This document shows, piece after piece, positions 1 to 60,755 of a stretch of DNA of 60,755 bases (positions are counted from its first letter, which is position 1; every line of letters starts with the position of its first letter). The notes below the pieces were generated by a model. It ran no database searches and was not told the DNA's origin. It saw only the letters and a list, made by a program, of their open reading frames with translations. Position numbers and translations under genes: made by a program. The stretch covers positions 1 to 60,755 of the forward strand of contig CAIKTR010000055.1 in NCBI GenBank assembly GCA_903830425.1, in the 5' to 3' direction. This DNA is from an uncultured Opitutia bacterium (GTDB taxonomy: Bacteria; Verrucomicrobiota; Verrucomicrobiia; Opitutales; Opitutaceae).

Positions 1-2
1 CG

Positions 3-932
3 GCGGCCGCCCCCGCCGCGGCGGCGGTCGCGTTCGGCCGGCTGCGCGGCCGGCTCGCGCTGGTTTTTGTCGGGCCCGCCTTCCTGCTGTATGCGGCGCT
101 GGTGCTCGGGCCCGGCGCCGCGGCGATGGTTTGGGCCTTCACGCGCTGGGACGGAATCAACCCGCGCCAGTGGGCGGGGCTCTACAACTTCAAGTGGCTG
201 CTGTTCGAGAGCGACGTCTTCTGGTCCGCCCTGGCCAACAACGCCTTCCTGATGATCGTGCCGGCGCTGGTGGTCGTGCCCCTCGCCCTCCTGCTGGCCG
301 CCCTCATCCACCGCGGGGTCTGGGGCGCCCAGGTCTTCCGGGCGGTGTTCCTCTTTCCCAACCTGCTCGGCGGGGTGGCGGCCACCCTGCTCTGGCTCGG
401 GGCCTACGAGCCGCACGGCGGCCTGATCAACGCCGGGCTCGTCGCCCTCGGGCGGGGGCTGGACAACGACTGGCTGCGCTCGTTCGACGGCTATCCCTGG
501 CTGGCGCAGAGCCATCTCTACTGGGCGCTCATCCCGATCTACCTGTGGATGGCCTGCGGCTTCAACCTGATCCTCTACCTCGCGGCGATGGAGGGGATCG
601 ACCCGCAGCTGTACGAGGCGGCGGAACTCGACGGCGCCTCGCGGGCGCGGCAGTTTTTTCTCATCACGCTGCCGCTGATCTGGGAAATCCTCGTGGTGAG
701 CGCCATCTTCCTCGTCATCGCGGGGCTCAACGCCTTTGAGCTGATCTGGCTGCTGACCTCGCAGGACCCGACCACCACGGCCCACACGCTGGGCACGCTG
801 CTGGTGGCGACGATGTTCAAGGAGTTCGCCATCGGGCGGGCGACCGCGATCGCGGTGGTGCTGTTCGTGCTCGTGCTGGCCACCAGCGCCGCGGTGATGC
901 GCGGCCTGAGGCGCGAGGAGGTGGAGCTGTGA
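3..932 (+). CDS. Carbohydrate ABC transporter permease, MalF-type (5' end outside window)
   Basis: Inner-membrane subunit of a binding-protein-dependent sugar importer. The reading frame is open from the left edge with no stop, and the segment before the GTG at 102 encodes a normal first transmembrane helix (LALVFVGPAFLLYAALVLGP), so the gene is truncated by the window and does not start at 102. About six hydrophobic helices are visible. The EAA loop that contacts the ATPase reads YEAAELDGASRARQFFLITL, near 600-665. It overlaps the next permease gene by 4 nt (GTGA), as usual for MalF/MalG pairs. The binding protein would lie upstream; no ATPase gene is visible. Substrate unknown. Confidence 0.9.
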   Translation, partial: AAAPAAAAVAFGRLRGRLALVFVGPAFLLYAALVLGPGAAAMVWAFTRWDGINPRQWAGLYNFKWLLFESDVFWSALANNAFLMIVPALVVVPLALLLAALIHRGVWGAQVFRAVFLFPNLLGGVAATLLWLGAYEPHGGLINAGLVALGRGLDNDWLRSFDGYPWLAQSHLYWALIPIYLWMACGFNLILYLAAMEGIDPQLYEAAELDGASRARQFFLITLPLIWEILVVSAIFLVIAGLNAFELIWLLTSQDPTTTAHTLGTLLVATMFKEFAIGRATAIAVVLFVLVLATSAAVMRGLRREEVEL

Positions 933-1786
933 CCATGACGACCCCAGCCAAGCTGCCGCGGGCGCTCATTCTGGTGGTCCTGCTGGGATATGCCGCCTGG
1001 GTGGTGTGCCCGATGATCTGGGTCGCCTATTCGTCGTTCAAGGACGACGCGGCGATTTTTCAGGACACGTTTGCCCCGCCCGCCCTGGGCGAGTGGCACG
1101 CGGAGAACTACACCCACGCCTGGCGCGAGGCCCGGTTCCGCGAGTATTGCGCCAACAGCGTGGTGGTCACCGCGGTTTCGGTCGGGCTCATTGTCGGGCT
1201 CGGGGCGATGGCCGCCTACGCGCTGGCGCGGTTTTATCATCCCGCGGGCCGCACCGTCTTCTGGCTGTTCCTCGCCGGGTTGATGATCCCGGCCCAGCTC
1301 GCCGTCATCCCGCTGTTTTTCGAGCTGCGCGCGCTCAGCCTGCTCAACTCCCGGCTCGGCCTGATTCTGGTCTACACCGCCAACGGCCTGCCCTTCGCGA
1401 TCTTCATCCTCGCCGGGTTTTTCCGCTCCCTGCCGCGCTCCCTCTACGAAGCGGCCGTGATCGACGGGTGCGGGGAGTTTGCCGCCTTCTGGCGCGTGCT
1501 CCTGCCCCTGGCCCGGCCGGGGCTCACCACCGTCGCCATCTTCCAGTTCATCGGCGTGTGGAAGGAGTATTTCTTCGCGTTCATGCTGACCGGCGGCGAC
1601 CCCGCCCGCCAGGCCTGCACCCTTCCGCTCGGCCTCGCCAACCTCTCCATGACCGCCCAGTACCGTACCGACTACGGCCTGCTCTTCGCCGGCCTCGTGC
1701 TCGTGACCCTGCCGATCCTCGCCCTCTACCTCCTGCTCCAGCGGCACATCGTCAAGGGCATCTCCGCCGGGGCGCTCAAGGGTTGA
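929..1786 (+). CDS. Carbohydrate ABC transporter permease, MalG-type
   Basis: Second inner-membrane permease of the same sugar importer. It has six predicted helices and a clear EAA loop, YEAAVIDGCGEFAAFWRVLL, at roughly residues 173-192. The family is usually 275-300 aa; this is 285. The GTG at 929 overlaps the upstream stop (GTGA), and an ATG at 935 is an equally possible start; a GAGGAGG stretch lies 8-14 nt upstream. The next gene, a URO-D-like protein, follows after about 115 bp on the same strand, so import may be coupled to processing of a methylated sugar or glycoside; that link is inference. Confidence 0.9.
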   Translation: MTMTTPAKLPRALILVVLLGYAAWVVCPMIWVAYSSFKDDAAIFQDTFAPPALGEWHAENYTHAWREARFREYCANSVVVTAVSVGLIVGLGAMAAYALARFYHPAGRTVFWLFLAGLMIPAQLAVIPLFFELRALSLLNSRLGLILVYTANGLPFAIFILAGFFRSLPRSLYEAAVIDGCGEFAAFWRVLLPLARPGLTTVAIFQFIGVWKEYFFAFMLTGGDPARQACTLPLGLANLSMTAQYRTDYGLLFAGLVLVTLPILALYLLLQRHIVKGISAGALKG

Positions 1787-1901
1787 GGCCGGGCCGCCTG
1801 GCCCGCGACAAAGCCATCGACGGAGGCTGGCAACTCTGGTGGTTTGGCCGGGATCCGGACTGCTCCTCGCAAACGAAAGAAGCCGCGCCCCTTTTCCCGC
1901 C

Positions 1902-2990
1902 ATGACACATCGCGAACGTTTTCTCGCCACGGCCTTGGGCCAACCCCGGGACCGGGCGCCCTACTGGCTGTACTGGTGGATTTGGGGCGGCACGTGGGAG
2001 CGCTGGAAACACGAGGGCCTGCCGTCGGAGTTCCGGTCCTTTGCCGACGTGCGCGCCCATTTCGGCGCCGACGAGATTCCGCGGGTCGTCCCGGTGCGGC
2101 TGGGTCCGCTGCCGGATTTCAGCGCCACCGTCGGGGAGGACGCCGAATCCGTCACCTTCATCGACAGCTGGGGCATCCGGCGCCGCAACCTGAAGGGCAT
2201 TGAAGGCATGTCGGAGTTCCTGGACTGGCCGGTCAAGTCCCGCGCCGACTGGGAGCGTTACCGGGAAAAGCACCTCCAGCCCAAGGATCCGGCCCGGCTG
2301 GCCCCGGATTGGCGGGAGCCCTGCCGCCAGTGGGCCGCCGCGGGCGTGCCGATCCAGCTCGGACAGTTTCCCGACGTCGGTCTCTTCGGCTCCCTGCGCT
2401 GGCTGCTCGGCGACGAGGAGTGCCTGATGGCGTTTTGCTCCGATCCCGACTGGGTGCACGAGATCATGGCGCACATGACGGCGCTCTATCTGGAGGTCTT
2501 TGCCCAGGTGGTGCGCGAGGTGCGGGTGGACGTGATCCACCTCTGGGAGGACATGTGCGGAAAACAGGGCCCGCTGATCTCGCCGGCCCACTGGCGGGAG
2601 TTCATGGCCCCCGGCTACCGGCAGATCCACGCGTTCGCCCGCGCCCACGGCATCCCGGTCCTCTCGGTGGACACCGACGGGCAGCCCGACCTCATTGTGC
2701 CGCCGATGCTGGAGGCCGGCGTCAACTTTCTCTTTCCGATGGAAGTCGCGGCCGGCGCGGATGTGAACGTCTACCGGCGGAAATATCCCGGGCTGGCGAT
2801 GATGGGCGGGATCGACAAGCGCGCCCTGGCGCTGGGTCCGGCGGCGATCGACGCCGAGTTGGCGCGGATCCGCCCGGCCCTGGAGAGCGGACGCTACATC
2901 CCCGACCTCGATCACCATGTGCCCGACGACGTCTCGTGGCCGAACTTCTGCCACTACGCCACCCGGCTCCGGGAAATGGTGGTGGGCTGA
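1902..2990 (+). CDS. URO-D-like putative corrinoid methyltransferase (lone copy 1)
   Basis: A 362-aa TIM-barrel protein of the uroporphyrinogen decarboxylase/MtaA superfamily, not a haem-pathway HemE: it lacks HemE motifs and belongs to a set of 14 divergent relatives in this window. It has WEDMCGKQGPLISP near residues 215-228, then VDTDGQ (D257, D259) where MtaA-type enzymes carry the zinc motif HxCG, then GGIDKR (302-307) and DLDHHVP (335-341). This Asp/His signature is shared with the copies at 36450, 46574 and 48831. The ATG at 1902 was chosen over an upstream GTG at 1839 because family similarity starts with MTHRERFLAT. It is downstream of the sugar permeases and converges with the oxidoreductase gene 6 bp away. 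Substrate unknown. Confidence 0.75.
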   Translation: MTHRERFLATALGQPRDRAPYWLYWWIWGGTWERWKHEGLPSEFRSFADVRAHFGADEIPRVVPVRLGPLPDFSATVGEDAESVTFIDSWGIRRRNLKGIEGMSEFLDWPVKSRADWERYREKHLQPKDPARLAPDWREPCRQWAAAGVPIQLGQFPDVGLFGSLRWLLGDEECLMAFCSDPDWVHEIMAHMTALYLEVFAQVVREVRVDVIHLWEDMCGKQGPLISPAHWREFMAPGYRQIHAFARAHGIPVLSVDTDGQPDLIVPPMLEAGVNFLFPMEVAAGADVNVYRRKYPGLAMMGGIDKRALALGPAAIDAELARIRPALESGRYIPDLDHHVPDDVSWPNFCHYATRLREMVVG

Positions 2991-2996
2991 ACCGGC

Positions 2997-4073
2997 TCAG
3001 CTCCCCACGGCCTGCCAGGCGCCGGTCCGCATCGAGTCGAGCAGGGCGCCGAGCACGCGCTGGGCCTTGAGGCCGTCCGCGAAGGTCGGGAAATCCACCT
3101 TTTCGCCGCGAATCGCCGGCACGATGGCCCCCGGGGTCGGCGGCGCGCCGCGGCCCAGGAACTCGGTCGGCAGCTGCTGCAGCGGGATATCCGTCTTCCA
3201 CGTCGCATAGCGGGTCAGCGTCGCGCCCGCCCGCAGCCAGAGCTCCTCCGGATGGTCCGAATGCACGGCGAGCGTCCCGCGCTCGCCGGAGAGCTCGATC
3301 CGGAAGAAGTTGCCATAGCCCGGGGCCACCTGGGTGGTTTCAAAGGTGGCGACCACCCCGCCGGTCAGCTCGGCGAGAAACGCCGCGTTGGTGTCGGTGG
3401 TGGCGGGCCGCAGCCGGCCGGTGGCGTCGGGTTTTTCCGGGAGGAGGGTCTGGGCCAGGCCCACCACCCGGCGGTACTCGAGCCCGGTGACGAACCGCAC
3501 GCCGTCGATCATGTGCACCCCCAGGTCGCCGAGCGCCCCGAAGCCGGCGAGGGCGACATCGTTGCGCCAGGAATACAGGGTCGCGGCGGCGCCGAGAAAA
3601 CTCTGCAGGTAGACCGTGTTCACGCGCTGGATCCGGCCGAGCTCGCCCGCGGCGATCAGCTCGCGCGCGAAACGGAAGGCCGCGACGTTGCGGTAGGAAA
3701 AATTGATCCCGCCCAGCCGGCCCGCCGCGCTCCGCGCCGCCTCCATCGACTCGGCCTCGGCCACGGTCATGGCCAGGGGTTTTTCACAGGACACATGGGC
3801 GCCGTGCCGCAGCGCCAGCAGGGTGAGGTCGTGGTGAAACTTGTTCGGCGTGCAGATGGAGACCAGGTCCGGCCGGGTTTCCCGGAGCATCTGCTCCGTG
3901 TCCTGAAACCGCGGCACGCCGGCGTGCGCCGCGGGCACCCGCCAGCCCGCCGGATCGGTGGGATCGCTCAGCCCGACGACGGTGACGCCCGCCTGGGCGG
4001 AAATCTGGTTGAGGTGGACCTGGGCGACGCCGCCCATGCCAATCACCGCGTAGCGGAGGCTCGGGGAGTTCAT
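2997..4073 (-). CDS. Gfo/Idh/MocA family oxidoreductase
   Basis: Probable NAD(P)-dependent dehydrogenase or epimerising enzyme acting on a sugar, inositol or sugar derivative. The 358-aa protein opens with the Rossmann motif YAVIGMGGVAQVHL, has the family EKP motif in CEKPLAMTVAEAE, and a C-terminal GFO_IDH_MocA domain with GALGDLGVHMID. The ATG at 4073 (MNSPSLRYAVIG) places the nucleotide-binding motif at the expected position; the longer open frame upstream is low-complexity and rejected. It faces the URO-D-like gene, suggesting a small sugar-processing locus with the ABC permeases. Exact substrate cannot be read from sequence. Confidence 0.85.
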   Translation of the reverse strand: MNSPSLRYAVIGMGGVAQVHLNQISAQAGVTVVGLSDPTDPAGWRVPAAHAGVPRFQDTEQMLRETRPDLVSICTPNKFHHDLTLLALRHGAHVSCEKPLAMTVAEAESMEAARSAAGRLGGINFSYRNVAAFRFARELIAAGELGRIQRVNTVYLQSFLGAAATLYSWRNDVALAGFGALGDLGVHMIDGVRFVTGLEYRRVVGLAQTLLPEKPDATGRLRPATTDTNAAFLAELTGGVVATFETTQVAPGYGNFFRIELSGERGTLAVHSDHPEELWLRAGATLTRYATWKTDIPLQQLPTEFLGRGAPPTPGAIVPAIRGEKVDFPTFADGLKAQRVLGALLDSMRTGAWQAVGS

Positions 4074-4120
4074 GCCCGGACAGGATGGGAAGCTCCCCGC
4101 GCCGTGTAACGCGAAATAGC

Positions 4121-4597
4121 TCAGTCCTTGTCCGCGTGCTTTTCCCCGGGGCCCTGGGCCGCCTGCGCCCACGCGCTGAGCGCCGCCACCTGCTCCCCGG
4201 TGAGCCGGGCGTCGGCGTGGGTGAGGGTGTAGGACTTGAGCGGCATCTCGCGGTCCTTCAGCTCGTCCACCACCTCCTGGAGCTTCTTGGCCTGCCGCTT
4301 GGCGGGGTAGGCGCCGAACTCGGAGAAGTTCAGGTGCCGCTTGCCGTCCTTGACGTGCCGCGCGAGCCACCAGCCGACCGGCTGGACCTCGGCATACCAG
4401 GGGTAGCGCGTGCGGTTCGAGTGGCAGTCGTAGCAGGCGACCGCGAGGATCTGCTTCACCTCGGCCGAGGCCGGGTGGAGCACGGTGATTTCATTCCGGC
4501 CGGTGAAAGGCTCGGCGACGGAGAGGTTTTTGGCGGGCCGGATCGCCTGGATGACCACGAGGATCACGGCGAGGGCCAGGAGGATTTTGGTTTTCAT
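4121..4597 (-). CDS. Haem-binding domain protein, secreted or membrane-anchored
   Basis: A 158-aa protein with an N-terminal hydrophobic segment (residues 4-18) that is a signal peptide or anchor, followed by a single CxxCH haem c motif, CYDCHS (C55, C58, H59). The motif context (CYDCHSNRTRYPWYAEVQP) is typical of the Haem_bd family (PF14376), found as periplasmic proteins of Bacteroidota and Verrucomicrobiota. It lies 11 bp downstream of the M48 protease gene and is the last member of a four-gene minus-strand operon headed by the CHASE2 cyclase. Specific function unknown; electron transfer or redox sensing is possible. Confidence 0.8.
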   Translation of the reverse strand: MKTKILLALAVILVVIQAIRPAKNLSVAEPFTGRNEITVLHPASAEVKQILAVACYDCHSNRTRYPWYAEVQPVGWWLARHVKDGKRHLNFSEFGAYPAKRQAKKLQEVVDELKDREMPLKSYTLTHADARLTGEQVAALSAWAQAAQGPGEKHADKD

Positions 4598-4608
4598 GGA
4601 AACAGGGA

Positions 4609-5385
4609 TTAGTCCGACAGGCGCTGGATGCGCTCCTGCAGCGGCGGATGGGTGGAGAAGATTTGGCGGGGGTCGCCGCCCTGCTGGGCCAGCGTGCGGA
4701 GCACTCCGCGCAGGCCGCCGGCGGCGTAGCCGGTGGTGACGGCCAGGCGGCGGCCCTCCTGGTCGGCGTCGTACTCGCTCAGCGGATCAAAGCCCTGCGC
4801 GCACAGCGTGGCGAGGATCTGCTCCACGCCGAGGTCGAACTGCCGCAGCTGCGACTCCAACTGGCGCACCCGGCCGCTTTGCTGGGCGGCGAGGCTCGTC
4901 GCCCCGGAGAGAAACTCCCCGCGCTCGACGATGCTGAGCGCATGCCGCTTGGTGATGTGGGCGATCTCATGGCCCAGAATGGCGGCGAGGGCGTCATCCG
5001 TGTCCGCCTGCCTGTACAGGCCGCGGGTGATGAAAACGTAGCCGTCGGGGGCGGAGAAGGCGTTGACCGTCGCGGAGTCCAGCACGCCAAACCGCCAGTC
5101 CAGCTCCGGCCGGCTCGAATAGCGGCCGAGCGCGCGGCCGATCAGGTTGACGCGCCGCATGATCTCCTCGTCGCGGACCAGGCCGCCGTACCGGCCGACG
5201 AGCTCGAGGGCCACGGAGTCGCCGATGACCCGCTCCTCCGCGGGGCCGATCTTGGCGGCGGCCTTCGCGACCTTGCCGACGCTCTTGAGGGTGTCCATGC
5301 CCTTGGACAGTTTGCCGAAGTCGAACTGCGCGCGGGCGCCGGCCGCGAGGCACAGGGCGAGCAGCAGGGGCAGGAGGGTCCTCAT
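4609..5385 (-). CDS. M48 family metalloprotease
   Basis: Secreted or periplasmic zinc endopeptidase of 258 aa. It has a signal peptide (residues 1-19, cleavage after ARA), the zinc site HEIAH (H139, E140, H143) and a downstream glutamate within SEYDADQEG (about E204) as the third ligand. The arrangement resembles BepA/LoiP-type M48 proteins involved in envelope quality control. The start codon overlaps the stop of the upstream SH3-like gene by 4 nt, so the two are translationally coupled. No C-terminal TPR region like that of BepA is present. Confidence 0.88.
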   Translation of the reverse strand: MRTLLPLLLALCLAAGARAQFDFGKLSKGMDTLKSVGKVAKAAAKIGPAEERVIGDSVALELVGRYGGLVRDEEIMRRVNLIGRALGRYSSRPELDWRFGVLDSATVNAFSAPDGYVFITRGLYRQADTDDALAAILGHEIAHITKRHALSIVERGEFLSGATSLAAQQSGRVRQLESQLRQFDLGVEQILATLCAQGFDPLSEYDADQEGRRLAVTTGYAAGGLRGVLRTLAQQGGDPRQIFSTHPPLQERIQRLSD

Positions 5386-5879
5386 TGGTATTCCCCTTTT
5401 TTATTCTGCAGGAGGAACTGCTCCACTTCCCCGGGAGTGACGGCGTGGCAGGCCTGGAGCAGCCAGTCCAGATCCCGGCGGGAATCACCCAGGTGGCGGC
5501 GGACCGCATAGTCCGCGGCGGCCGGGGCCAGCGGGCGGGCGGCGGCGGTCGCGGTGGTTGGGCTGGCGGCGAGCGGCAGGCCGTCAAGGCCCTTGTTTTC
5601 CGCCGGCCGGGACTCGGACACATTGCCGGAAAAAACCCAGCCGGCCTGGGCGCCATCCCGGACGCGCAGCCAGATTCCGCGGACCTCCTCGACCTTCAGC
5701 TTGCGCCCAAGGGCGAGCGTGGCGGCCGGCTTGGCCAGCGGCTGCGGGTCGCTCAGCAGGGTGGTTTCATACCGCTTGGAGTAGACCGTGCCGCCGGCCA
5801 CGACGGCGGCGTGCCCCGCCGCTGTGGCGGCAAGCAGCGCGGCGGCCAACCGGAGCCGGGCGAGGAGGCGGGGCATCAT
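5382..5879 (-). CDS. Secreted SH3-like domain protein
   Basis: A 165-aa protein with a signal peptide (LLARLRLAAALLAATAAGHA) and a bacterial SH3-like module around residues 30-85, including a WLRVRDGAQAGWVFSGNV segment typical of such domains. The C-terminal part is Ala/Pro-rich and then helical. The ATG at 5879 gives a 4-nt ATGA overlap with the upstream cyclase stop and was preferred to upstream codons. It also overlaps the M48 gene by 4 nt. It may be a periplasmic partner of the protease or the CHASE2 sensor; that is inference from operon position. Confidence 0.75.
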   Translation of the reverse strand: MMPRLLARLRLAAALLAATAAGHAAVVAGGTVYSKRYETTLLSDPQPLAKPAATLALGRKLKVEEVRGIWLRVRDGAQAGWVFSGNVSESRPAENKGLDGLPLAASPTTATAAARPLAPAAADYAVRRHLGDSRRDLDWLLQACHAVTPGEVEQFLLQNKKGEYQ

Positions 5880-7921
5880 TTGGATTTCAGGGTTACGATG
5901 GGTTCCCAATCGGCCGGGGGCGGCTGGGCGGCCAGGCTCCGGGACTGGGCAAGCAACTCACGGGTCAGATCATCGGCCGGGGCGGCCGTCAGCGCACGGT
6001 CAAAATCAACCGCCGCGTCAGCGAACCGACGGGCGTTGAAATGGGCGTAACCGGACCCGTAGGCGGCGAGGAAGGCCTGCTGTCCGGGCGACAGGTCCGC
6101 CGGCCGGCCCACGAGTTCATAGACTTCCACCGCCGTTTGCTTGCCCTTCACCCGCAGCCGGGTCAGCGGCCGCAGGGCGAACCGCCCGGCGACGGCGCGG
6201 GCGGTGTTTTCGCCGAGCATGATCTGCGTGCCGAACTCCTTGTTCGCTCCCTCCAGGCGGGAGGCGAGATTCACGGCGTCGCCGAGCACCGTGTAATTTT
6301 TTTTCCGCTCCGACCCCAGGTTGCCGACCAGCATCTCGCCCGTGTTGATGCCGATGCGCATAGACAGGGTGTGGCCGACCGTGGCGCGGAGATCGGCATT
6401 GATGCGCACGAGCACCTGCTGCGCCGCCAGGGCGCCGGTGCAGGCCGCGGCGGCGTGGTCGGCATCGGGCGCCGGCGCGCCAAACACCGCCATGACGGCG
6501 TCGCCGATGTATTTGTCGATGTAGGCGCCATGATCGAGGAGGCACTCGCTCATTTCCTGCAGATAGCGGTTCACAATCTGCAGCAACTGCTCGGGCGGCA
6601 GTTTTTCCGCGAGGTCGGTGAACCCCGCGAGGTCGGAGAAATAGACCGTGGCCAGGCGTTTTTCGCCTCCCAGCCGGATTGCCGCGGGATCGCGCACCAA
6701 CCGGGCCACCACCCCCGGATCGACGTAGGCGCCGAACATGGTCTGGATCTCGCGCTTGCGCCGCTGCTCCTGCCAGAAGTTTTCCGCCACGACCCCGAGC
6801 AACATGAGCCCCGTGGCGGCCAGCGGCGTGGCGGGAGGGAAAAACCATCCCGCCCCGAGGGCGGCATAGGCGGCCGCCAGCAGCCCAAGCGCCAAGCCGG
6901 CCGCGCCGGCCGTCGGGGCCGTCAAGCCGGGCCAGCGCGCGGCCAGCAGCCCGAGCAGGCCACCGGCGGCCGCCGCCAGCAGCAGCGCCCCCCAGTCCGG
7001 CAGCGGCCGGATGAACCCGCCGGACCGGAGATTGGCCCAGGCCGTCCAGTGCAGGAGCACGCCCGGCTCGAGCTGGCCAACCGGCAGCGACTTCAGGTCA
7101 AAGGTTCCGCTGGCATTGGCGCCGATGAACACCGTCCGCCCGCGCACGAGGTCGGCGGCCGGACCGGTCAGGCCCGGCTCAGCCGCCAGCGCCAGGGCAA
7201 TCGGGGCCGTTTCGAGGTCGGGGGCCGCGGCAATCAGCCGCTGGATGATGGGGCCGCCGGCCTCGATAAACGGGCGCGCGGAGAGCACGGGCACGCCTTT
7301 GGCCGTGAGCTGCTCAAGCCCGCCCAGCCAGCGCACCAGGCCGCCCGCGTCGGCTCCGGGCGAGTCCAGCGCTGCCGCCGCCAGCGATCCCCGGGCCGCA
7401 TACCGCCGCACGACCCCGTCCCCGTCGGAGAGAAAATCCGCCGAGCCGGTCCGCGATGTGGGGAAAAAACGGGGATGGGCCGCCGTGAAGGCCGCGGACC
7501 AGAAGACGGGCCCGCGCTCCGGGGTGCGCGCCAGCACGACGGACGGCGTGGCGGCGGTGACGGCGGCCAGCAGCAGGTCCTGGTCGCCGGCGGCGGATTC
7601 CTCCAGAAAAGTGAAATCCAGCACGATCCGGCTGGCGCCGGCCTGCCGGAGTCCGGCGACCAACTGGGCAAAGATCCCGCGGGGAAACGGCCAGCGCACT
7701 CCCTGGGGGCTGAGCGCGCGGAGGGTTGCCTCGTCAATCAGCACGAGCGCCGAATCCGCCGGCAAGGGAGGGGGCCGCAGGGGATGGCGGCTGGACAGGT
7801 CAAAAAACGCCCGGTCCAGCGCCGGCCGGAACGGCGAAAAATGGAAGGCGATCAGCAGCAGGGTCACCGGCAGCAGCCAGGTCCAACGCAGCGCCGGGGT
7901 GCTCCGGGAGGGAGGGGACAC
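5876..7921 (-). CDS. CHASE2-domain adenylate/guanylate cyclase
   Basis: Membrane-bound class III nucleotide cyclase with an extracytoplasmic CHASE2 sensor. The 681-aa protein has one N-terminal helix (WTWLLPVTLLLIAFHF), a CHASE2 domain of about 290 residues, a block of three Ala/Leu-rich helices, then a CYCc catalytic domain with YFSDLAGFTDLAEKL, DKYIGDAVMAVFG and MRIGINTGEMLVGNLGS. The C-terminus has a TPR-like segment (YGSGYAHFNARRFADAAVDF). No ATG lies near the first helix; GTG 7921 is the best in-frame start but has no Shine-Dalgarno, so the N-terminus is uncertain. The long frame upstream of it overlaps the divergent YkgJ-type gene and is rejected. It heads a four-gene operon. Confidence 0.88.
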   Translation of the reverse strand: MSPPSRSTPALRWTWLLPVTLLLIAFHFSPFRPALDRAFFDLSSRHPLRPPPLPADSALVLIDEATLRALSPQGVRWPFPRGIFAQLVAGLRQAGASRIVLDFTFLEESAAGDQDLLLAAVTAATPSVVLARTPERGPVFWSAAFTAAHPRFFPTSRTGSADFLSDGDGVVRRYAARGSLAAAALDSPGADAGGLVRWLGGLEQLTAKGVPVLSARPFIEAGGPIIQRLIAAAPDLETAPIALALAAEPGLTGPAADLVRGRTVFIGANASGTFDLKSLPVGQLEPGVLLHWTAWANLRSGGFIRPLPDWGALLLAAAAGGLLGLLAARWPGLTAPTAGAAGLALGLLAAAYAALGAGWFFPPATPLAATGLMLLGVVAENFWQEQRRKREIQTMFGAYVDPGVVARLVRDPAAIRLGGEKRLATVYFSDLAGFTDLAEKLPPEQLLQIVNRYLQEMSECLLDHGAYIDKYIGDAVMAVFGAPAPDADHAAAACTGALAAQQVLVRINADLRATVGHTLSMRIGINTGEMLVGNLGSERKKNYTVLGDAVNLASRLEGANKEFGTQIMLGENTARAVAGRFALRPLTRLRVKGKQTAVEVYELVGRPADLSPGQQAFLAAYGSGYAHFNARRFADAAVDFDRALTAAPADDLTRELLAQSRSLAAQPPPADWEPIVTLKSK

Positions 7922-8084
7922 GGGCGGATTAGGAGGAACCGGGACGAGGGCGGCAAGCGAGCAAAGGCAGGAACGGGCGGTCGGCCGGAGAGAGGGGCGG
8001 GCGGAGCAATCCGGGGGCGGGGGCGCGCTGAAACGATTGCCGGCGGGGCCGGCGGCCGACAGGGTGGGCCAGAAGACTTGCCCC

Positions 8085-8420
8085 GTGAAACCGCCGCCCG
8101 ACTGCCTTGCCTGTGGCGCCTGCTGCTGCTCCCCCGCGGAACGGTTCATCCGCGTGACCGGCGACGACTGGGGGCGACTCGGGGAGGGGGTGGAAAAATG
8201 CGCGCACTTCCTCGGCCACCGCGCGTTCATGAAAATGACCGGGGGGCGCTGTGCGGCGCTGGAGGTCCGCACCGCCCCCGGGCGCCCGACGGAGTTCTTC
8301 TGCACCTGCTACGCCCAGCGCCCGCAAATCTGCCGGGAACTCGCCCGGGGCTCGCCGGAATGTGCGGGCGAACGGGCCCGGCCGAAGGTTCTCCTTGGCG
8401 CTCGCCAACCCGCGCACTAA
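8085..8420 (+). CDS. YkgJ-type cysteine cluster protein
   Basis: A 111-aa protein of the zinc/iron-chelating YkgJ (UPF0153) family. The family's cysteine pattern is visible: CLACGACCC near the N-terminus, then CAHF, GGRCAAL and FCTCYAQRPQICREL. Function of the family is not established; a metal-binding or iron-sulfur role is assumed. The GTG at 8085 gives the usual short lead-in (KPPPDCLACGACC); the longer open frame upstream is antisense to the cyclase and rejected. It is divergent from the cyclase with a 163-bp gap that must hold both promoters, and lies just upstream of pyruvate carboxylase. Confidence 0.8.
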   Translation: MKPPPDCLACGACCCSPAERFIRVTGDDWGRLGEGVEKCAHFLGHRAFMKMTGGRCAALEVRTAPGRPTEFFCTCYAQRPQICRELARGSPECAGERARPKVLLGARQPAH

Positions 8421-8444
8421 AAGCGACGGTTGAATTTTAACACC

Positions 8445-11999
<3,555 letters not shown>

Positions 12000-12078
12000 G
12001 GCGGGGGCAAGGGCCAGCCCAGGAACCCGGGAAACCAACGGTAGCGCTCTAGCCCTCCAAAGTTTCCGCCCCGCGCCC

Positions 12079-13422
12079 ATGCCCGCCATCAACCCCGCCG
12101 CCCTGGGCCGCCACCTGCGGCACCTGACCGAGGCCATCGGGGTGCGGCTGGCCGGGCAGCCGGGAGAGGCGGCGGCCGCGGACTACGTGGCGGGGGAATG
12201 GGAAAAAACCGGCGCGCGGGTGCACCAGGAAAAATTTCCCGTGCAGACGCACGACGTCCGCGAACAGCAGCTCCAGGTTTATCACGACGGGGCGTGGCAC
12301 GACGCGGGCGGCTCGCTTTTTGCGAACACCCCGGGCACGGCGGGGGCGTGGGTCGAGGCCCCGCTGGTATTTTTCGAGGGGCCGACCGGCTACCAGCAGG
12401 CGGATCTGGCGCCCGGGCTGCGCGGCCGCATCGTGCTGCACCTCGGGAGCCACCTCGAGTCGCGCGAACACTACCGGCGGCTGGTGGCGGCCGGGCCGGC
12501 GGGACTCCTGATGGTCGACGTGCGGTATCCGGGCGCGACGCCGCTGGCGGATGCGATTTTCCCGGCCTATGCCGCCGCGTGCGGCGCGGTGCCGGCGCTC
12601 AACGTCGCCTTCCTCGACGCCTGGCGCTGGCGCGAGCGCGGGGCGACGCGCGCCCGGTTCCGGGTGGTGGGCGGGCCGCGGCCGGCGGAGTCGGCCAACG
12701 TGGTGGCCGAACTGCCGGGCACCGACCCGGCGGCGGGCGTGCTCTATCTCGGCTGCCACCACGACACCCAGGCGGATTCCGTGGGGGCGGATGACAACGG
12801 CACCGGGACGGCCGGCTTGATCGAGCTGGCGCGCGTGCTGGCGGCGCGGCCCCGGCGGCGCACGGTCCGGCTGATTTCCTTCGGGGCCGAGGAGCAGCTC
12901 TCGGTGGGCAGTGCGGCCTACGTGCGCCGGCATCGCGCCGCGCTGGCGCGCGACGGCCGGTGCCTGTTCAACCTCGACAGCATCGGCTCGCTGCTCGGCT
13001 GGAACACCCTCTGGGGCAGCGGACCCCGCGAGCTGGACGCGCTGCTGCCGGCGTATTTCAACCAATACGGCCAGCCGTTCCGGCGGGAGCGCGGCGTGCT
13101 GCCGTACGCGGATCATTTTCCCTTCACCGCTGCGGGCGTGCCCGCCCTCACGCTGCTGCGGGTGAACTGCGCCGCCGGGCGTTTTTTCCATCACCGGCCG
13201 GACGACGACCTGAGCCGCGTATCGCTGCCGGTCCTGGCGGCCCTGCTGAATGCCGTGGCGGACTGCACGGCGGACCTGGCCGCGGTGGAGCAGCTGCCCT
13301 TTGCCGCGACCATCCCGGCCGACGAGCACGCGGCGGTGGCGGCGTGCTGGGAAGACCTGTTTGGCGGCTGGGATTTCAGCCCCGCCGGGGCGCCGGCTCA
13401 GGCGACGGCCCCGGTCAGATAG
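12079..13422 (+). CDS. M28 family zinc peptidase
   Basis: A 447-aa metallo-aminopeptidase-like protein. The two-zinc site pattern is visible: HHDTQADSVGADDNGTG (first zinc His and the bridging Asp), SFGAEEQLSVGSAAY (catalytic Glu pair), FNLDSIGS (zinc Asp) and a late His in ADHFPF. An N-terminal region of about 190 residues resembles the PA-type insert domain of M28 enzymes. There is no clear signal peptide, so it may be cytoplasmic. Its last 25 bp overlap the tail of the convergent nitronate monooxygenase-like gene. Substrate unknown. Confidence 0.85.
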   Translation: MPAINPAALGRHLRHLTEAIGVRLAGQPGEAAAADYVAGEWEKTGARVHQEKFPVQTHDVREQQLQVYHDGAWHDAGGSLFANTPGTAGAWVEAPLVFFEGPTGYQQADLAPGLRGRIVLHLGSHLESREHYRRLVAAGPAGLLMVDVRYPGATPLADAIFPAYAAACGAVPALNVAFLDAWRWRERGATRARFRVVGGPRPAESANVVAELPGTDPAAGVLYLGCHHDTQADSVGADDNGTGTAGLIELARVLAARPRRRTVRLISFGAEEQLSVGSAAYVRRHRAALARDGRCLFNLDSIGSLLGWNTLWGSGPRELDALLPAYFNQYGQPFRRERGVLPYADHFPFTAAGVPALTLLRVNCAAGRFFHHRPDDDLSRVSLPVLAALLNAVADCTADLAAVEQLPFAATIPADEHAAVAACWEDLFGGWDFSPAGAPAQATAPVR

Positions 13423-14819
13423 CGGATGACATCCTCCGCGCGGTAGTGGTCCGCGCCGGCGGGCACCAGCCGCGCCAAGTCGACGACCTCGTTGCCCGCG
13501 GTCACGATGGGCGGCTCGGTTTCGCCGTGGCGCACCTGGCCCAGGCCCACGGTCGCCATGAGCCCGTTGCACAGGCACTTTCGGCCCACGATGTCCGCCG
13601 CGAGGCCGCCTTTGCGCAGATAATGGTCGTCCGGCTCGCTGGCGCAGCGGTAGCCGACGCTGCCGTCGGACTTGCGATAGGGCTGCCGCAAGTAGCCGAG
13701 GTCGCAGATTTTTCCCCGCGCCGCGTAAACGTCACCCTGCGACAGGGTGCCGGCCATCTCGGCGACCTTGAAGGGAAAGCCCGTGGGGGAGGCCGCGGGA
13801 TCGGTAAACACGCTGGCCGTGCCGTCGCGGCTGGCCTGGATCATCCGCCGCTTCAGGTCCGGCGCGAGGCCGGACTCGTCGCAAAACGCGAAGGCGGTGC
13901 CGACCTGGATGCCGGTGGCCCCCAGCAGCTGGGCCGCCGCAAGCTTGTCCGGCCGCGCCTGGCTGCCCGCCAGCCAGAAGGGCAGGCCGAGCTCGCGGAT
14001 TTTCGCCAGATCCGGCACGTCGCGCGGGCCGTAAACCGGTTCGCCGCGGGCATCCAGCTGCAGCGGGCCGCGGGGCGGGGCATTGTGTCCGCCCGCCAGC
14101 TCGCCCTCGACCACGAAGCCGTCCACCCGGCCGTTGGATTTGCGGGCCAGCGTCAGGGCCAGCGTCGCGGAGGCCACGATGGCGAGGAACACCGGCCGGC
14201 GCAGCAGGAGGGGCGGCTTGCCCCAGAAGGCCGCCGGATCGAACCGGAGGAAGTGCTCTTCCCCGGGCAGGGTGTCGGCGACCTCAATCTTCTGCTCCGC
14301 CAGCTCCCCCGCCGCCAGGCGGTCGAGGATGCCGGGGATCGTGCGCGGGATGCCCGCGCCCATCAGCACATAGTCAACGCCGGCCAGCATCGCGCCATAG
14401 AGCGAGGCCAGGGTGGGCAGCTGGATTTTTTCGAGCAGGTTGATGCCCACCACGCCGTCGTGGCCGGACTTGGCGAGAAAGACCTCGGTGAAATTGGCCG
14501 CCACGGTCAGCTCGGTGAAGGCCGGTCCGGGTGCGAGGGCGGGGAGCGGGGTCGAGGCGTAGGCCGCCGCGGGCGCCTTGCCGCCGGGGACGAAATAATG
14601 GGCGAGCACCCGCTCGGCCATGGCCGGGATCGGGAAGTGAGACAGGGCCCGGCGCATCTCGCCGGAAAGATCGCCGGCCTGCAGGCGCCGCGCCAGCACG
14701 CTGGCCAGTGCGGTGCCGGAAACGACGCCGAGCGCGCCCAGCTTGGAAACGGAGCGCGCCAGCTCCCAGTTGGAGACGGCGGCACCCATGCCGCCCTGAA
14801 TAATGACCGGATGTGACAT
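13398..14819 (-). CDS. Nitronate monooxygenase-like (NPD) FMN protein
   Basis: A 473-aa FMN-dependent TIM-barrel protein of the 2-nitropropane dioxygenase/FabK family. It starts MSHPVIIQGGMGAAVSNWEL, the usual FMN phosphate and substrate loop, and has FVVEGELAGGHN, the family's GGH motif, and GATGIQVGTAFAF. It is longer than typical NMOs (about 320-350 aa) because of a C-terminal extension containing YRCASEPDDHYLRKGG and a KCLCNGLMAT cysteine pair, which resembles PfaD/FabD-associated reductases. The ATG at 14819 matches the family start. Actual substrate unclear: nitronate detoxification or an enoyl-reductase-like role. Confidence 0.78.
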   Translation of the reverse strand: MSHPVIIQGGMGAAVSNWELARSVSKLGALGVVSGTALASVLARRLQAGDLSGEMRRALSHFPIPAMAERVLAHYFVPGGKAPAAAYASTPLPALAPGPAFTELTVAANFTEVFLAKSGHDGVVGINLLEKIQLPTLASLYGAMLAGVDYVLMGAGIPRTIPGILDRLAAGELAEQKIEVADTLPGEEHFLRFDPAAFWGKPPLLLRRPVFLAIVASATLALTLARKSNGRVDGFVVEGELAGGHNAPPRGPLQLDARGEPVYGPRDVPDLAKIRELGLPFWLAGSQARPDKLAAAQLLGATGIQVGTAFAFCDESGLAPDLKRRMIQASRDGTASVFTDPAASPTGFPFKVAEMAGTLSQGDVYAARGKICDLGYLRQPYRKSDGSVGYRCASEPDDHYLRKGGLAADIVGRKCLCNGLMATVGLGQVRHGETEPPIVTAGNEVVDLARLVPAGADHYRAEDVIRYLTGAVA

Positions 14820-15080
14820 AATAAGGTAAAGGCCGTCGGGCTGATTGGAGGCCGCGGGCCCAATTACCTTTCGTCCCCGGGTTGGGCAAAGGAAGGCCAA
14901 TGCACCCGGGCAAACGGGTGTTAGCACCGGCGCCGGAGGCAGCAAGATGTACCCACTCTCCCTGCGCGAACAAAAAATACTCCGAGGAAAACCGCCCCGA
15001 TGCGGACGGCCCCGGCCCCCGCCCGGCCCCCGCCAGCGCGAATCTCGTCGAAAAGAAAGCGGGTGCCGCTACGGTAGCTC

Positions 15081-15100
15081 GCAGCCGGCGTGCCGGCTGC
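15081..15100. repeat. 9-bp perfect inverted repeat (REP-like)
   Basis: GCAGCCGGC-GT-GCCGGCTGC, a perfect 9-bp arm palindrome with a 2-nt centre, six bases before the ATG at 15107. It could be a REP-type dispersed element or a hairpin occluding the start of the URO-D-like gene. No second copy was noticed in the window. Confidence 0.5.
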
Positions 15101-15106
15101 CTGCCC

Positions 15107-16336
15107 ATGACTTCCCGCGAACGAGTGCTGATGGCTTTGAGCCACCGCCAGCCGGACCGCATCCCGGTGGATCTTTCCGGCCATCGCTCGTCCGGCATCG
15201 CCGCCATGGCCTACCGGCGGCTGCGCCAGCATCTCGGGCTGGAGGACCGGCCCATCCGGGTTTACGACCCGGTGCAGCAACTGGCCATCGTGGACGAGGA
15301 TGTGCTGCAGCGCTTCGGCGTGGACACGATCGAGCTGGGCCGGGCGTTTGCGCTCGAGGACAAGTGGTGGACGGAATGGGTGCTGCCCGACGGCTCCCCC
15401 TGCCTGATGCCGGTGTGGGCCAAGCCCGAGCGCGGCGAGGGGGAGTGGATCCTCCGGTCGCCGGGCACCGGCCGGGTCATGGCGCGGATGCCGCCGGGCG
15501 TGCTGTTTTTTGAGCAGGCCTGCTTTCCCTTTGCGGAACACGACGACCTCGACCGGATCGAGGAGGCGCTGGGCGAGGTGATGTGGGCGGCGGCGGCTTC
15601 GCCCCCGGGCCCCATCGCGGCCGGCGCGGAAGGCACCCGGCGGCTGGCGGAGGGCGCGCAGCGGCTGCGCCGGCAGTCGGATCGCGCGATCATCGGGCTG
15701 TTTGGGGGCAACCTGCTGGAGCTGGGCCAATTTCTCTATCGCAACGACAATTTCTTCCTGCTCCTGGCCGGCGAACCGGAGCGGGCCCACGCCTTCCTCG
15801 ACCGGCTGATGCGGCTGCACCTCGCCAACCTGGAGCGCTTCCTCGGGGCGGTCGGGCCGCACCTGGATGTTATTTTATTCGGCGACGACCTGGGCATGCA
15901 GTCGGGACCGCAGATCTCCCCCGCGATGTACCGCGAGTTTTTCCAGCCCCGGCAGCGGCAGCTGTGGAGCCGGGTCCGCGCCCTGGCCCCGCACCTCCGC
16001 ATCATGCTGCACTGTTGCGGCGGCGTGCAGGAACTGCTCCCCGGGCTGATCGAGGCGGGGCTGGAGGCGATCAATCCGGTGCAGATCACCTGCCGCGGCA
16101 TGGAGCCCGCCGGGCTGAAGCGGGACTTTGGCGGCCGGCTGACCTTCTGGGGCGGGGGCTGCGACACGCGGGAGATGATCACCCAGGGCACGCCCGCCCA
16201 GGTGCGCGACCAGGTGCGGCGGCTGATGGAGGTCTGGCGGCCGGGCGGCGGCTACATTTTCCAGCAGGTGCACAACCTCATGGCCGATGTGCCGCCCGCG
16301 AACATCGTGGCGATGTTCGACGCGGTGAACGCGTGA
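15107..16336 (+). CDS. URO-D/MtaA-like putative methyltransferase (lone copy 2)
   Basis: A 409-aa URO-D superfamily protein with the classic zinc signature of methylcobamide methyltransferases: HxCG (H302, C304 in MLHCCGGV) and a third cysteine, C352, in WGGGCDTRE. FGDDLGMQSGPQISP (residues 258-272) is the substrate-loop motif common to the family here. The ATG at 15107 starts at MTSRERVLMALSHRQPDRIPVD, which matches the typical N-terminus; the upstream open frame is rejected. It stands alone, 17 kb from the main cluster, without its own corrinoid protein, so it would have to use the one at 38709. Its closest relative here by motif is the copy at 35144. Substrate unknown. Confidence 0.75.
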   Translation: MTSRERVLMALSHRQPDRIPVDLSGHRSSGIAAMAYRRLRQHLGLEDRPIRVYDPVQQLAIVDEDVLQRFGVDTIELGRAFALEDKWWTEWVLPDGSPCLMPVWAKPERGEGEWILRSPGTGRVMARMPPGVLFFEQACFPFAEHDDLDRIEEALGEVMWAAAASPPGPIAAGAEGTRRLAEGAQRLRRQSDRAIIGLFGGNLLELGQFLYRNDNFFLLLAGEPERAHAFLDRLMRLHLANLERFLGAVGPHLDVILFGDDLGMQSGPQISPAMYREFFQPRQRQLWSRVRALAPHLRIMLHCCGGVQELLPGLIEAGLEAINPVQITCRGMEPAGLKRDFGGRLTFWGGGCDTREMITQGTPAQVRDQVRRLMEVWRPGGGYIFQQVHNLMADVPPANIVAMFDAVNA

Positions 16337-16452
16337 GCGGGGCCTGCGAACCCGGCCGGCGGCGGCGGTCGCAGTGGATGTTAGTGGGCAAAATCTGCGT
16401 AGGTGGGCGGGACGGCTTGTGTTATGCTCCGTCCGGCTGAGGCCACCGACCT

Positions 16453-16893
16453 ATGACCACCACCGTTTCCGAGCTCTTGCCGATCCTGCAATCGTCGATT
16501 GGACCCGTGATCCTGATTTCCGGGGTGGGCCTGCTGCTGCTGACCCTCACCAACCGCTTTGGGCGGATGCTGGACCGCGCCCGGTCGCTGAACCACGAAC
16601 TGCGGTCGGATCCGCCGTCGGACAAACAGGAGGCGCTCCGCACGCAGATCGGCATCCTGATGCGCCGGGCCGGCATCCTGCGGATGTCCATCACCCTCGG
16701 CGCGGTCACCGTGCTGCTGGCCGCGGTGCTCATGCTGCTGCTGTTCCTCTCCGCCTGGTTCCAACTGGAGATGAGCGGGCTCATCGCCGGGGTCTTCTGT
16801 GTGGCCCAGCTCTGCCTCATCGGCGCCATGGTGGCGTTCATTGGGGACATGCACCTGGCCCTCGCGGCCGTGAGGCTCGAGGTGAAACCCTAG
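16453..16893 (+). CDS. DUF2721 membrane protein
   Basis: A 146-aa inner-membrane protein of family DUF2721. It shows the typical opening (IGPVILISGVGLLLLTLTNRFGRMLDR), a cytoplasmic helical loop and two or three further hydrophobic helices (LGAVTVLLAAVLMLLLFLSAWF and the stretch after MSGLIAGVFCVAQLCLIGAM). Family function unknown. It is preceded by a GC-rich inverted repeat, GGACGG with CCGTCC 15 nt apart, at about 16410-16435. It converges with glyS. Confidence 0.8.
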   Translation: MTTTVSELLPILQSSIGPVILISGVGLLLLTLTNRFGRMLDRARSLNHELRSDPPSDKQEALRTQIGILMRRAGILRMSITLGAVTVLLAAVLMLLLFLSAWFQLEMSGLIAGVFCVAQLCLIGAMVAFIGDMHLALAAVRLEVKP

Positions 16894-16920
16894 GCCGCGG
16901 CGGGAGCCCGGGGCTCCGCC

Positions 16921-18447
16921 TCAGTAGACCTGCTCCTCAAGCAACTGGAACAGGTCCGCCTCGGTGATGCGCTTCTGCTGCATCGAGTCGCGCTCGCGGA
17001 GCGTGAAGCTGCCGTCCTTCTCGATCGTCTCGAAGTCGATGGTCACGCACCACGGGGTGCCGATCTCGTCCTGCCGGCGGTAGCGGCGGCCGATGGCGCC
17101 GGCCTCGTCATAGAACACGGCGTAGCGGCGCTGCAGCTTCTTGTAGAGTTCCTTCGCGCGGGCGGTGAGCAGCTCCTTGTTCTTGAGCAGCGGCAGCACC
17201 GCCACCTTCACCGGCGCGATGCGCGGCGAAAGGCGCAGCACGGTGCGCTTCTCCACGTTGCCCTTGTCGTCCGTGACGTCCTCCTCCGCGTAGCCGGCGC
17301 AGAGCACGGCGAGCAGGATGCGGTCCACGCCCACGGCGGGCTCGATGACGTGCGGCACGAATTTCTTCTTCGTGGCCTCGTCGAAGTACTCCATCGGCTT
17401 GCCGCTGGCGGTCGCGTGCTGGGTGAGGTCGTAGTTGCCGCGCGCCGCGATGCCCCAGAGCTCCTGCACGCCGAACGGATACCGGAACATGATGTCGACC
17501 GTGCCCTTCGAGTAGAACGCCAGCTTTTCCTTGGGGTGGGCGTAGCGGGAGAGGTGGCTGTCGGGCAGGCCGATGCTCTTCAGCCAGGCCTCGCACCACG
17601 CGATCCACGCCTCGTGGCACTGGGCCCAGTCGGCGTCCTCGGAGATGAAGTACTCCATCTCCATCTGCTCGAACTCGCGGGAGCGGAAGATGAAGTTGCG
17701 CGGCGTGATCTCGTTGCGGAAGGACTTGCCGATTTGGGCGATGCCGAAGGGCAGCTTCACGCGGCCCGTGTCCACCACGTTCTTGAAGTCGACGAACATG
17801 CCCTGCGCCGTCTCCGGCCGCAGGTAGGCCACGCTGCTGGCGTCGGTCATCGCGCCGACGTTCGTCTGGAACATCATGTTGAACGAGCGCGGGGGCGTCA
17901 GGCTGCCGGGCTCGCCGGTGGCGGGGGAGGGGATCAGCGGGATCTCGTCCGGCCGGGCCTCGGTCAGGTCCTTGGCGACCACGGGCGCGAGGGTGCCCTG
18001 GAGGGCCTTTTTGCGCTTGAAGCTCTCGGCGGCGGCCTGGAGCTCGGCGGCGGTGCGCTCGCTCTCGAGGGCCGACACATAGCCGGCGGTCTGGCCGTCG
18101 ATCACGACGGCGGCGAAGAACAGCTGATCCGCGCGGTAGCGCTGCTTGCTCACCTTGCAGTCCACCAGCGGGTCGGTGAACCCGGCGACGTGGCCGGAGG
18201 CCTCCCAGACCTTGGGGTGCATGATGATCGAGGACTCGAGGCCGACGATGTCGTCGCGGCGCCGCACCATGTCGTTCCACCAGCAGTCCCGGATGTTCTT
18301 CTTCAGCTCGGAGCCGAGGGGGCCGTAGTCGAAGAAGCCGTTGCTGCCGCCGTAGATCTCGGAGGACTGGAAAATGAAGCCGCGGCGCTTCGCGAGCGCG
18401 ACAATCTGGTCCATGGTGACAACGGCGGGGGCGGGAGAGTCGGACAT
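16921..18447 (-). CDS. glyQS: Glycyl-tRNA synthetase, homodimeric type
   Basis: Class II aminoacyl-tRNA synthetase charging tRNA-Gly, of the alpha2 type (508 aa). It opens with [23 protein letters not shown] and GFFDYGPLG, has motif 2 ([21 protein letters not shown]), motif 3 ([16 protein letters not shown]) and a C-terminal anticodon-binding domain ([17 protein letters not shown]). The ATG at 18447 gives [14 protein letters not shown]; the longer frame upstream is GC-rich noise. Housekeeping gene. Homodimeric glycyl-tRNA synthetases are usual for Verrucomicrobiota and archaea, while many other bacteria use alpha2beta2. Confidence 0.95.
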
Positions 18448-18523
18448 AGCCTGCCAGAGATGGCGGGCCGCCCGGCCGTGGTCAATTCCCCCGTTGCCGG
18501 CGGCGCGCGGGGCCGCCGCCGCG

Positions 18524-19159
18524 TCAAGCCGTCCGCGGGGCGGCCGGGAGGGCGAAGGCGGTCCGGGACCTTTCCTGCCAGCGCTCGCGGCCGGCAAACA
18601 GGGGCACGGAATCGGCGACCGGCAGGTCCTTCACGAGGAGAAAATAGCGGGCGAACAGCTCGTCGGCCGCGCCCCACGCAAAACCGAAGGGCGGCCCGGC
18701 TTCCGCCGGCCCCGGCGGCTGGTAATAGAAATAGCCCAGCAGCGAGCCGCGGTGCCGGAGCAGCGCGGCGACCCGGTTCCGGTAGGCCTCGCGCCGCTCC
18801 GGCAGGAGGGAGCAGAGGAAGGTCCGCTCGTAGATCACGTCGAACGGGACGGCCCCGAAGTCGTGGGCGAAGAAGTCCCCCACGAGGATGTTGGGCGCCA
18901 GCGCCGGGCCGGCCACCTGGTGGGCGCGCGCGACCGCCGCCGGCGAAAGATCCAGGGCGGTGACCGCGTAGCCGGCGTCGGCAAACGCCTTGATTTCATA
19001 ACCCGAGCCACAGCCCGGGATGAGCACCCGGCCGCCGCGGGGATGGTGCCGGAGGTAGGAACTCAAGCCGGCGGGCACGCCGCCGAAGTCCCACGGGGTC
19101 TGACCGCTTTGGTAGCGCTGGTCCCAAAACTCCGGGTGACTGGGGTGGGTGGAATCCAT
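18524..19159 (-). CDS. TPMT-family SAM-dependent methyltransferase
   Basis: A 211-aa class I methyltransferase of the thiopurine methyltransferase-like family. It starts [20 protein letters not shown], the family's signature, followed by SAM motif [13 protein letters not shown], then [10 protein letters not shown] and ILVGDFF. The cytosolic enzyme probably methylates a small thiol, halide, tellurite or similar nucleophile; the true substrate is unknown. It is co-oriented with, and 76 bp upstream of, glyS. It uses SAM and is unrelated to the corrinoid methyltransferases downstream. Confidence 0.85.
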
Positions 19160-19208
19160 GCCGAGGCGAGTGACGGCAGCCTACTGAAAATATTTCCGGC
19201 CGCGAGAA

Positions 19209-20687
19209 TTATGGCGGGCCGGACTGGTGGGACATGGCCGGCCCCGGGACCAGCGGGAGCCGGGCGATCGAGCTGACCGCGAGGTTGTCCCACGAGCCGG
19301 TCCAGAGCGCGATCTGCTCGTCGGTCTTGATGAAGACGGGGCGCTGGGGGAGCGCGTAGTCCTTCGGCGGGTGCCACCCGCCCTCGATCCAGTCGGGCAG
19401 GTCGACGCCAAAGCGCACGCGGTCCTTCCGGCCGACCAGGCCGAAGACGCACTGCCACAGGTAGTCGCCGATCGCCCAATGCTGGCCCTGCTCGATCCAG
19501 AGGCACTGGTCGCCCAGCAGCACCGAGGTGCGGAGGTCGGGCGCGAAAAAGGCGTCCCAGAAGCCGGCGTCGATGCCGTGGCGGTGCACGAGGTGGCGGA
19601 AGTCGTGGCTTTGCCAGCCCGTGCTCGGGGCGATGTCCACCTCGCTCTGCCAGCCCGTGCCCGAGACGAAGAAGCCGCGCGGGTGCTGGTAGGTCGCGTA
19701 GGTGCGGTCGCAGGCCGCCAGAAAGGCCTCCAGTTCGGGGTCCGGCCGCAGCCGGACGTAGCGCTGGATGCCCTCGAGCGAGTCACCCATGCCGGCGATG
19801 AGCATCGGGCCGCGGTTGAGGTGCCAGCGGTTGCCGGCGAAATACCACATGCGATGGCAGCGGGTCTGGCCGCGCTCGTCGATCCAGTGGGAGCGGGCGA
19901 CATGGCGGCAGAGCTTGCCGGCCTCCGCGACGTAGCGCTCGTCCCCGTAGATCTCCGCCGCGAGCAGCAGCGGGCAAATCATGAGGCCGTAGTATTCGGA
20001 GGGCTCGAGGATGTCCTTGATGCCGAGGACGCGCAGGGTGCCGGCGCTGTCGGCGTCGGGCATGCCGGCGAAATGGAACGTCCGGATCATGTAGTCGAGG
20101 TCCTCGCGGGTGGAGTCATACCAGCGGCGGTCGTTAAAGGCGCGGAAGAAGAGCAGCTTGCCCCAGATCCGGGCGTAATCCTGGTTGGCGACGGCATCGG
20201 CGGCAGGCCGGCCGTTTTTGCCGTAGGGCAGGCAGCCGACCTCCAGGTTGCGCAGGATGGCGGTGCGGATCTGCTCGAGCAATTTTGGCGGCAGCCAGTC
20301 GCGGGCGTAGAGGGCGGTGAGGCCGAGCGAGAGGTTGGGGACGGCGTTATGGATCAGCCCGTGCTTGCAGATCTCACCGGCGTTGAAACCGATGTGGTCA
20401 TATTGGCCGTCGGGCAGGAAGGTGGTGGACTGGAAGTTGACCAGGCGCTCGAGCAGGGCCTTGGCGCGGGGGTCGGGCCGCAGCGCGATGGCCTGGGCGA
20501 GGCCGGCGAGAAAGGGCGAGGCCCAGGTGGTGTGGCCGGCTGTGAAGTCGGCCAGGCGGTAGGGGTTGACGCCCCAGACCGGGTGGTTGTGGAAGCCGTG
20601 GATGGCGCCGTTGGGCTGCACCCAGGAGTGCAGCCAGTTGCCCAGCGCGGCGAGATTGGGGGAGGCGGAGGTGGAAGGCAGGCTCAT
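19209..20687 (-). CDS. Unknown 492-aa protein, possible alpha/alpha-barrel
   Basis: Not recognised as a named family. Sequence is rich in aromatic residues and regularly spaced helices (for example LYARDWLPPKLLEQIRTAI and EIYGDERYVAEAGKLCRHVA), reminiscent of six-hairpin glycosidase or lyase folds, with a beta-rich C-terminal 100 residues (WIEGGWHPPKDYALPQRPVF). No signal peptide. The ATG at 20687 (MSLPSTSASPNLAALGNWLH) is the plausible start; the much longer open frame is antisense to the GH2 gene. It is divergent from the GH2 gene with a 132-bp gap, so the two probably share a regulator and substrate. A role in glycan processing is inference. Confidence 0.6.
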   Translation of the reverse strand: MSLPSTSASPNLAALGNWLHSWVQPNGAIHGFHNHPVWGVNPYRLADFTAGHTTWASPFLAGLAQAIALRPDPRAKALLERLVNFQSTTFLPDGQYDHIGFNAGEICKHGLIHNAVPNLSLGLTALYARDWLPPKLLEQIRTAILRNLEVGCLPYGKNGRPAADAVANQDYARIWGKLLFFRAFNDRRWYDSTREDLDYMIRTFHFAGMPDADSAGTLRVLGIKDILEPSEYYGLMICPLLLAAEIYGDERYVAEAGKLCRHVARSHWIDERGQTRCHRMWYFAGNRWHLNRGPMLIAGMGDSLEGIQRYVRLRPDPELEAFLAACDRTYATYQHPRGFFVSGTGWQSEVDIAPSTGWQSHDFRHLVHRHGIDAGFWDAFFAPDLRTSVLLGDQCLWIEQGQHWAIGDYLWQCVFGLVGRKDRVRFGVDLPDWIEGGWHPPKDYALPQRPVFIKTDEQIALWTGSWDNLAVSSIARLPLVPGPAMSHQSGPP

Positions 20688-20819
20688 GAGAAAGGTTGAG
20701 CGCCGAGCTTTCGTTTTTTTCCGGCTTAGCCAACCACCAACCGTCACCGCCGCGGCCGCGCGGAGGAAAGAAGGCTCGCGGCGGGGGGCGAGGTATGCGA
20801 CACCGGTTCCCGCCCCGCC

Positions 20820-22700
20820 ATGACGAAGTCCCCTGTCGTGCCCCGCCCGGAGCATCCCCGCCCGCAACTGGTCCGGCGCGACTGGCGCTGCCTCAACGGC
20901 CGCTGGCAGTTTGAAATCGACCAGGGAGACAGCGGGCTGGACCGCGGACTGCTGACGCGGCCGCTCCAGGGGTCGATCATCGTGCCCTTCTGCCCGGAGT
21001 CGAAACTCTCGGGCGTGGCGAACACCGACTATCTCAACGCCGTCTGGTATCGCCGCGACGTCATGATTCCCGCCGCCTGGAAGGGCCGGCGCATCCTGCT
21101 GCATTTTCAGGCGAGCGACTACGACACCTTTGTCTGGGCGAACGGCCGGGAGGTCGGCCGGCACCGCGGGGGCATGACGCCGTTTTCCTGCGACCTGACG
21201 GAGCACGCCGTGCCGGGGAAAAAGGTGACGCTGGTGGTCCGCGCGCGCGACAATGCCCAGGACTCGATGCCCGCCGGCAAGCAGGCCTGGACCTTGGGCA
21301 ACTCCGGCTGCCACTACACCCGCACGACCGGCCTGTGGCAGACGGTCTGGCTCGAGCCGGTGCCGCGCCGCGCGCACCTGTTGCGGCCTAAGATCGTGCC
21401 GGACCTCGCCAACCGGAGATTTTCCCTCGAGCAGCCCGTGCAGGGCGCGCAGGCCGGGCTGACCTACAGGGTCCGGCTCCGCGACGCGTCCGGGGTGGTG
21501 AGCGAGGCTAGCTGCGCCTGCGGCGAGGGGTTTTATCCGCGGCTGGACCTGCCCGTGCCGGCGGAAAAAATGCGGGTGTGGTCGCTGGAAGACCCGCACC
21601 TCTACGACCTTGAACTGGAGTTGCGCGACGAACGGGGCCGGGTGGTGGATGCCGCGCGGAGCTACGCCGGCCTGCGCAGCGTGAGCCTGGACGGATACGC
21701 GGTGAAGCTGAACGGCCGGCCGGTGTTTCAGCGCCTGGTGCTCGACCAGGGGTATTATCCGGACGGGATCCTGACGGCGCCCACCGACGCGGCGCTGGTG
21801 CAGGACATCCGGCGGTCGCAGGAGGCCGGCTTCAACGGCGCGCGGCTGCACCAGAAGGTGTTTGAGGAACGCTTCCTGTATCACGCCGACCGGCTGGGCT
21901 ACCTGATCTGGGGCGAGTTCAGCGACTGGGGCCTCGGGGGCACGGAGGCGGTGCGCGGCTGGCAGCAGCAGCCGGACGGCGCGGTGGTGCGCAGCGGCAA
22001 CCACAACGGCCACAACTACCCGGGGACATACATCACCCAGTGGCTCGAGACGCTGCAGCGCGACTTCAACCACCCGTGCATCGTCGGCTGGTGCCCGCTC
22101 AACGAAACGACGCGCCGCTGCGACGAACGCATCACCACCCACGACGACACGATGCGGGCGCTATTCCTGGCGACCAAGCTGTACGATGCCACGCGGCCGG
22201 CGCTCGACGTTTCCGGCTACGCCCACGGCCTGGTGGAGTCGGATGTCTACGACGGCCACGACTACGATCAGGACCCCGCGACGTTCAAGCGGCGCCATGA
22301 CGGCTTGCTGGCGGACCGGCCGTTCGTGGCGGACACGGTCCGGCACCAGTCGATCCCGTGGCGGCCCGACCAGCCGTATTTCGTGAGCGAGTTCGGCGGC
22401 ATCTGGTGGAATCCGCGCGCCAAGCCCGGCGACGACTCGTGGGGCTACGGCGACCGGCCGCGGACGCTGGAGGAGTTTTACACGCGCTTCGAGGGCCTGT
22501 GTGCCGCGCTCTTGGACAACCCGCGGATGTTCGGCTACTGCTACACGCAGCTCACCGACGTCTTTCAGGAGCAGAACGGCATTTTCTACTTTGACCGCCG
22601 GAAAAAATACGATCTCCGGCGCGTTCGCGCCGCCCAGCGGCGTCCGGCGGCGATCGAGCACGGCGCCGGGAGTCCGGTCACGGGAGCCGGCCGGCCTTAA
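20820..22700 (+). CDS. Glycoside hydrolase family 2 protein
   Basis: A 626-aa probable exo-glycosidase of family GH2. Domains in order: sugar-binding jelly roll (residues ~10-185, with WYRRDVMIPAAWKGRRILLHF and VWANGREVGRHRGGMTPFS), immunoglobulin-like domain (~190-285), TIM barrel (~290-600) beginning VKLNGRPVFQRLVLDQGYYP. The acid/base region reads IVGWCPLNETTRR, where NE is the canonical catalytic Asn-Glu; the nucleophile Glu is probably in YFVSEFGGIWW. There is no signal peptide, so it acts on imported oligosaccharides. Substrate (beta-galactoside, glucuronide or mannoside) cannot be decided. Confidence 0.88.
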   Translation: MTKSPVVPRPEHPRPQLVRRDWRCLNGRWQFEIDQGDSGLDRGLLTRPLQGSIIVPFCPESKLSGVANTDYLNAVWYRRDVMIPAAWKGRRILLHFQASDYDTFVWANGREVGRHRGGMTPFSCDLTEHAVPGKKVTLVVRARDNAQDSMPAGKQAWTLGNSGCHYTRTTGLWQTVWLEPVPRRAHLLRPKIVPDLANRRFSLEQPVQGAQAGLTYRVRLRDASGVVSEASCACGEGFYPRLDLPVPAEKMRVWSLEDPHLYDLELELRDERGRVVDAARSYAGLRSVSLDGYAVKLNGRPVFQRLVLDQGYYPDGILTAPTDAALVQDIRRSQEAGFNGARLHQKVFEERFLYHADRLGYLIWGEFSDWGLGGTEAVRGWQQQPDGAVVRSGNHNGHNYPGTYITQWLETLQRDFNHPCIVGWCPLNETTRRCDERITTHDDTMRALFLATKLYDATRPALDVSGYAHGLVESDVYDGHDYDQDPATFKRRHDGLLADRPFVADTVRHQSIPWRPDQPYFVSEFGGIWWNPRAKPGDDSWGYGDRPRTLEEFYTRFEGLCAALLDNPRMFGYCYTQLTDVFQEQNGIFYFDRRKKYDLRRVRAAQRRPAAIEHGAGSPVTGAGRP

Positions 22701-23242
22701 GGTGCCGGGCGCGGGCGCACCGGGATGTGCACCTCCGCCTGCTTGGCAAACCAGGGGGTGAAGGGGCCGTTCCAGTAGACCGCGTAAGGCGCGCCGCCGG
22801 CCTCCACGCCGGATTGATGCCCCAGCCACGCGAGGAGTTCGTCGCGGGTCTTCTCAAAGTTTTCCCGGGAGTAGCCCCCGCGGACGCCGCGGCTGGCGAC
22901 GCGGCGTTCCGGGATCCGGACGACCTCCACGCTCGCGGTGTTCCCGGAGACCTTGGCCTGCTCGCTGCTGGCGACCCAAAAATACATCGCCGCGCGGTCA
23001 ACCTGCGCCTCCACCGGGGTCGTCATCGCGATGTTGTGCGAGGAGATGTAGCTGAACAAGGGGCGGAACAGCTGGTTGGAATGGTCAAAATAGCCGCCCT
23101 CGCCGGAGGACTTGAGCAGCATCCCGGCCGGCAGGGTCTTGAACTCGGAGACGCCGGGGGCGGTGGGGGCAAAGGCTTGTTCGGTGGCCATGGAGGGGAG
23201 AACGGTTAAGAGCAGGAGAAAAAATCGCAGCGGTACACTCAT
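22697..23242 (-). CDS. SOUL-family haem-binding protein, secreted
   Basis: A 181-aa SOUL domain protein with signal peptide (LRFFLLLLTVLPSMA). Family hallmarks are the SHNIAMTTPVEAQV segment and ERRVASRGVRGGYSRENFE. Bacterial members are periplasmic or exported and of uncertain role. The ATG at 23242 was chosen because it starts the signal peptide; the 24 upstream codons are not conserved-looking. It overlaps the end of the convergent GH2 gene by 4 nt and is divergent from the AraC-type regulator. Confidence 0.83.
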   Translation of the reverse strand: MSVPLRFFLLLLTVLPSMATEQAFAPTAPGVSEFKTLPAGMLLKSSGEGGYFDHSNQLFRPLFSYISSHNIAMTTPVEAQVDRAAMYFWVASSEQAKVSGNTASVEVVRIPERRVASRGVRGGYSRENFEKTRDELLAWLGHQSGVEAGGAPYAVYWNGPFTPWFAKQAEVHIPVRPRPAP

Positions 23243-23333
23243 GCAGCAAGGTACTCTGGCGGGCGGAATAGCAACCGGAAGTCTTAATCCGGCGCGCTCC
23301 CGGGAGGCCGGCACGTGGCTTTCGCGGGATAAT

Positions 23334-23347
23334 ATTTGGGCCCAAAT
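23334..23347. promoter_or_regulatory. Perfect 14-bp palindrome, candidate operator
   Basis: ATTTGGGCCCAAAT, a perfect palindrome in the 188-bp divergent region between the SOUL gene and the AraC-type regulator. Its position, about 85 bp from either start, fits an operator for a dimeric repressor. Confidence 0.45.
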
Positions 23348-23396
23348 TTTTCTGGTGGGCCGGACGAGGGATTGGATTTAATTAATACTATCGCCC

Positions 23397-23416
23397 GTTT
23401 CCGGATTTATCTAAAG
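23397..23416 (+). promoter_or_regulatory. TTTCCGGA motif upstream of the AraC-type regulator
   Basis: GTTTCCGGATTTATCTAAAG lies 14 bp before the regulator's ATG. An almost identical element, GTTTCCGGAATGTCGCTAAAC, lies upstream of metVF at 24336. Sharing between regulator and target suggests an AraC-type operator with autoregulation, or a common promoter element. Confidence 0.5.
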
Positions 23417-23430
23417 CTAGCCCAGTAGAC

Positions 23431-24255
23431 ATGCCGAAAACCGCCAATGATTTCCCACCTGTGGCGGTTGATTCCAATCGGCCCTATGACAGCATCCGGG
23501 AGCTTTACCTCTGCGAGGAGCCGGCGCTGCTGGCCTCGCTGCACCGGGGTGACCGAAGGGAGGCCACCCGGATCATCAACCTGATCCTGGTCCATATCTA
23601 CAGCGCCGGGCAGGAACGGAGCGAAATGCTCAAGATTCTGCTGCTGGAACTCGTGGTTATGATGGCGCGGGCCGCGGTTGAAGCCGGGGCACCGCAATCC
23701 GACGTCATCGGTTTTTGCTACCGCCACCTGACCGAACTGACTGCGGTCAAGGACGACGAGCAGCTTTCCCGGTGGTTGAGGGAAGCCCTGCTGCGCATTT
23801 TCGACGCCATTGATCGGGTGCGCGCCTCCCAGGTCCCGCAACAGGTCCAGAAAGCGCTCGAAGCCATCCGCGCTGGAGCGGACGGGACGGCCAGTCGGCA
23901 CATCCGCGAGCAGGTCGCCCGTCAGGTGGGAGTCGCCCCCCGGAGGCTCACCGAATTGCTCAAGGAGCGCACCGGCAGGTCCTTCAATGACCTGCTGCGC
24001 GAGGCCCGGATCGAGCGAGCCTGCGATATGCTGGTGAAAACCGAGATGACGGTTGCCGCGATTGCCCTTGATTCGGGCTTTTGCGACCAGAGCTATTTCA
24101 CCCACGTCTTTCAGAAATTCAAGAAGACCACCCCCAAGCAGTATCGCGATGCCGGCAACATCCGGACGACCCCGCCCGCCCCGCAGGTTCATGCGAAGGA
24201 AGTCGCCAAGGCTTCCCCCAAAAAAACCAAGCCGGCGAAAGCGCGCAGGAAGTAG
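23431..24255 (+). CDS. AraC-family transcriptional regulator, PocR-like
   Basis: A 274-aa DNA-binding protein. Residues ~165-262 form the double HTH (IREQVARQVGVAPRRLTELL and MTVAAIALDSGFCDQSYFTHVF). The N-terminal ~130 residues (EEPALLASLHRGDRREATRI, LELVVMMARAAVEAGAPQSD) match the helical region that follows the ligand domain in PocR-type regulators; the PocR ligand domain itself is missing, so it is a short form. The C-terminus is a Lys/Pro-rich tail. It sits directly before the one-carbon operon on the same strand and shares a TTTCCGGA element with it, so it is the best candidate regulator. By eye its base composition is less GC-rich than neighbours. Confidence 0.85.
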   Translation: MPKTANDFPPVAVDSNRPYDSIRELYLCEEPALLASLHRGDRREATRIINLILVHIYSAGQERSEMLKILLLELVVMMARAAVEAGAPQSDVIGFCYRHLTELTAVKDDEQLSRWLREALLRIFDAIDRVRASQVPQQVQKALEAIRAGADGTASRHIREQVARQVGVAPRRLTELLKERTGRSFNDLLREARIERACDMLVKTEMTVAAIALDSGFCDQSYFTHVFQKFKKTTPKQYRDAGNIRTTPPAPQVHAKEVAKASPKKTKPAKARRK

Positions 24256-24300
24256 GGGATTTGGGGCATCGCAGGCAGCTGAGGCTTGCCGGGCGAGGGA

Positions 24301-24356
24301 AGGACGGTTTCCGCGCTAGCCGGAAGTATTAGGACGTTTCCGGAATGTCGCTAAAC
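24301..24356 (+). promoter_or_regulatory. Paired AGGACG(G)TTTCCG elements upstream of metVF
   Basis: Two direct repeats 30 bp apart: AGGACGGTTTCCG (24301-24313) and AGGACGTTTCCG (24331-24342). They overlap an inverted pair, CCGGAA (24320-24325) and TTCCGGAA (24338-24345, itself a palindrome). Direct repeats about three helical turns apart suit AraC-family binding. The second site is nearly identical to the motif before the regulator at 23397. Confidence 0.5.
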
Positions 24357-24360
24357 CCCT

Positions 24361-24482
24361 CTTAAGCAGCTAATCACCAAATATACGCTTTAGAACACAA
24401 GACTGGTGAACGGGTGTTCTCTAACCTAGGGCTGTGAATCTACCCCATCCTTTCAACGGCCGGATTAACCAGCCAGCTTAAG
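24361..24482 (+). promoter_or_regulatory. Candidate structured leader with H-type pseudoknot
   Basis: Between the paired elements and metVF the leader contains AGAACAC (24392-24398) pairing with GTGTTCT (24414-24420), and TCACCA (24374-24379) pairing with TGGTGA (24404-24409) inside that hairpin's loop. The two stems cross, giving an H-type pseudoknot. CTTAAGC (24361-24367) and GCTTAAG (24476-24482) could close an outer stem, though CTTAAG is self-complementary. It does not match the known THF, SAM or cobalamin consensus that I can recall. Transcription start unknown. Confidence 0.35.
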
Positions 24483-24509
24483 GAAAAACAGGACTGGAAA
24501 TCATACCCT

Positions 24510-26126
24510 ATGTTAGAACCCAAGAATAACTTAACTCTCCGCGAGAAGCTGACGGCGGGCCGTTTTATTTATGGAGCCGAGCTGGTCACCTCCCGTGGCA
24601 TGCCCGAACCCGACCAGCCTTCGAAGCTGGTTGAACTGGGTGAGGCGCTGGCGTCGGACTCACGGATCGGCTGGGTTTCCATCACCGACAATCCCGGCGG
24701 CAATCCGATGATTCCGGCGGACTGGGTGGCCAACATTCTGAAGCCACGCGGCACGCAGCTGGTCATCCATCTCACCTGCAAAGACCTTAATCGCAACGGT
24801 CTCGAGTCGGCCGCTTGGCGTTACGCCGCTCAGGGGTTCGACAATATCCTGGCGCTGACGGGAGATTATCCGGTGGCGGGTTTCCGGGGTCAGGCGCTGC
24901 CGGTGTTTGATCTGGATTCGGTCAGCTTGGTTTCCCTGCTCCAGGCGATGAACCAGGGCCTGGAAGTCAGCCGGCCCAACGGCAAGACGGAGCGGTTGCC
25001 CAAGTCCAATTTCTTCATCGGATGCGCCGTGTCGCCGTTCAAGCGGCAGGAACGCGAATTGATGCCGCAGTACTTCAAGCTGGCCCGCAAAATCCAGTGC
25101 GGCGCCCAATGGGTCGTGCCGCAACTGGGCTACGACATGCGGAAGTTCCACGAGATCAAACTGTTCATGGACTGGGCGCACTTATCCGCCCCGGTGATCG
25201 GCAACGTCTATGTGCTGAACAAGACGGTGGCCCGGATGTTCAACCAAAACAAGATTCCCGGGTGCGTGGTCAGCGACGAGCTCTACGCGCAGGTGGAAAA
25301 ATACGCGGCCGGGCCGGACAAGGGTAAGGCCTTTTTCACTGAACTGGCGGCCAAGCAACTGGCGGTGTTCAAGGGGATGGGTTTTGCCGCCGGCTATCTG
25401 GGTGGCGTGCACAAGGCGGAGAACTTCGCCCAGATCATCGATCTGGCCGAGAGCTACGGCGCGGATGACTGGAAGCAGTTTGCCAAGGAGATCCAGTACC
25501 CGAAGAGCGACGAGTTTTACCTCTTTGAGCGGGATGAGCAGACCGGGCTGGGCGACGGCACGCGGGTCAACGCGGCCTATTTGAAATCCCTGGAAGAGCC
25601 GGCCAAGGCCGCTGACGTGACCTTGAACTACCGGTTCACGCGCCTGGTTCACGGCCTGGCTTTCAATCCGGGCAAGAAACTGTTTCCGGCGATCCAACAG
25701 ACGTATGCGCGCCTGGAAAAGGGCGAGCACCTGAAGACCTTGCGCGCCATGCACGGGCTCGAGCATGCCTCCAAGGCGCTGATGTTTGGCTGCCACGATT
25801 GCGGAGACTGTTCGCTGCCGGACACGGGTTATCTCTGCCCGCGCGCCTCCTGCTCCAAAAATGAGCGCAATGGCCCGTGCGGCGGTTCCTCCGACGGACG
25901 GTGCGAGTTGCACGACAAGGACTGCCTCTGGGCGCGCGCCTACGATCGGCTGAAGTTCTACGGCGAATCCCGGGAAATGATCGATGGTCCGGCGGTTTTT
26001 CCCAACCCCGCCCTCGGCGGCTCCTCGGCTTGGGCCAATAACTTCCTGGGCCGCGACCATCATCATGTCGCCCAGCCCGCCGCTGCCGCCACGGCCCCCG
26101 CCTCTCCGCCCAAGGCAGTCGTCTAA
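24510..26126 (+). CDS. Fused methylenetetrahydrofolate reductase MetF-MetV
   Basis: Interconverts methyl-THF and methylene-THF. Residues ~1-330 form the MTHFR TIM barrel (FIYGAELVTSRGMPEPDQ, WVSITDNPGGNPMIP, NILALTGDYP). Residues ~415-485 form an MTHFR_C (MetV) zinc/iron-sulfur domain with eight cysteines (C428, C431, C434, C443, C448, C457, C465, C472). In acetogens MetV and MetF are usually separate subunits; here they are one chain of 538 aa, with an Ala/Pro-rich tail. It leads the one-carbon operon, 254 bp after the AraC-type gene. In a methyl-oxidising pathway it would run toward methylene-THF, reducing an electron acceptor not encoded here. Confidence 0.88.
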   Translation: MLEPKNNLTLREKLTAGRFIYGAELVTSRGMPEPDQPSKLVELGEALASDSRIGWVSITDNPGGNPMIPADWVANILKPRGTQLVIHLTCKDLNRNGLESAAWRYAAQGFDNILALTGDYPVAGFRGQALPVFDLDSVSLVSLLQAMNQGLEVSRPNGKTERLPKSNFFIGCAVSPFKRQERELMPQYFKLARKIQCGAQWVVPQLGYDMRKFHEIKLFMDWAHLSAPVIGNVYVLNKTVARMFNQNKIPGCVVSDELYAQVEKYAAGPDKGKAFFTELAAKQLAVFKGMGFAAGYLGGVHKAENFAQIIDLAESYGADDWKQFAKEIQYPKSDEFYLFERDEQTGLGDGTRVNAAYLKSLEEPAKAADVTLNYRFTRLVHGLAFNPGKKLFPAIQQTYARLEKGEHLKTLRAMHGLEHASKALMFGCHDCGDCSLPDTGYLCPRASCSKNERNGPCGGSSDGRCELHDKDCLWARAYDRLKFYGESREMIDGPAVFPNPALGGSSAWANNFLGRDHHHVAQPAAAATAPASPPKAVV

Positions 26127-26187
26127 CCCGCCTTTTCCTCCCTCCCTCCCTCCCTTCCTTAATTATACCCCATCAACCTAGCCTCCC

Positions 26188-27051
26188 ATGCCCATCCCCA
26201 ACCTGACCATTATCGGCGAATCCATCAACGATTCGGTTCCTTCCACCAACAAATTATTCGAGGCCAATGATATTGCCGCGCTGAAAGATCTGGCGGCGTC
26301 CCAGGACGTCGGCGGCGCCGGTTATATCGACGTCAATGTCGGCCCCCGTTCCGCGGACTTTCTGGCTGAGATGGTGCGTCACGTCCAGAGCGTCACGACC
26401 AAGCCGCTGTCCGTTGACACCCCCGACCCGGTCATGGCCGAGGCCGGTCTCAAGGCCTACGATCTCGTCCGGGCGGGCGGCAAGCTGCCCGTGCTGAACT
26501 CCATTTCCCAGGCGCGGTTGGAGATGTTCAAGCTCGTCCGCATCATGCCGTTCATGCCGATCCTGCTCGCTTCCGAGCGGGTGGAAAACGGGGTGGGCCA
26601 GCCCAACAACACGGCGGCGGAAGTCCATCAGACCGCGCGGCAGCTGGTGGCCGAGGCCGCCCGGCACGGCATTCCGGTGAACCAATGCATCATCGATCCC
26701 GCCATCTCCCCGATCGGCGCCGATTCCGAGGGCCGCTTCCACTGCCTGATGGGGGCGATCAACCTGATCCACGCCGACCCGGACCTCCGGGGCGTGCACA
26801 TGTCGGTCGGTCTGAGCAATTTCAGCGTCATGCTCCCGCCCAAGCGCGCCGACGGCTCGCCCACCAAGGGCCCGCTCGAAAGCGCCTTCCTGACCTTGGC
26901 CGTGCCGTTGGGCATGGACCACGTCATCGGCTCCGTGAAGCGCAAGTACGACCTGCTGCCGCTCGATCACCCCGCCATGCTCTGCCTGAATGACTGTCTC
27001 AAGCTCGAGGGCTTCGATGTCATCATGCGCGTGCAGGAATATTACGCCTAA
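26188..27051 (+). CDS. Methyltetrahydrofolate:corrinoid methyltransferase (MT II, AcsE-like)
   Basis: Moves methyl groups between a corrinoid protein and THF. The 287-aa protein has the pterin-binding/DHPS-like TIM barrel: [10 protein letters not shown] at the N-terminus, [42 protein letters not shown] and [12 protein letters not shown], as in MeTr (AcsE) and the MT II component of O-demethylases. It is not folate-synthesis FolP, which would be about the same size but with different loops. Located between metVF and fhs, it is the expected entry point to THF for methyl groups from the URO-D-like enzymes through the corrinoid protein at 38709. Confidence 0.88.
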
Positions 27052-27083
27052 CCCTTACTCCTTCCCCTCACCCCCTTACTACC

Positions 27084-28769
27084 ATGGCCCAAAAAATCGT
27101 TCCCTCCGACATCGATATCGCCCACCAGGCGAAGATGCTGCCCATCGGGCAGGTCGCCGCGAAGCTCAACATTCCTGCCGACGCCCTTGAGCACTACGGC
27201 AAATACAAGGCCAAGGTGGGGCTGGACTACTACCAGCAGCAGCTGGCGAAGCCCCCGGGCAAACTCGTCCTGGTCACCGCCATCTCGCCGACCCCGGCGG
27301 GCGAGGGCAAGACCACGACCACGGTCGGCCTCGGCGATGCGCTCAACCGCATCGGCAAGCGCGCCATCATCTGCCTGCGCGAGCCCTCGCTCGGGCCCAG
27401 CTTCGGGGTGAAGGGCGGCGCCGCCGGCGGCGGCTACGCGCAGGTCATGCCGATGGAGGACATCAACCTCCACTTCACCGGCGATTTCCACGCCATCACT
27501 TCCGCGCACAATCTCCTGTCCGCGGTCCTGGACAACCATCTCACCCACGGCAACGCCCTCGGCCTCGACCCGAACCGCATCGTCTGGAAGCGGGTCATGG
27601 ACATGAACGACCGCGCCCTGCGCGAGATCGTCGTCGGCATGGGCGGCGTGGCCAACGGCGTGTGCCGCCAGTCCGGCTTTGACATCACCGTGGCCTCCGA
27701 GGTCATGGCGATCTTCTGTCTCTCGCAGAACCTCGCCGAGCTCCGCGAGCGCCTCGGCCGCATCGTGGTCGGCTACACCCGCGAGAAGAAGCCCGTCACC
27801 GCGGCCGATCTCAAGGCCCACGGCGCCATGGCCGTGCTGCTGCGCGACGCCCTCGCGCCCAACCTCGTGCAGACGCTGGAGAACAACCCCGCCTTCGTGC
27901 ACGGCGGCCCGTTCGCCAACATCGCCCACGGCTGCAACAGCGTGCTGGCCACCAAGCTCGCCCTCAGCCTCGGCGAATACACCGTCACCGAGGCGGGCTT
28001 CGGCGCCGACCTCGGCGCCCAGAAGTTCCTCGACATCAAGTGCCGCTTCGCCGGCCTGCAGCCCGACGCCATCGTCATCGTCGCCACCGTCCGTGCGCTC
28101 AAGATGCACGGCGGGGTGGACAAGAAGGACCTCAAGGCCCCCAACGTCGCCGCCGTCGAGCGCGGTCTCGCCAACCTGGAGAAGCACCTCGAGAACATCG
28201 CCGGCTACGGCCTGCCCGCCGTCGTCGCCATCAACCGCTTCACCTCCGACACCGACGAGGAGTTTGCCGTCATCCAGCAGCGCTGCGCCAAGCTCGGCGT
28301 CAAGGCCGTGCCCGCCACGCACTGGGCCGACGGCGGCGCCGGCGCCGAGGCCCTCGCCCACGCCGTCGTCGAGGCCGCGGAGAAGCCGGGCAAGCAGTTC
28401 AAGCTGCTGTATCCCGACGACCTCCCGCTCTGGGAAAAGGTCCGCACCATCGCGCAGAAGATCTACGGAGCGAAGGACATCACCGCCAGCGCCCGCGTGA
28501 AGACGAAGTTCGAGGACCTGCAGAAGGCCGGCTACGGCCGTTTCCCCATCTGCATGGCCAAGACCCAGTACTCGTTCTCGACCGATCCCAACCTGCGCGG
28601 GCGCCCGACGGGTTTCGAGGTCGAGATCCGCGAGGTGAACGTGTCGGCGGGGGCGGGCTTCATTGTCTGCCTCACCGGCGAGATCATGACCATGCCTGGT
28701 CTTCCGAAAATTCCGGCGGCGGAGGCCATTGACCTCGACGCTGCTGGCCAAATCGTCGGGCTCTTTTGA
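27084..28769 (+). CDS. fhs: Formate-tetrahydrofolate ligase
   Basis: Interconverts formate, THF and ATP with 10-formyl-THF, ADP and phosphate; reversible, so it can yield ATP when 10-formyl-THF is consumed. The 561-aa protein is full length, with P-loop [52 protein letters not shown] and [14 protein letters not shown]. The stop codon overlaps the ATG of the OFA carrier by one base, which strongly suggests formate is exchanged by that carrier. FolD, needed to join this step to MetF, is not in the window. Confidence 0.96.
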
Positions 28770-30133
28770 TGCCCGCCACGGCTGGGTTCCATCCCGGCGC
28801 ACTCTTCTTCACCAATACGGAGAAGGGGTCCTTTCCTCTGGGTAGCGGAGGCAAGGACGCGCCGGGGGGGAAGTTCCAGTGGCCGGTCCCGACGGTTGAG
28901 GGACCCCGCCGGCGCTGGCTCATCGCCGGCATGGGCACGGTGCTGCAGCTGTGCCTCGGCTCGGTTTACGCCTGGAGCTATTTTCAGAAGCCGCTGGTGG
29001 AGGCCTACGGCTGGCGGAACACCCAGGTGGCCTGGACGTTCAGCCTCGCCATCGGGTTTCTCGGCCTCTCCGCCGCGGTCGGTGGCGTCCTGCTGCCCCG
29101 CTTCGGGCCGCGCAAGCTGGCGGTCACCGGCAGCCTGCTTTACGGCAGCTCCTATCTGCTGGCCGCCCTGGCCCTGATGTTGAAATCCCTGCCGCTCTTG
29201 TGGATCGGCTACGGGGTCATTGGCGGCATCGGCCTGGGCCTCGGCTATGTCACGCCCGTCGCGACCGTCGCAAAATGGTTTCCCGACAAGAAGGGCCTGG
29301 TCACCGGCATGGTCGTGATGGGCTTCGGCTTTGGCGCCCTCCTGATGAGCAAGGTCATTGCCCCGGCCCTCGAGACCGCCTTCGCGCACCAGCTGCCCAT
29401 GGTCTTTGCCGGGAGCGGCCTGCTGCTGGGCACCCTCGGCTTGGTGGCGGCGAGTTTCCTGCGCAATCCGCCAGACACCGTCGCGCCGGTCACCCGGAGC
29501 AGCGAGGCCTGGCCGCTCCTGCGGTCCCGGCAGTTCGGGCTGATGTGGCTGGTCTTCTTCTGCAATATCGCCGCCGGCATCGCCATCATCAGCTTCCAGT
29601 CGCCGCTGCTCCAGGATTTGTGGAAGAAAATTGACCCGCTCGCCTCCCCCGGCGCCTTGGCGGCCTGCGGCGCGACGCTGATCGCCGTCAGCTCGGTGTT
29701 TAATGGCCTCGGGCGCTTCTCGTGGGGCGGACTGTCCGACCGCCTCGGCCAACTCACCGCCTTCCGCCTCATGCTCGGCACCCAGGTCGTCGCCTTCCTC
29801 GCGCTGCGGCAGACGGCCAACCCGTGGATTTTCGCCGGGCTGATTTGCTACATCCTGCTCTGCTACGGCGGCGGCTTCGGCGTCATGCCGTCGTTCGTCC
29901 TGAACTCCTTCGGGCCCCGGCTGATGCCCGTGCTCTACGGCTGCATCCTGACGGCCTGGTCCACCGCCGGCGTGGTCGGCCCGCAAGCCATCGCGTGGTT
30001 GAAGGACCGGTACGGGCTGCAGGCCGCCGGCTACGCCTTCAGCCTCGGCGCCGGCCTGCTCGCCCTGGGTTTCCTCCTGTCATTGCTTTTGACTGTTTCC
30101 AAACCCGGCGACAAAGCTCGGGTGCATGGTTGA
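28769..30133 (+). CDS. OFA-family MFS transporter (formate/oxalate type)
   Basis: A 454-aa inner-membrane major facilitator of the oxalate/formate antiporter family, with about 12 helices. Diagnostic stretches are LQLCLGSVYAWSYFQKPL, GGIGLGLGYVTPVATVAKWF, PDKKGLVTGMVVMGFGFGA and GGGFGVMPSFVLNSFG. The start is the ATG at 28769 (TGATG overlap with fhs; a TTG one codon earlier is less likely), giving an unusual ~50-residue polar N-terminal extension before helix 1. Coupling to fhs suggests formate export or formate/oxalate exchange. The last 8 bases overlap the next gene. Confidence 0.87.
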   Translation: MPATAGFHPGALFFTNTEKGSFPLGSGGKDAPGGKFQWPVPTVEGPRRRWLIAGMGTVLQLCLGSVYAWSYFQKPLVEAYGWRNTQVAWTFSLAIGFLGLSAAVGGVLLPRFGPRKLAVTGSLLYGSSYLLAALALMLKSLPLLWIGYGVIGGIGLGLGYVTPVATVAKWFPDKKGLVTGMVVMGFGFGALLMSKVIAPALETAFAHQLPMVFAGSGLLLGTLGLVAASFLRNPPDTVAPVTRSSEAWPLLRSRQFGLMWLVFFCNIAAGIAIISFQSPLLQDLWKKIDPLASPGALAACGATLIAVSSVFNGLGRFSWGGLSDRLGQLTAFRLMLGTQVVAFLALRQTANPWIFAGLICYILLCYGGGFGVMPSFVLNSFGPRLMPVLYGCILTAWSTAGVVGPQAIAWLKDRYGLQAAGYAFSLGAGLLALGFLLSLLLTVSKPGDKARVHG

Positions 30134-32048
30134 TTTCCTGGCGGCGTTAAAGTCACAGCCCCTGCTCACGGACGGGGCGATGGGTTCCTACCTGTTCAAG
30201 CGGACCGGCCGGCTCTCGGAAACCAACCACGTTTACGAGGCCTTCAATCTGGAGCAGCCGGACCTGATCCGGGACACCCACCTGGCCTACCTCGCGGCCG
30301 GAGCGCGTTGCCTCAAGACCAACACCTTCGGCGCCAACCGCCGGCAGCTCCGGCCGTTCGGGCTGGAGGGGCGCATCGCGGCGCTGAACCAGGCCGGCGT
30401 GCAGCGGGCCCGGGAGGCGATGGCCACGTTCGCGGCCCAGCCGCACGCGGCGGGCCCCGGTTTCGTGCTGGCCTCGGTCGGACCGACGGCCGAGGTCCTG
30501 GATACGCCGTACGCGGTGGCGGACTGCTATCTGGAGCAGCTGGAAACGCTCGCCGCCGCCGGGGCCGACGCCCTGCTGCTGGAAACCTTCCATTCGTTGC
30601 CGCAGTTGGAGCTGCTCCTCGGCCTGATCCAGCGGCTGCCCGGGATGCCTCCGGTGATTGCCCAGATGAGCCTGGGCGCCACCCCGGGCGACCCCGCGCG
30701 GGCGGAGCCCGACCCGGTCGGCTTCATCCGGCGCATGGCTGAGCTGGGCGTGGCCGTGGCGGGCGTGAATTGCTGCGCCCCCTGGGATGCGAGCGCGTTT
30801 GTCGAGGCCGTGGGCGACAGCGAACCCGTCCGCTCAGGACGCGTGCGGCTCGCCGTGATGCCGAATGCCGGCGGCTTTCAGCGCATTGGCAACCGGCTCA
30901 TGACCACGGTGAACCCGGAGTCGGCGGGGAAGCTGGCCCGCAGCCTGGCCGACCGCGGCGTGCGCCTGCTCGGCGGCTGCTGCGAAATGCACCCGCCGCA
31001 CATCGCGGAGATGCACAATTACCTGCAGTCGCGCGGCGGCGCCCGGATCGTCACCGCCGCCGCCCCGCCGCCGGCCGCCCGGCCGCCGATCGGACCCGCC
31101 GAGAAGGCGGGCAACGGCCGGCTTTCGCGCAAGCTCCAGGCCGGCGAGTTTGTCGTCAGCATCGAGATGCTGCCCCCGCGCGGAACCGACGGGCAGATCA
31201 TCCGGCGGAAAGTCGACTTCATCGGCGAGCTCGCGGCCAGCGGCTTGGTGGACGCGGTGGACTTCACCGACGGCTCGCGGGGCATCCCGCTGGTGCCGCC
31301 GGGCGATTTCATCCACCTCGTGCGCGAGCGGCTGGGCTGGACCGCCGCCACCGGCGACCCGCTGGAGCTGATCCCGCACTTCACCGGGCGGGACCTGAAC
31401 GTGATGGGCATCCAGGGCCGGCTGGTCGGCTACCACGCCCAGCGCATCCACAATGTGCTCTTCGTCACCGGCGACCCGCCCAAGATGTCGCCGACCTATC
31501 CGCGTTCGACCGCGGTGTTCGACCTGGACTCGGTGGCGATGATCCGGCTGACGCAGGGCTGCCTCAACGCCGGCGTGGATTTCGGCGGCGTGCCGCTCGG
31601 CCGGCACGCCGACCCGCGCACCCATTTCACCATTGGCTCCGGGGTCGAGCTGGAGGCCCGCGACTGGCCGCGCGAACTCGACCGCCTGCGGCAAAAGCTC
31701 GACGCCGGCGCGGACTATCTCATGACGCAGCCGGCGTTCCGCCCCGAGCCGCTCGCGGCGCTGGAGCCCTTCCGCGGCCGGGTGAGCTGTCTCATCGGGG
31801 TCATGGTGCTGACCAGCCTGGAACACGCCCAGCGGATGGCGCAGGTGCCCGGCGTGGTGGTGCCGGAGTCAATTTTGCGCCGCCTGGCCGCGTTCCCCGC
31901 AGTGGCCGACCAGGCCAAGCTGGGCCAGGAATTCGCCGCCGAGCAGATCCGCGGGCTGGTGCGCGCGGGCTGGGCCGGCGTGTACCTGATGTCCACGGCC
32001 TCCGGCGCCGGCACGATCGACGTGCTCCGCGCCGGCCTGGCGCCGTAA
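30126..32048 (+). CDS. Homocysteine S-methyltransferase/MetF fusion (YitJ-like)
   Basis: A 640-aa bifunctional protein. Residues 1-300 are a homocysteine S-methyltransferase domain: LLTDGAMGSYLFKRTGR, zinc cysteines at C216/C217 (GVNCCAPW) and C285/C286 (LLGGCCEMHPPHI). Residues ~325-640 are a second methylenetetrahydrofolate reductase domain (VVSIEMLPPRGTD, AVDFTDGSRG, NVLFVTGDPP, LMTQPAFRPE). Fusions of this type link methyl-group formation to methionine synthesis. It closes the operon, overlapping the carrier gene, and gives the locus a second MetF copy beside MetVF, possibly for the opposite direction of flux. Confidence 0.9.
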   Translation: MVDFLAALKSQPLLTDGAMGSYLFKRTGRLSETNHVYEAFNLEQPDLIRDTHLAYLAAGARCLKTNTFGANRRQLRPFGLEGRIAALNQAGVQRAREAMATFAAQPHAAGPGFVLASVGPTAEVLDTPYAVADCYLEQLETLAAAGADALLLETFHSLPQLELLLGLIQRLPGMPPVIAQMSLGATPGDPARAEPDPVGFIRRMAELGVAVAGVNCCAPWDASAFVEAVGDSEPVRSGRVRLAVMPNAGGFQRIGNRLMTTVNPESAGKLARSLADRGVRLLGGCCEMHPPHIAEMHNYLQSRGGARIVTAAAPPPAARPPIGPAEKAGNGRLSRKLQAGEFVVSIEMLPPRGTDGQIIRRKVDFIGELAASGLVDAVDFTDGSRGIPLVPPGDFIHLVRERLGWTAATGDPLELIPHFTGRDLNVMGIQGRLVGYHAQRIHNVLFVTGDPPKMSPTYPRSTAVFDLDSVAMIRLTQGCLNAGVDFGGVPLGRHADPRTHFTIGSGVELEARDWPRELDRLRQKLDAGADYLMTQPAFRPEPLAALEPFRGRVSCLIGVMVLTSLEHAQRMAQVPGVVVPESILRRLAAFPAVADQAKLGQEFAAEQIRGLVRAGWAGVYLMSTASGAGTIDVLRAGLAP

Positions 32049-32060
32049 GCCGCCCGCCGG

Positions 32061-33155
32061 TCAGTTCAGGCGGATCGACTTCGTCTCCTCGACGAGGGCG
32101 AGGATGTTCTCAAACGGGACGTCGGGCTCCAGCACGTGCGTCGGGGCGATCATCACCCGCGCCCCGTGGTCGCGGTGGAGCGCGGCGATCTCCTGGACGC
32201 GCCGGCGGACATCGGCGGGCGTGCCGAAGGGCATCGTGGTCTGCGTGCCGACCATGCCGCTGAGGCCGAGCTGGCGGCCATAGCGGCGCGTGAGCTCGTC
32301 GGCGCTCATGCACTCCGGCTGCACCGGATTGAGGATGTCGACGCCGACCTCGATCAGCTCCTCGACGATCGGCATGATGTCGCCATCCGAATGGTAGTGC
32401 ACCCAGACCTTGCGGTTGCCGGAGGCCTCGCGGATGGCCGCGATGACCTTGGCGAGGCGGGGCTTGAGGTGCTTCCGCCACATTGGGACGGAGAGCATCA
32501 TGCCGGTCTGCATGCCGACGTCGTCGCCGAGGCCGATGATGTCAATACCAGCCCGGGCAAACTCGCGGCCGACGTGGCAGGAGCGCTCGGTGAAATAATC
32601 GAGCAGCCAGTCGGCGATGCCGTTGCCCTCGGCGAGATCCTGGAAAAGGTTGTCCATCCCGCGGACGTACCAGGAAAGCTCGAAGGTGGTGCACTCCATG
32701 CCCGCGAACGCGACTTTGCCGCGCGTGTGCACCTGCTCCATTTTCCGCCGGAGGGCGGCGTAGTGCCGGGAGTCGGAGGTGTCGGGCCAGGGGAGTTTTT
32801 CCAGCTGCGCGACGCTGGTGATGACCTCCAGCGGGTGCAGCATGACGCGGAAGTGGTAGGCCTTGCCCACGGTGCCCGCGGGCGGGGCGACGTGCGCGAC
32901 GCAGAAGGGCCCGAGCTCGACGTCCTTGGGGAAGCGGTAGCCGAGGTCGGTGAGCGCGGCGTGCCAGCGCTGCGGGTCCTCGTTGTACCCGACCCACTCG
33001 AAGCCAAAGTCCGTCTCGAACGCCAGTTCCGAGCTGCGGATGCCGGTGCGCTCCTCGATCAGGTCGGCGACCGGGGGCGTGACGGGCAGGTTGAGCGGTA
33101 GCCACGCCGGGCCGGTGCCGGCCATCATGGCGTGGAAATTTTCGCGGGCGTTCAT
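32061..33155 (-). CDS. URO-D-like putative methyltransferase, HxHSDG type
   Basis: A 364-aa URO-D superfamily protein, last gene of the minus-strand methyltransferase operon. LGDDVGMQTGMMLSVPMW is the substrate-loop motif. At the zinc-site position it has VHYHSDGDIMP rather than HxCG, followed by DILNPVQPE and, late, APTHVLEPDVPFENILAL. The third cysteine of MtaA is absent (GMVGTQTTMPFGTPADV). The ATG at 33155 overlaps the upstream homocysteine methyltransferase by 4 nt, so translation is coupled. Interpretation as MT I acting with the shared corrinoid protein is inference. Confidence 0.75.
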   Translation of the reverse strand: MNARENFHAMMAGTGPAWLPLNLPVTPPVADLIEERTGIRSSELAFETDFGFEWVGYNEDPQRWHAALTDLGYRFPKDVELGPFCVAHVAPPAGTVGKAYHFRVMLHPLEVITSVAQLEKLPWPDTSDSRHYAALRRKMEQVHTRGKVAFAGMECTTFELSWYVRGMDNLFQDLAEGNGIADWLLDYFTERSCHVGREFARAGIDIIGLGDDVGMQTGMMLSVPMWRKHLKPRLAKVIAAIREASGNRKVWVHYHSDGDIMPIVEELIEVGVDILNPVQPECMSADELTRRYGRQLGLSGMVGTQTTMPFGTPADVRRRVQEIAALHRDHGARVMIAPTHVLEPDVPFENILALVEETKSIRLN

Positions 33156-34048
33156 CGTTTGAGTCGGGCGGCCAGCGCGGCGATGTGCTCGGGGGTGCTG
33201 CCGCAGCAGCCGCCCACGAGGCGCGCCCCGGCGGCGAGGAAGCGCGCGCCCGCGGCGGCGAAATCCGCCGGCGTGGTGGCGTAGTGAATCTGGCCGTTGA
33301 CGAGCTGGGGCGAGCCGGCGTTGGGCTGCACGATCACGGGCGTGGAGCCGGCGGCGGCCACCAGTTCGGCGGTGAGCTTTTCGTAGTCGGCGAGCGAGAC
33401 CTCGGTGCCGCAGTTGGCCCCGACGACGTCGGCCCCGGCGGCGAGCACCGCGGCGACGCACTCGGCGGCCGTGTTGCCCATCATGGTGGCGAAGCCGCTG
33501 GACGCCTGCTGAAAGGCATAGGTGGCGATCACCAGCCCGGCCCCGGCCGCCTTGGCGGCCTGCACCGCGAGCGCGGCCTCGGCGGGATCGGACATGGTCT
33601 CGATCAGGATCCCGTCGGCGCCGCCCTCGAGCAGCGCGGCGGCCTGCTCGCGAAACGCGGCATTCACCTCGTCCGGCAGGCCTTCGCCCAGCGGCTCCAG
33701 CATGCCGCCGTAGGGGCCGATGTCACCCAGCACCCAGGCCCGGTCGCCGGCGACGGCGCGGGCGAGCCGGGCGGCGGCGGCGTTGATCTCGCGGACGCGC
33801 GCCCCGGCCCCGTGGCCGGCGAGCACGTAGGAGGTGCCGCCGAAGGAATTGGTCGTCAGCAGGTCGGCGCCGGCGCCGAGGTAGTGGCGGTGGACCTGCT
33901 GCACCCGCTCGGGCTGTTCGAGGCACCAGAGCTCGCCGCAGGCCCCGGGCGCGAGCCCGAGGAGATGCAGCTGCGTGCCCGTGGCGCCGTCGCACAGGAG
34001 CGGCCGACGGGCGAGTTCCTGGCGAAGGGCGGCGGTGCGCAGGTTCAT
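33152..34048 (-). CDS. Homocysteine S-methyltransferase
   Basis: A 298-aa cobalamin-independent-type homocysteine methyltransferase domain protein, like BhmT/MmuM or the MetH N-terminus. It opens LLCDGATGTQLHLLGL and has the zinc ligands C213 (GANCGTE) and C281/C282 (VGGCCGSTPEHIAAL). It is embedded in the URO-D operon, with 4-nt overlaps on both sides. It could take methyl groups from the corrinoid protein or methyl-THF to make methionine, or donate them. It is the second such domain in the window, the other being in the fusion at 30126. Confidence 0.87.
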   Translation of the reverse strand: MNLRTAALRQELARRPLLCDGATGTQLHLLGLAPGACGELWCLEQPERVQQVHRHYLGAGADLLTTNSFGGTSYVLAGHGAGARVREINAAAARLARAVAGDRAWVLGDIGPYGGMLEPLGEGLPDEVNAAFREQAAALLEGGADGILIETMSDPAEAALAVQAAKAAGAGLVIATYAFQQASSGFATMMGNTAAECVAAVLAAGADVVGANCGTEVSLADYEKLTAELVAAAGSTPVIVQPNAGSPQLVNGQIHYATTPADFAAAGARFLAAGARLVGGCCGSTPEHIAALAARLKR

Positions 34049-35130
34049 GTCGAGAGGGAGTGGACGGTGTCGAGAAACTCGGTGGCGCGGCCGGCGTTGG
34101 GGAACGGGGTGCCCACCGAGATCCACATGCCATCGGGGCCCAGTTCGCGCAGGACCGTCAGGGCGTCGTCCGCGTCCTCGGCGAGCACCTGGATGGCCTT
34201 GCCCGCCTGCCGGATGGTCCGGAAGGTCTCGAGCCACCGGGCGGCCGGGCCGTGCCCCGCGCCAAAGACCCATTGCACGGCGTTCAGCCGCGGCAGCTGC
34301 AGCATGAGGTCGACGTGATGGAGGGCCTGGGGACCGTCGAGGTGGAAGATCGTCCGCTCCAGCGGGGCCATTTCCAGCTCGATCGTCGGGCGGATGAGGT
34401 CCGCGGCGATTTCCCGGGACACGAGGCACCAGAAGTCGCAGCTCGGCACGTAGGCCGTCCCGGTGTGCAGGTAATTGCACCACGTGGTGCTCGGCTGGCC
34501 CAGCGCGGTCAGCCGCTGGTACAGCCGGCGGTAGGCCTCCACGTAGCCGTGGGTGGCGTGCAGGCTGGCGCGCCGCACCAGCTCGGGCTCGTCCACAATG
34601 TCGAGGCACAGGTCTTCGGGCCCGCGCAGGCCGGCCAGGATGTCGAAGCTCCCGTGCAGGTCGGGCATGGCGACGTAGTAGCGCCCGGCAAAGCGCTCCG
34701 CCGCGCGCGTGATCATCGCGTCAATCGTCCGCCAGTAGAGGTTGTCGAAGTCCGGCGGGGTGGCGATGAAGCGCTCCCAGTCGGCGGTCTCCGGCACGGT
34801 GTGCTGGCACCAGCTGGTGTTCTCGCCGAAGACGAGCTCGGCGCCGAACAGCGTCGAGGTGAGGTCGGGGCCGACGTTGGGCGTCCAGGACGGCACGGTG
34901 TCGCCCAGGGCAGGGGAGGCCTCCAGGCCGGCCAAGGCGGACTCGACCTGGAAGTCCACGTCGAGCCAGCGTTCGCGCAGGGTGGCGTGGGTGGAGCGCG
35001 GCGCCCGCGGGGAGTGCTTGGTTTCCACCCAGAGGCTGACAGGCGGACGGTCCAGCCGGCCGCCCTGCCACCAGGCCTCGAACCGCGCGTGGGCCGCCGC
35101 CGGGGTGAAGTAGTGATTGCGCGGGTTCAT
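34045..35130 (-). CDS. URO-D-like putative methyltransferase, FHLDG type
   Basis: A divergent 361-aa URO-D-superfamily relative. It begins YFTPAAAHARFEAWWQGGRLDRPPV, a start used by a subgroup of COG0407 proteins. At the metal-site position it has IFHLDGPQALHH; downstream it carries WVFGAGHGPA and IQVLAEDADDA, with no HxC...C pattern. PSCDFWCLVS is the equivalent of the substrate-loop motif. Its frame overlaps the homocysteine methyltransferase start by 4 nt. Its enzymatic status as a methyltransferase is less certain than for the HxCG copies. Confidence 0.68.
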   Translation of the reverse strand: MNPRNHYFTPAAAHARFEAWWQGGRLDRPPVSLWVETKHSPRAPRSTHATLRERWLDVDFQVESALAGLEASPALGDTVPSWTPNVGPDLTSTLFGAELVFGENTSWCQHTVPETADWERFIATPPDFDNLYWRTIDAMITRAAERFAGRYYVAMPDLHGSFDILAGLRGPEDLCLDIVDEPELVRRASLHATHGYVEAYRRLYQRLTALGQPSTTWCNYLHTGTAYVPSCDFWCLVSREIAADLIRPTIELEMAPLERTIFHLDGPQALHHVDLMLQLPRLNAVQWVFGAGHGPAARWLETFRTIRQAGKAIQVLAEDADDALTVLRELGPDGMWISVGTPFPNAGRATEFLDTVHSLST

Positions 35131-35143
35131 GCGACCGTCCGGC

Positions 35144-36403
35144 TCAGGCGGTGGCGCCGTTGAAGTCGCGGATCGCGTCCACCATGGCGACGATGTTGGC
35201 CACCGGGGTGCGGGCCTGGATGTTGTGAATCGTGTTGAACACGAAGCCGCCGCCGGGCGAAAAGGCGCGCAGGCGCGCGGTGACCTCCGCGCGGACGTCG
35301 GCCGGCGTGCCGAAGGGCAGCGTGCGCTGCGTGTCCACGCCGCCGCCCCAGAACACGATGCGGTCGCCGAAGTCGGCCTTGAGGCGCCCGGGGTCCATGT
35401 CCTTGGCGGAGCACTGCACCGGATTGAGGATGTCGAACCCGACGTCGATGAACCGGTCGATCAGCGGCCGGACCGCGCCGCAGGAATGCTTGAAGGTTTT
35501 CCACGTCGTGTGGCGGTGGATCCAGTCGTTGACCCGGCGGTAGTAGGGCGCGAAGAGCTCGTCGAAGGTCGCGACCGAGCAGAACTGCGAGTTCTGCGTG
35601 CCGAAATCGGTGCCGCAGATGGTGAGCACGTCGATGCGGTCGCCCGCGAGGGCGGCGAAGGTCTCCAGGTTCTGCAGCGCGACCTCGCACTGGTACTCGA
35701 AGATCCGGTGGACGTAGTCGCGGCGCTCCACCAGGGAGATGTACCACTCGCCGACGTCGCGGATGCCCTTCGGATGCTTGAGAAACGCCGCCGGCACCAG
35801 GGCGATGTCGCCGAACCCCGTGCCGCCGATGCCGGAAACGATGCCGCGCGTCTCGCCCTGCAGGCGGGCAAACTCCCGCCGCCAGTGGTCCACGTCGGCG
35901 GCGCCGAGCGGCTTGAACTCCTCGCAGTTGTCCCGGGGGTTGAGCCGGTCCTCGTCGATCGGCTCCTGGCGCACGATGGCGTCGAAGAAATAGCCGCCGG
36001 CGGGCAGGTGGCCGCTGGGCGGGACGGAGGTGTCGCCCTCCGGGAAAAGATAGACGTCGCCGCCGGCTTCCTCGCGGGTCCGGAAGCCCTCCGGCACCAG
36101 CACCGGCTGGCCCCACGGCGTCCGCCACTCGTGCCAGCCCTCGTTGGCAAAGCCGAACATGGTGCCGCGGCCGTTGGCGCCGACGCAGTCGGAACCGAGG
36201 GCGCGGGCCAGGTCGTCCTCGACCTCGCCGAGCATCTGGTAGGGTTCGCAGACCTTGACCGGGTGCCGCGGCAGACCGTAGTGGTCGCGCAGCGCGGCGA
36301 CGCAGCTCACGTGCAGGCTGGTGAGGCCGGTGCTCCCGAAATCGACCGGCACCGGGCCGGATTGGTGGGCGAGCGCCCGGCGGACTTTTTCTCGGGAGGT
36401 CAT
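35144..36403 (-). CDS. URO-D/MtaA-like putative methyltransferase, HxCG type
   Basis: A 419-aa URO-D superfamily protein starting MTSREKVRRALAHQSGPVPVDF. It has the zinc motif HxCG in TFKHSCGAVRPL, preceded by ICGTDFGTQNSQFCS. The third-ligand position, where the lone copy at 15107 has Cys (GGGCD), reads WGGGVDTQR, so Cys is replaced by Val; another residue may complete the site. It ends SPGGGFVFNTIHNIQARTPVANI, similar to the 15107 copy, so these two are near relatives. It is in the minus-strand operon 13 bp upstream of the FHLDG-type gene. Confidence 0.75.
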   Translation of the reverse strand: MTSREKVRRALAHQSGPVPVDFGSTGLTSLHVSCVAALRDHYGLPRHPVKVCEPYQMLGEVEDDLARALGSDCVGANGRGTMFGFANEGWHEWRTPWGQPVLVPEGFRTREEAGGDVYLFPEGDTSVPPSGHLPAGGYFFDAIVRQEPIDEDRLNPRDNCEEFKPLGAADVDHWRREFARLQGETRGIVSGIGGTGFGDIALVPAAFLKHPKGIRDVGEWYISLVERRDYVHRIFEYQCEVALQNLETFAALAGDRIDVLTICGTDFGTQNSQFCSVATFDELFAPYYRRVNDWIHRHTTWKTFKHSCGAVRPLIDRFIDVGFDILNPVQCSAKDMDPGRLKADFGDRIVFWGGGVDTQRTLPFGTPADVRAEVTARLRAFSPGGGFVFNTIHNIQARTPVANIVAMVDAIRDFNGATA

Positions 36404-36449
36404 GCGGCGGGGGAGGGGAGAGGGCAGGAGCCGAAGGACCCGGAGGGGC

Positions 36450-37580
36450 TCAGCCCTGCAGGCCGAAAAGTTTTTCCTTCAGGTCGAGGTAGTAGAGGTA
36501 GTCGCCGGGATCGACGTTGGGCGGGCAGCGGTGGTCGCAGAAGGGGATGAAGCCGCCCTGGGCCACGTACGGGGCGAGCGACTCGAGCCATTTGCGGATC
36601 TCGGGACGGCTGCGGCCGAGGACCATCTTGTCCACGCCGCCCATGATGCGCAGTTCCGGGCCCCAGCGGTCGAGCGACTCGCCCGGATGGCCGGAACCGT
36701 TGACCTCCCAGGGAAACATCGTGTTCACCCCGCCCGCCAGAAAGTGGGGGATGAGCGGCCGCACGTCGCCGTCGCAGTCGATCCACCAGATGTCCACGCC
36801 GTGCGCGCGGAGCTTCGCGCTGATCCGCTTATACCGGGGCACGACCACATCGCGGAAAAAGGCGACCGAAACGAGAGGGCCGCTCTTGTAGCAGATGTCC
36901 TCCCAGCCGGCGGCGTAGTCGAACTGGACATGGGGCAGGACGGCGTCGAGGAAGTCCTCCACCAGGACGCACGAGGTCTCGACCATGTCCTCGACCATCT
37001 CGGGATAATCGTAGGTCGCGTAGGCCAGGCCCTCGACGGTCAGCATGTCGCGCACCTTGCCGATCATGGAACCGGCCCAGACCCCGAGGGGATAGTCGCG
37101 GTCGGCCGGATGGTCGCGGCGGATGGCGGCGAGGTCCGGCTTGCGGATGGGGTGGTCGCGGTTGAAGCGCTCGGCCTTCACCCGGACCCAGTCGTCGGGC
37201 GTCTTGACCGTCGCCTCGAGGTAGTGGGGGATGGTGTCATGGCCGTCGAGCGGCACCTCGGCGATCAGCCCGTCGCCGTTGCGCAGGATGCGGGTGGTGG
37301 CGGTGCGGGAGATCTCCTCCTCCGAGAAGCCGGGATACATCCAGTGCGACCAGACGTTGGCCGTGCGGTCGAAGTTCAGGAAAACGTCGGCGTCGTTGTT
37401 GTTGGTGATGCCGTGGTCGCGGAACATCGGCCAGATCTTGAAGTTGTCGTCCCAGTAGCCGAACTCCATGTTGAAGCAGCGGTCCACGGGCTCGCGGCGC
37501 ATCGTCCGCCGGAAGCGCTCGCGGTCGGTCAGGGTGCCCCGCCACTTCGGACGGAAAGGTTGGATGGCAGGCGGATTCAT
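36450..37580 (-). CDS. URO-D-like putative methyltransferase, DxDG type
   Basis: A 376-aa URO-D-like protein with the Asp/His signature shared by the 1902, 46574 and 48831 copies: GWEDICYKSGPLVS, then WWIDCDGDVRPLIP in place of HxCG, then IMGGVDKMVLG and FIPFCDHRCPPNV. The N-terminus (DRERFRRTMRREPVDRCFNMEFGYWDDNF) is the usual start. The strongly acidic metal-site substitutions are conserved across the four copies and unlikely to be decay. It is in the operon, 6 bp after the stop of the 37587 gene. Confidence 0.75.
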   Translation of the reverse strand: MNPPAIQPFRPKWRGTLTDRERFRRTMRREPVDRCFNMEFGYWDDNFKIWPMFRDHGITNNNDADVFLNFDRTANVWSHWMYPGFSEEEISRTATTRILRNGDGLIAEVPLDGHDTIPHYLEATVKTPDDWVRVKAERFNRDHPIRKPDLAAIRRDHPADRDYPLGVWAGSMIGKVRDMLTVEGLAYATYDYPEMVEDMVETSCVLVEDFLDAVLPHVQFDYAAGWEDICYKSGPLVSVAFFRDVVVPRYKRISAKLRAHGVDIWWIDCDGDVRPLIPHFLAGGVNTMFPWEVNGSGHPGESLDRWGPELRIMGGVDKMVLGRSRPEIRKWLESLAPYVAQGGFIPFCDHRCPPNVDPGDYLYYLDLKEKLFGLQG

Positions 37581-37586
37581 AGAAAA

Positions 37587-38672
37587 TCAGTAGGTGCCGT
37601 AGCGTTCCACGAAACCGATGATGGCCTGGTAGGTCTTCCAGCTCACTTGCGGCGGCACGGAGTGGTCCGAGTGGTAGGCGTAGCCGCGCGTGGCCATGCC
37701 GGCGGCGAACTTGACGCGGATTTCCTCTTCGATGAGGCCGAGGTCGTTGGTCGCCATCTTCATGACGTCGATGTTGCCGAACATCGCCAGGCGGTCGCCG
37801 TGCGTCGGGGCGAAGTCGCGGATGTCCATGCCGGCCTTGGCCTCGATCGGCTGGAGGCACTCGAAGCCGGCTGCGATGTAGAGGTCGAGCACGCCGCTGA
37901 CGCGGCCGTCGGTGTGATAGATGACCTTCATCCCGTGCGCGTGGGCCCAGTCGGCCATGCGCTTGTGGGCCGGCCAGACGAGCTCGCGGTACATCGCCGG
38001 CGAGCACATGGTGGCGTGGTTGTAGGCCATGTCGCCGTAGATCCAGAGGCCGTCGGGGGCGACGCCCTCCGCCAGCACGCCCTCGAAGGAGCGCAGCACG
38101 ATGTCGGTGTGGACCCGGACGATGTCGCGGACCCATTCGGGGTCCTCGATCATGGCGATGAGGCAGGCCTCGTCGCCGATCAGCCGGCGAAGCGCCTCGA
38201 AACCCTCGACGCCGGCCAGATGGTTCCATTTCCCGCAGGCGCGGCCCTCGTGATAGCGCAGGGCGGCGAGCTGGGGGTTGATTTCATTGGCCGCGGCGAG
38301 CATGGCCGGCCGGTAGGTCTTTTCCCAGGCCTCCCGGGAGTCGCAGCCGAAGCTGATGTGCTCCGGCGTGCCGGAGCGCCCCTTCCAGAAGCGGGCGACG
38401 CCGCCCCAGGCATCCCGCACCGTCTCGGTCTCGGCATCCTGGCTGAGCACCACGCGCTGGCCGGGAAACGCCGACGGCCAGGACCAGCAGAGCGTCTGGA
38501 AGTCGGCGCCCAGCAGCCGGAGCGCGTCAGCCTGGTCCCACTGCAGCCCCTCGCGCTGCCAGCGGGCGATCGTCTCCGGCCAATACGCATCGTGCCGCGG
38601 CACGCGGTCCTGATCCTGCCGCGCGAACATACGGTTCACGCGTTCGCACCCGGTCATGGATGTGGTTTTCAT
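37587..38672 (-). CDS. URO-D-like putative methyltransferase, HTDG type
   Basis: A 361-aa URO-D-like protein, first methyltransferase gene downstream of the corrinoid protein gene (36 bp gap). Motifs: IYGDMAYNHATMCSP (substrate loop), VIYHTDGRVSGVLD at the metal site, MFGNIDVMKMA and YAYHSDHSVPPQVSW near the C-terminus. It combines the His of the HxCG class with the Asp and late DH of the DxDG class, so it looks intermediate. Position right behind the corrinoid protein makes it the best candidate for the ancestral partner enzyme of that protein. Confidence 0.75.
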   Translation of the reverse strand: MKTTSMTGCERVNRMFARQDQDRVPRHDAYWPETIARWQREGLQWDQADALRLLGADFQTLCWSWPSAFPGQRVVLSQDAETETVRDAWGGVARFWKGRSGTPEHISFGCDSREAWEKTYRPAMLAAANEINPQLAALRYHEGRACGKWNHLAGVEGFEALRRLIGDEACLIAMIEDPEWVRDIVRVHTDIVLRSFEGVLAEGVAPDGLWIYGDMAYNHATMCSPAMYRELVWPAHKRMADWAHAHGMKVIYHTDGRVSGVLDLYIAAGFECLQPIEAKAGMDIRDFAPTHGDRLAMFGNIDVMKMATNDLGLIEEEIRVKFAAGMATRGYAYHSDHSVPPQVSWKTYQAIIGFVERYGTY

Positions 38673-38708
38673 GTCGGCACCCCATGGCCGCCGGGGAGCG
38701 GTGGCCGG

Positions 38709-39347
38709 TTAGGCCGCCTCGCCTACCAGTCGCTTGGCGACGTCCACCGCCGTACCGGCGTCGGCGGCATAGCCGTCGGCCCCGATGTCGTCCGCGAACG
38801 CCTGCGTGATCGGCGCGCCGCCGATCATGATCTTCATGTTGGGCAGGCCCGCCGCCTTGAGGATGCGCACCGTCTCCTTCATGGCCGGCATGGTCGTCGT
38901 CAACAGAGCGGAAAGCCCGATGATGTTCGCCTTGTGCTCCTGCGCCGCCGCGAGATAGCGCTCCGGGCTCACATTGGTGCCCAGGTCGACCACCGCGAAG
39001 TTCGCCCCGCGCCACATCATGGAAATGAGGTTCTTGCCGATGTCGTGCAGGTCCCCCTGCACGGTGCCGATCAGCGCCGTGTACTTCGGCTTGATGCCCG
39101 CGGTGGCGAGCAGCGGCTCCAGAATCTTCAGCGCCTCCTTCATGGCGCGAGCGGCGACGAGCATCTCCGGGACGAAGATCTCATTGCGCTTAAACTGGTC
39201 GCCAACAATTGCCATACCGGGCACCAGGCCCTTTTCGACAATCGCCTCGGGGCCGATTCCGGCTGCGAGAAGTTCCTGGGTAATCCGCACGGTGTCGGTT
39301 CTTTTCCCGGCGGCCACGGCTGCGGTCAGATCAGTGAGTTGGGGCAT
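38709..39347 (-). CDS. Corrinoid protein, MtaC/MtvC-like
   Basis: The methyl-carrying cobalamin protein of the system. The 212-aa protein has an N-terminal helical cap domain (~1-85, LVPGMAIVGDQFKRNEIFVPEML) and a C-terminal Rossmann-like B12 domain with the base-off/His-on motif DLHDIG (H101 as lower cobalt ligand), LSALLTTTMPAMKE (S146, L148) and MIGGAPITQ. Length matches MtaC, MtbC, MttC and O-demethylase corrinoid proteins. It is the only corrinoid protein among 14 URO-D-like genes in the window. It heads the seven-gene minus-strand operon, divergent from the DUF1638/activator genes. A 15-bp inverted repeat lies 10 bp upstream of its ATG. Confidence 0.93.
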   Translation of the reverse strand: MPQLTDLTAAVAAGKRTDTVRITQELLAAGIGPEAIVEKGLVPGMAIVGDQFKRNEIFVPEMLVAARAMKEALKILEPLLATAGIKPKYTALIGTVQGDLHDIGKNLISMMWRGANFAVVDLGTNVSPERYLAAAQEHKANIIGLSALLTTTMPAMKETVRILKAAGLPNMKIMIGGAPITQAFADDIGADGYAADAGTAVDVAKRLVGEAA

Positions 39348-39356
39348 GATGTTGTT

Positions 39357-39371
39357 TTTAGGACACCTAAA
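39357..39371 (-). promoter_or_regulatory. Inverted repeat before the corrinoid gene
   Basis: TTTAGG-ACA-CCTAAA, perfect 6-bp arms, centred about 17 bp upstream of the corrinoid protein's ATG. Placed over the expected ribosome-binding region, it could be a repressor site or a translation-blocking hairpin. Confidence 0.45.
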
Positions 39372-39407
39372 CCGTTGAAGTAAATGCGAAGACTGTCAAT
39401 TGTCCCC

Positions 39408-39419
39408 TTGTGCACACAA
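39408..39419. promoter_or_regulatory. TTGTG-CA-CACAA inverted repeat in divergent region
   Basis: Five-base arms around CA, in the 172-bp region between the corrinoid gene and the DUF1638 gene. On the minus strand, a TTGACA hexamer lies just after it and may be a -35 element for the corrinoid operon; no convincing -10 was found. Confidence 0.3.
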
Positions 39420-39480
39420 ATATTCCCAAATCGCACATGCGGCATGCGTTGTCAGGGTCTGTTGGGGCAAGTCTACAGTC

Positions 39481-39513
39481 TTAAATCCGCGGCATTGCCG
39501 GGTCGGATTTTTA
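39481..39513 (+). terminator. Bipartite hairpin with T-tract just before DUF1638 ATG
   Basis: AAATCCG (39483-39489) pairs with CGGATTT (39504-39510), and inside it CGGC (39490-39493) pairs with GCCG (39497-39500). The right arm runs into five T residues (39508-39512). This is shaped like an intrinsic terminator, yet it ends seven bases before the ATG at 39520, so it would act on the leader of the DUF1638/activator transcript: an attenuator rather than an end-of-operon terminator. Confidence 0.45.
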
Positions 39514-39519
39514 CCCTCC

Positions 39520-40260
39520 ATGTCCAATTTGTCTATAATTGCCGTAATTGCCTGCGGGGTAATTGAGGCGGAAGTCCGGCATTTTACCGCGGGGTGCACC
39601 CATATCCGGGAAATGGTTTTTTTGCCGCAGGGTTTGCACGACGACGCGGTGCGGATGCAGCGGGAATTGCAGGCGGCGATCAACCAGGCCGAGGCCAATC
39701 CCGCGGTCGAGGCCGTGGTGCTGGTTTACGGCCTGTGCAGCCGCGGGGTCGAGAATCTCCGGCATGCCCGCTGCCCGCTGGTGATTGCGCGCGCCCACGA
39801 CTGCGTGACCCTGTTCCTGGGCGACAAGGACCGCTTCGCGGCCTACAGCCGGGAAAAGCCCGGCACCTACTGGTTCAACCCGGGCTGGATTCGCGGCCGC
39901 GCCTCGCCCGGCCCGGACCGCGAGGCCCACCTGCGCCGGGAATATGCGGAGAAATTCGGGGAGGACGACGTCGAGTACCTCCTCGAGATGGACCGGGCCT
40001 CGCTCGCGCACTACCAGCGCGCCACCTACGTGGGCCTGGGGCTCGGCGATCCGGCCCAGGAGGCGGAGCACACCCGCAGCTGCGCCGCCTGCCTCGGCTG
40101 GGGCTTCGACCAGATTCCCGGCGATCCGTCGCTGCTCAAGGCACTGCTGCATTGCGACTGGGATGAAAAACGCTTCCTGATCGTCCCGCCCCGGCACGTC
40201 ATCCGTCTGACGGCCGACGACTCCATCATCCGCGCCGAGCCGGAACCCCCTTTGGCATGA
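39520..40260 (+). CDS. DUF1638 domain protein
   Basis: A 246-aa protein of DUF1638. It opens LSIIAVIACGVIEAEVRHF and has VEAVVLVYGLCSRGVENL and LLHCDWDEKRFLIVPP, typical of the family. As I recall, DUF1638 genes often occur beside corrinoid methyltransferase and activator genes in methanogens and anaerobic bacteria, but no biochemical function is established. Conserved cysteines (ACGV, GLCSRG, CAACLGWGF) could bind a metal or cluster. The ATG at 39520 follows the hairpin at 39481; upstream in-frame codons are not family-like. Its stop overlaps the activator's ATG by 4 nt, so the two are co-translated. Confidence 0.83.
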   Translation: MSNLSIIAVIACGVIEAEVRHFTAGCTHIREMVFLPQGLHDDAVRMQRELQAAINQAEANPAVEAVVLVYGLCSRGVENLRHARCPLVIARAHDCVTLFLGDKDRFAAYSREKPGTYWFNPGWIRGRASPGPDREAHLRREYAEKFGEDDVEYLLEMDRASLAHYQRATYVGLGLGDPAQEAEHTRSCAACLGWGFDQIPGDPSLLKALLHCDWDEKRFLIVPPRHVIRLTADDSIIRAEPEPPLA

Positions 40261-41888
40261 ATACCCGCCTGCATCTTGAAACCCCCGACGGTCCAACTGA
40301 CATCAGCCTGGCGCCCGCCGACGCCCAGCTCCCGCTTTCCGCGTTGCTGGCCCACCGGGGACACCCGCTGAACACCCGCTGCGGCGGCCGCGGGCTCTGC
40401 GGCGGCTGCGAGGTCGGGCTGCGCGCCGGGGCGCTGCAGCGCACGACGGACGGCGCGTCCGTGGCGCCGGGCGCCGGCGACCGCCTGCGCTCGTGCCAGC
40501 TGCGGCTGCCGGAAGGGGGCGAGGCCACCGTGACCGTGCCGGCCCGCTCGCTGCTCAAGCACGAGCCCTCCGTCGTGGCGGAGTTCAAGATCAACGTCCC
40601 GTGGGCCAACGACCCGCTCGACCCCGCGGCGCGGATCGGCGCGGCGGTGGACATCGGCACCACGACGGTCGCGCTCCTGCTGACCGAGCTCGCGACCGGC
40701 AAGGTGGTGGGCGAGGCCTCGGCCTTCAACGCCCAGATCCGCTTCGGCGAGGACGTGCTCACGCGCATCCAGATGTGCTTCCAGAATCCCGAGGGCGTGC
40801 GGCAGCTGCAGCGGGCGGTGACGGTTGAAACCATCCAGCCGCTGCTGGTGGAGGCGTGCGCGGAGGCCGGGATCGAGGTGGGCGCGGTGGGCGTGATGGC
40901 GGTGGCGGCGAACACCACCATGCAGCACCTGCTGGCGGGCGTGGACCCGAGCCCGCTCGGCGTGCACCCGTTTTCCCCCGTGTTCCTCGAGCACCGCACC
41001 TACGCGCCGGCCGAGCTGGGCCTGGCCTTTGGCGGCGCCGGGGCCAAGGTGCACCTGCTGCCCGGACCGGCCGCCTACGTTGGCGCCGACCTCGCCGCCG
41101 GCCTCATCGCCACCGGCATGCTCTACCACGAGGGGCCGGTGCTGCTCGTGGATGTGGGCACGAACGGCGAGATCATCGCCAAGGTCGGCGACCGCCTCGT
41201 GGGCTGCGCCACCGCCGCCGGCCCCGCCTTCGAGGGCGCCGGCCTCACCAGCGGCACCCGCGGCGTCAAGGGCGCGATCGAGCGCATCACGCTGCGCGGG
41301 GATCCCTATGCGGCCGACCTCGGGGTGATCGGCGGCGGCCCGCGCCCCATCGGCATCTGCGGCTCGGCCTACGTGGACTTCCTCTGGGAGGGGCGGCGCA
41401 GCGGCATCGTGCAGACCAACGGCCGCCTGGCGGAGGACTTCGTGCAGCGCGCGGGCGCCAGCGTCCAGGCCGACGAATACGGCCGCAAGCTGCAGCTGCA
41501 TGCGCACGGGGCGTCGGGCCCGGTGTGGATCTCCGAGGTGGACATCGCCCGGCTGCTGCAGGCCAAGGCTGCCATCGCCGCCGGCATCAACACCCTGCTG
41601 GAACTGCTGGGCACCGCGCCCGCCGACGTCAAAACCCTCTACCTCGCCGGCGGCTTCGGGCTGCACCTCTCCCTGGAGCACGCCATCGGCTGCGGCCTCC
41701 TCCCCGGCTTCACGCCCGCCCAGATCCAGGTCGTGGGCAACACCTCGCTCGCGGGCGCCTTCCTCGCCCTCAGCGACCGCAGCCTCCTGGCGGAAATGCA
41801 GGCGGCCTGCACCCGCATGGAATCCGTCGAGCTCAACCTGCAGCCCGGCTTCGAGGACGCCTACATCGACCAACTGATGCTGCCCTGA
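40257..41888 (+). CDS. RACo-like reductive activator of corrinoid protein
   Basis: Restores Co(I) in corrinoid proteins after accidental oxidation, using ATP and an external electron donor. The 543-aa protein has an N-terminal [2Fe-2S] ferredoxin domain with ligands C42, C48, C51 and C80 (RCGGRGLCGGCEV ... LRSCQ), then a linker and the ASKHA ATPase domain (DUF4445) with AAVDIGTTTVALLL, DVGTNGEI and YLAGGFGLHLSLEHAIGCGL. This is the O-demethylase activating enzyme (component D) and RACo architecture. It is co-translated with the DUF1638 gene and divergent from the corrinoid protein gene, fitting a one-activator, one-corrinoid arrangement. Confidence 0.93.
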   Translation: MNTRLHLETPDGPTDISLAPADAQLPLSALLAHRGHPLNTRCGGRGLCGGCEVGLRAGALQRTTDGASVAPGAGDRLRSCQLRLPEGGEATVTVPARSLLKHEPSVVAEFKINVPWANDPLDPAARIGAAVDIGTTTVALLLTELATGKVVGEASAFNAQIRFGEDVLTRIQMCFQNPEGVRQLQRAVTVETIQPLLVEACAEAGIEVGAVGVMAVAANTTMQHLLAGVDPSPLGVHPFSPVFLEHRTYAPAELGLAFGGAGAKVHLLPGPAAYVGADLAAGLIATGMLYHEGPVLLVDVGTNGEIIAKVGDRLVGCATAAGPAFEGAGLTSGTRGVKGAIERITLRGDPYAADLGVIGGGPRPIGICGSAYVDFLWEGRRSGIVQTNGRLAEDFVQRAGASVQADEYGRKLQLHAHGASGPVWISEVDIARLLQAKAAIAAGINTLLELLGTAPADVKTLYLAGGFGLHLSLEHAIGCGLLPGFTPAQIQVVGNTSLAGAFLALSDRSLLAEMQAACTRMESVELNLQPGFEDAYIDQLMLP

Positions 41889-41927
41889 GCCTGCGACCCG
41901 CGTCGCGCGGGACGGACCCCTTTCACC

Positions 41928-42962
41928 ATGAGCGCCACCCCCCGCGAGATTGTGCACCGCACCCTCGAATTCGCCCGGCCGCCCCGCGCGGCCCGCGACC
42001 TGTGGGTCCTGCCCATTGCCTCCGAGCGGCACCCGGCGGCGCTCCAGGAGATCCTGCGCGAGTTTCCCTCGGACTTCGCCGCCATCGGCGGCCACGAGCG
42101 CGCGATCGCCCCCACCCGCGGCTCCCCCTACCTCGAGGGCGAGTTCACCGACGAGTGGGGCTGCACCTTCGTCAACATCCAGCGCGGCGTCATCGGCGAG
42201 GTGAAGCACCCGCAGGTCGCCGACTGGGCCACCGACACCGGGCGCATCCACGTCCCCCGCGAGTGGCTGACGCTGGATCGCGACGCGGTGAACCGCGACT
42301 GCGCCGCCACCTCCCTGTTCACCCTGGCCGCCCCGTGCCCCCGGCCGTTTGAGCAGCTCCAGTTCATCCGCGGCTCGGAAAACCTCTACCTCGACCTCGC
42401 GGACCCGCCGCCGGAGCTGCTCGCGTTCATGCGCCAGCTGCACGCCTTCTACTGCGAGGTGCTGGAGGCGTGGGCGCGGACCGACGTGGACGCGCTCCGC
42501 ATGATGGACGACTGGGGCTCGCAGCGCGCGCTGCTGATCGCGCCGCGGCTCTGGCGCGAGCTCTTCAAGCCGATGTACCGGGACTACGCCCAGATCGCGC
42601 ACGCCCACGGCAAGAAGCTGTTCCTGCACTCCGACGGCCACATCGCCGCCATCTATCCCGACCTCGTCGAGATCGGCCTGGACGCCGTGAACTCCCAGCT
42701 GTTCTGCATGGGCATCGAGGCCCTCGCGCCCTTTGCCGGCCAGATCACCTTCTGGGGCGAGATCGACCGCCAGCACCTGCTGTCCGAGGGCACCCCCGCC
42801 GACATCACCCGCGCCGTCGGCGACGTCCACCGCCAGCTCTGGCGCGACGGCGGCTGCATCGCGCAGTGCGAGTTCGGCGCCGCCGCGCGGCCCGAGAACG
42901 TCCACGCGGTCTACGCCGCCTGGGACCGGCTCACGCTCGCCCCCACCGGAGGCCGGCCATGA
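41928..42962 (+). CDS. URO-D-like putative methyltransferase, HSDG type
   Basis: A 344-aa URO-D-like protein 39 bp after the activator gene. It carries MMDDWGSQRALLIAP (substrate loop), LFLHSDGHIAAIYP at the metal site, NSQLFCMGI, TFWGEIDRQHLL and AQCEFGAAARPENV. HSDG pairs it with the copy at 32061. The ATG at 41928 is preceded by no good Shine-Dalgarno, common in this window. Its end overlaps the next gene by 4 nt (ATGA), so the pair is co-translated and may form a complex. Confidence 0.75.
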   Translation: MSATPREIVHRTLEFARPPRAARDLWVLPIASERHPAALQEILREFPSDFAAIGGHERAIAPTRGSPYLEGEFTDEWGCTFVNIQRGVIGEVKHPQVADWATDTGRIHVPREWLTLDRDAVNRDCAATSLFTLAAPCPRPFEQLQFIRGSENLYLDLADPPPELLAFMRQLHAFYCEVLEAWARTDVDALRMMDDWGSQRALLIAPRLWRELFKPMYRDYAQIAHAHGKKLFLHSDGHIAAIYPDLVEIGLDAVNSQLFCMGIEALAPFAGQITFWGEIDRQHLLSEGTPADITRAVGDVHRQLWRDGGCIAQCEFGAAARPENVHAVYAAWDRLTLAPTGGRP

Positions 42963-44221
42963 CCCCCGACGCCACCCTGTCCCCCGCCGACCGCGACATC
43001 CTGCGCGGCCTGGTCGAGGAGTATGCCGCCATCGCCGCCCTCCCGGTGCACCGGGAGAAGGCGCGGCTGTGGACCAAGCTCAACGACCTCCGCAGCGAGC
43101 GGCCGATGATCTGGATCACCGAGGTGCCCTGGCACGAGTTCAGCGCGGACGTGCCGGAGCTCGTCACCCGCTGCACCGCCACCTGGGCGCGCAACCTCGA
43201 GAACGACCTGCGCCGCCAGCTCTACCAGTGGCGGCACCTGCCGGGGGACATGATCTTCAACGACTACGTGCCGTGCCCGATCGCCTACCGCAGCACGAGC
43301 TTCGGCCTCGTCCGCCAGGGCGAGCTGCTGCCCATCACCGTCGGCGGCATCACCTCGCAGCACTACGAGCCGCAGATCTCGTGCCTGGCCGACCTGGCCA
43401 AGATCAAGGACCCGGTGGTGACGGTGGACCGGGCCGACACCGCCGCGCGGCTGGCGGCGATGCGCGACGCCTTCGGCGACCTCCTGCCGGTGCGCGAGCA
43501 GGGGCGCGACAACTACTGGTTCACGCCCTGGGACAACCTGGTGATGTGGTACGGCGTGCAGGAGGCCCTGACCGACCTCATCGAGCAGCCCGAGGTGATC
43601 AACGCCGCCATCGAGCGGCTGGTGGACTGCTACCTGCTCGAGCTCGATCAGATGGTGGCGCACAACCTCCTCGCGCTGAACACCACCAACTGCCGCATCG
43701 GCTCCGGGGCCTACGGCTACTCGACCCAGCTGCCGGGCGCCGGCTTCAATCCCGCGCACCCGACCCCGCAGCACCTCTGGGGCTGCTCCAACGCCCAGAT
43801 CTTCACCGAGGTCTCCCCCGAGATGCACTGGGAGTTCGCGCTCCGGCACGACCAGCGGTGGCTCGCGCGCTGGGGGCTCAACTACTACGGCTGCTGCGAG
43901 GTGCTCGACACCAAGATGGAGATCCTCCGCCGGATCCCCAATCTCCGGAAGGTGTCGATGAACTACCGCATCCGTCTCGAGCGCGCCGCCCAGGCTGTCG
44001 GCGCCGACTACGTCTTCAGCTACAAGCCCAACCCCGCGTGCTTCGCGACCGACCACTGGGACCTGCCCAAGGCCCGCGCCGAGCTGCGCCAGCTGCTCGA
44101 CTGCACCCAGGGCGGGCACGTCGAGATCGTGCTCAAGGACATCTCCACCGTCGCCCGCCAGCCGCAGCGGCTGTGGGAGTGGGCGGCGATGGCCACCGAG
44201 CTCGTGGAGGGCCGGGAATGA
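42959..44221 (+). CDS. URO-D-related putative methyltransferase, YGCCE type
   Basis: A 420-aa protein of a divergent URO-D/cobalamin-independent MetE-like subgroup. It has a ~100-residue N-terminal extension (ILRGLVEEYAAIAALPVHREKARLW) and, at the metal site, LNYYGCCEVLDTKMEILRRI, giving a Cys-Cys-Glu rather than HxCG. The C-terminus reads VFSYKPNPACFATDHWD and HVEIVLKDISTV. Similar proteins are common in anaerobic gut and sediment bacteria and are annotated as uroporphyrinogen decarboxylase. It is translationally coupled to the preceding HSDG-type gene. Substrate unknown. Confidence 0.72.
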   Translation: MTPDATLSPADRDILRGLVEEYAAIAALPVHREKARLWTKLNDLRSERPMIWITEVPWHEFSADVPELVTRCTATWARNLENDLRRQLYQWRHLPGDMIFNDYVPCPIAYRSTSFGLVRQGELLPITVGGITSQHYEPQISCLADLAKIKDPVVTVDRADTAARLAAMRDAFGDLLPVREQGRDNYWFTPWDNLVMWYGVQEALTDLIEQPEVINAAIERLVDCYLLELDQMVAHNLLALNTTNCRIGSGAYGYSTQLPGAGFNPAHPTPQHLWGCSNAQIFTEVSPEMHWEFALRHDQRWLARWGLNYYGCCEVLDTKMEILRRIPNLRKVSMNYRIRLERAAQAVGADYVFSYKPNPACFATDHWDLPKARAELRQLLDCTQGGHVEIVLKDISTVARQPQRLWEWAAMATELVEGRE

Positions 44222-44253
44222 GGTCGGGGCTTGCCGCGGCCGGCTGGTCCGCC

Positions 44254-45297
44254 CTACCGGGGGCCGCAGTCCTCCGGCCGGTGGTCCCGGGCGTAGGCGA
44301 GCATCGCGCGCAGGTTCTCCGGCGGGGTCAGCGGCGAGATCTCGCAGCCCGCGCCGACAATGTAGTAGCGGCCGCAGATTTCATGGCAGCGCCGGCAGGC
44401 CGCGTAGACCTGCTCCGGGGTGCCCTCGAACAGGTCGGTGATGGTGGAGACGTTGCCGGCGAGCACGCGGGTCGGCCCGAGCAGGCTGCGCGCGAGCGTC
44501 AGGTTGGCGGGAAAGTCGATCTCGTAGATGTCGATCGGCAGCTCGGCCATCTTCGGGTAGAGCCGGTCGATGCGGCCGCACATGTGCTGCCGCAGCAGCA
44601 CGTCCGGGTGGCGCTGGCGGATCGCCGCCAGCACCCGCTGCTGCTGGGGCCAGAGGAACTTCTCATACAGGGTGGGGCCGATCAGGCCCGCCGCCGCGTC
44701 GCTCATGCCGATGGTGTCCGCGCCGGCCGCGATCTGCGCCGGGGCGTAGGCAATCGCCACGTCGGCGCAGAAGGCCAGCAGGTCGTGCGCGAATTGCGGG
44801 TCGTCCCCAAAGTCCAGCATGATGGCGTTCAGGCCCCGCAGCTCGGCGGCGAGGGCCAGCGGGCCCTCGATCCAGCCGACGATGGACATGCCCGGGCCGG
44901 CCGCGCGGCGCATCTGCTCGATGCTCTTCACGCGGTCGTGCATCCGGCCCCCGCCCAGCGGGTCGGGCACCTGGAACGTCCGCAGCCGCAGCTTGTCCGC
45001 CAGCGCCGCGCGGTCCTCGTTGATCGCCGGCCCCTGGTCGGTGAACCAGTCCACGCTCCCCTCGCCGGCGATGTCGATCACCTCGCGCGCCGGGTCCGAG
45101 CAGGTGAGCAGGCAGTCGAGCCCGAAGTCCGCCACGAGCTTGAGCTGCGCCTCGGCCATCTTCCGCCCGTCCTTGGTGTAGTCGATGAACGGGATGCCCG
45201 CGTGCCGGGACGAAAACATCATCGCCATGGGTTGCGCCGGCAGGTGGTCCACCGCCTCGCCGCGGATCACGCGGCGGACACGTTCAATCGAGGTCAT
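44254..45297 (-). CDS. MtaA-like methylcobamide methyltransferase, full HxC...C site
   Basis: A 347-aa protein and the most canonical MtaA/CmuA-type enzyme here: zinc ligands H238 and C240 (LRQHMCGRIDRLYP) and C318 (VGAGCEISPLTPPENLRAM), matching the HxC...C set of methylcobalamin:coenzyme M methyltransferases. GWIEGPLALAAELRG is another family motif. Taken start is the ATG at 45297; a GTG lies one codon earlier. It is the only minus-strand gene between two plus-strand runs and is divergent from the 45369 gene with a 71-bp gap. As bacteria normally lack coenzyme M, another thiol or homocysteine is likelier as acceptor. Confidence 0.82.
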   Translation of the reverse strand: MTSIERVRRVIRGEAVDHLPAQPMAMMFSSRHAGIPFIDYTKDGRKMAEAQLKLVADFGLDCLLTCSDPAREVIDIAGEGSVDWFTDQGPAINEDRAALADKLRLRTFQVPDPLGGGRMHDRVKSIEQMRRAAGPGMSIVGWIEGPLALAAELRGLNAIMLDFGDDPQFAHDLLAFCADVAIAYAPAQIAAGADTIGMSDAAAGLIGPTLYEKFLWPQQQRVLAAIRQRHPDVLLRQHMCGRIDRLYPKMAELPIDIYEIDFPANLTLARSLLGPTRVLAGNVSTITDLFEGTPEQVYAACRRCHEICGRYYIVGAGCEISPLTPPENLRAMLAYARDHRPEDCGPR

Positions 45298-45368
45298 CAC
45301 AGCGTCATGCTCGGCGCCGGCGCCGAAATCAACCCTCGGCTGCAGCCTTCTCTCCGCATTTTTTGTCC

Positions 45369-46532
45369 ATGAAGACCCTGTCCCCCAAGCAACGCCTCGT
45401 CGCCGCCCTCGATCGCCAGCCGCTCGACCACCTCCCCGTCACGACGCATCACCTCATGCGCTCCTACCTGGATAAACATTTTCCGGGCCAGACCGCCGAC
45501 GAATTTTTCGCCCACTTCGGGCTCGACCCCATCTGCTGGACGGTGGCGCACCGGCCCGCGCCCGGCTCCGGCGCCGAGTTTGAGCCGGGGCACACCCCGG
45601 GCTTCCTCGAGGCGCGGCGCCTCACGTCCGCCACCTGGCGCTTCGAGCACGAGGACGTGCCCGGCCGGGAATACGCCACCGTGCGCCACCGCATCGTCAC
45701 CCCGCGCGGCACGCTGAGCCTCGAGCTGCAGAGCAACGAGTACACCGCCTGGGTCTCCGAGCGCCTGCTCAAGCAGAAGTCCGACATCGACCTCATCGCC
45801 GAGTACGCGCCGCAGCCGCTCTGCGACGTCGACGCCATCAACCGCTGCGCCGACGCCTACGGCGACACCGCGCTGATCCGCGGCCACATCAACTGCTTCG
45901 ACCTCTACGGCCAGCCCGGCTGCTGGCAGGACGCCTGCGTGCTCTACGGCGTCGAGGAGATGATCCTCGCCACCTACGACGACCCGGCCTGGGTGCACAC
46001 CTTCCTCGGCATCCTCCGCGACCGCAAGGTGCGCTACGCCGACTCGATGCGGGGCGCGCGCTACGACCTGATCGAGCACGGCGGCGGCGACGCCTCCTCC
46101 ACCGTCATCTCCCCGCGGGTGTTCGACGAGTTCGTCGCCCCCTACGACCGCGCGGTCATCGCCCACGCCCGCGCGGCCGGCCAGCGCGTGGCCTACCACA
46201 CCTGCGGCGGCATGATGCCGATCCTGGAGCGGCTGGCCGGGCTCGGGGCCAACGCCCTCGAGACCTTCACCCCGCCCGCGATGGGCGGCGACCTGAACCT
46301 GGCCGAGGCCAAGCGGCGCATCGGCGACCAGGTCTGCTTCATCGGCGGCTTCGACCAGAACCGCTTCTTCACCACCTCCACCCCCGAGGAGACCCGCGCC
46401 GAGGTCCGCCGCTGCTTCGCCGAGGCCGGCGCCGGCGGCGGCTTCATCCTCAGCCCCTCGGACCACTTCTTCGAGGCCAAGCCCGAGCTCCTCCACGCCT
46501 TCGCCGACGAGGCCCGCCGCTGTACCTACTGA
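45369..46532 (+). CDS. URO-D/MtaA-like putative methyltransferase, HTCG type
   Basis: A 387-aa URO-D-like protein with HxCG intact (VAYHTCGGMMPILE), but the third cysteine region reads LSPSDHFFEAKPELLHAF, so the last ligand is probably Asp or His. Other motifs: EHGGGDASSTVISP, CFIGGFDQNRFF. It starts at the ATG at 45369; a TTG two codons earlier is unlikely. First of a plus-strand run of five genes (45369 to 51164) with short gaps, divergent from the MtaA-like gene at 44254. Confidence 0.75.
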   Translation: MKTLSPKQRLVAALDRQPLDHLPVTTHHLMRSYLDKHFPGQTADEFFAHFGLDPICWTVAHRPAPGSGAEFEPGHTPGFLEARRLTSATWRFEHEDVPGREYATVRHRIVTPRGTLSLELQSNEYTAWVSERLLKQKSDIDLIAEYAPQPLCDVDAINRCADAYGDTALIRGHINCFDLYGQPGCWQDACVLYGVEEMILATYDDPAWVHTFLGILRDRKVRYADSMRGARYDLIEHGGGDASSTVISPRVFDEFVAPYDRAVIAHARAAGQRVAYHTCGGMMPILERLAGLGANALETFTPPAMGGDLNLAEAKRRIGDQVCFIGGFDQNRFFTTSTPEETRAEVRRCFAEAGAGGGFILSPSDHFFEAKPELLHAFADEARRCTY

Positions 46533-46573
46533 CCGTCCCGCCGGCCCCGTCCCTCCCGTAACCTCCTCTTTCC

Positions 46574-47701
46574 ATGACACCACTCGATCGCTTCCACGCC
46601 TGCATGAATTACCAGCCCGTCGACCGGGTGCCCAACCACGAGGTGGGCGTCTGGGCCCAGACCAAGCAGCGCTGGCACGAGGAGGGGCTCGCCACCGAGG
46701 ACCTCCACTGGGACTGGTTCGTCGGCGAGGCCCGCTGGGACCTGGACCCGCGCGAATACGTCGACGTCCGCACCGACATGGTCCCGCCCTATCCGGTCAA
46801 GGTCCTCAGCCGCGACGGCGACACCGAGATCGTCCAGGGCGCCAACGGCGTCATCTCCAAGGCCCTCATCACCGGCACGACCGAGGGCATGCGCATGAGC
46901 ATGGACGAGTACATCAGCTTCCCCGTGTCGACACCCGCGGACTTCCAGGAGCTGAAAAAGCGCTTCCGCCCGTCCTCGCCGGTCCGCTATCCGGCCTACT
47001 GGCAGGAGTTCCTGCTGCCCGGCTGGGGCCTGCGCCAGCACCCGCTGATCCTCGGCCGGAACTGCGCCATCCTCGGCTACTACTGGCGGGCCCGCGAGTG
47101 GATGGGCACGGAGAACCTCAGCTACGCCTGGTACGACGAGCCCGCGATGATGCACGAGATGATGGAGTTCATCACCGACTTCACCATCGAGACGCTGCGG
47201 CCGATCCTGGCCGCCGGCGTGAAGCCCGACTACATTTTCATCAACGAGGACCTGAGCATGAAGAACGGCCCGCTGCTCAGCCCCGCCACCTACCAGGAGT
47301 TCATCTTCCCGCAGCTGAAGCGGCTGGTCGCCTTCCTCAAGTCCGCCGGCGTCCGCTGGGTGATCATCGACACCGACGGCAACTGCGAGCTGGTCCTCCC
47401 GCCCTTCCTTGCGGCCGGGGTCGACGGCATCTGGCCGCTGGAGCGCGCCTCGGACATGGACCCGCTGGCGATCCGGAAGAAGTTCGGCCGCGACCTGCGG
47501 CTGTGGGGCGCGGTCGACAAGCGCGAGCTGGCGAAGGACTTCAACGCGATCGACGCCCACCTGCGCACGCTGCAGCCGCTCATCGCCGAGGGCGGCTTCA
47601 TCCCCTCGGTCGACCACCTCGTGCCCCCCGACGTGTCGCTGGCGAACTTCGAGCACTACATGCGCCGCAAGCACCAGCTGCTCCGCGGCGAGGCCTTCTG
47701 A
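46574..47701 (+). CDS. URO-D-like putative methyltransferase, DxDG type
   Basis: A 375-aa URO-D-like protein starting MTPLDRFHACMNYQPVDRVPN. It has FINEDLSMKNGPLLSP, then WVIIDTDGNCELVLP at the metal site, LWGAVDKRELA and FIPSVDHLVPPDV. This is the Asp/His signature also found at 1902, 36450 and 48831. It lies 41 bp after the 45369 gene and 13 bp before the next, all on the plus strand. Confidence 0.75.
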   Translation: MTPLDRFHACMNYQPVDRVPNHEVGVWAQTKQRWHEEGLATEDLHWDWFVGEARWDLDPREYVDVRTDMVPPYPVKVLSRDGDTEIVQGANGVISKALITGTTEGMRMSMDEYISFPVSTPADFQELKKRFRPSSPVRYPAYWQEFLLPGWGLRQHPLILGRNCAILGYYWRAREWMGTENLSYAWYDEPAMMHEMMEFITDFTIETLRPILAAGVKPDYIFINEDLSMKNGPLLSPATYQEFIFPQLKRLVAFLKSAGVRWVIIDTDGNCELVLPPFLAAGVDGIWPLERASDMDPLAIRKKFGRDLRLWGAVDKRELAKDFNAIDAHLRTLQPLIAEGGFIPSVDHLVPPDVSLANFEHYMRRKHQLLRGEAF

Positions 47702-47714
47702 GCATCCCCCCACC

Positions 47715-48761
47715 ATGAGCCGCCAACTTGCCCTCGATACGCTCGCGCTGAAGTCCGTCCCGCGGTTTGCCCGCACCGAGTACAGCCTCGAATATCACCA
47801 AGCCGGCCTGCGGTCCGCCACCGGCCCGGTGCCGGACGCCGCCGCCGCGCAGCGCGACCTCTACGCGCGCTGGGGGCTGGATTTCCTCTGGACCGTGCAG
47901 GACGGCCTGCGCGGCGACTGGGGGCAGTGGGGCCGCAACACCGACATGGGCCACGCCGAGTACGCCTCCGACGGCAGCGACCTCCGGAAGCCCAACCACT
48001 GCCCGTTCGAGACGGTGGAGGAGGTCTGGGCCTTTGACGCCGTCACCGAGTACGGCCTGCCCACGATGGCCGAGCAGGTCGCGGCCTACGAGGAGTGGCT
48101 GGCGCAGAAGCGCCGGGACTTCCCCGAGCAGCTCTGCCCCGGGGGCTATTACAAGACCATCGTGTCCGGCGCCATCCAGGCCTTTGGCTGGGACATGCTG
48201 CTGGAGGCCGCAGCCGACCGCGACAAGATGGAGCCGGTGTTCGACAGCTTTTTCCGCCGCACCCAGTTCCACATGGACGCCTGGGCCCGGACCAGCGCCG
48301 AGGCCATCATCCAGCACGACGACTTCGTGTGGACCGCGGGGGCCTTCATGCGGCCCGAGATCTACCGCTCGGTGATCATCCCGCGCTACGCCGAGCTGTG
48401 GAAGCCGCTCAAGCGCGCCGGCAAGAAGGTGCTGTTCTGCTCCGACGGCGACTTCCGCGAGTTCGCCGCCGACATCGTGGCGGCGGGCGCGGACGGGCTG
48501 ATCTTCGAGCCCGTGATGGAGTTCGGCGAGATGGTGGAAAAATTCGGCCAGACCACCGTGCTCGTCGGCAGCGCCGTGGACTGCCGCGACCTGACCTTCG
48601 GGACGTGGGACACGGTGCGCGCGGCGCTCGACCGCTCCCTCGCCCTCGCGCGGACGTGCCCCGGCGTGATCCTCGCCACGGGCAACCACCTCCCCGCCAA
48701 CATCCCCGCGCCGATCCTCGAGCAGTACCGCGCCTACCTCCAGGCCCACCGCGGCCGCTGA
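47715..48761 (+). CDS. URO-D-like putative methyltransferase, CSDG type
   Basis: A 348-aa URO-D-like protein. HDDFVWTAGAFMRP is the substrate-loop motif, LFCSDGDFREFAAD the metal-site segment (Cys in place of His), VGSAVDCRDLTFG and ILATGNHLPANIPAPIL follow. The C/D combination is unlike any other copy in the window. The ATG at 47715 follows the stop of the previous gene by 13 bp; the longer open frame reaching back to 47409 overlaps that gene and is rejected. Function as methyltransferase is inferred from context. Confidence 0.72.
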   Translation: MSRQLALDTLALKSVPRFARTEYSLEYHQAGLRSATGPVPDAAAAQRDLYARWGLDFLWTVQDGLRGDWGQWGRNTDMGHAEYASDGSDLRKPNHCPFETVEEVWAFDAVTEYGLPTMAEQVAAYEEWLAQKRRDFPEQLCPGGYYKTIVSGAIQAFGWDMLLEAAADRDKMEPVFDSFFRRTQFHMDAWARTSAEAIIQHDDFVWTAGAFMRPEIYRSVIIPRYAELWKPLKRAGKKVLFCSDGDFREFAADIVAAGADGLIFEPVMEFGEMVEKFGQTTVLVGSAVDCRDLTFGTWDTVRAALDRSLALARTCPGVILATGNHLPANIPAPILEQYRAYLQAHRGR

Positions 48762-48830
48762 GCCCAAGCCGCCAAATCTTCGTGCCCTGGGCCTCCCCGC
48801 CGGGTTAACTCCTCTCCCCCTCCCTACACC

Positions 48831-49949
48831 ATGCGCTGGAACCGTGAACAATACCTGAACATGATGACCTTCGGCGCCTCCCCGCGTCCGATGTTCACCG
48901 AGTTGTTTGGCCCGCTCGTGGGGCTGGACGCCGAATGGCGCGCGCAGGGCGCGTCCGAGGCGGAGATCGGCATGGTCGCCTTCGACTGGGACTACGTGCC
49001 CACGGTCTTTTGCGGCGGCTACACGCACATCCAGGGCCCGCCGCCGGTGCTGCTGGAGGACACCGCCGACCTGCGCCGCGAGCGCGACTGCCTCGGCCGC
49101 GAGATGCTGCTGCTGAAGAAGACCGCCACCATCCCGCTCCCGATGAACTTCCCGGTCCAGAACATGGACGACTGGCTCCGGGTGAAGCCCTTCTTCACCT
49201 TCAGCCCCGACCGCATCAAGTGGGCCGAGGTCGAGGCCGCCCGCCGCGCGCAGGCCGAGGGCAGCCTGGTGGTGGCCCACATGCCCGGCGTGTTCGACAC
49301 GCCCCGCGACCTGATGGGCGAGGAGATCGCCTGCCTCGCGTACTACGAGCAGCCCGAGCTGATGGCCGACATCGTCGCCACCATCACCGACACGACCATG
49401 CGGGTGCTCGAGCCGATCAGCGAAAAGCTCCAGATCGACCAGCTGATGGTGCACGAGGACTTCGCCGGCAAATCCGGCCCGCTGGTCGGCCCGGTGCAGA
49501 TCCGCGAATACTTCCAGCCCTACTACCGCAAGGTCTGGGACCTCGTCTCGTCCCGCGGCGCCCGCATTTTCGAGCAGGACACGGACGGCAACATCAACCC
49601 GGTCATCTCCGCGCTCCTCGACTGCGGGCTCACCAGCATCTACCCGATGGAGCCGGCGGCCGGCATGGACATCGTCGAGCTGCGGCGGACCTATGGGAAG
49701 CGCCTCGCGATGCGCGGCGGCATCGACAAGCACGTGCTGCGGCAGGACCGCGCCGCCATCCGGCGCGAGCTCGAGTACAAGCTGGACCCCGCGCTGCGCG
49801 CCGGCGGCTGCGTCTTCAGCCTCGACCACCGCATTCCCAACGGCACCCCCCTGGAAAACTACCGCTATTACGTCACCCTCGGCCGGGAAATGCTCGGCCT
49901 CCCGCCGCTGGACCCCTCCCGCACCGGCTGGGCCCGCATGGCGATGTAG
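48831..49949 (+). CDS. URO-D-like putative methyltransferase, DxDG type
   Basis: A 372-aa URO-D-like protein starting MRWNREQYLNMMTFG. Motifs: VHEDFAGKSGPLVGP, IFEQDTDGNINPVIS at the metal site, AMRGGIDKHVLR and FSLDHRIPNGTPLEN. It shares the DxDG/DH signature with 1902, 36450 and 46574. It is the last URO-D-like gene of the cluster; a GDSL hydrolase follows 90 bp later on the same strand. Confidence 0.75.
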   Translation: MRWNREQYLNMMTFGASPRPMFTELFGPLVGLDAEWRAQGASEAEIGMVAFDWDYVPTVFCGGYTHIQGPPPVLLEDTADLRRERDCLGREMLLLKKTATIPLPMNFPVQNMDDWLRVKPFFTFSPDRIKWAEVEAARRAQAEGSLVVAHMPGVFDTPRDLMGEEIACLAYYEQPELMADIVATITDTTMRVLEPISEKLQIDQLMVHEDFAGKSGPLVGPVQIREYFQPYYRKVWDLVSSRGARIFEQDTDGNINPVISALLDCGLTSIYPMEPAAGMDIVELRRTYGKRLAMRGGIDKHVLRQDRAAIRRELEYKLDPALRAGGCVFSLDHRIPNGTPLENYRYYVTLGREMLGLPPLDPSRTGWARMAM

Positions 49950-50039
49950 GCGGCAGCCTCGCCCGCCGGCACCTCCCCGCGGGTCCCGCCGGACTCCGCG
50001 GATTTTTCCGGCCGCCCGTCCGTCGACCCCTCCTTTCCC

Positions 50040-51164
50040 ATGACTTCGACCCTCCACCCCCTGGACCAGCTCGGCCCGGTGATCCGCCGCCGGAGCCCGC
50101 TCACCCGCACCCAGGCCGCGCTGGCCCGCGGCCGCCTGACCGTCGGCTTCCTCGGCGGCTCGATCAGCGCGCCGCAGCCCGGCTACTCGTGGCCCGAGCC
50201 GCTGGTGGCCTGGCTGGCCGACACCTATCCCGCGGCGCGGATCACCGTCGAGAATGCCGCGCTCGGCGCGACCGGCAGCGAGCTGGCGGCGATCCGGACC
50301 CAAACGGAGATCATCGACCGGGGCTGCGACCTCGTGTTCGTGGAGTACGCCGTGAACGACTTCGGCACAGAGGCCGGGCGGCGCGCCCGCACCCGCGAGG
50401 GCGTGCTGCGGCAGCTGCGGCGGGCGCCCGGCTGCGACGTGGTCATCGTCTATACCTACGGGCCGGACCTGCAGGCGGACCTGTTCGCCGGCCGGGTGCC
50501 GCCGTCGATCGCCGACTTCGAGCTGCTGGCCGACCACTACGGGCTGAGCTCGGTCTGGATGGGCCTGCAGGCCCTGCAGGAGGTCCAGCGCGGGCTCCTG
50601 CGCTGGGAGGACTGGCTGCCCGACGCCATCCACCCGGGCGCGCGCGGCAGCCTGTGCTACGCGCAGAGCGTGCTGGCCTATCTCGCCGAGGCGCTGGCCC
50701 CGGCCGGCGACCGGGCCGCCGCCCCCGCCCCGGCCGAGCTGCCGGCCCCGCTGACGCCGGGCGCCTGGGACCGCGTCCGGCTCGTCCCCCTGGGCGAGCC
50801 CGCGGTGAGCGGACCGTGGACGCTGCGGCGGGTGACGACCTGCCACGGGGTCACCCAGCTGCTGGTGACGACCGCCCCGCAGGCCGGGCTGACCCTGCCG
50901 TTCACCGGCCGCGGGCTGGTGCTGGCCTTCGATTTTGGCAAGGCCTCCGGCGAGATCCGCTACCGTGTGGATGGCGGCGCCTGGCAGGACTCCGTGCGCG
51001 ACTGCCCGGACTGGGCGGGCGCCGCGGGCTGGCTGCGTCCGCTCGTCCTGGCCGAGGGCCTCGCGTCCGGCCCGCACCGGTTCGAGCTCCAGACCCTGGC
51101 CGGCCCGGGCAGTGCCGGCCGCGGCTCCCGGACCGCGATCGGCCTCATCGGCGTGGTCGAGTGA
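50040..51164 (+). CDS. SGNH/GDSL hydrolase, two-domain
   Basis: A 374-aa probable esterase. SGNH catalytic blocks are visible: GFLGGSISA (S41 nucleophile), NAALGATGSEL (Gly/Asn oxyanion block), EYAVNDFG (N106) and WLPDAIHPG (D195, H198). Residues ~235-374 form a second beta-rich, carbohydrate-binding-like domain. It lacks a signal peptide, so acts inside the cell, perhaps removing acetyl or other acyl groups from imported sugars or glycosides. Its location at the end of the methyltransferase run suggests that substrates may be esterified and methylated carbohydrates. Confidence 0.82.
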   Translation: MTSTLHPLDQLGPVIRRRSPLTRTQAALARGRLTVGFLGGSISAPQPGYSWPEPLVAWLADTYPAARITVENAALGATGSELAAIRTQTEIIDRGCDLVFVEYAVNDFGTEAGRRARTREGVLRQLRRAPGCDVVIVYTYGPDLQADLFAGRVPPSIADFELLADHYGLSSVWMGLQALQEVQRGLLRWEDWLPDAIHPGARGSLCYAQSVLAYLAEALAPAGDRAAAPAPAELPAPLTPGAWDRVRLVPLGEPAVSGPWTLRRVTTCHGVTQLLVTTAPQAGLTLPFTGRGLVLAFDFGKASGEIRYRVDGGAWQDSVRDCPDWAGAAGWLRPLVLAEGLASGPHRFELQTLAGPGSAGRGSRTAIGLIGVVE

Positions 51165-51189
51165 GCCGGCGCCGCCCGGCCCGCGCCCG

Positions 51190-51666
51190 TCAGTACGGCA
51201 GCCCCACCCGGCGGTAAACGCGGCTCAGCAGCCAGGCCGGGGCGAGCAGCAGGCAGATTCCGTCCGCGCGCCAGGACCACTTCCGGCCCTCGATCCGGTG
51301 CCCGACGCACCAGCCGATCCCCGCCGCGACGAGCAGGACGAGGCAGATTTGCCCCACCGGCCAGGGGGCGTAAAACTCCAGCTGCAGCAGCACCGCATGG
51401 CCCGCCGCCATGCCGGCCAGCAGGCCCACCGCCAGCGGCCGCGAGAGGCACGCGTAGCCCCCGCAGGCCAGCGCGATCGCCACCAGCGACCAGTTGAACC
51501 AGGGCAGCCGGGCCTCCCACGCGGCGGACACCGGGATCGCCCAGGCCAGCCCCAGCAGCGCAAAGAAAATCACCGGCACGCAGCTCCAGCGGAGCCACCG
51601 GTTGGCCGCATGCGGATGGGCCGCGTCGCACGCGGCAAACCAACGGTCGGCGGATTTACCGGGCAT
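51190..51666 (-). CDS. Mpo1-like (DUF962) membrane protein
   Basis: A 158-aa inner-membrane protein. It opens DRWFAACDAAHPHAANRWLRW, with the His pattern of the Mpo1/DUF962 family, then four hydrophobic helices. Yeast Mpo1 is an iron-dependent dioxygenase for 2-hydroxy fatty acids; bacterial members are mostly uncharacterised. Converges with the GDSL gene (25-bp gap). Unlikely to be part of the methyltransferase system. Confidence 0.75.
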   Translation of the reverse strand: MPGKSADRWFAACDAAHPHAANRWLRWSCVPVIFFALLGLAWAIPVSAAWEARLPWFNWSLVAIALACGGYACLSRPLAVGLLAGMAAGHAVLLQLEFYAPWPVGQICLVLLVAAGIGWCVGHRIEGRKWSWRADGICLLLAPAWLLSRVYRRVGLPY

Positions 51667-51742
51667 GGCGTCGCAGGTCGGGACTGGCTCAGGGCCTGGC
51701 GCCGGCCGGAGCGGGGCCCGGCCCTCCAGCGCCCTGTCCCGC

Positions 51743-52678
51743 TCAGAACTTCAGCGGGATCTGCACCTTGGTCGCCACGGGCTGGCCGGCCTTGAGCTGG
51801 GGGAGAAACAGCCAGCCGCTCAGCGCCTCGGTGATGCTCCGGAGCAGCTCCGGGTTCTCGGTGCCGCGCACGCTCACCTCGGACACCGTGCCCTCCGCGG
51901 AAATCGTGATCACGGCCGAGACCGGTGTCGTGGGCAGCGTCAGGCCCTCCCGGAAAATCGGGCGCGCCATCATGGCGGGGACGGCCGCGTGGTTGGTGCC
52001 CGAGAACTTCGCCCGGTATTTCGCGATCACGCCCTGCAGCTGGGCCCGCTCCAGCAGCGAGTAATACTGCCAGGCCGCCTCCATCTTGCCGACCGGCACC
52101 TCGGCGCCCGTGGCATCGAAGATCTGGACGAAATAATGCATCTGGCCGGTCTCCTTCAGCGAGGCGGCGGAAAACTTGACGGCCACCTCCTGGCCGGCCG
52201 GCAGCTCGGGCAGCGCGTGCACGATGATCTGCGCCGGGGCGAACTCCGGGCTGCCCGGAGTGAAGGAGGCGGCGGAATAGGCCACCGCCACGATGAAGCC
52301 CTGCGTCAGGGTGCGCTTGGACCGCAGCGTGGCCTCCAGATACGTGGTGCCAAACCGCGGCTGGTCCCGCGTCGTCGTCTCGGCCGCGTCCTCCGCGTTC
52401 GCCACGATCGCAAATCGCATCCCGCCCAGGGACATGCGGACCAGCTCCACGCGGTCCAGCGGGCTGAAGTCGGCCACGCGCTGGACCAGATAGAGCGGCT
52501 CCGTGCGAATGCGTTTTTCCTGGCCGTCGACCAGGACCACCGGATCGGTGCTGATGACCCGCACCACGGGCAGCATCTGGTCGTGGTATTGGACGGTGAG
52601 CACCGACGGATGCGGGGCGAAGGCGCGCGCGCCGGCGGCGAGGAGACTGAAGCCAAGGAGGAGGGCGGGGGTTTTCAT
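51743..52678 (-). CDS. Secreted protein with C-terminal TonB domain
   Basis: A 311-aa exported protein: signal peptide (LLLGFSLLAAGARA), a ~200-residue region of unknown fold, and a C-terminal TonB_C-like domain (VSAVITISAEGTVSEVSVRG ... GWLFLPQLKAGQPVATKVQI). It has no anchoring helix beyond the signal peptide and no Pro-rich spacer, so it is not a classical TonB energy transducer. Such free TonB_C proteins are common in Opitutaceae. Function unknown. Confidence 0.72.
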   Translation of the reverse strand: MKTPALLLGFSLLAAGARAFAPHPSVLTVQYHDQMLPVVRVISTDPVVLVDGQEKRIRTEPLYLVQRVADFSPLDRVELVRMSLGGMRFAIVANAEDAAETTTRDQPRFGTTYLEATLRSKRTLTQGFIVAVAYSAASFTPGSPEFAPAQIIVHALPELPAGQEVAVKFSAASLKETGQMHYFVQIFDATGAEVPVGKMEAAWQYYSLLERAQLQGVIAKYRAKFSGTNHAAVPAMMARPIFREGLTLPTTPVSAVITISAEGTVSEVSVRGTENPELLRSITEALSGWLFLPQLKAGQPVATKVQIPLKF

Positions 52679-52741
52679 GGAGGAAGAAAGAGTTTCTGAC
52701 CGGAGGGCCCGGGGGCTGGAGGGAGAAAGCTGGCGGCCGGG

Positions 52742-53830
52742 CTATAGCTTGGCGACGGCGCTTTTTTCGAGGGCCTTCAGGTTGATGTCGTGGCCGAGCC
52801 CCGGGCCGGCCGGCGCGTGGACGCAGCCGTGCCGGTCGATGCACCGCTCGAACACCACCGGGTTGCCCATGACCAGGGTCTCGTAGTAGTGGTTGTTCCG
52901 GATGGCCAGGCAGAGGTGGATGTTCTCGACGCCCATCCCGTGCACTTCCGCGCTGAGCTGGAACGAGTCCGCGAGGTGCGCCACGCGCAGCGCGCCGGTG
53001 AGGCCGCCCTTGTACTCCGAGCTGGTGCGCACCATGTCGGCCGCGCCCTGGGCGATGAAGTCGGCCACGTTGTAATGGCAGCCGTCCGAGGTCTCGGCCG
53101 TGAGCACGGGGATGTCGAGCTGCTCGCACAGCCGGCGGTAGGCGGTGAGGCTGAACTCGCGCATCGGCTCCTCGTACCAGAGGTAGTCCGCCTCCTCGAG
53201 CGCGCGGCCGAGGTAGAGCGACTCATAGGGGTCGAAGCCGGCCGAGCCGTCGTACATCAGCGCGACCCCGGGGCCGACATGCCGCCGCAGCGCCTGGCAG
53301 AGCTTGGCGTCCTTGCGTGCGTCGCCCCACGCATGGAGCTTGATCGCGCGGAAGCCGCGGGCGAGGCACTGGTCCGCGACCTGGAGATACTCCCGGGTCG
53401 TCGCGTACGTCACGGTGCTCGCGTAGGCCTCGATCCGGTCGCGGTAGCCGCCGAGCAGCTGGTACAGCGGCACGCCGGCCCGCTTGGCCGTGATGTCCCA
53501 CAGCGCGGAGTCCACGAGCCCCATCATGTACATCGGGAATTCCTCGATGCGGTCGATCTCCCAGAGCTCGTGCCAGAGCAGTTCCTTCATCAGGGGATTC
53601 TTCCCCAGCAGCCACGGCTTGATCCGGCGGGCGACCAGGTCGAGGGCGATGGCCCCGCGCGGGGCCCGGCCCCAGCCCTCGATGCCCTCGTCCGTCACCA
53701 GCCGCAGCCAGGTCTGCTCGGAGGCCGCGTCGGTGCCGAGCAGGCCCCGGCGCCAGACGAACGGAACCCGGGTCTTCGTGCGGACGGTGTACGCGTGGAC
53801 GGCGATGATCTTCATGGGGTGGGTGGCCAT
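52742..53830 (-). CDS. Mandelate racemase/enolase superfamily enzyme, KxH type
   Basis: A 362-aa probable sugar-acid dehydratase or epimerase. N-terminal capping domain (1-120) is followed by the enolase barrel. Catalytic positions: IKLHAWG (Lys-x-His on strand 2), metal ligands in MYDGSAGF (Asp), YEEPM (Glu) and TAETSDG (Glu), and a His in AEVHGMG. The start is ATG 53830 (MATHPMKII); ATG 53815 is equally plausible. It is divergent from an aldo/keto reductase with a shared 189-bp region, suggesting a joint sugar oxidation/dehydration route. The substrate (such as fuconate, galactonate or rhamnonate) is not decided. Confidence 0.82.
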   Translation of the reverse strand: MATHPMKIIAVHAYTVRTKTRVPFVWRRGLLGTDAASEQTWLRLVTDEGIEGWGRAPRGAIALDLVARRIKPWLLGKNPLMKELLWHELWEIDRIEEFPMYMMGLVDSALWDITAKRAGVPLYQLLGGYRDRIEAYASTVTYATTREYLQVADQCLARGFRAIKLHAWGDARKDAKLCQALRRHVGPGVALMYDGSAGFDPYESLYLGRALEEADYLWYEEPMREFSLTAYRRLCEQLDIPVLTAETSDGCHYNVADFIAQGAADMVRTSSEYKGGLTGALRVAHLADSFQLSAEVHGMGVENIHLCLAIRNNHYYETLVMGNPVVFERCIDRHGCVHAPAGPGLGHDINLKALEKSAVAKL

Positions 53831-53868
53831 TTCATCGGACCACGCCGCCGGCTTGGCAACCCCGGAGC

Positions 53869-53882
53869 GGTGAACGTTCACC
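53869..53882. promoter_or_regulatory. Perfect 14-bp palindrome, candidate operator
   Basis: GGTGAACGTTCACC lies in the divergent region between the enolase-superfamily gene and the aldo/keto reductase, 39 bp upstream of the former's ATG at 53830. It is shaped like a LacI- or GntR-type operator. No regulator gene is next to it. Confidence 0.5.
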
Positions 53883-53996
53883 CGGGGCGCGGTGAAGATT
53901 CGGGCCCGGATGGTCACCGATGGGCAACGAGGCCCCGGACCGGTTCCAGGCAGAAATTTATTTATGTCTGAAAGAACCGGGCTAGGGTGGCGCGCA

Positions 53997-54020
53997 TGTT
54001 CGATCTCACGGGCCAGTAGA
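53997..54020 (+). pseudogene. Possible short-chain dehydrogenase start remnant
   Basis: An ATG at 53997 opens MFDLTGQ and stops at once (TAG, 54018-54020). MFDLTGK/Q is the typical first heptapeptide of short-chain dehydrogenases, which continue VALVTG. The stop abuts the ATG of the aldo/keto reductase. This could be a deletion scar or a chance short leader peptide coupled to the reductase. Confidence 0.25.
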
Positions 54021-54979
54021 TGACGCCGCCCTTCCAACCGGTGCCGCGGCCCACGCGGCGGGCCCACGACCCGATGGACGCGGGGCTCGGGCGGCGGGGC
54101 CTGCGGGGCGAGCGCCTCGCCTTCGGCCTGGCGGGGATCGGCGGCGCCTGGGGTCCGATGGACCAGGGGGTGGCGCGCGCCACGCTGCGCCGCGCGGTCG
54201 AGCTCGGCATCGGCTGCTTCGACGCCGCCCGGTCCTACGGCAACTCCGAAAGCCTCCTCGGCGAGGTGCTGGCCGGCTGGCGCGGCCCGCGGCCGGTGGT
54301 CAGCACCAAGGTGGGCCGGCTCTCGGGCCAGGATCCGCATGACGAGGTGTTTGATTTTTCGCCCGCGGGCCTGCGGGACAGCCTGGCGCGAAGCCTGGCC
54401 ACCCTCGGGCTGCCGGCGGTGGACCTGCTGTTCCTGCACGAGCCGGACTATGTGCCCCCGGCCGAGCGCGCGCGGGTGGTCGACACGCTGCGCCAGTTCC
54501 AGGCCGACGGCCTGGCGCACCGGCTCGGCCTGGCGGGCGGGCACGGCCGCGGCTGGGACGGCTTCATCGAGGCCGGCGCCTTTGACGTGGTGCAGCTCTT
54601 CTGCCGGCTCGACGCCTGCATCTTCGACGGCCTGGCCGAGGATCTGCCGCGGGTGCGCCGGGCGGGGCTGGCGACCTACGGGGCGAGCCCGCTGCACATG
54701 GGCCTGCTCGGCTCGCGGCATGAGGAATTCCTCCGGGCCCCCCCGGAGTGGGTGTGGGCGGCGCCCCGCGCGCGCGCCCTCCGGCTGCGCGCCCTGGCGG
54801 ACCGGCGCGGCCTGACCCTTCCGGCGCTGGCCCATCGCTTCCTCTTCAGCGTGGCCGAGATTGACCGGGTGGTCATCGGCGCGCGCACCCCCGCCGAGCT
54901 GGAGGACGCCTGGGCGGCGTGGCAGGCGGGGCCGCTGCCGGCCGACGTTTTTGCCGAGGTGTGCGCGGCCCAGGGGTAG
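54020..54979 (+). CDS. Aldo/keto reductase
   Basis: A 319-aa NAD(P)-dependent oxidoreductase of the AKR superfamily. The barrel starts LGRRGLRGERLAFGLAGIGG; the catalytic Asp/Tyr are in CFDAARSYGNSESLLG (D and Y), the Lys in VVSTKVGRL and the His in LLFLHEPDY. The best-known relatives are sugar 1-dehydrogenases (L-galactose, L-fucose/D-threo-aldose type). The ~20-residue Pro/Arg-rich N-terminus is atypical and the ATG at 54040s region (MDAGLGRRGL) may be the true start. Divergent from the enolase-superfamily gene. Confidence 0.85.
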   Translation: MTPPFQPVPRPTRRAHDPMDAGLGRRGLRGERLAFGLAGIGGAWGPMDQGVARATLRRAVELGIGCFDAARSYGNSESLLGEVLAGWRGPRPVVSTKVGRLSGQDPHDEVFDFSPAGLRDSLARSLATLGLPAVDLLFLHEPDYVPPAERARVVDTLRQFQADGLAHRLGLAGGHGRGWDGFIEAGAFDVVQLFCRLDACIFDGLAEDLPRVRRAGLATYGASPLHMGLLGSRHEEFLRAPPEWVWAAPRARALRLRALADRRGLTLPALAHRFLFSVAEIDRVVIGARTPAELEDAWAAWQAGPLPADVFAEVCAAQG

Positions 54980-55031
54980 GGCGCGCCCGCCGCGTTGACC
55001 CGCGCGCCGCCCAGGCCCAGCGTCCCGCCCC

Positions 55032-56120
55032 ATGCACTGGAGAAAAATGATCAGGGTGGCCGCGGTGGCGGGTGGCGTGCTGGCGGTCCGGCTGGCGGCC
55101 GGCGAGGGCGGCGCGACGCCCGCGGCGGAGTCGGCCCCGGGAAACCAGCCGCCCCGGGCGACTGCCACCGCGAGTCCGGCTTACCCGTCGAGCCTGCGGA
55201 CGAGCGGCCTGCGCGGCGAGGTGGTGGTGGAATTTGTGGTGGACCGCGAAGGGCGCGTGACCAACGCCACGGTGGTGCGGTCGCTGAACCCGGCCTTTGA
55301 CGAACCCGCGCTCGAGGCGATCCGCCGGTGGAAGTTCGAGCCGGGCCGCCGGGAGGGCGTGGCGGTGAACACAAAAATGCGGCAGACGATCAGTTTTCAG
55401 AACACCCGGATGGCCAACGGCGGGGAGTCGGGGCTGGTGGTCAGGACCAAGGGGGACCTGGCCGGACTGCCGCCGGAGTTTCGCTACGACGTGGCGCCCA
55501 AGCCGCGCGGCGTCGTGCGGCCGGTTTATCCCTACGCGCTGCTGCGCGACGAGGTGGAGGGCAAGGCGCAGGTGAGGTTTGTCGTCGCGGCGGACGGCAC
55601 GGTCGCCTTCGTGGCGGTCAATTCCGCGGACCGCCCCGAATTCGGCGCCGCCCTGCAGGCCGCGCTCGAGGGCTTCGCCTTCGAGCCGGCGCAACAGGGC
55701 GGAAAACCGGTGCAGGCCCTGCTCACCTTCGAGCAGAAATTCAGCGCCTACGACCGCGACGGGGTGATCACGCATGACGACCGCACCCTGCTGGCCGTGG
55801 AGCGGAAGCACCCCGAGCGGATCGCGGGCGCCGACCGCCTCGACGCGAAGCTGCAGCTGGTTTCGTCGCGGGCGCCGCTGTTCCCCCTCGCCCTGAAGGG
55901 CCGGGTGGCGCAGGGCGAGGCCGTGGTGGAGTTTCTGGTGGATGAGGCGGGCCGGGCGCGGCTGCCGCGCGTGGCGTCCGCCAGCGACCCGGCCTTCGGC
56001 TGGGCCGCCGTGCAGGCCTTGGCGGCATGGCGCTTCGCGCCGCCGAAGAGCGGCGGCAAGGCCGTCATCATCCGTGTGCGCGTGCCCTTCCGGTTCACCG
56101 GCCCGCCCCCCGCGCCGTGA
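55032..56120 (+). CDS. Secreted protein with three tandem TonB C-terminal domains
   Basis: A 362-aa exported protein. After the signal peptide (VAAVAGGVLAVRLAAG) come three TonB_C repeats: VVVEFVVDREGRVTNATVV ... WKFEPG (~65-110), QVRFVVAADGTVAFVAVN ... FAFEPA (~180-230) and AVVEFLVDEAGRARLPRVA ... WRFAPP (~295-345). Each holds the family's V-x-D/A-x-x-G core and closing W/F-x-F-x-P. There is no transmembrane anchor besides the signal and no Pro-rich linker, so it differs from energy-transducing TonB. Function unknown. Confidence 0.82.
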   Translation: MHWRKMIRVAAVAGGVLAVRLAAGEGGATPAAESAPGNQPPRATATASPAYPSSLRTSGLRGEVVVEFVVDREGRVTNATVVRSLNPAFDEPALEAIRRWKFEPGRREGVAVNTKMRQTISFQNTRMANGGESGLVVRTKGDLAGLPPEFRYDVAPKPRGVVRPVYPYALLRDEVEGKAQVRFVVAADGTVAFVAVNSADRPEFGAALQAALEGFAFEPAQQGGKPVQALLTFEQKFSAYDRDGVITHDDRTLLAVERKHPERIAGADRLDAKLQLVSSRAPLFPLALKGRVAQGEAVVEFLVDEAGRARLPRVASASDPAFGWAAVQALAAWRFAPPKSGGKAVIIRVRVPFRFTGPPPAP

Positions 56121-56235
56121 GCCCGCGGCGGGTGCGTCCCGCCCCCGGCCGGGCTTTGGCGTGGCCTTTGCCCGCCCCGCGGTCTAGCGACTCGTCCCTG
56201 CCGGGTGCGCCTGTCGGCCGCCCCGGCTTCCCGCC

Positions 56236-57651
56236 ATGATCCAACTCGTCGCCTCCGAACTCTTCCGCCTCCCGCTCCGGGCCCGCATGCCGTTTCGCTA
56301 CGGCATCGTGACGATGACCGAGGTCTCGCACGTGCTGCTGCGGCTGACGTTCGAGATCGACGGGCAGCGGCACAGCGGCGTCGCCGCCGACCACCTGCCG
56401 CCCAAGTGGTTCACCAAGGATCCGGCCCGGGCGCTGGACGAGGAGATTGTGGAGATGCTCCGGGTGATCCGCGCGGCGGTGGCCCAGGCGCGGCCGCTGC
56501 GGGCGGCGACCCCGTTCCAGTTCTGGCGCGAGCTCTATGCCGCGCAGGCGGCGTGGGGGCGCGAGCAGCAGCTCCCGCCGCTGCTGGTGCACTTCGGCAC
56601 GTCCCTGGTCGAGCGGGCGCTGGTGGACGCCTTTTGCCAGGCCAAGCACCAGCCGCTGGCCGCGGCGCTGCGGGAGAACCTCCTCGGCGTGGACCTCGGG
56701 GCGCTGCATGCGCCGCTGGCGGGCACGAGCCCGCGCGACTGGCTGCCGGCGCGCCCGCCCGAGACGGTGTTCGCCCGCCACACGGTGGGCCTGCTCGATC
56801 CGATCGAGGAGGGCGACATCCTGCCGGCGGACCGGGTGAGCGACGGCCTGCCCCAGTCGCTGGCCGACTGCGTGCGCTTCTACGGGCTGCGGCATTTCAA
56901 GATCAAGATCGACGCCGACGTGGCGCGGGCCCGGGAGCGGCTGCAGCAGATCGCCGGCGTGCTGGCGCGCGAATGCGGGGCGGACTACGCCTTCTCGCTC
57001 GACGGCAACGAGAGCTTCCGGGACCCGGCGGCGTTTGCGTCGCAGCTGCGGGCGCTGCTGGCGGAGCCCGGGCTGCGGGCGTTCTGGCCGCAGCTGCTGT
57101 TCATCGAACAGCCGCTGCACCGCGACGTGGCGCTGGCGCCGGCGGCGGACTGGTCGGCCTGGCCGGACCGGCCGCCGATCATCATCGACGAGTCGGACGC
57201 CGAGATCGGCAGCCTGCCGGCGGCGCTGCGGCTCGGTTATGCGGGGACGAGCCACAAGAACTGCAAGGGGATCTTCAAGGGCGTGGCCCATGCGTGCCTG
57301 CTGGCGCAGCGCCGGGCGGCGGGCCAGCCCGCCATGCTCAGCGGCGAGGACCTCACCAATGTCGGCCCGGTGGCGCTGCTCCAGGACCTCGCGATGCAGG
57401 CGGTGCTGGGCGTGACCAGCGTGGAGCGCAACGGCCACCATTACTTCGCGGGACTCAGCCAGTTTCCCGCCGCGCTCCAGGCGCACACGCTCGCGCACCA
57501 CGGGGACCTCTACACGCGCAGCGCCGCGGGCTGGCCGCGGCTGGACGTGCGCGCCGGCCGGCTCGCGCTCGGCTCCGTCCTGCGTGCGCCGTTCGGCTGC
57601 GCGCCCGGCCTGGACCTGAGCGCGCTGGAAACCGTCGAACTCGGGGTGTGA
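56236..57651 (+). CDS. Enolase-superfamily enzyme, KxK type
   Basis: A 471-aa member of the mandelate racemase/muconate lactonising group, longer than typical (~370-400) because of an insert around residues 150-195. Active-site blocks: HFKIKIDADVARA (Lys-x-Lys), SLDGNESF (Asp metal ligand), FIEQPLHRD (Glu), PIIIDESDAEIGS (Asp/Glu) and GTSHKNCKGIFKG (late Lys). It lacks a signal peptide. With the KxH relative at 52742 and the aldo/keto reductase it may belong to sugar-acid catabolism, but the genes are not in one operon. Confidence 0.8.
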   Translation: MIQLVASELFRLPLRARMPFRYGIVTMTEVSHVLLRLTFEIDGQRHSGVAADHLPPKWFTKDPARALDEEIVEMLRVIRAAVAQARPLRAATPFQFWRELYAAQAAWGREQQLPPLLVHFGTSLVERALVDAFCQAKHQPLAAALRENLLGVDLGALHAPLAGTSPRDWLPARPPETVFARHTVGLLDPIEEGDILPADRVSDGLPQSLADCVRFYGLRHFKIKIDADVARARERLQQIAGVLARECGADYAFSLDGNESFRDPAAFASQLRALLAEPGLRAFWPQLLFIEQPLHRDVALAPAADWSAWPDRPPIIIDESDAEIGSLPAALRLGYAGTSHKNCKGIFKGVAHACLLAQRRAAGQPAMLSGEDLTNVGPVALLQDLAMQAVLGVTSVERNGHHYFAGLSQFPAALQAHTLAHHGDLYTRSAAGWPRLDVRAGRLALGSVLRAPFGCAPGLDLSALETVELGV

Positions 57652-57963
57652 CGGCTCGGGGCGCGCCGACCCGGGGTCGAGCGTCGGGGGTGAAATCCGG
57701 CCGGCGGCCTGGCCACTTGTCGCGCACGCGCCTGGGCGTGTCAGCAGGTGTAGTCTGATGCGCCTGCTCCGCCGCCAGCCGATCAACGTATATTAAATGT
57801 ATATTAAATGTATATTAAATGTATATTAAATGTATATCCCTCTTTTGTAACAGGTTATTAACCGATATATTATGCGACGTCGATATTGATCGTATATATT
57901 TACAAACGAGACGACAATCATGCCGTCGGTAGTTAAAACGTTCTAATGGGTTATCTAACTAGC
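57652..57963. other. Intergenic region, GC-rich then strongly AT-rich
   Basis: A 312-bp gap without a gene. The first ~130 bp are GC-rich like the rest of the window. From about 57781 it switches to AT-rich sequence, holding the 11-bp tandem repeats at 57789, the TATATT/ATATAT-rich stretch to 57902 and a CGACGTCG palindrome at 57875-57882. It probably carries the promoter of the secreted-protein gene downstream and marks a change of base composition. Confidence 0.6.
57789..57837. repeat. 11-bp tandem repeat, 4.5 copies
   Basis: Four perfect copies of TATATTAAATG (57789-57832) and a partial fifth (TATAT, 57833-57837). The 11-bp period is close to one DNA turn, so the copies face the same side of the helix. 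This could be a set of protein-binding sites, an AT-rich curved promoter element, or a slippage-prone microsatellite. Confidence 0.9.
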
Positions 57964-58743
57964 ATGAAATACCCTATTCTATCCGCTGGTTGTTGGTTTC
58001 GTTTCATGCCGCGCCTGCTATGCGGCGTGGTGTTGGCCTGCAGCGTGGGTGACGTGGTGGGCGCGATTGAGGACTGGGATGCGGCGGATCGGTCGCACGT
58101 GTTGACGGTGGATCTGACGCGCGAGGGCCAGAACTTGCTGCCGCCGTCTCCCGATAAGCCGGTCTATTACGTCCCCGTCGTCTTGGGCTATAAAGAGCGC
58201 GGTGAAATCGTGAAGCACTATGAGCGGCGACCGAACGAGGAGGTCATCCTGCGGACGCTGATTGCCACGCTGGAAAAGCAGGGGTACCGCATCGCCTCCA
58301 AGGAATTTCCACCCACGCTCACCCTCTCGTTCGAATGGGGAACCGTGGCGCCGAGTTTCTTGGATAAACGCGTCCTTAACACGGCGGAGATGCGCATGAT
58401 CATCATCGGTGAATCCGAGTGGGATGTGAACAACCGTTACGCCCTCGACGAGATCAACAGTCTCACGGCCCGCCACTATCTCCTGGTGTCCGCCTTTCGC
58501 TATCAACGCACCGCGGTGCAAGGGAAAGAGGATGTATTGCTGTGGCGCGCCCATTCAACGACGAGCGCGTGGGGCGACTACCTCGACGATGTGATTCAAC
58601 CCATGATCAAAATCGCGTCCCATGGCTTCGGTCGCTCCGTCAAACCCGCCGCCTCCTGGTTCAACGAGCGCACCGGCACAGTGAAGTTGGGCGAGCTTAA
58701 AGTGGTCGAAGAGCCACCGACAAACCATCAGCACGAGACGTAG
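57964..58743 (+). CDS. Secreted protein of unknown family, paralogue 1
   Basis: A 259-aa protein with a signal peptide (CWFRFMPRLLCGVVLACSVG). The mature part is homologous to the truncated gene at 59907: shared blocks are LTREGQNLLPP/MTRDGKKLTPP, YERRPNEE/YERKPPDE, TLEKQGYRIASK/MLAKQGYKLASK, LSFEWGTVAP/LVFQWGSIVP, TARHYLLVSAFRYQ/AARHYLMISAFKYR and LLWRAHSTTSAWGDYL/LLWRAHVTTELWGNYL. Not recognised as a named family. The ATG at 57964 was preferred; ATG 57946 is possible. Base composition is less GC-rich than the rest of the window. Confidence 0.7.
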   Translation: MKYPILSAGCWFRFMPRLLCGVVLACSVGDVVGAIEDWDAADRSHVLTVDLTREGQNLLPPSPDKPVYYVPVVLGYKERGEIVKHYERRPNEEVILRTLIATLEKQGYRIASKEFPPTLTLSFEWGTVAPSFLDKRVLNTAEMRMIIIGESEWDVNNRYALDEINSLTARHYLLVSAFRYQRTAVQGKEDVLLWRAHSTTSAWGDYLDDVIQPMIKIASHGFGRSVKPAASWFNERTGTVKLGELKVVEEPPTNHQHET

Positions 58744-58915
58744 CCCCGTTAGTTTTCAGCGTTTTTTGACCGCAGGACAGTTCCCGAATTAGGAGGCCGC
58801 CGGCCAGGGTGTATTTCCGGCGACCGCGTAACTGATGGGGTCCCTCCGCGCATCTATTCGACACATGAATCCAAGCCGCATCCCACCTCTTGGATTCTTA
58901 GCGTACATTCCGCGT

Positions 58916-59707
58916 ATGATGAACCTCACTAGGGTTGTTCTGTTCTTGGCCCTGGGTCTGTCCGGCGCCCTGCTGGGCTTGCGGGCCGCACCTGGGGAAA
59001 GTGACTTCAACATCAATGTGCGTAGCGACGTTGATCGGCCGTTCAAGGGCTTCGGGAAGGAAACCCTCCGCGAACACGGGAAAGTGTACGCCATCATCTC
59101 GATCCAGCAGATCGACAACCCCACCAATAAGCTCGTGCGGCCGGTGAACGAATACGACCTCCTCAAGGACCTGCATCAGGTTCTCACGAACCACGGCTAT
59201 CGCGAGGCCCCGGCGGGCACGACTCCCGATATCCTCCTCACCGTCCTCTACGGCCGCGGTTGGTTGCGCAACCCATACCTGGACGACGGTATGATCGACC
59301 TATACAACGGCGGGATTGAAGGCATCAGGGCCGGTGGGGCGCCGGTCGTGACGATCGTGGGAGTCCCCAAGGATGCGTTTCGACACAAGGATGCCTTCTA
59401 TGAAGAGAAGTTGCAGCGGGCCGAAGGGGAGAAACTCATCATCAACATCACCGCTTGGCAGCCGCCCGAGCCCCGGAAGGCGGGGGCGAAGAAGGCGAAG
59501 CCGAGGCAGTACTGGCGCACCACCATCAATACGGAAGACGCCGACCAAGATTTGAATGTTCTGAAGGAGAAGATGCTCAGAGCCGGCGCGGTCTGCTTCG
59601 ACCAGGTGATTGACCGGGAGGAAATTACCGTGTCCAGCTCCCTTCCCGAAGGGCACGTGGAGGTCGGCATTTCAACCGTGGTCGAGCCGAGCCAAGCGCG
59701 CAAGTAG
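58916..59707 (+). CDS. Secreted protein of unknown function
   Basis: A 263-aa protein with signal peptide (NLTRVVLFLALGLSGALLGL). It has NPTNKLVRPVNEYDLLKDLH, LTNHGYREAPAGTTPDILLT and LIINITAWQPPEPRKAG, a layout (Tyr-rich beta strands, then a helix with a GY turn, then a TPDI strand) resembling DUF4136-type lipoprotein folds and, loosely, its two neighbours. No lipobox. Start ATG 58916 suits the signal peptide; 58835 and 58865 would add unrelated residues. Function unknown; located between two paralogues. Confidence 0.68.
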   Translation: MMNLTRVVLFLALGLSGALLGLRAAPGESDFNINVRSDVDRPFKGFGKETLREHGKVYAIISIQQIDNPTNKLVRPVNEYDLLKDLHQVLTNHGYREAPAGTTPDILLTVLYGRGWLRNPYLDDGMIDLYNGGIEGIRAGGAPVVTIVGVPKDAFRHKDAFYEEKLQRAEGEKLIINITAWQPPEPRKAGAKKAKPRQYWRTTINTEDADQDLNVLKEKMLRAGAVCFDQVIDREEITVSSSLPEGHVEVGISTVVEPSQARK

Positions 59708-59906
59708 CCTACCTCAAACGCACTGTCTTCGACGCGACAGCGAGAGGCGTTATGAATGCCGAACCACACAGCGCAACCGACCTCCCCCAGCTGAGGAGGT
59801 TCATGGTTACGTCACCCCCACTGACGGCGCCATATCTCATGCCTCCACGGCGGCGCGGTTATTGAGTTCATTCGCACGGCGTGAAGTCTCCCATTTTATT
59901 CCCTAC

Positions 59907-60755
59907 ATGAAAAATTTCATTCGGTCGGTGACGTTGAGCAGGAATCAGCCCGCTGCCGGTGTCCCGTTAGCAACCTTCGGATTTCGCCTTTCCCCTCTGT
60001 CCCTGCGTCTTCGTTCCGCTGGCTTGGCTCTGTTGGCTCTGCTGGCCTCCGCACCAATCCTCTGCGCAGCCCCGGTCGATGAACGATTCGTGATCGAGTC
60101 GGTCGACATGACGCGGGACGGCAAGAAGCTGACGCCGCCGACTCACGACCTTCCGACGTACTACCTGGCCATCTTCGATGGCTACAAGGAGTTGGGTAGT
60201 GCGAGCCGAGACTACGAGCGCAAGCCGCCGGACGAGGACACGGCGCGCCAACTCATCACCATGCTTGCGAAGCAGGGCTACAAACTGGCGTCGAAACAGA
60301 ATCGCCCCACCATGGTCCTCGTCTTCCAGTGGGGTTCAATTGTGCCCGTGGAAGTGGATAGTGCCCTCCGGGGACCGAATCAGCCGCCGTTGCCCGGCCA
60401 TGTCACCAATGCGAGTGAGATCCGGGCGTATGTCGTGGGCGAGCGCGCGCGCGACCTCGATCGCCATGCCGCCTACTATTCCGAGATGTCGAGCCTCGCG
60501 GCACGGCATTATCTGATGATCTCTGCCTTCAAGTACCGCAACACCGACGAGGGCGACGAGATTTTGCTCTGGCGGGCCCACGTCACCACCGAGCTGTGGG
60601 GAAATTATCTGGCGGAGGTCTTGCCTCTAATGATCGCGCACGCCGCGCCAATTCTGGGTCGGAATGTGCCGCCTGGGGGCGGTTGGACGCCGACGAATCC
60701 CCATGTAACGATCGGAACACCGGTGGTTATACCGGACGCAAATTCAGCTGAGAAA
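59907..60755 (+). CDS. Secreted protein of unknown family, paralogue 2 (3' end outside window)
   Basis: Open frame of 283 codons from ATG 59907 to the right edge without a stop, so the gene is truncated by the window. The N-terminus is a long signal peptide (hydrophobic part LAGLALLALLASAPILC-like, before AAPVDERFVIE). The mature part is homologous to the protein at 57964 over its whole visible length, with an added PNQPPLPGHVTN loop and a GGGWTPTNPHVTIG tail. It must be secreted; role unknown. Preceded by a 199-bp gap with an ACCTCC/GGAGGT inverted pair at about 59791-59811. Confidence 0.75.
   Translation, partial: MKNFIRSVTLSRNQPAAGVPLATFGFRLSPLSLRLRSAGLALLALLASAPILCAAPVDERFVIESVDMTRDGKKLTPPTHDLPTYYLAIFDGYKELGSASRDYERKPPDEDTARQLITMLAKQGYKLASKQNRPTMVLVFQWGSIVPVEVDSALRGPNQPPLPGHVTNASEIRAYVVGERARDLDRHAAYYSEMSSLAARHYLMISAFKYRNTDEGDEILLWRAHVTTELWGNYLAEVLPLMIAHAAPILGRNVPPGGGWTPTNPHVTIGTPVVIPDANSAEK

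Follow-up and report, generated by a model that had tools for sequence, protein, structure and literature searches.

A probable many-to-one corrinoid methyl-transfer system, with many URO-D-superfamily enzymes and a single B12 carrier, in an uncultured member of the Opitutaceae

A contig of 60,755 nucleotides from an uncultured Opitutia bacterium (CAIKTR010000055.1, referred to in its entirety as the window) encodes parts of what is probably a many-to-one corrinoid methyl-transfer system, in which many URO-D enzymes would share one carrier and C1 units would flow into oxidation. Corrinoid demethylation is mostly regarded as an anaerobic process in which each carrier is served by one or a few donor enzymes. 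A preliminary description had grouped a large set of URO-D-type MT I candidates about one carrier and one activator, and had set them in an acetogen frame; the hub arrangement holds, but the acetogen frame does not. The verrucomicrobial host that it supposed is borne out by the carrier's nearest relatives, which are Opitutaceae and Opitutae MAGs. Gene content, conserved gene order, purifying selection and the joint presence or absence of the parts are read directly from the sequences, as detailed below.

The twelve diverged URO-D-superfamily genes claimed for positions 32061-49949 were all recovered with Pfam profiles and hhalign. Ten of the proteins match PF01208 (URO-D), including 36450, which falls marginally under the curated cut-off (23.7 against 23.9 bits), while 34045 and 42959 gave no match in a Pfam and NCBIfam scan and are remote superfamily members that match a URO-D profile built from the window's own URO-Ds (hhalign). 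The reverse strand carries MT I candidates 1 (32061-33155, HSDG motif, PF01208 E 9e-20, with orthologues in relatives), 2 (34045-35130, hhalign 95.6%, E 1e-8, conserved in position and linked to URO-D by intermediate sequences present in the genome), 3 (35144-36403, HSCG motif, E 1e-13), 4 (36450-37580, DCDG motif, E 3e-5) and 5 (37587-38672, a PF01208 protein adjoining the corrinoid protein gene), together with MT candidate 8 (44254-45300, MtaA/CmuA-like). On the forward strand are MT I candidates 6 (41928-42962, HSDG motif, E 1e-10), 7 (42959-44221, the most divergent of the superfamily, hhalign 89.0%, E 2e-6), 9 (45363-46532, HTCG motif, E 8e-23), 10 (46574-47701, DTDG motif, E 6e-18), 11 (47715-48761, CSDG motif, E 1e-8) and 12 (48831-49949, DTDG motif, E 8e-12).

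These sequences are deeply diverged, at 16-25% identity to the first row of their alignment, and none of the twelve matches PF06253 (MTTB family). None of the candidates scanned reached the TIGR01463 (MtaA/CmuA) cut-off of 235.4 bits: 44254 scored 148.6 bits, 32061, 35144, 37587, 45363 and 46574 scored 27.6-57.8 bits, and 36450, 41928, 47715, 48831, 34045 and 42959 have no TIGR01463 entry among the matches listed. H-x-C...C residues are the zinc ligands of the MtaA/CmuA family. The 44254 protein, which aligns with CmuA and with the MtaA structure 4ay7 (E 1e-20), keeps H-x-C...C in the latter alignment and is the sole candidate clearly retaining the MtaA-type zinc motif; the spacing pattern of H-x-C plus a later Cys occurs in 8 of 51 homologues and in two of the twelve array members. 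The predicted structure of 37587 (pLDDT 94) has a URO-D fold with Z scores of 25-27 to HemE and 25 to MtaA, and because the two score alike, the fold gives no proof of methyl transfer. For 42959, the top 24 Foldseek rows all belong to the URO-D superfamily (22 decarboxylase and two MtaA chains, TM-score 0.34-0.49), but these are weak support since the model's mean pLDDT is only 59.7. CdmB is absent among the matches listed (Foldseek, VIA), which is uninformative as to distance. RQAGR is the N-terminal substrate-binding motif of HemE. We rejected the possibility that the array consists of HemE paralogues, as RQAGR occurs in one of 51 homologues (at least one of them, L149, being cut at its N-terminus), namely HemE itself on contig C59.

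The lone stand-alone corrinoid protein (CP) gene reported for the array lies at 38709-39347 on the reverse strand and encodes both cap and B12 domains (PF02607 and PF02310), with the D-x-H-x-x-G motif as DLHDIG at residue 99. Its solved relatives are 1y80 and the tri- and monomethylamine corrinoid proteins, and its best NCBIfam match is MtgC_2, at 194 bits against a cut-off of 370. The RACo-type ATP-dependent reductive activator (40257-41888, forward strand) likewise has the cysteines described for it, at positions 42, 48, 51 and 80, but its Fer2 match is under the Pfam cut-off; PF14574 and PF17651, the RACo middle and C-terminal domains, are over theirs. It matches structure 3zyy (E 9e-81), an entry labelled iron-sulfur cluster binding protein that we take to be RACo, and does not reach the NCBIfam cut-offs for AcsV and RamA. 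The DUF1638 gene also proved real (39520-40260, forward strand, PF07796, E 1.4e-35), and its product is a presumed corrinoid-reactivation partner by reference to Phaeobacter genetics, where excerpts of PMC5764234 describe a DUF1638 protein and a RamA-like protein as needed with a split methionine synthase.

Several components absent from the preliminary description complete the picture, and the methyl-corrinoid:tetrahydrofolate methyltransferase (MT II) and folate branch lie upstream of the array on the forward strand. The predicted, MeTr-like MT II (26188-27051, PF00809) has 4o0q (labelled DHPS, E 4e-15) and MeTr 2yci (E 1.5e-14) as its solved relatives; its best NCBIfam match, PRK07535, gives 109 bits against a cut-off of 259, so that it is called MT II, and not some other pterin enzyme, on the strength of best match and co-occurrence. 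CP, activator, MT II and 44254 are all under NCBIfam cut-offs, and therefore no named family can count any of the four as a close member. MT II is preceded by an MTHFR (MetF) gene with a MetV-like DUF5981 C-terminal domain (24510-26126, PF02219 and PF12225), which adjoins MT II in five mapped relatives, and followed by formate-tetrahydrofolate ligase (27084-28769, PF01268 E 9e-273, PRK13505 over cut-off). MetF/MetV and the ligase are compatible with either direction of flow. Further along are an MFS transporter, a possible substrate importer (28769-30133, PF07690), and a homocysteine S-methyltransferase/MTHFR fusion (30126-32048, PF02574 and PF02219), while a second homocysteine S-methyltransferase (33152-34048, reverse strand, PF02574 E 3.5e-65) lies within the array, extra to a split MetH. 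An AraC-type gene (23461-24255, forward strand, PF12833/PF00165) is a candidate regulator of the locus by position only, and no Rfam family, cobalamin riboswitches included, was over threshold within the window. A forward-strand GDSL/SGNH hydrolase gene (50040-51164, PF13472) borders the array here and in six relatives (G003, G004, G007, G009, G010 and G011) but not in G001. Two accessory URO-D homologues lie outside the array on the forward strand, at 15125-16336 (PF01208, grouping with an accessory paralogue) and at 1902-2990 (PF01208 match at C55:2418-2939).

The twelve-gene array is real, but it is only part of the system, as 33 more non-HemE URO-D matches lie on other contigs. The genome contains 46 URO-D matches, one of them HemE, and thus 45 non-HemE copies against one stand-alone CP. 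A matching number of corrinoid proteins elsewhere would have undercut the hub idea, and this is not what we found: there are three B12-binding matches in all, namely CP, MetH and a MerR-type regulator. A 317-residue frame on contig C88 was rejected as a second carrier, having a MerR domain ahead of its cap and B12 domains. With a listed completeness of 95%, the assembly may lack a second carrier; G001, listed as 100% complete, has 28 URO-D matches and only two B12-binding matches, one being CP and the other lying in a 740-residue frame that also carries a pterin match. Across the genus, CP is found in nine of twelve genomes, each with exactly one RACo and a divergent MT II (a fragment in G005) and with 11 to at least 46 URO-D matches (10 to at least 45 extra), while the three CP-less genomes have neither RACo nor divergent MT II and a single HemE-like URO-D each. 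Of 31 PF02310 matches in the genus, 30 could be classified (the exception being one weak match, G008:C36): nine are CP, eleven fall in frames whose contigs also bear a MetH-type pterin match, and the ten further matches scanned comprise eight MeaB fusions, one radical SAM protein and one MerR protein. The MeaB fusions and the radical SAM protein were rejected as hidden carriers, a verdict that leaves G008:C36 aside.

Gene order and relative orientation are preserved for all twelve genes in 7/7 further genus genomes mapped. Median dN/dS values of the twelve genes are 0.16-0.29, indicating purifying selection, and the array is therefore not a chance assembly. Recent tandem amplification of the array as a whole was rejected, because the twelve are widely separated in the tree; the genome does hold, at other places, close accessory paralogues of 48831, 35144 and 45369. 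Several accessory homologues are very divergent, on long branches, and may serve other functions. Outside the phylum, homologues of 37587 adjoin CP in one Armatimonadota and one Planctomycetota locus, and 37587 is 55-61% identical to the CP-adjacent proteins of L097 and L109. Within a phylum sample of 387 genomes, at least three URO-Ds were found in 110 of 140 RACo-positive genomes and in 6 of 247 RACo-negative ones (for example, G244 has 19 candidates), leaving 30 RACo-positive genomes with fewer than three; all 46 listed genomes with at least 20 candidates are RACo-positive. The many-to-one wiring looks common in the phylum, with the qualification that these genomes share ancestry and co-occurrence is therefore not independent evidence. 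The gene caller, trained on the GC-rich window, found hardly any genes, or none, on L060, L106, L116 (49% GC) and L121, so that URO-D counts for other taxa are lower bounds, and it also missed the URO-D copy on contig C122.

Three points are inferences from these data: which way the methyl groups flow, that every enzyme works with the carrier, and what the substrates are. Each URO-D-fold enzyme, whether among the twelve core members or the about 30 scattered ones, would be specific for a single type of methylated compound, whose methyl group it would transfer to the cob(I)amide of the one shared corrinoid protein; RACo, with DUF1638, would re-reduce this carrier whenever its cobalt oxidises to Co(II). 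The single MT II would then shift the methyl group to tetrahydrofolate, MetF/MetV would oxidise methyl-THF, and formate-THF ligase working in reverse would yield formate and ATP, while the two homocysteine methyltransferases may draw methyl groups directly for methionine. CODH/ACS (PF03598) was detected in none of twelve genomes (nine of the genus, three of the order) by a search that finds it in two methanogen controls, and heme-copper oxidases occur in all twelve. The acetogen reading was rejected on these grounds, and the system would accordingly be of an aerobic type, its C1 flow ending in oxidation and not in acetate.

Three other readings deserve weighing against this many-to-one system. 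The deep divergence of the array, the few kinds of CP-adjacent homologues in other phyla and the long branches of several accessory members could mean that genuine MT I enzymes are limited to 37587 and the proteins encoded close to it, the rest being mostly lyases, decarboxylases or hydrolases carried along in the same catabolic islands. We regard this as unlikely, because paralogues dispersed over many contigs are also missing from the three carrier-less genomes, URO-D number is coupled to RACo phylum-wide, and the order of the twelve genes is fixed. A system serving mainly methionine synthesis is less probable still: donor methyl groups would reach homocysteine via the extra methyltransferases, as in an MtgCDE-type split methionine synthase, a reading favoured by the two such genes in the locus, by MtgC as the best NCBIfam match of CP and by the Phaeobacter requirement for DUF1638 and RamA-like proteins (excerpts of PMC5764234). 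Yet contig C133 carries the pieces of a split MetH that includes Hcy and activation domains of its own, and the homocysteine methyltransferase genes of the locus were not found in G001 and G003, where the URO-D array is retained.

Least probable by our estimate, and very much so, is a reverse flow, in which formate would be converted to methyl-THF, MT II would load the carrier and the URO-D enzymes would methylate thiols or other acceptors. The resemblance of 44254 to MtaA/CmuA, with its H-x-C...C motif, would suit such a scheme, as would the proposal, in portions of PMC10418091, that type 1 mlp gene clusters (MGCs) act on methyl-sulfur or methyl-selenide compounds; however, the scarcity of H-x-C plus a later Cys among the homologues and the array members speaks against it, and many acceptors for one donor are hard to explain.

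The many-to-one system that we favour has likenesses to several known ones, and no published description of many URO-D enzymes wired to one carrier was found in the literature searched. Acetogen ether demethylase and Cdm systems (MtvB, OdmB, VdmB, CdmB) share its layout of MT I, corrinoid protein, MT II and activator and its URO-D-fold MT I. They are also alike in having many MT I paralogues, since excerpts of PMC13222342 mention 20 CdmB paralogues used as queries, apparently from Acetobacterium dehalogenans, along with 13 MT II paralogues; here, in contrast, there are 45 non-HemE URO-D matches, one carrier and one stand-alone MT II in the genome, in a host with heme-copper oxidases and without a CODH/ACS match. 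According to the same excerpts, CmuA, one of the relatives of 44254, unites the roles of MT I and corrinoid protein in a single chain. MtgBCDE of aerobic marine bacteria, as portrayed in portions of PMC12478193, resembles the present system in its shared carrier, DUF1638 and RamA, pterin-binding MT II, Hcy methyltransferase and up to seven MtgB-family genes, and its oxidative C1 flow in an aerobe is like that proposed here. However, its MT I belongs to the MTTB family (PF06253) rather than the URO-D superfamily, the fan-in here would be several times larger, and a separate MetH is kept here. In type 1 MGCs, too, a single corrinoid protein and a single activator accompany several URO-D-superfamily genes, but in the parts of PMC10418091 that describe them these clusters have two or three Mlps near CoM methyltransferases, occur in obligate anaerobes and include no folate methylase in the cluster, whereas the present locus has twelve array genes and MT II, in a host with oxidases.

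Judging from context, the substrates might be methylated sugars of plants or algae, but this is a guess. Forty genes near accessory URO-D copies include those for mannonate dehydratase, altronate hydrolase, RhaT, sugar transporters, GH38 and GH57 as well as unrelated secretion, repair and signalling genes, and they are only suggestive of substrates. The copy next to the mannonate dehydratase (UxuA) gene is on contig C201, and a pair next to RhaT is on contig C234. A broader reading, which we advance tentatively and consider possible but doubtful, is that essentially all of the roughly 45-50 non-HemE URO-Ds here, and of similar sets in dozens of other Verrucomicrobiota, are substrate-specific methyltransferases acting on one CP, run in oxygen-respiring polysaccharide degraders to remove and oxidise the O-methyl groups of sugars and sugar acids; 4-O-methylglucuronate would be an example for the URO-D copy beside mannonate dehydratase.

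If essentially all of these roughly 45-50 enzymes converge on one carrier, no wider fan-in on a single B12 protein would be known, and if one carrier serves at least twelve dissimilar enzymes, the genus would offer a natural set-up for multi-partner recognition by a B12 domain. The system would also explain the large unannotated URO-D-family gene sets in Verrucomicrobiota, and would represent a demethylation route, perhaps for plant and algal carbohydrates, leading to formate, CO2 or methionine and not to acetate or methane.

The interval 32061-49949 carries, as the preliminary description had reported, twelve diverged genes of the URO-D superfamily together with one stand-alone corrinoid protein (CP; 38709-39347), one RACo-type ATP-dependent reductive activator (40257-41888) and one DUF1638 gene. 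Pfam URO-D (PF01208) was matched by 10 of the 12, one of which, 36450-37580, scored 23.7 bits, just below the 23.9-bit cut-off. For 34045-35130 and 42959-44221, Pfam and NCBIfam scans gave no match; both aligned by hhalign to a profile of the window's own URO-D proteins (95.6%, E 1e-8 and 89.0%, E 2e-6, respectively), and intermediates of 34045 are present elsewhere in the same genome. Cysteines 42, 48, 51 and 80 of the activator were seen as previously stated, as was the DLHDIG motif of the CP, which also contains cap (PF02607) and B12-binding (PF02310) domains. The proposed verrucomicrobial host is likewise borne out, since the nearest named relatives of the CP (86-90% identity) belong to metagenome-assembled genomes titled Opitutaceae, Opitutae, Cephaloticoccus or Verrucomicrobia (loci L046-L053).

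The claim of a single carrier extends to the entire genome (3.5 Mb, 254 contigs, listed as 95% complete), where the only three PF02310 matches are the CP, MetH and a protein on contig C88 (L033:1402-2355, - strand). The last of these was rejected as a carrier because a MerR-type helix-turn-helix domain precedes its cap and B12-binding domains, an arrangement resembling CarH-like regulators. PF01208 was matched 46 times in this genome: 12 matches fall within the window, 10 of them in the array, one is uroporphyrinogen decarboxylase (HemE) on C59, and the other 33, which include contig-end fragments, are non-HemE proteins elsewhere. A profile built from the window's URO-D proteins recovered 53 proteins at E <=1 among the fetched loci, of which 51 have 250 aa or more, and the HemE motif RQAGR occurs in one of these 51, HemE itself. 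A further cluster of six URO-D homologues lies on contig C184 (L140:1-8183), where no carrier gene was seen.

The array is conserved beyond this genome. Each of the seven mapped relatives (G001, G003, G004, G007, G009, G010 and G011) carries all twelve genes with order and relative orientation unchanged and identities of 73-93%, G005 being left outside the mapping as a fragmented assembly; among fetched loci, L053 has all twelve, L051 lacks two and L050 is cut. The median dN/dS of the twelve genes, 0.16-0.29, compares with 0.14 in the CP and 0.19 in the activator. One might suppose that so many homologues arose by recent tandem amplification, and some array members do have close accessory paralogues. 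In a URO-D tree of 101 rows, made by a quick method with SH-aLRT support only and several long branches, the twelve are nevertheless far apart, and therefore recent tandem amplification does not account for the array as a whole. Eleven members pair with their orthologue in L049; 48831-49949 pairs with an accessory paralogue, its orthologue lying outside that locus. Homologues of 37587-38672 adjoin a CP in Armatimonadota and Planctomycetota loci (L097 and L109).

Comparison within the genus bears on whether the scattered paralogues are tied to this carrier. A stand-alone CP is present in 9 of 12 genus genomes, each of which has exactly one RACo, a divergent methyl-corrinoid:tetrahydrofolate methyltransferase (MT II; a fragment in G005, on another contig in G011) and from 11 to at least 46 URO-D matches (at least 40 in G011, which had 63 first-look candidates). 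In the three genomes without a CP (G002, G006 and G008), no RACo or divergent MT II was found and exactly one URO-D, HemE-like, is encoded. For independent genomes, which these are not, such a split would have a probability of 1/220. Because paralogues on many contigs vanish along with the CP, the simplest reading of these gene inventories is that most of them depend on the CP system. To look for hidden second carriers, the 31 PF02310 matches of the 12 genomes were classified: 9 CPs, 11 probable MetH-type proteins (assigned by a pterin match on the same contig, with a Pfam scan for C133 only), 8 MeaB fusions, one radical-SAM protein and one MerR regulator, with one weak match in G008 outside this classification. 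The domain scans behind the last three classes favour the single-carrier reading. The MeaB fusions, in which a B12-binding domain is joined to a MeaB GTPase domain (L173-L176 and L178-L181, eight genomes), occur with and without the array, G002 and G008 included, and none was found in the window's genome.

RACo was detected in 140 of 387 sampled genomes of the phylum, and with at most about five URO-D matches scored per genome, at least three were present in 110/140 RACo-positive versus 6/247 RACo-negative genomes (Fisher p ~5e-60, a statistic that ignores shared ancestry). The exceptions are thus 30 RACo-positive genomes with fewer than three and six RACo-negative genomes with at least three, the largest of the latter being G244 with 19 candidates. 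All 46 genomes listed with at least 20 loose URO-D candidates are RACo-positive; 22, 15, 6 and 3 of them have 1, 2, 3 and 4 PF02607 matches, respectively, a count that pools CP, MetH and others.

The structural model of 37587-38672 (pLDDT 94.0, pTM 0.90) matched HemE (Z up to 26.9), MtaA (Z 24.9-25.0) and B12-independent methionine synthases (Z up to 16.3); therefore superfamily membership is clear from the modelled fold, which leaves function undecided. Invariant columns among 21 aligned relatives include E168, D214, E277, D336 and H337. The MtaA-type H-x-C...C pattern is retained in 44254-45300. At its first-Cys position, Asp is found in seven of the twelve array members and Cys in three, and a comparable motif in 34045, HLDG, may be equivalent. 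Of the 51 homologues, 23 show x-x-D-G, 18 show H-x-C-G and 10 show neither. Asp at this position would fit non-thiol donors.

Directly upstream of the array, a plus-strand C1 block that the preliminary description overlooked encodes MetF (24510-26126; C-terminus MetV-like), a pterin-binding methyltransferase assigned as MT II (26188-27051), formate-THF ligase (27084-28769) and, beyond an MFS transporter gene, a fusion of homocysteine methyltransferase and MTHFR (30126-32048). The best named match of the MT II is of MeTr type; it falls under the cut-off for PRK07535, and among solved relatives the first is labelled DHPS, with MeTr close behind. A second homocysteine methyltransferase lies within the array (33152-34048). 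A split MetH, whose domains are those for homocysteine, pterin, B12 and activation, is encoded on contig C133, and therefore both homocysteine methyltransferases of the locus are additional. In the proposed mechanism, each donor methyltransferase would bind a methylated compound and bring it to the cobalt of the common CP, which would hand the methyl group on to MT II and THF; MetF/MetV and formate-THF ligase would carry it onward to formate, or homocysteine methyltransferases would direct it to methionine, and RACo with DUF1638 would rescue oxidised carrier. Because PF03598 (CODH/ACS) was found in none and heme-copper oxidases in all of the 12 genomes searched (nine of the genus, three of the order), C1 flow likely ends in oxidation rather than acetogenesis.

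Neighbouring and accessory genes were also recorded. Beside the array in 6/7 mapped relatives is a GDSL/SGNH hydrolase (50040-51164), possibly an enzyme that frees a methylated substrate or acts on it; an Enolase-superfamily (MR_MLE) gene (52742-53917) and an aldo/keto reductase (54020-54979) lie nearby. At 929-4073, an ABC permease, a URO-D homologue and a Gfo/Idh/MocA oxidoreductase are consecutive, as in sugar catabolism. A URO-D gene on C50 (L135:9980-13984), placed loosely with CmuA in the tree (support 80), precedes another MetF/MetV and a gene with a GCV_T domain. This module is conserved: in five relatives' loci that hold this URO-D gene, picked by URO-D score, MetF/MetV is adjacent in 5/5 and GCV_T present in 4/5. 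On C201 (L134:14575-18451), a URO-D gene directly follows mannonate dehydratase, a pair recurring in G011, with altronate hydrolase nearby, and on C234 a URO-D pair adjoins a RhaT-type symporter.

No published description of such a URO-D/corrinoid system in Verrucomicrobia or Planctomycetes was found among the papers listed by searches of the accessible literature, most subscription literature being outside reach, and none was seen in the available parts of PMC11264602, PMC10805028, PMC7857596, PMC13222342 and PMC10418091. PMC13222342, with its 20 CdmB paralogues, comes closest in number, and closest in logic is a system of marine bacteria with up to seven genes per single carrier (PMC12478193), which is likewise many-to-one, although its donor methyltransferases are of the MTTB family rather than the URO-D superfamily. 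The array is real, conserved and more extreme than was first described, and it appears to be an undescribed form of corrinoid methyltransferase system. Comparative genomics gives good support to its many-to-one wiring; the chemistry and substrates are predicted. Five genomes of the phylum sample (G318, G173, G208, G404 and G378), with 63 to 74 loose URO-D candidates and 1 to 3 PF02607 matches each, are candidates for still larger fan-in.
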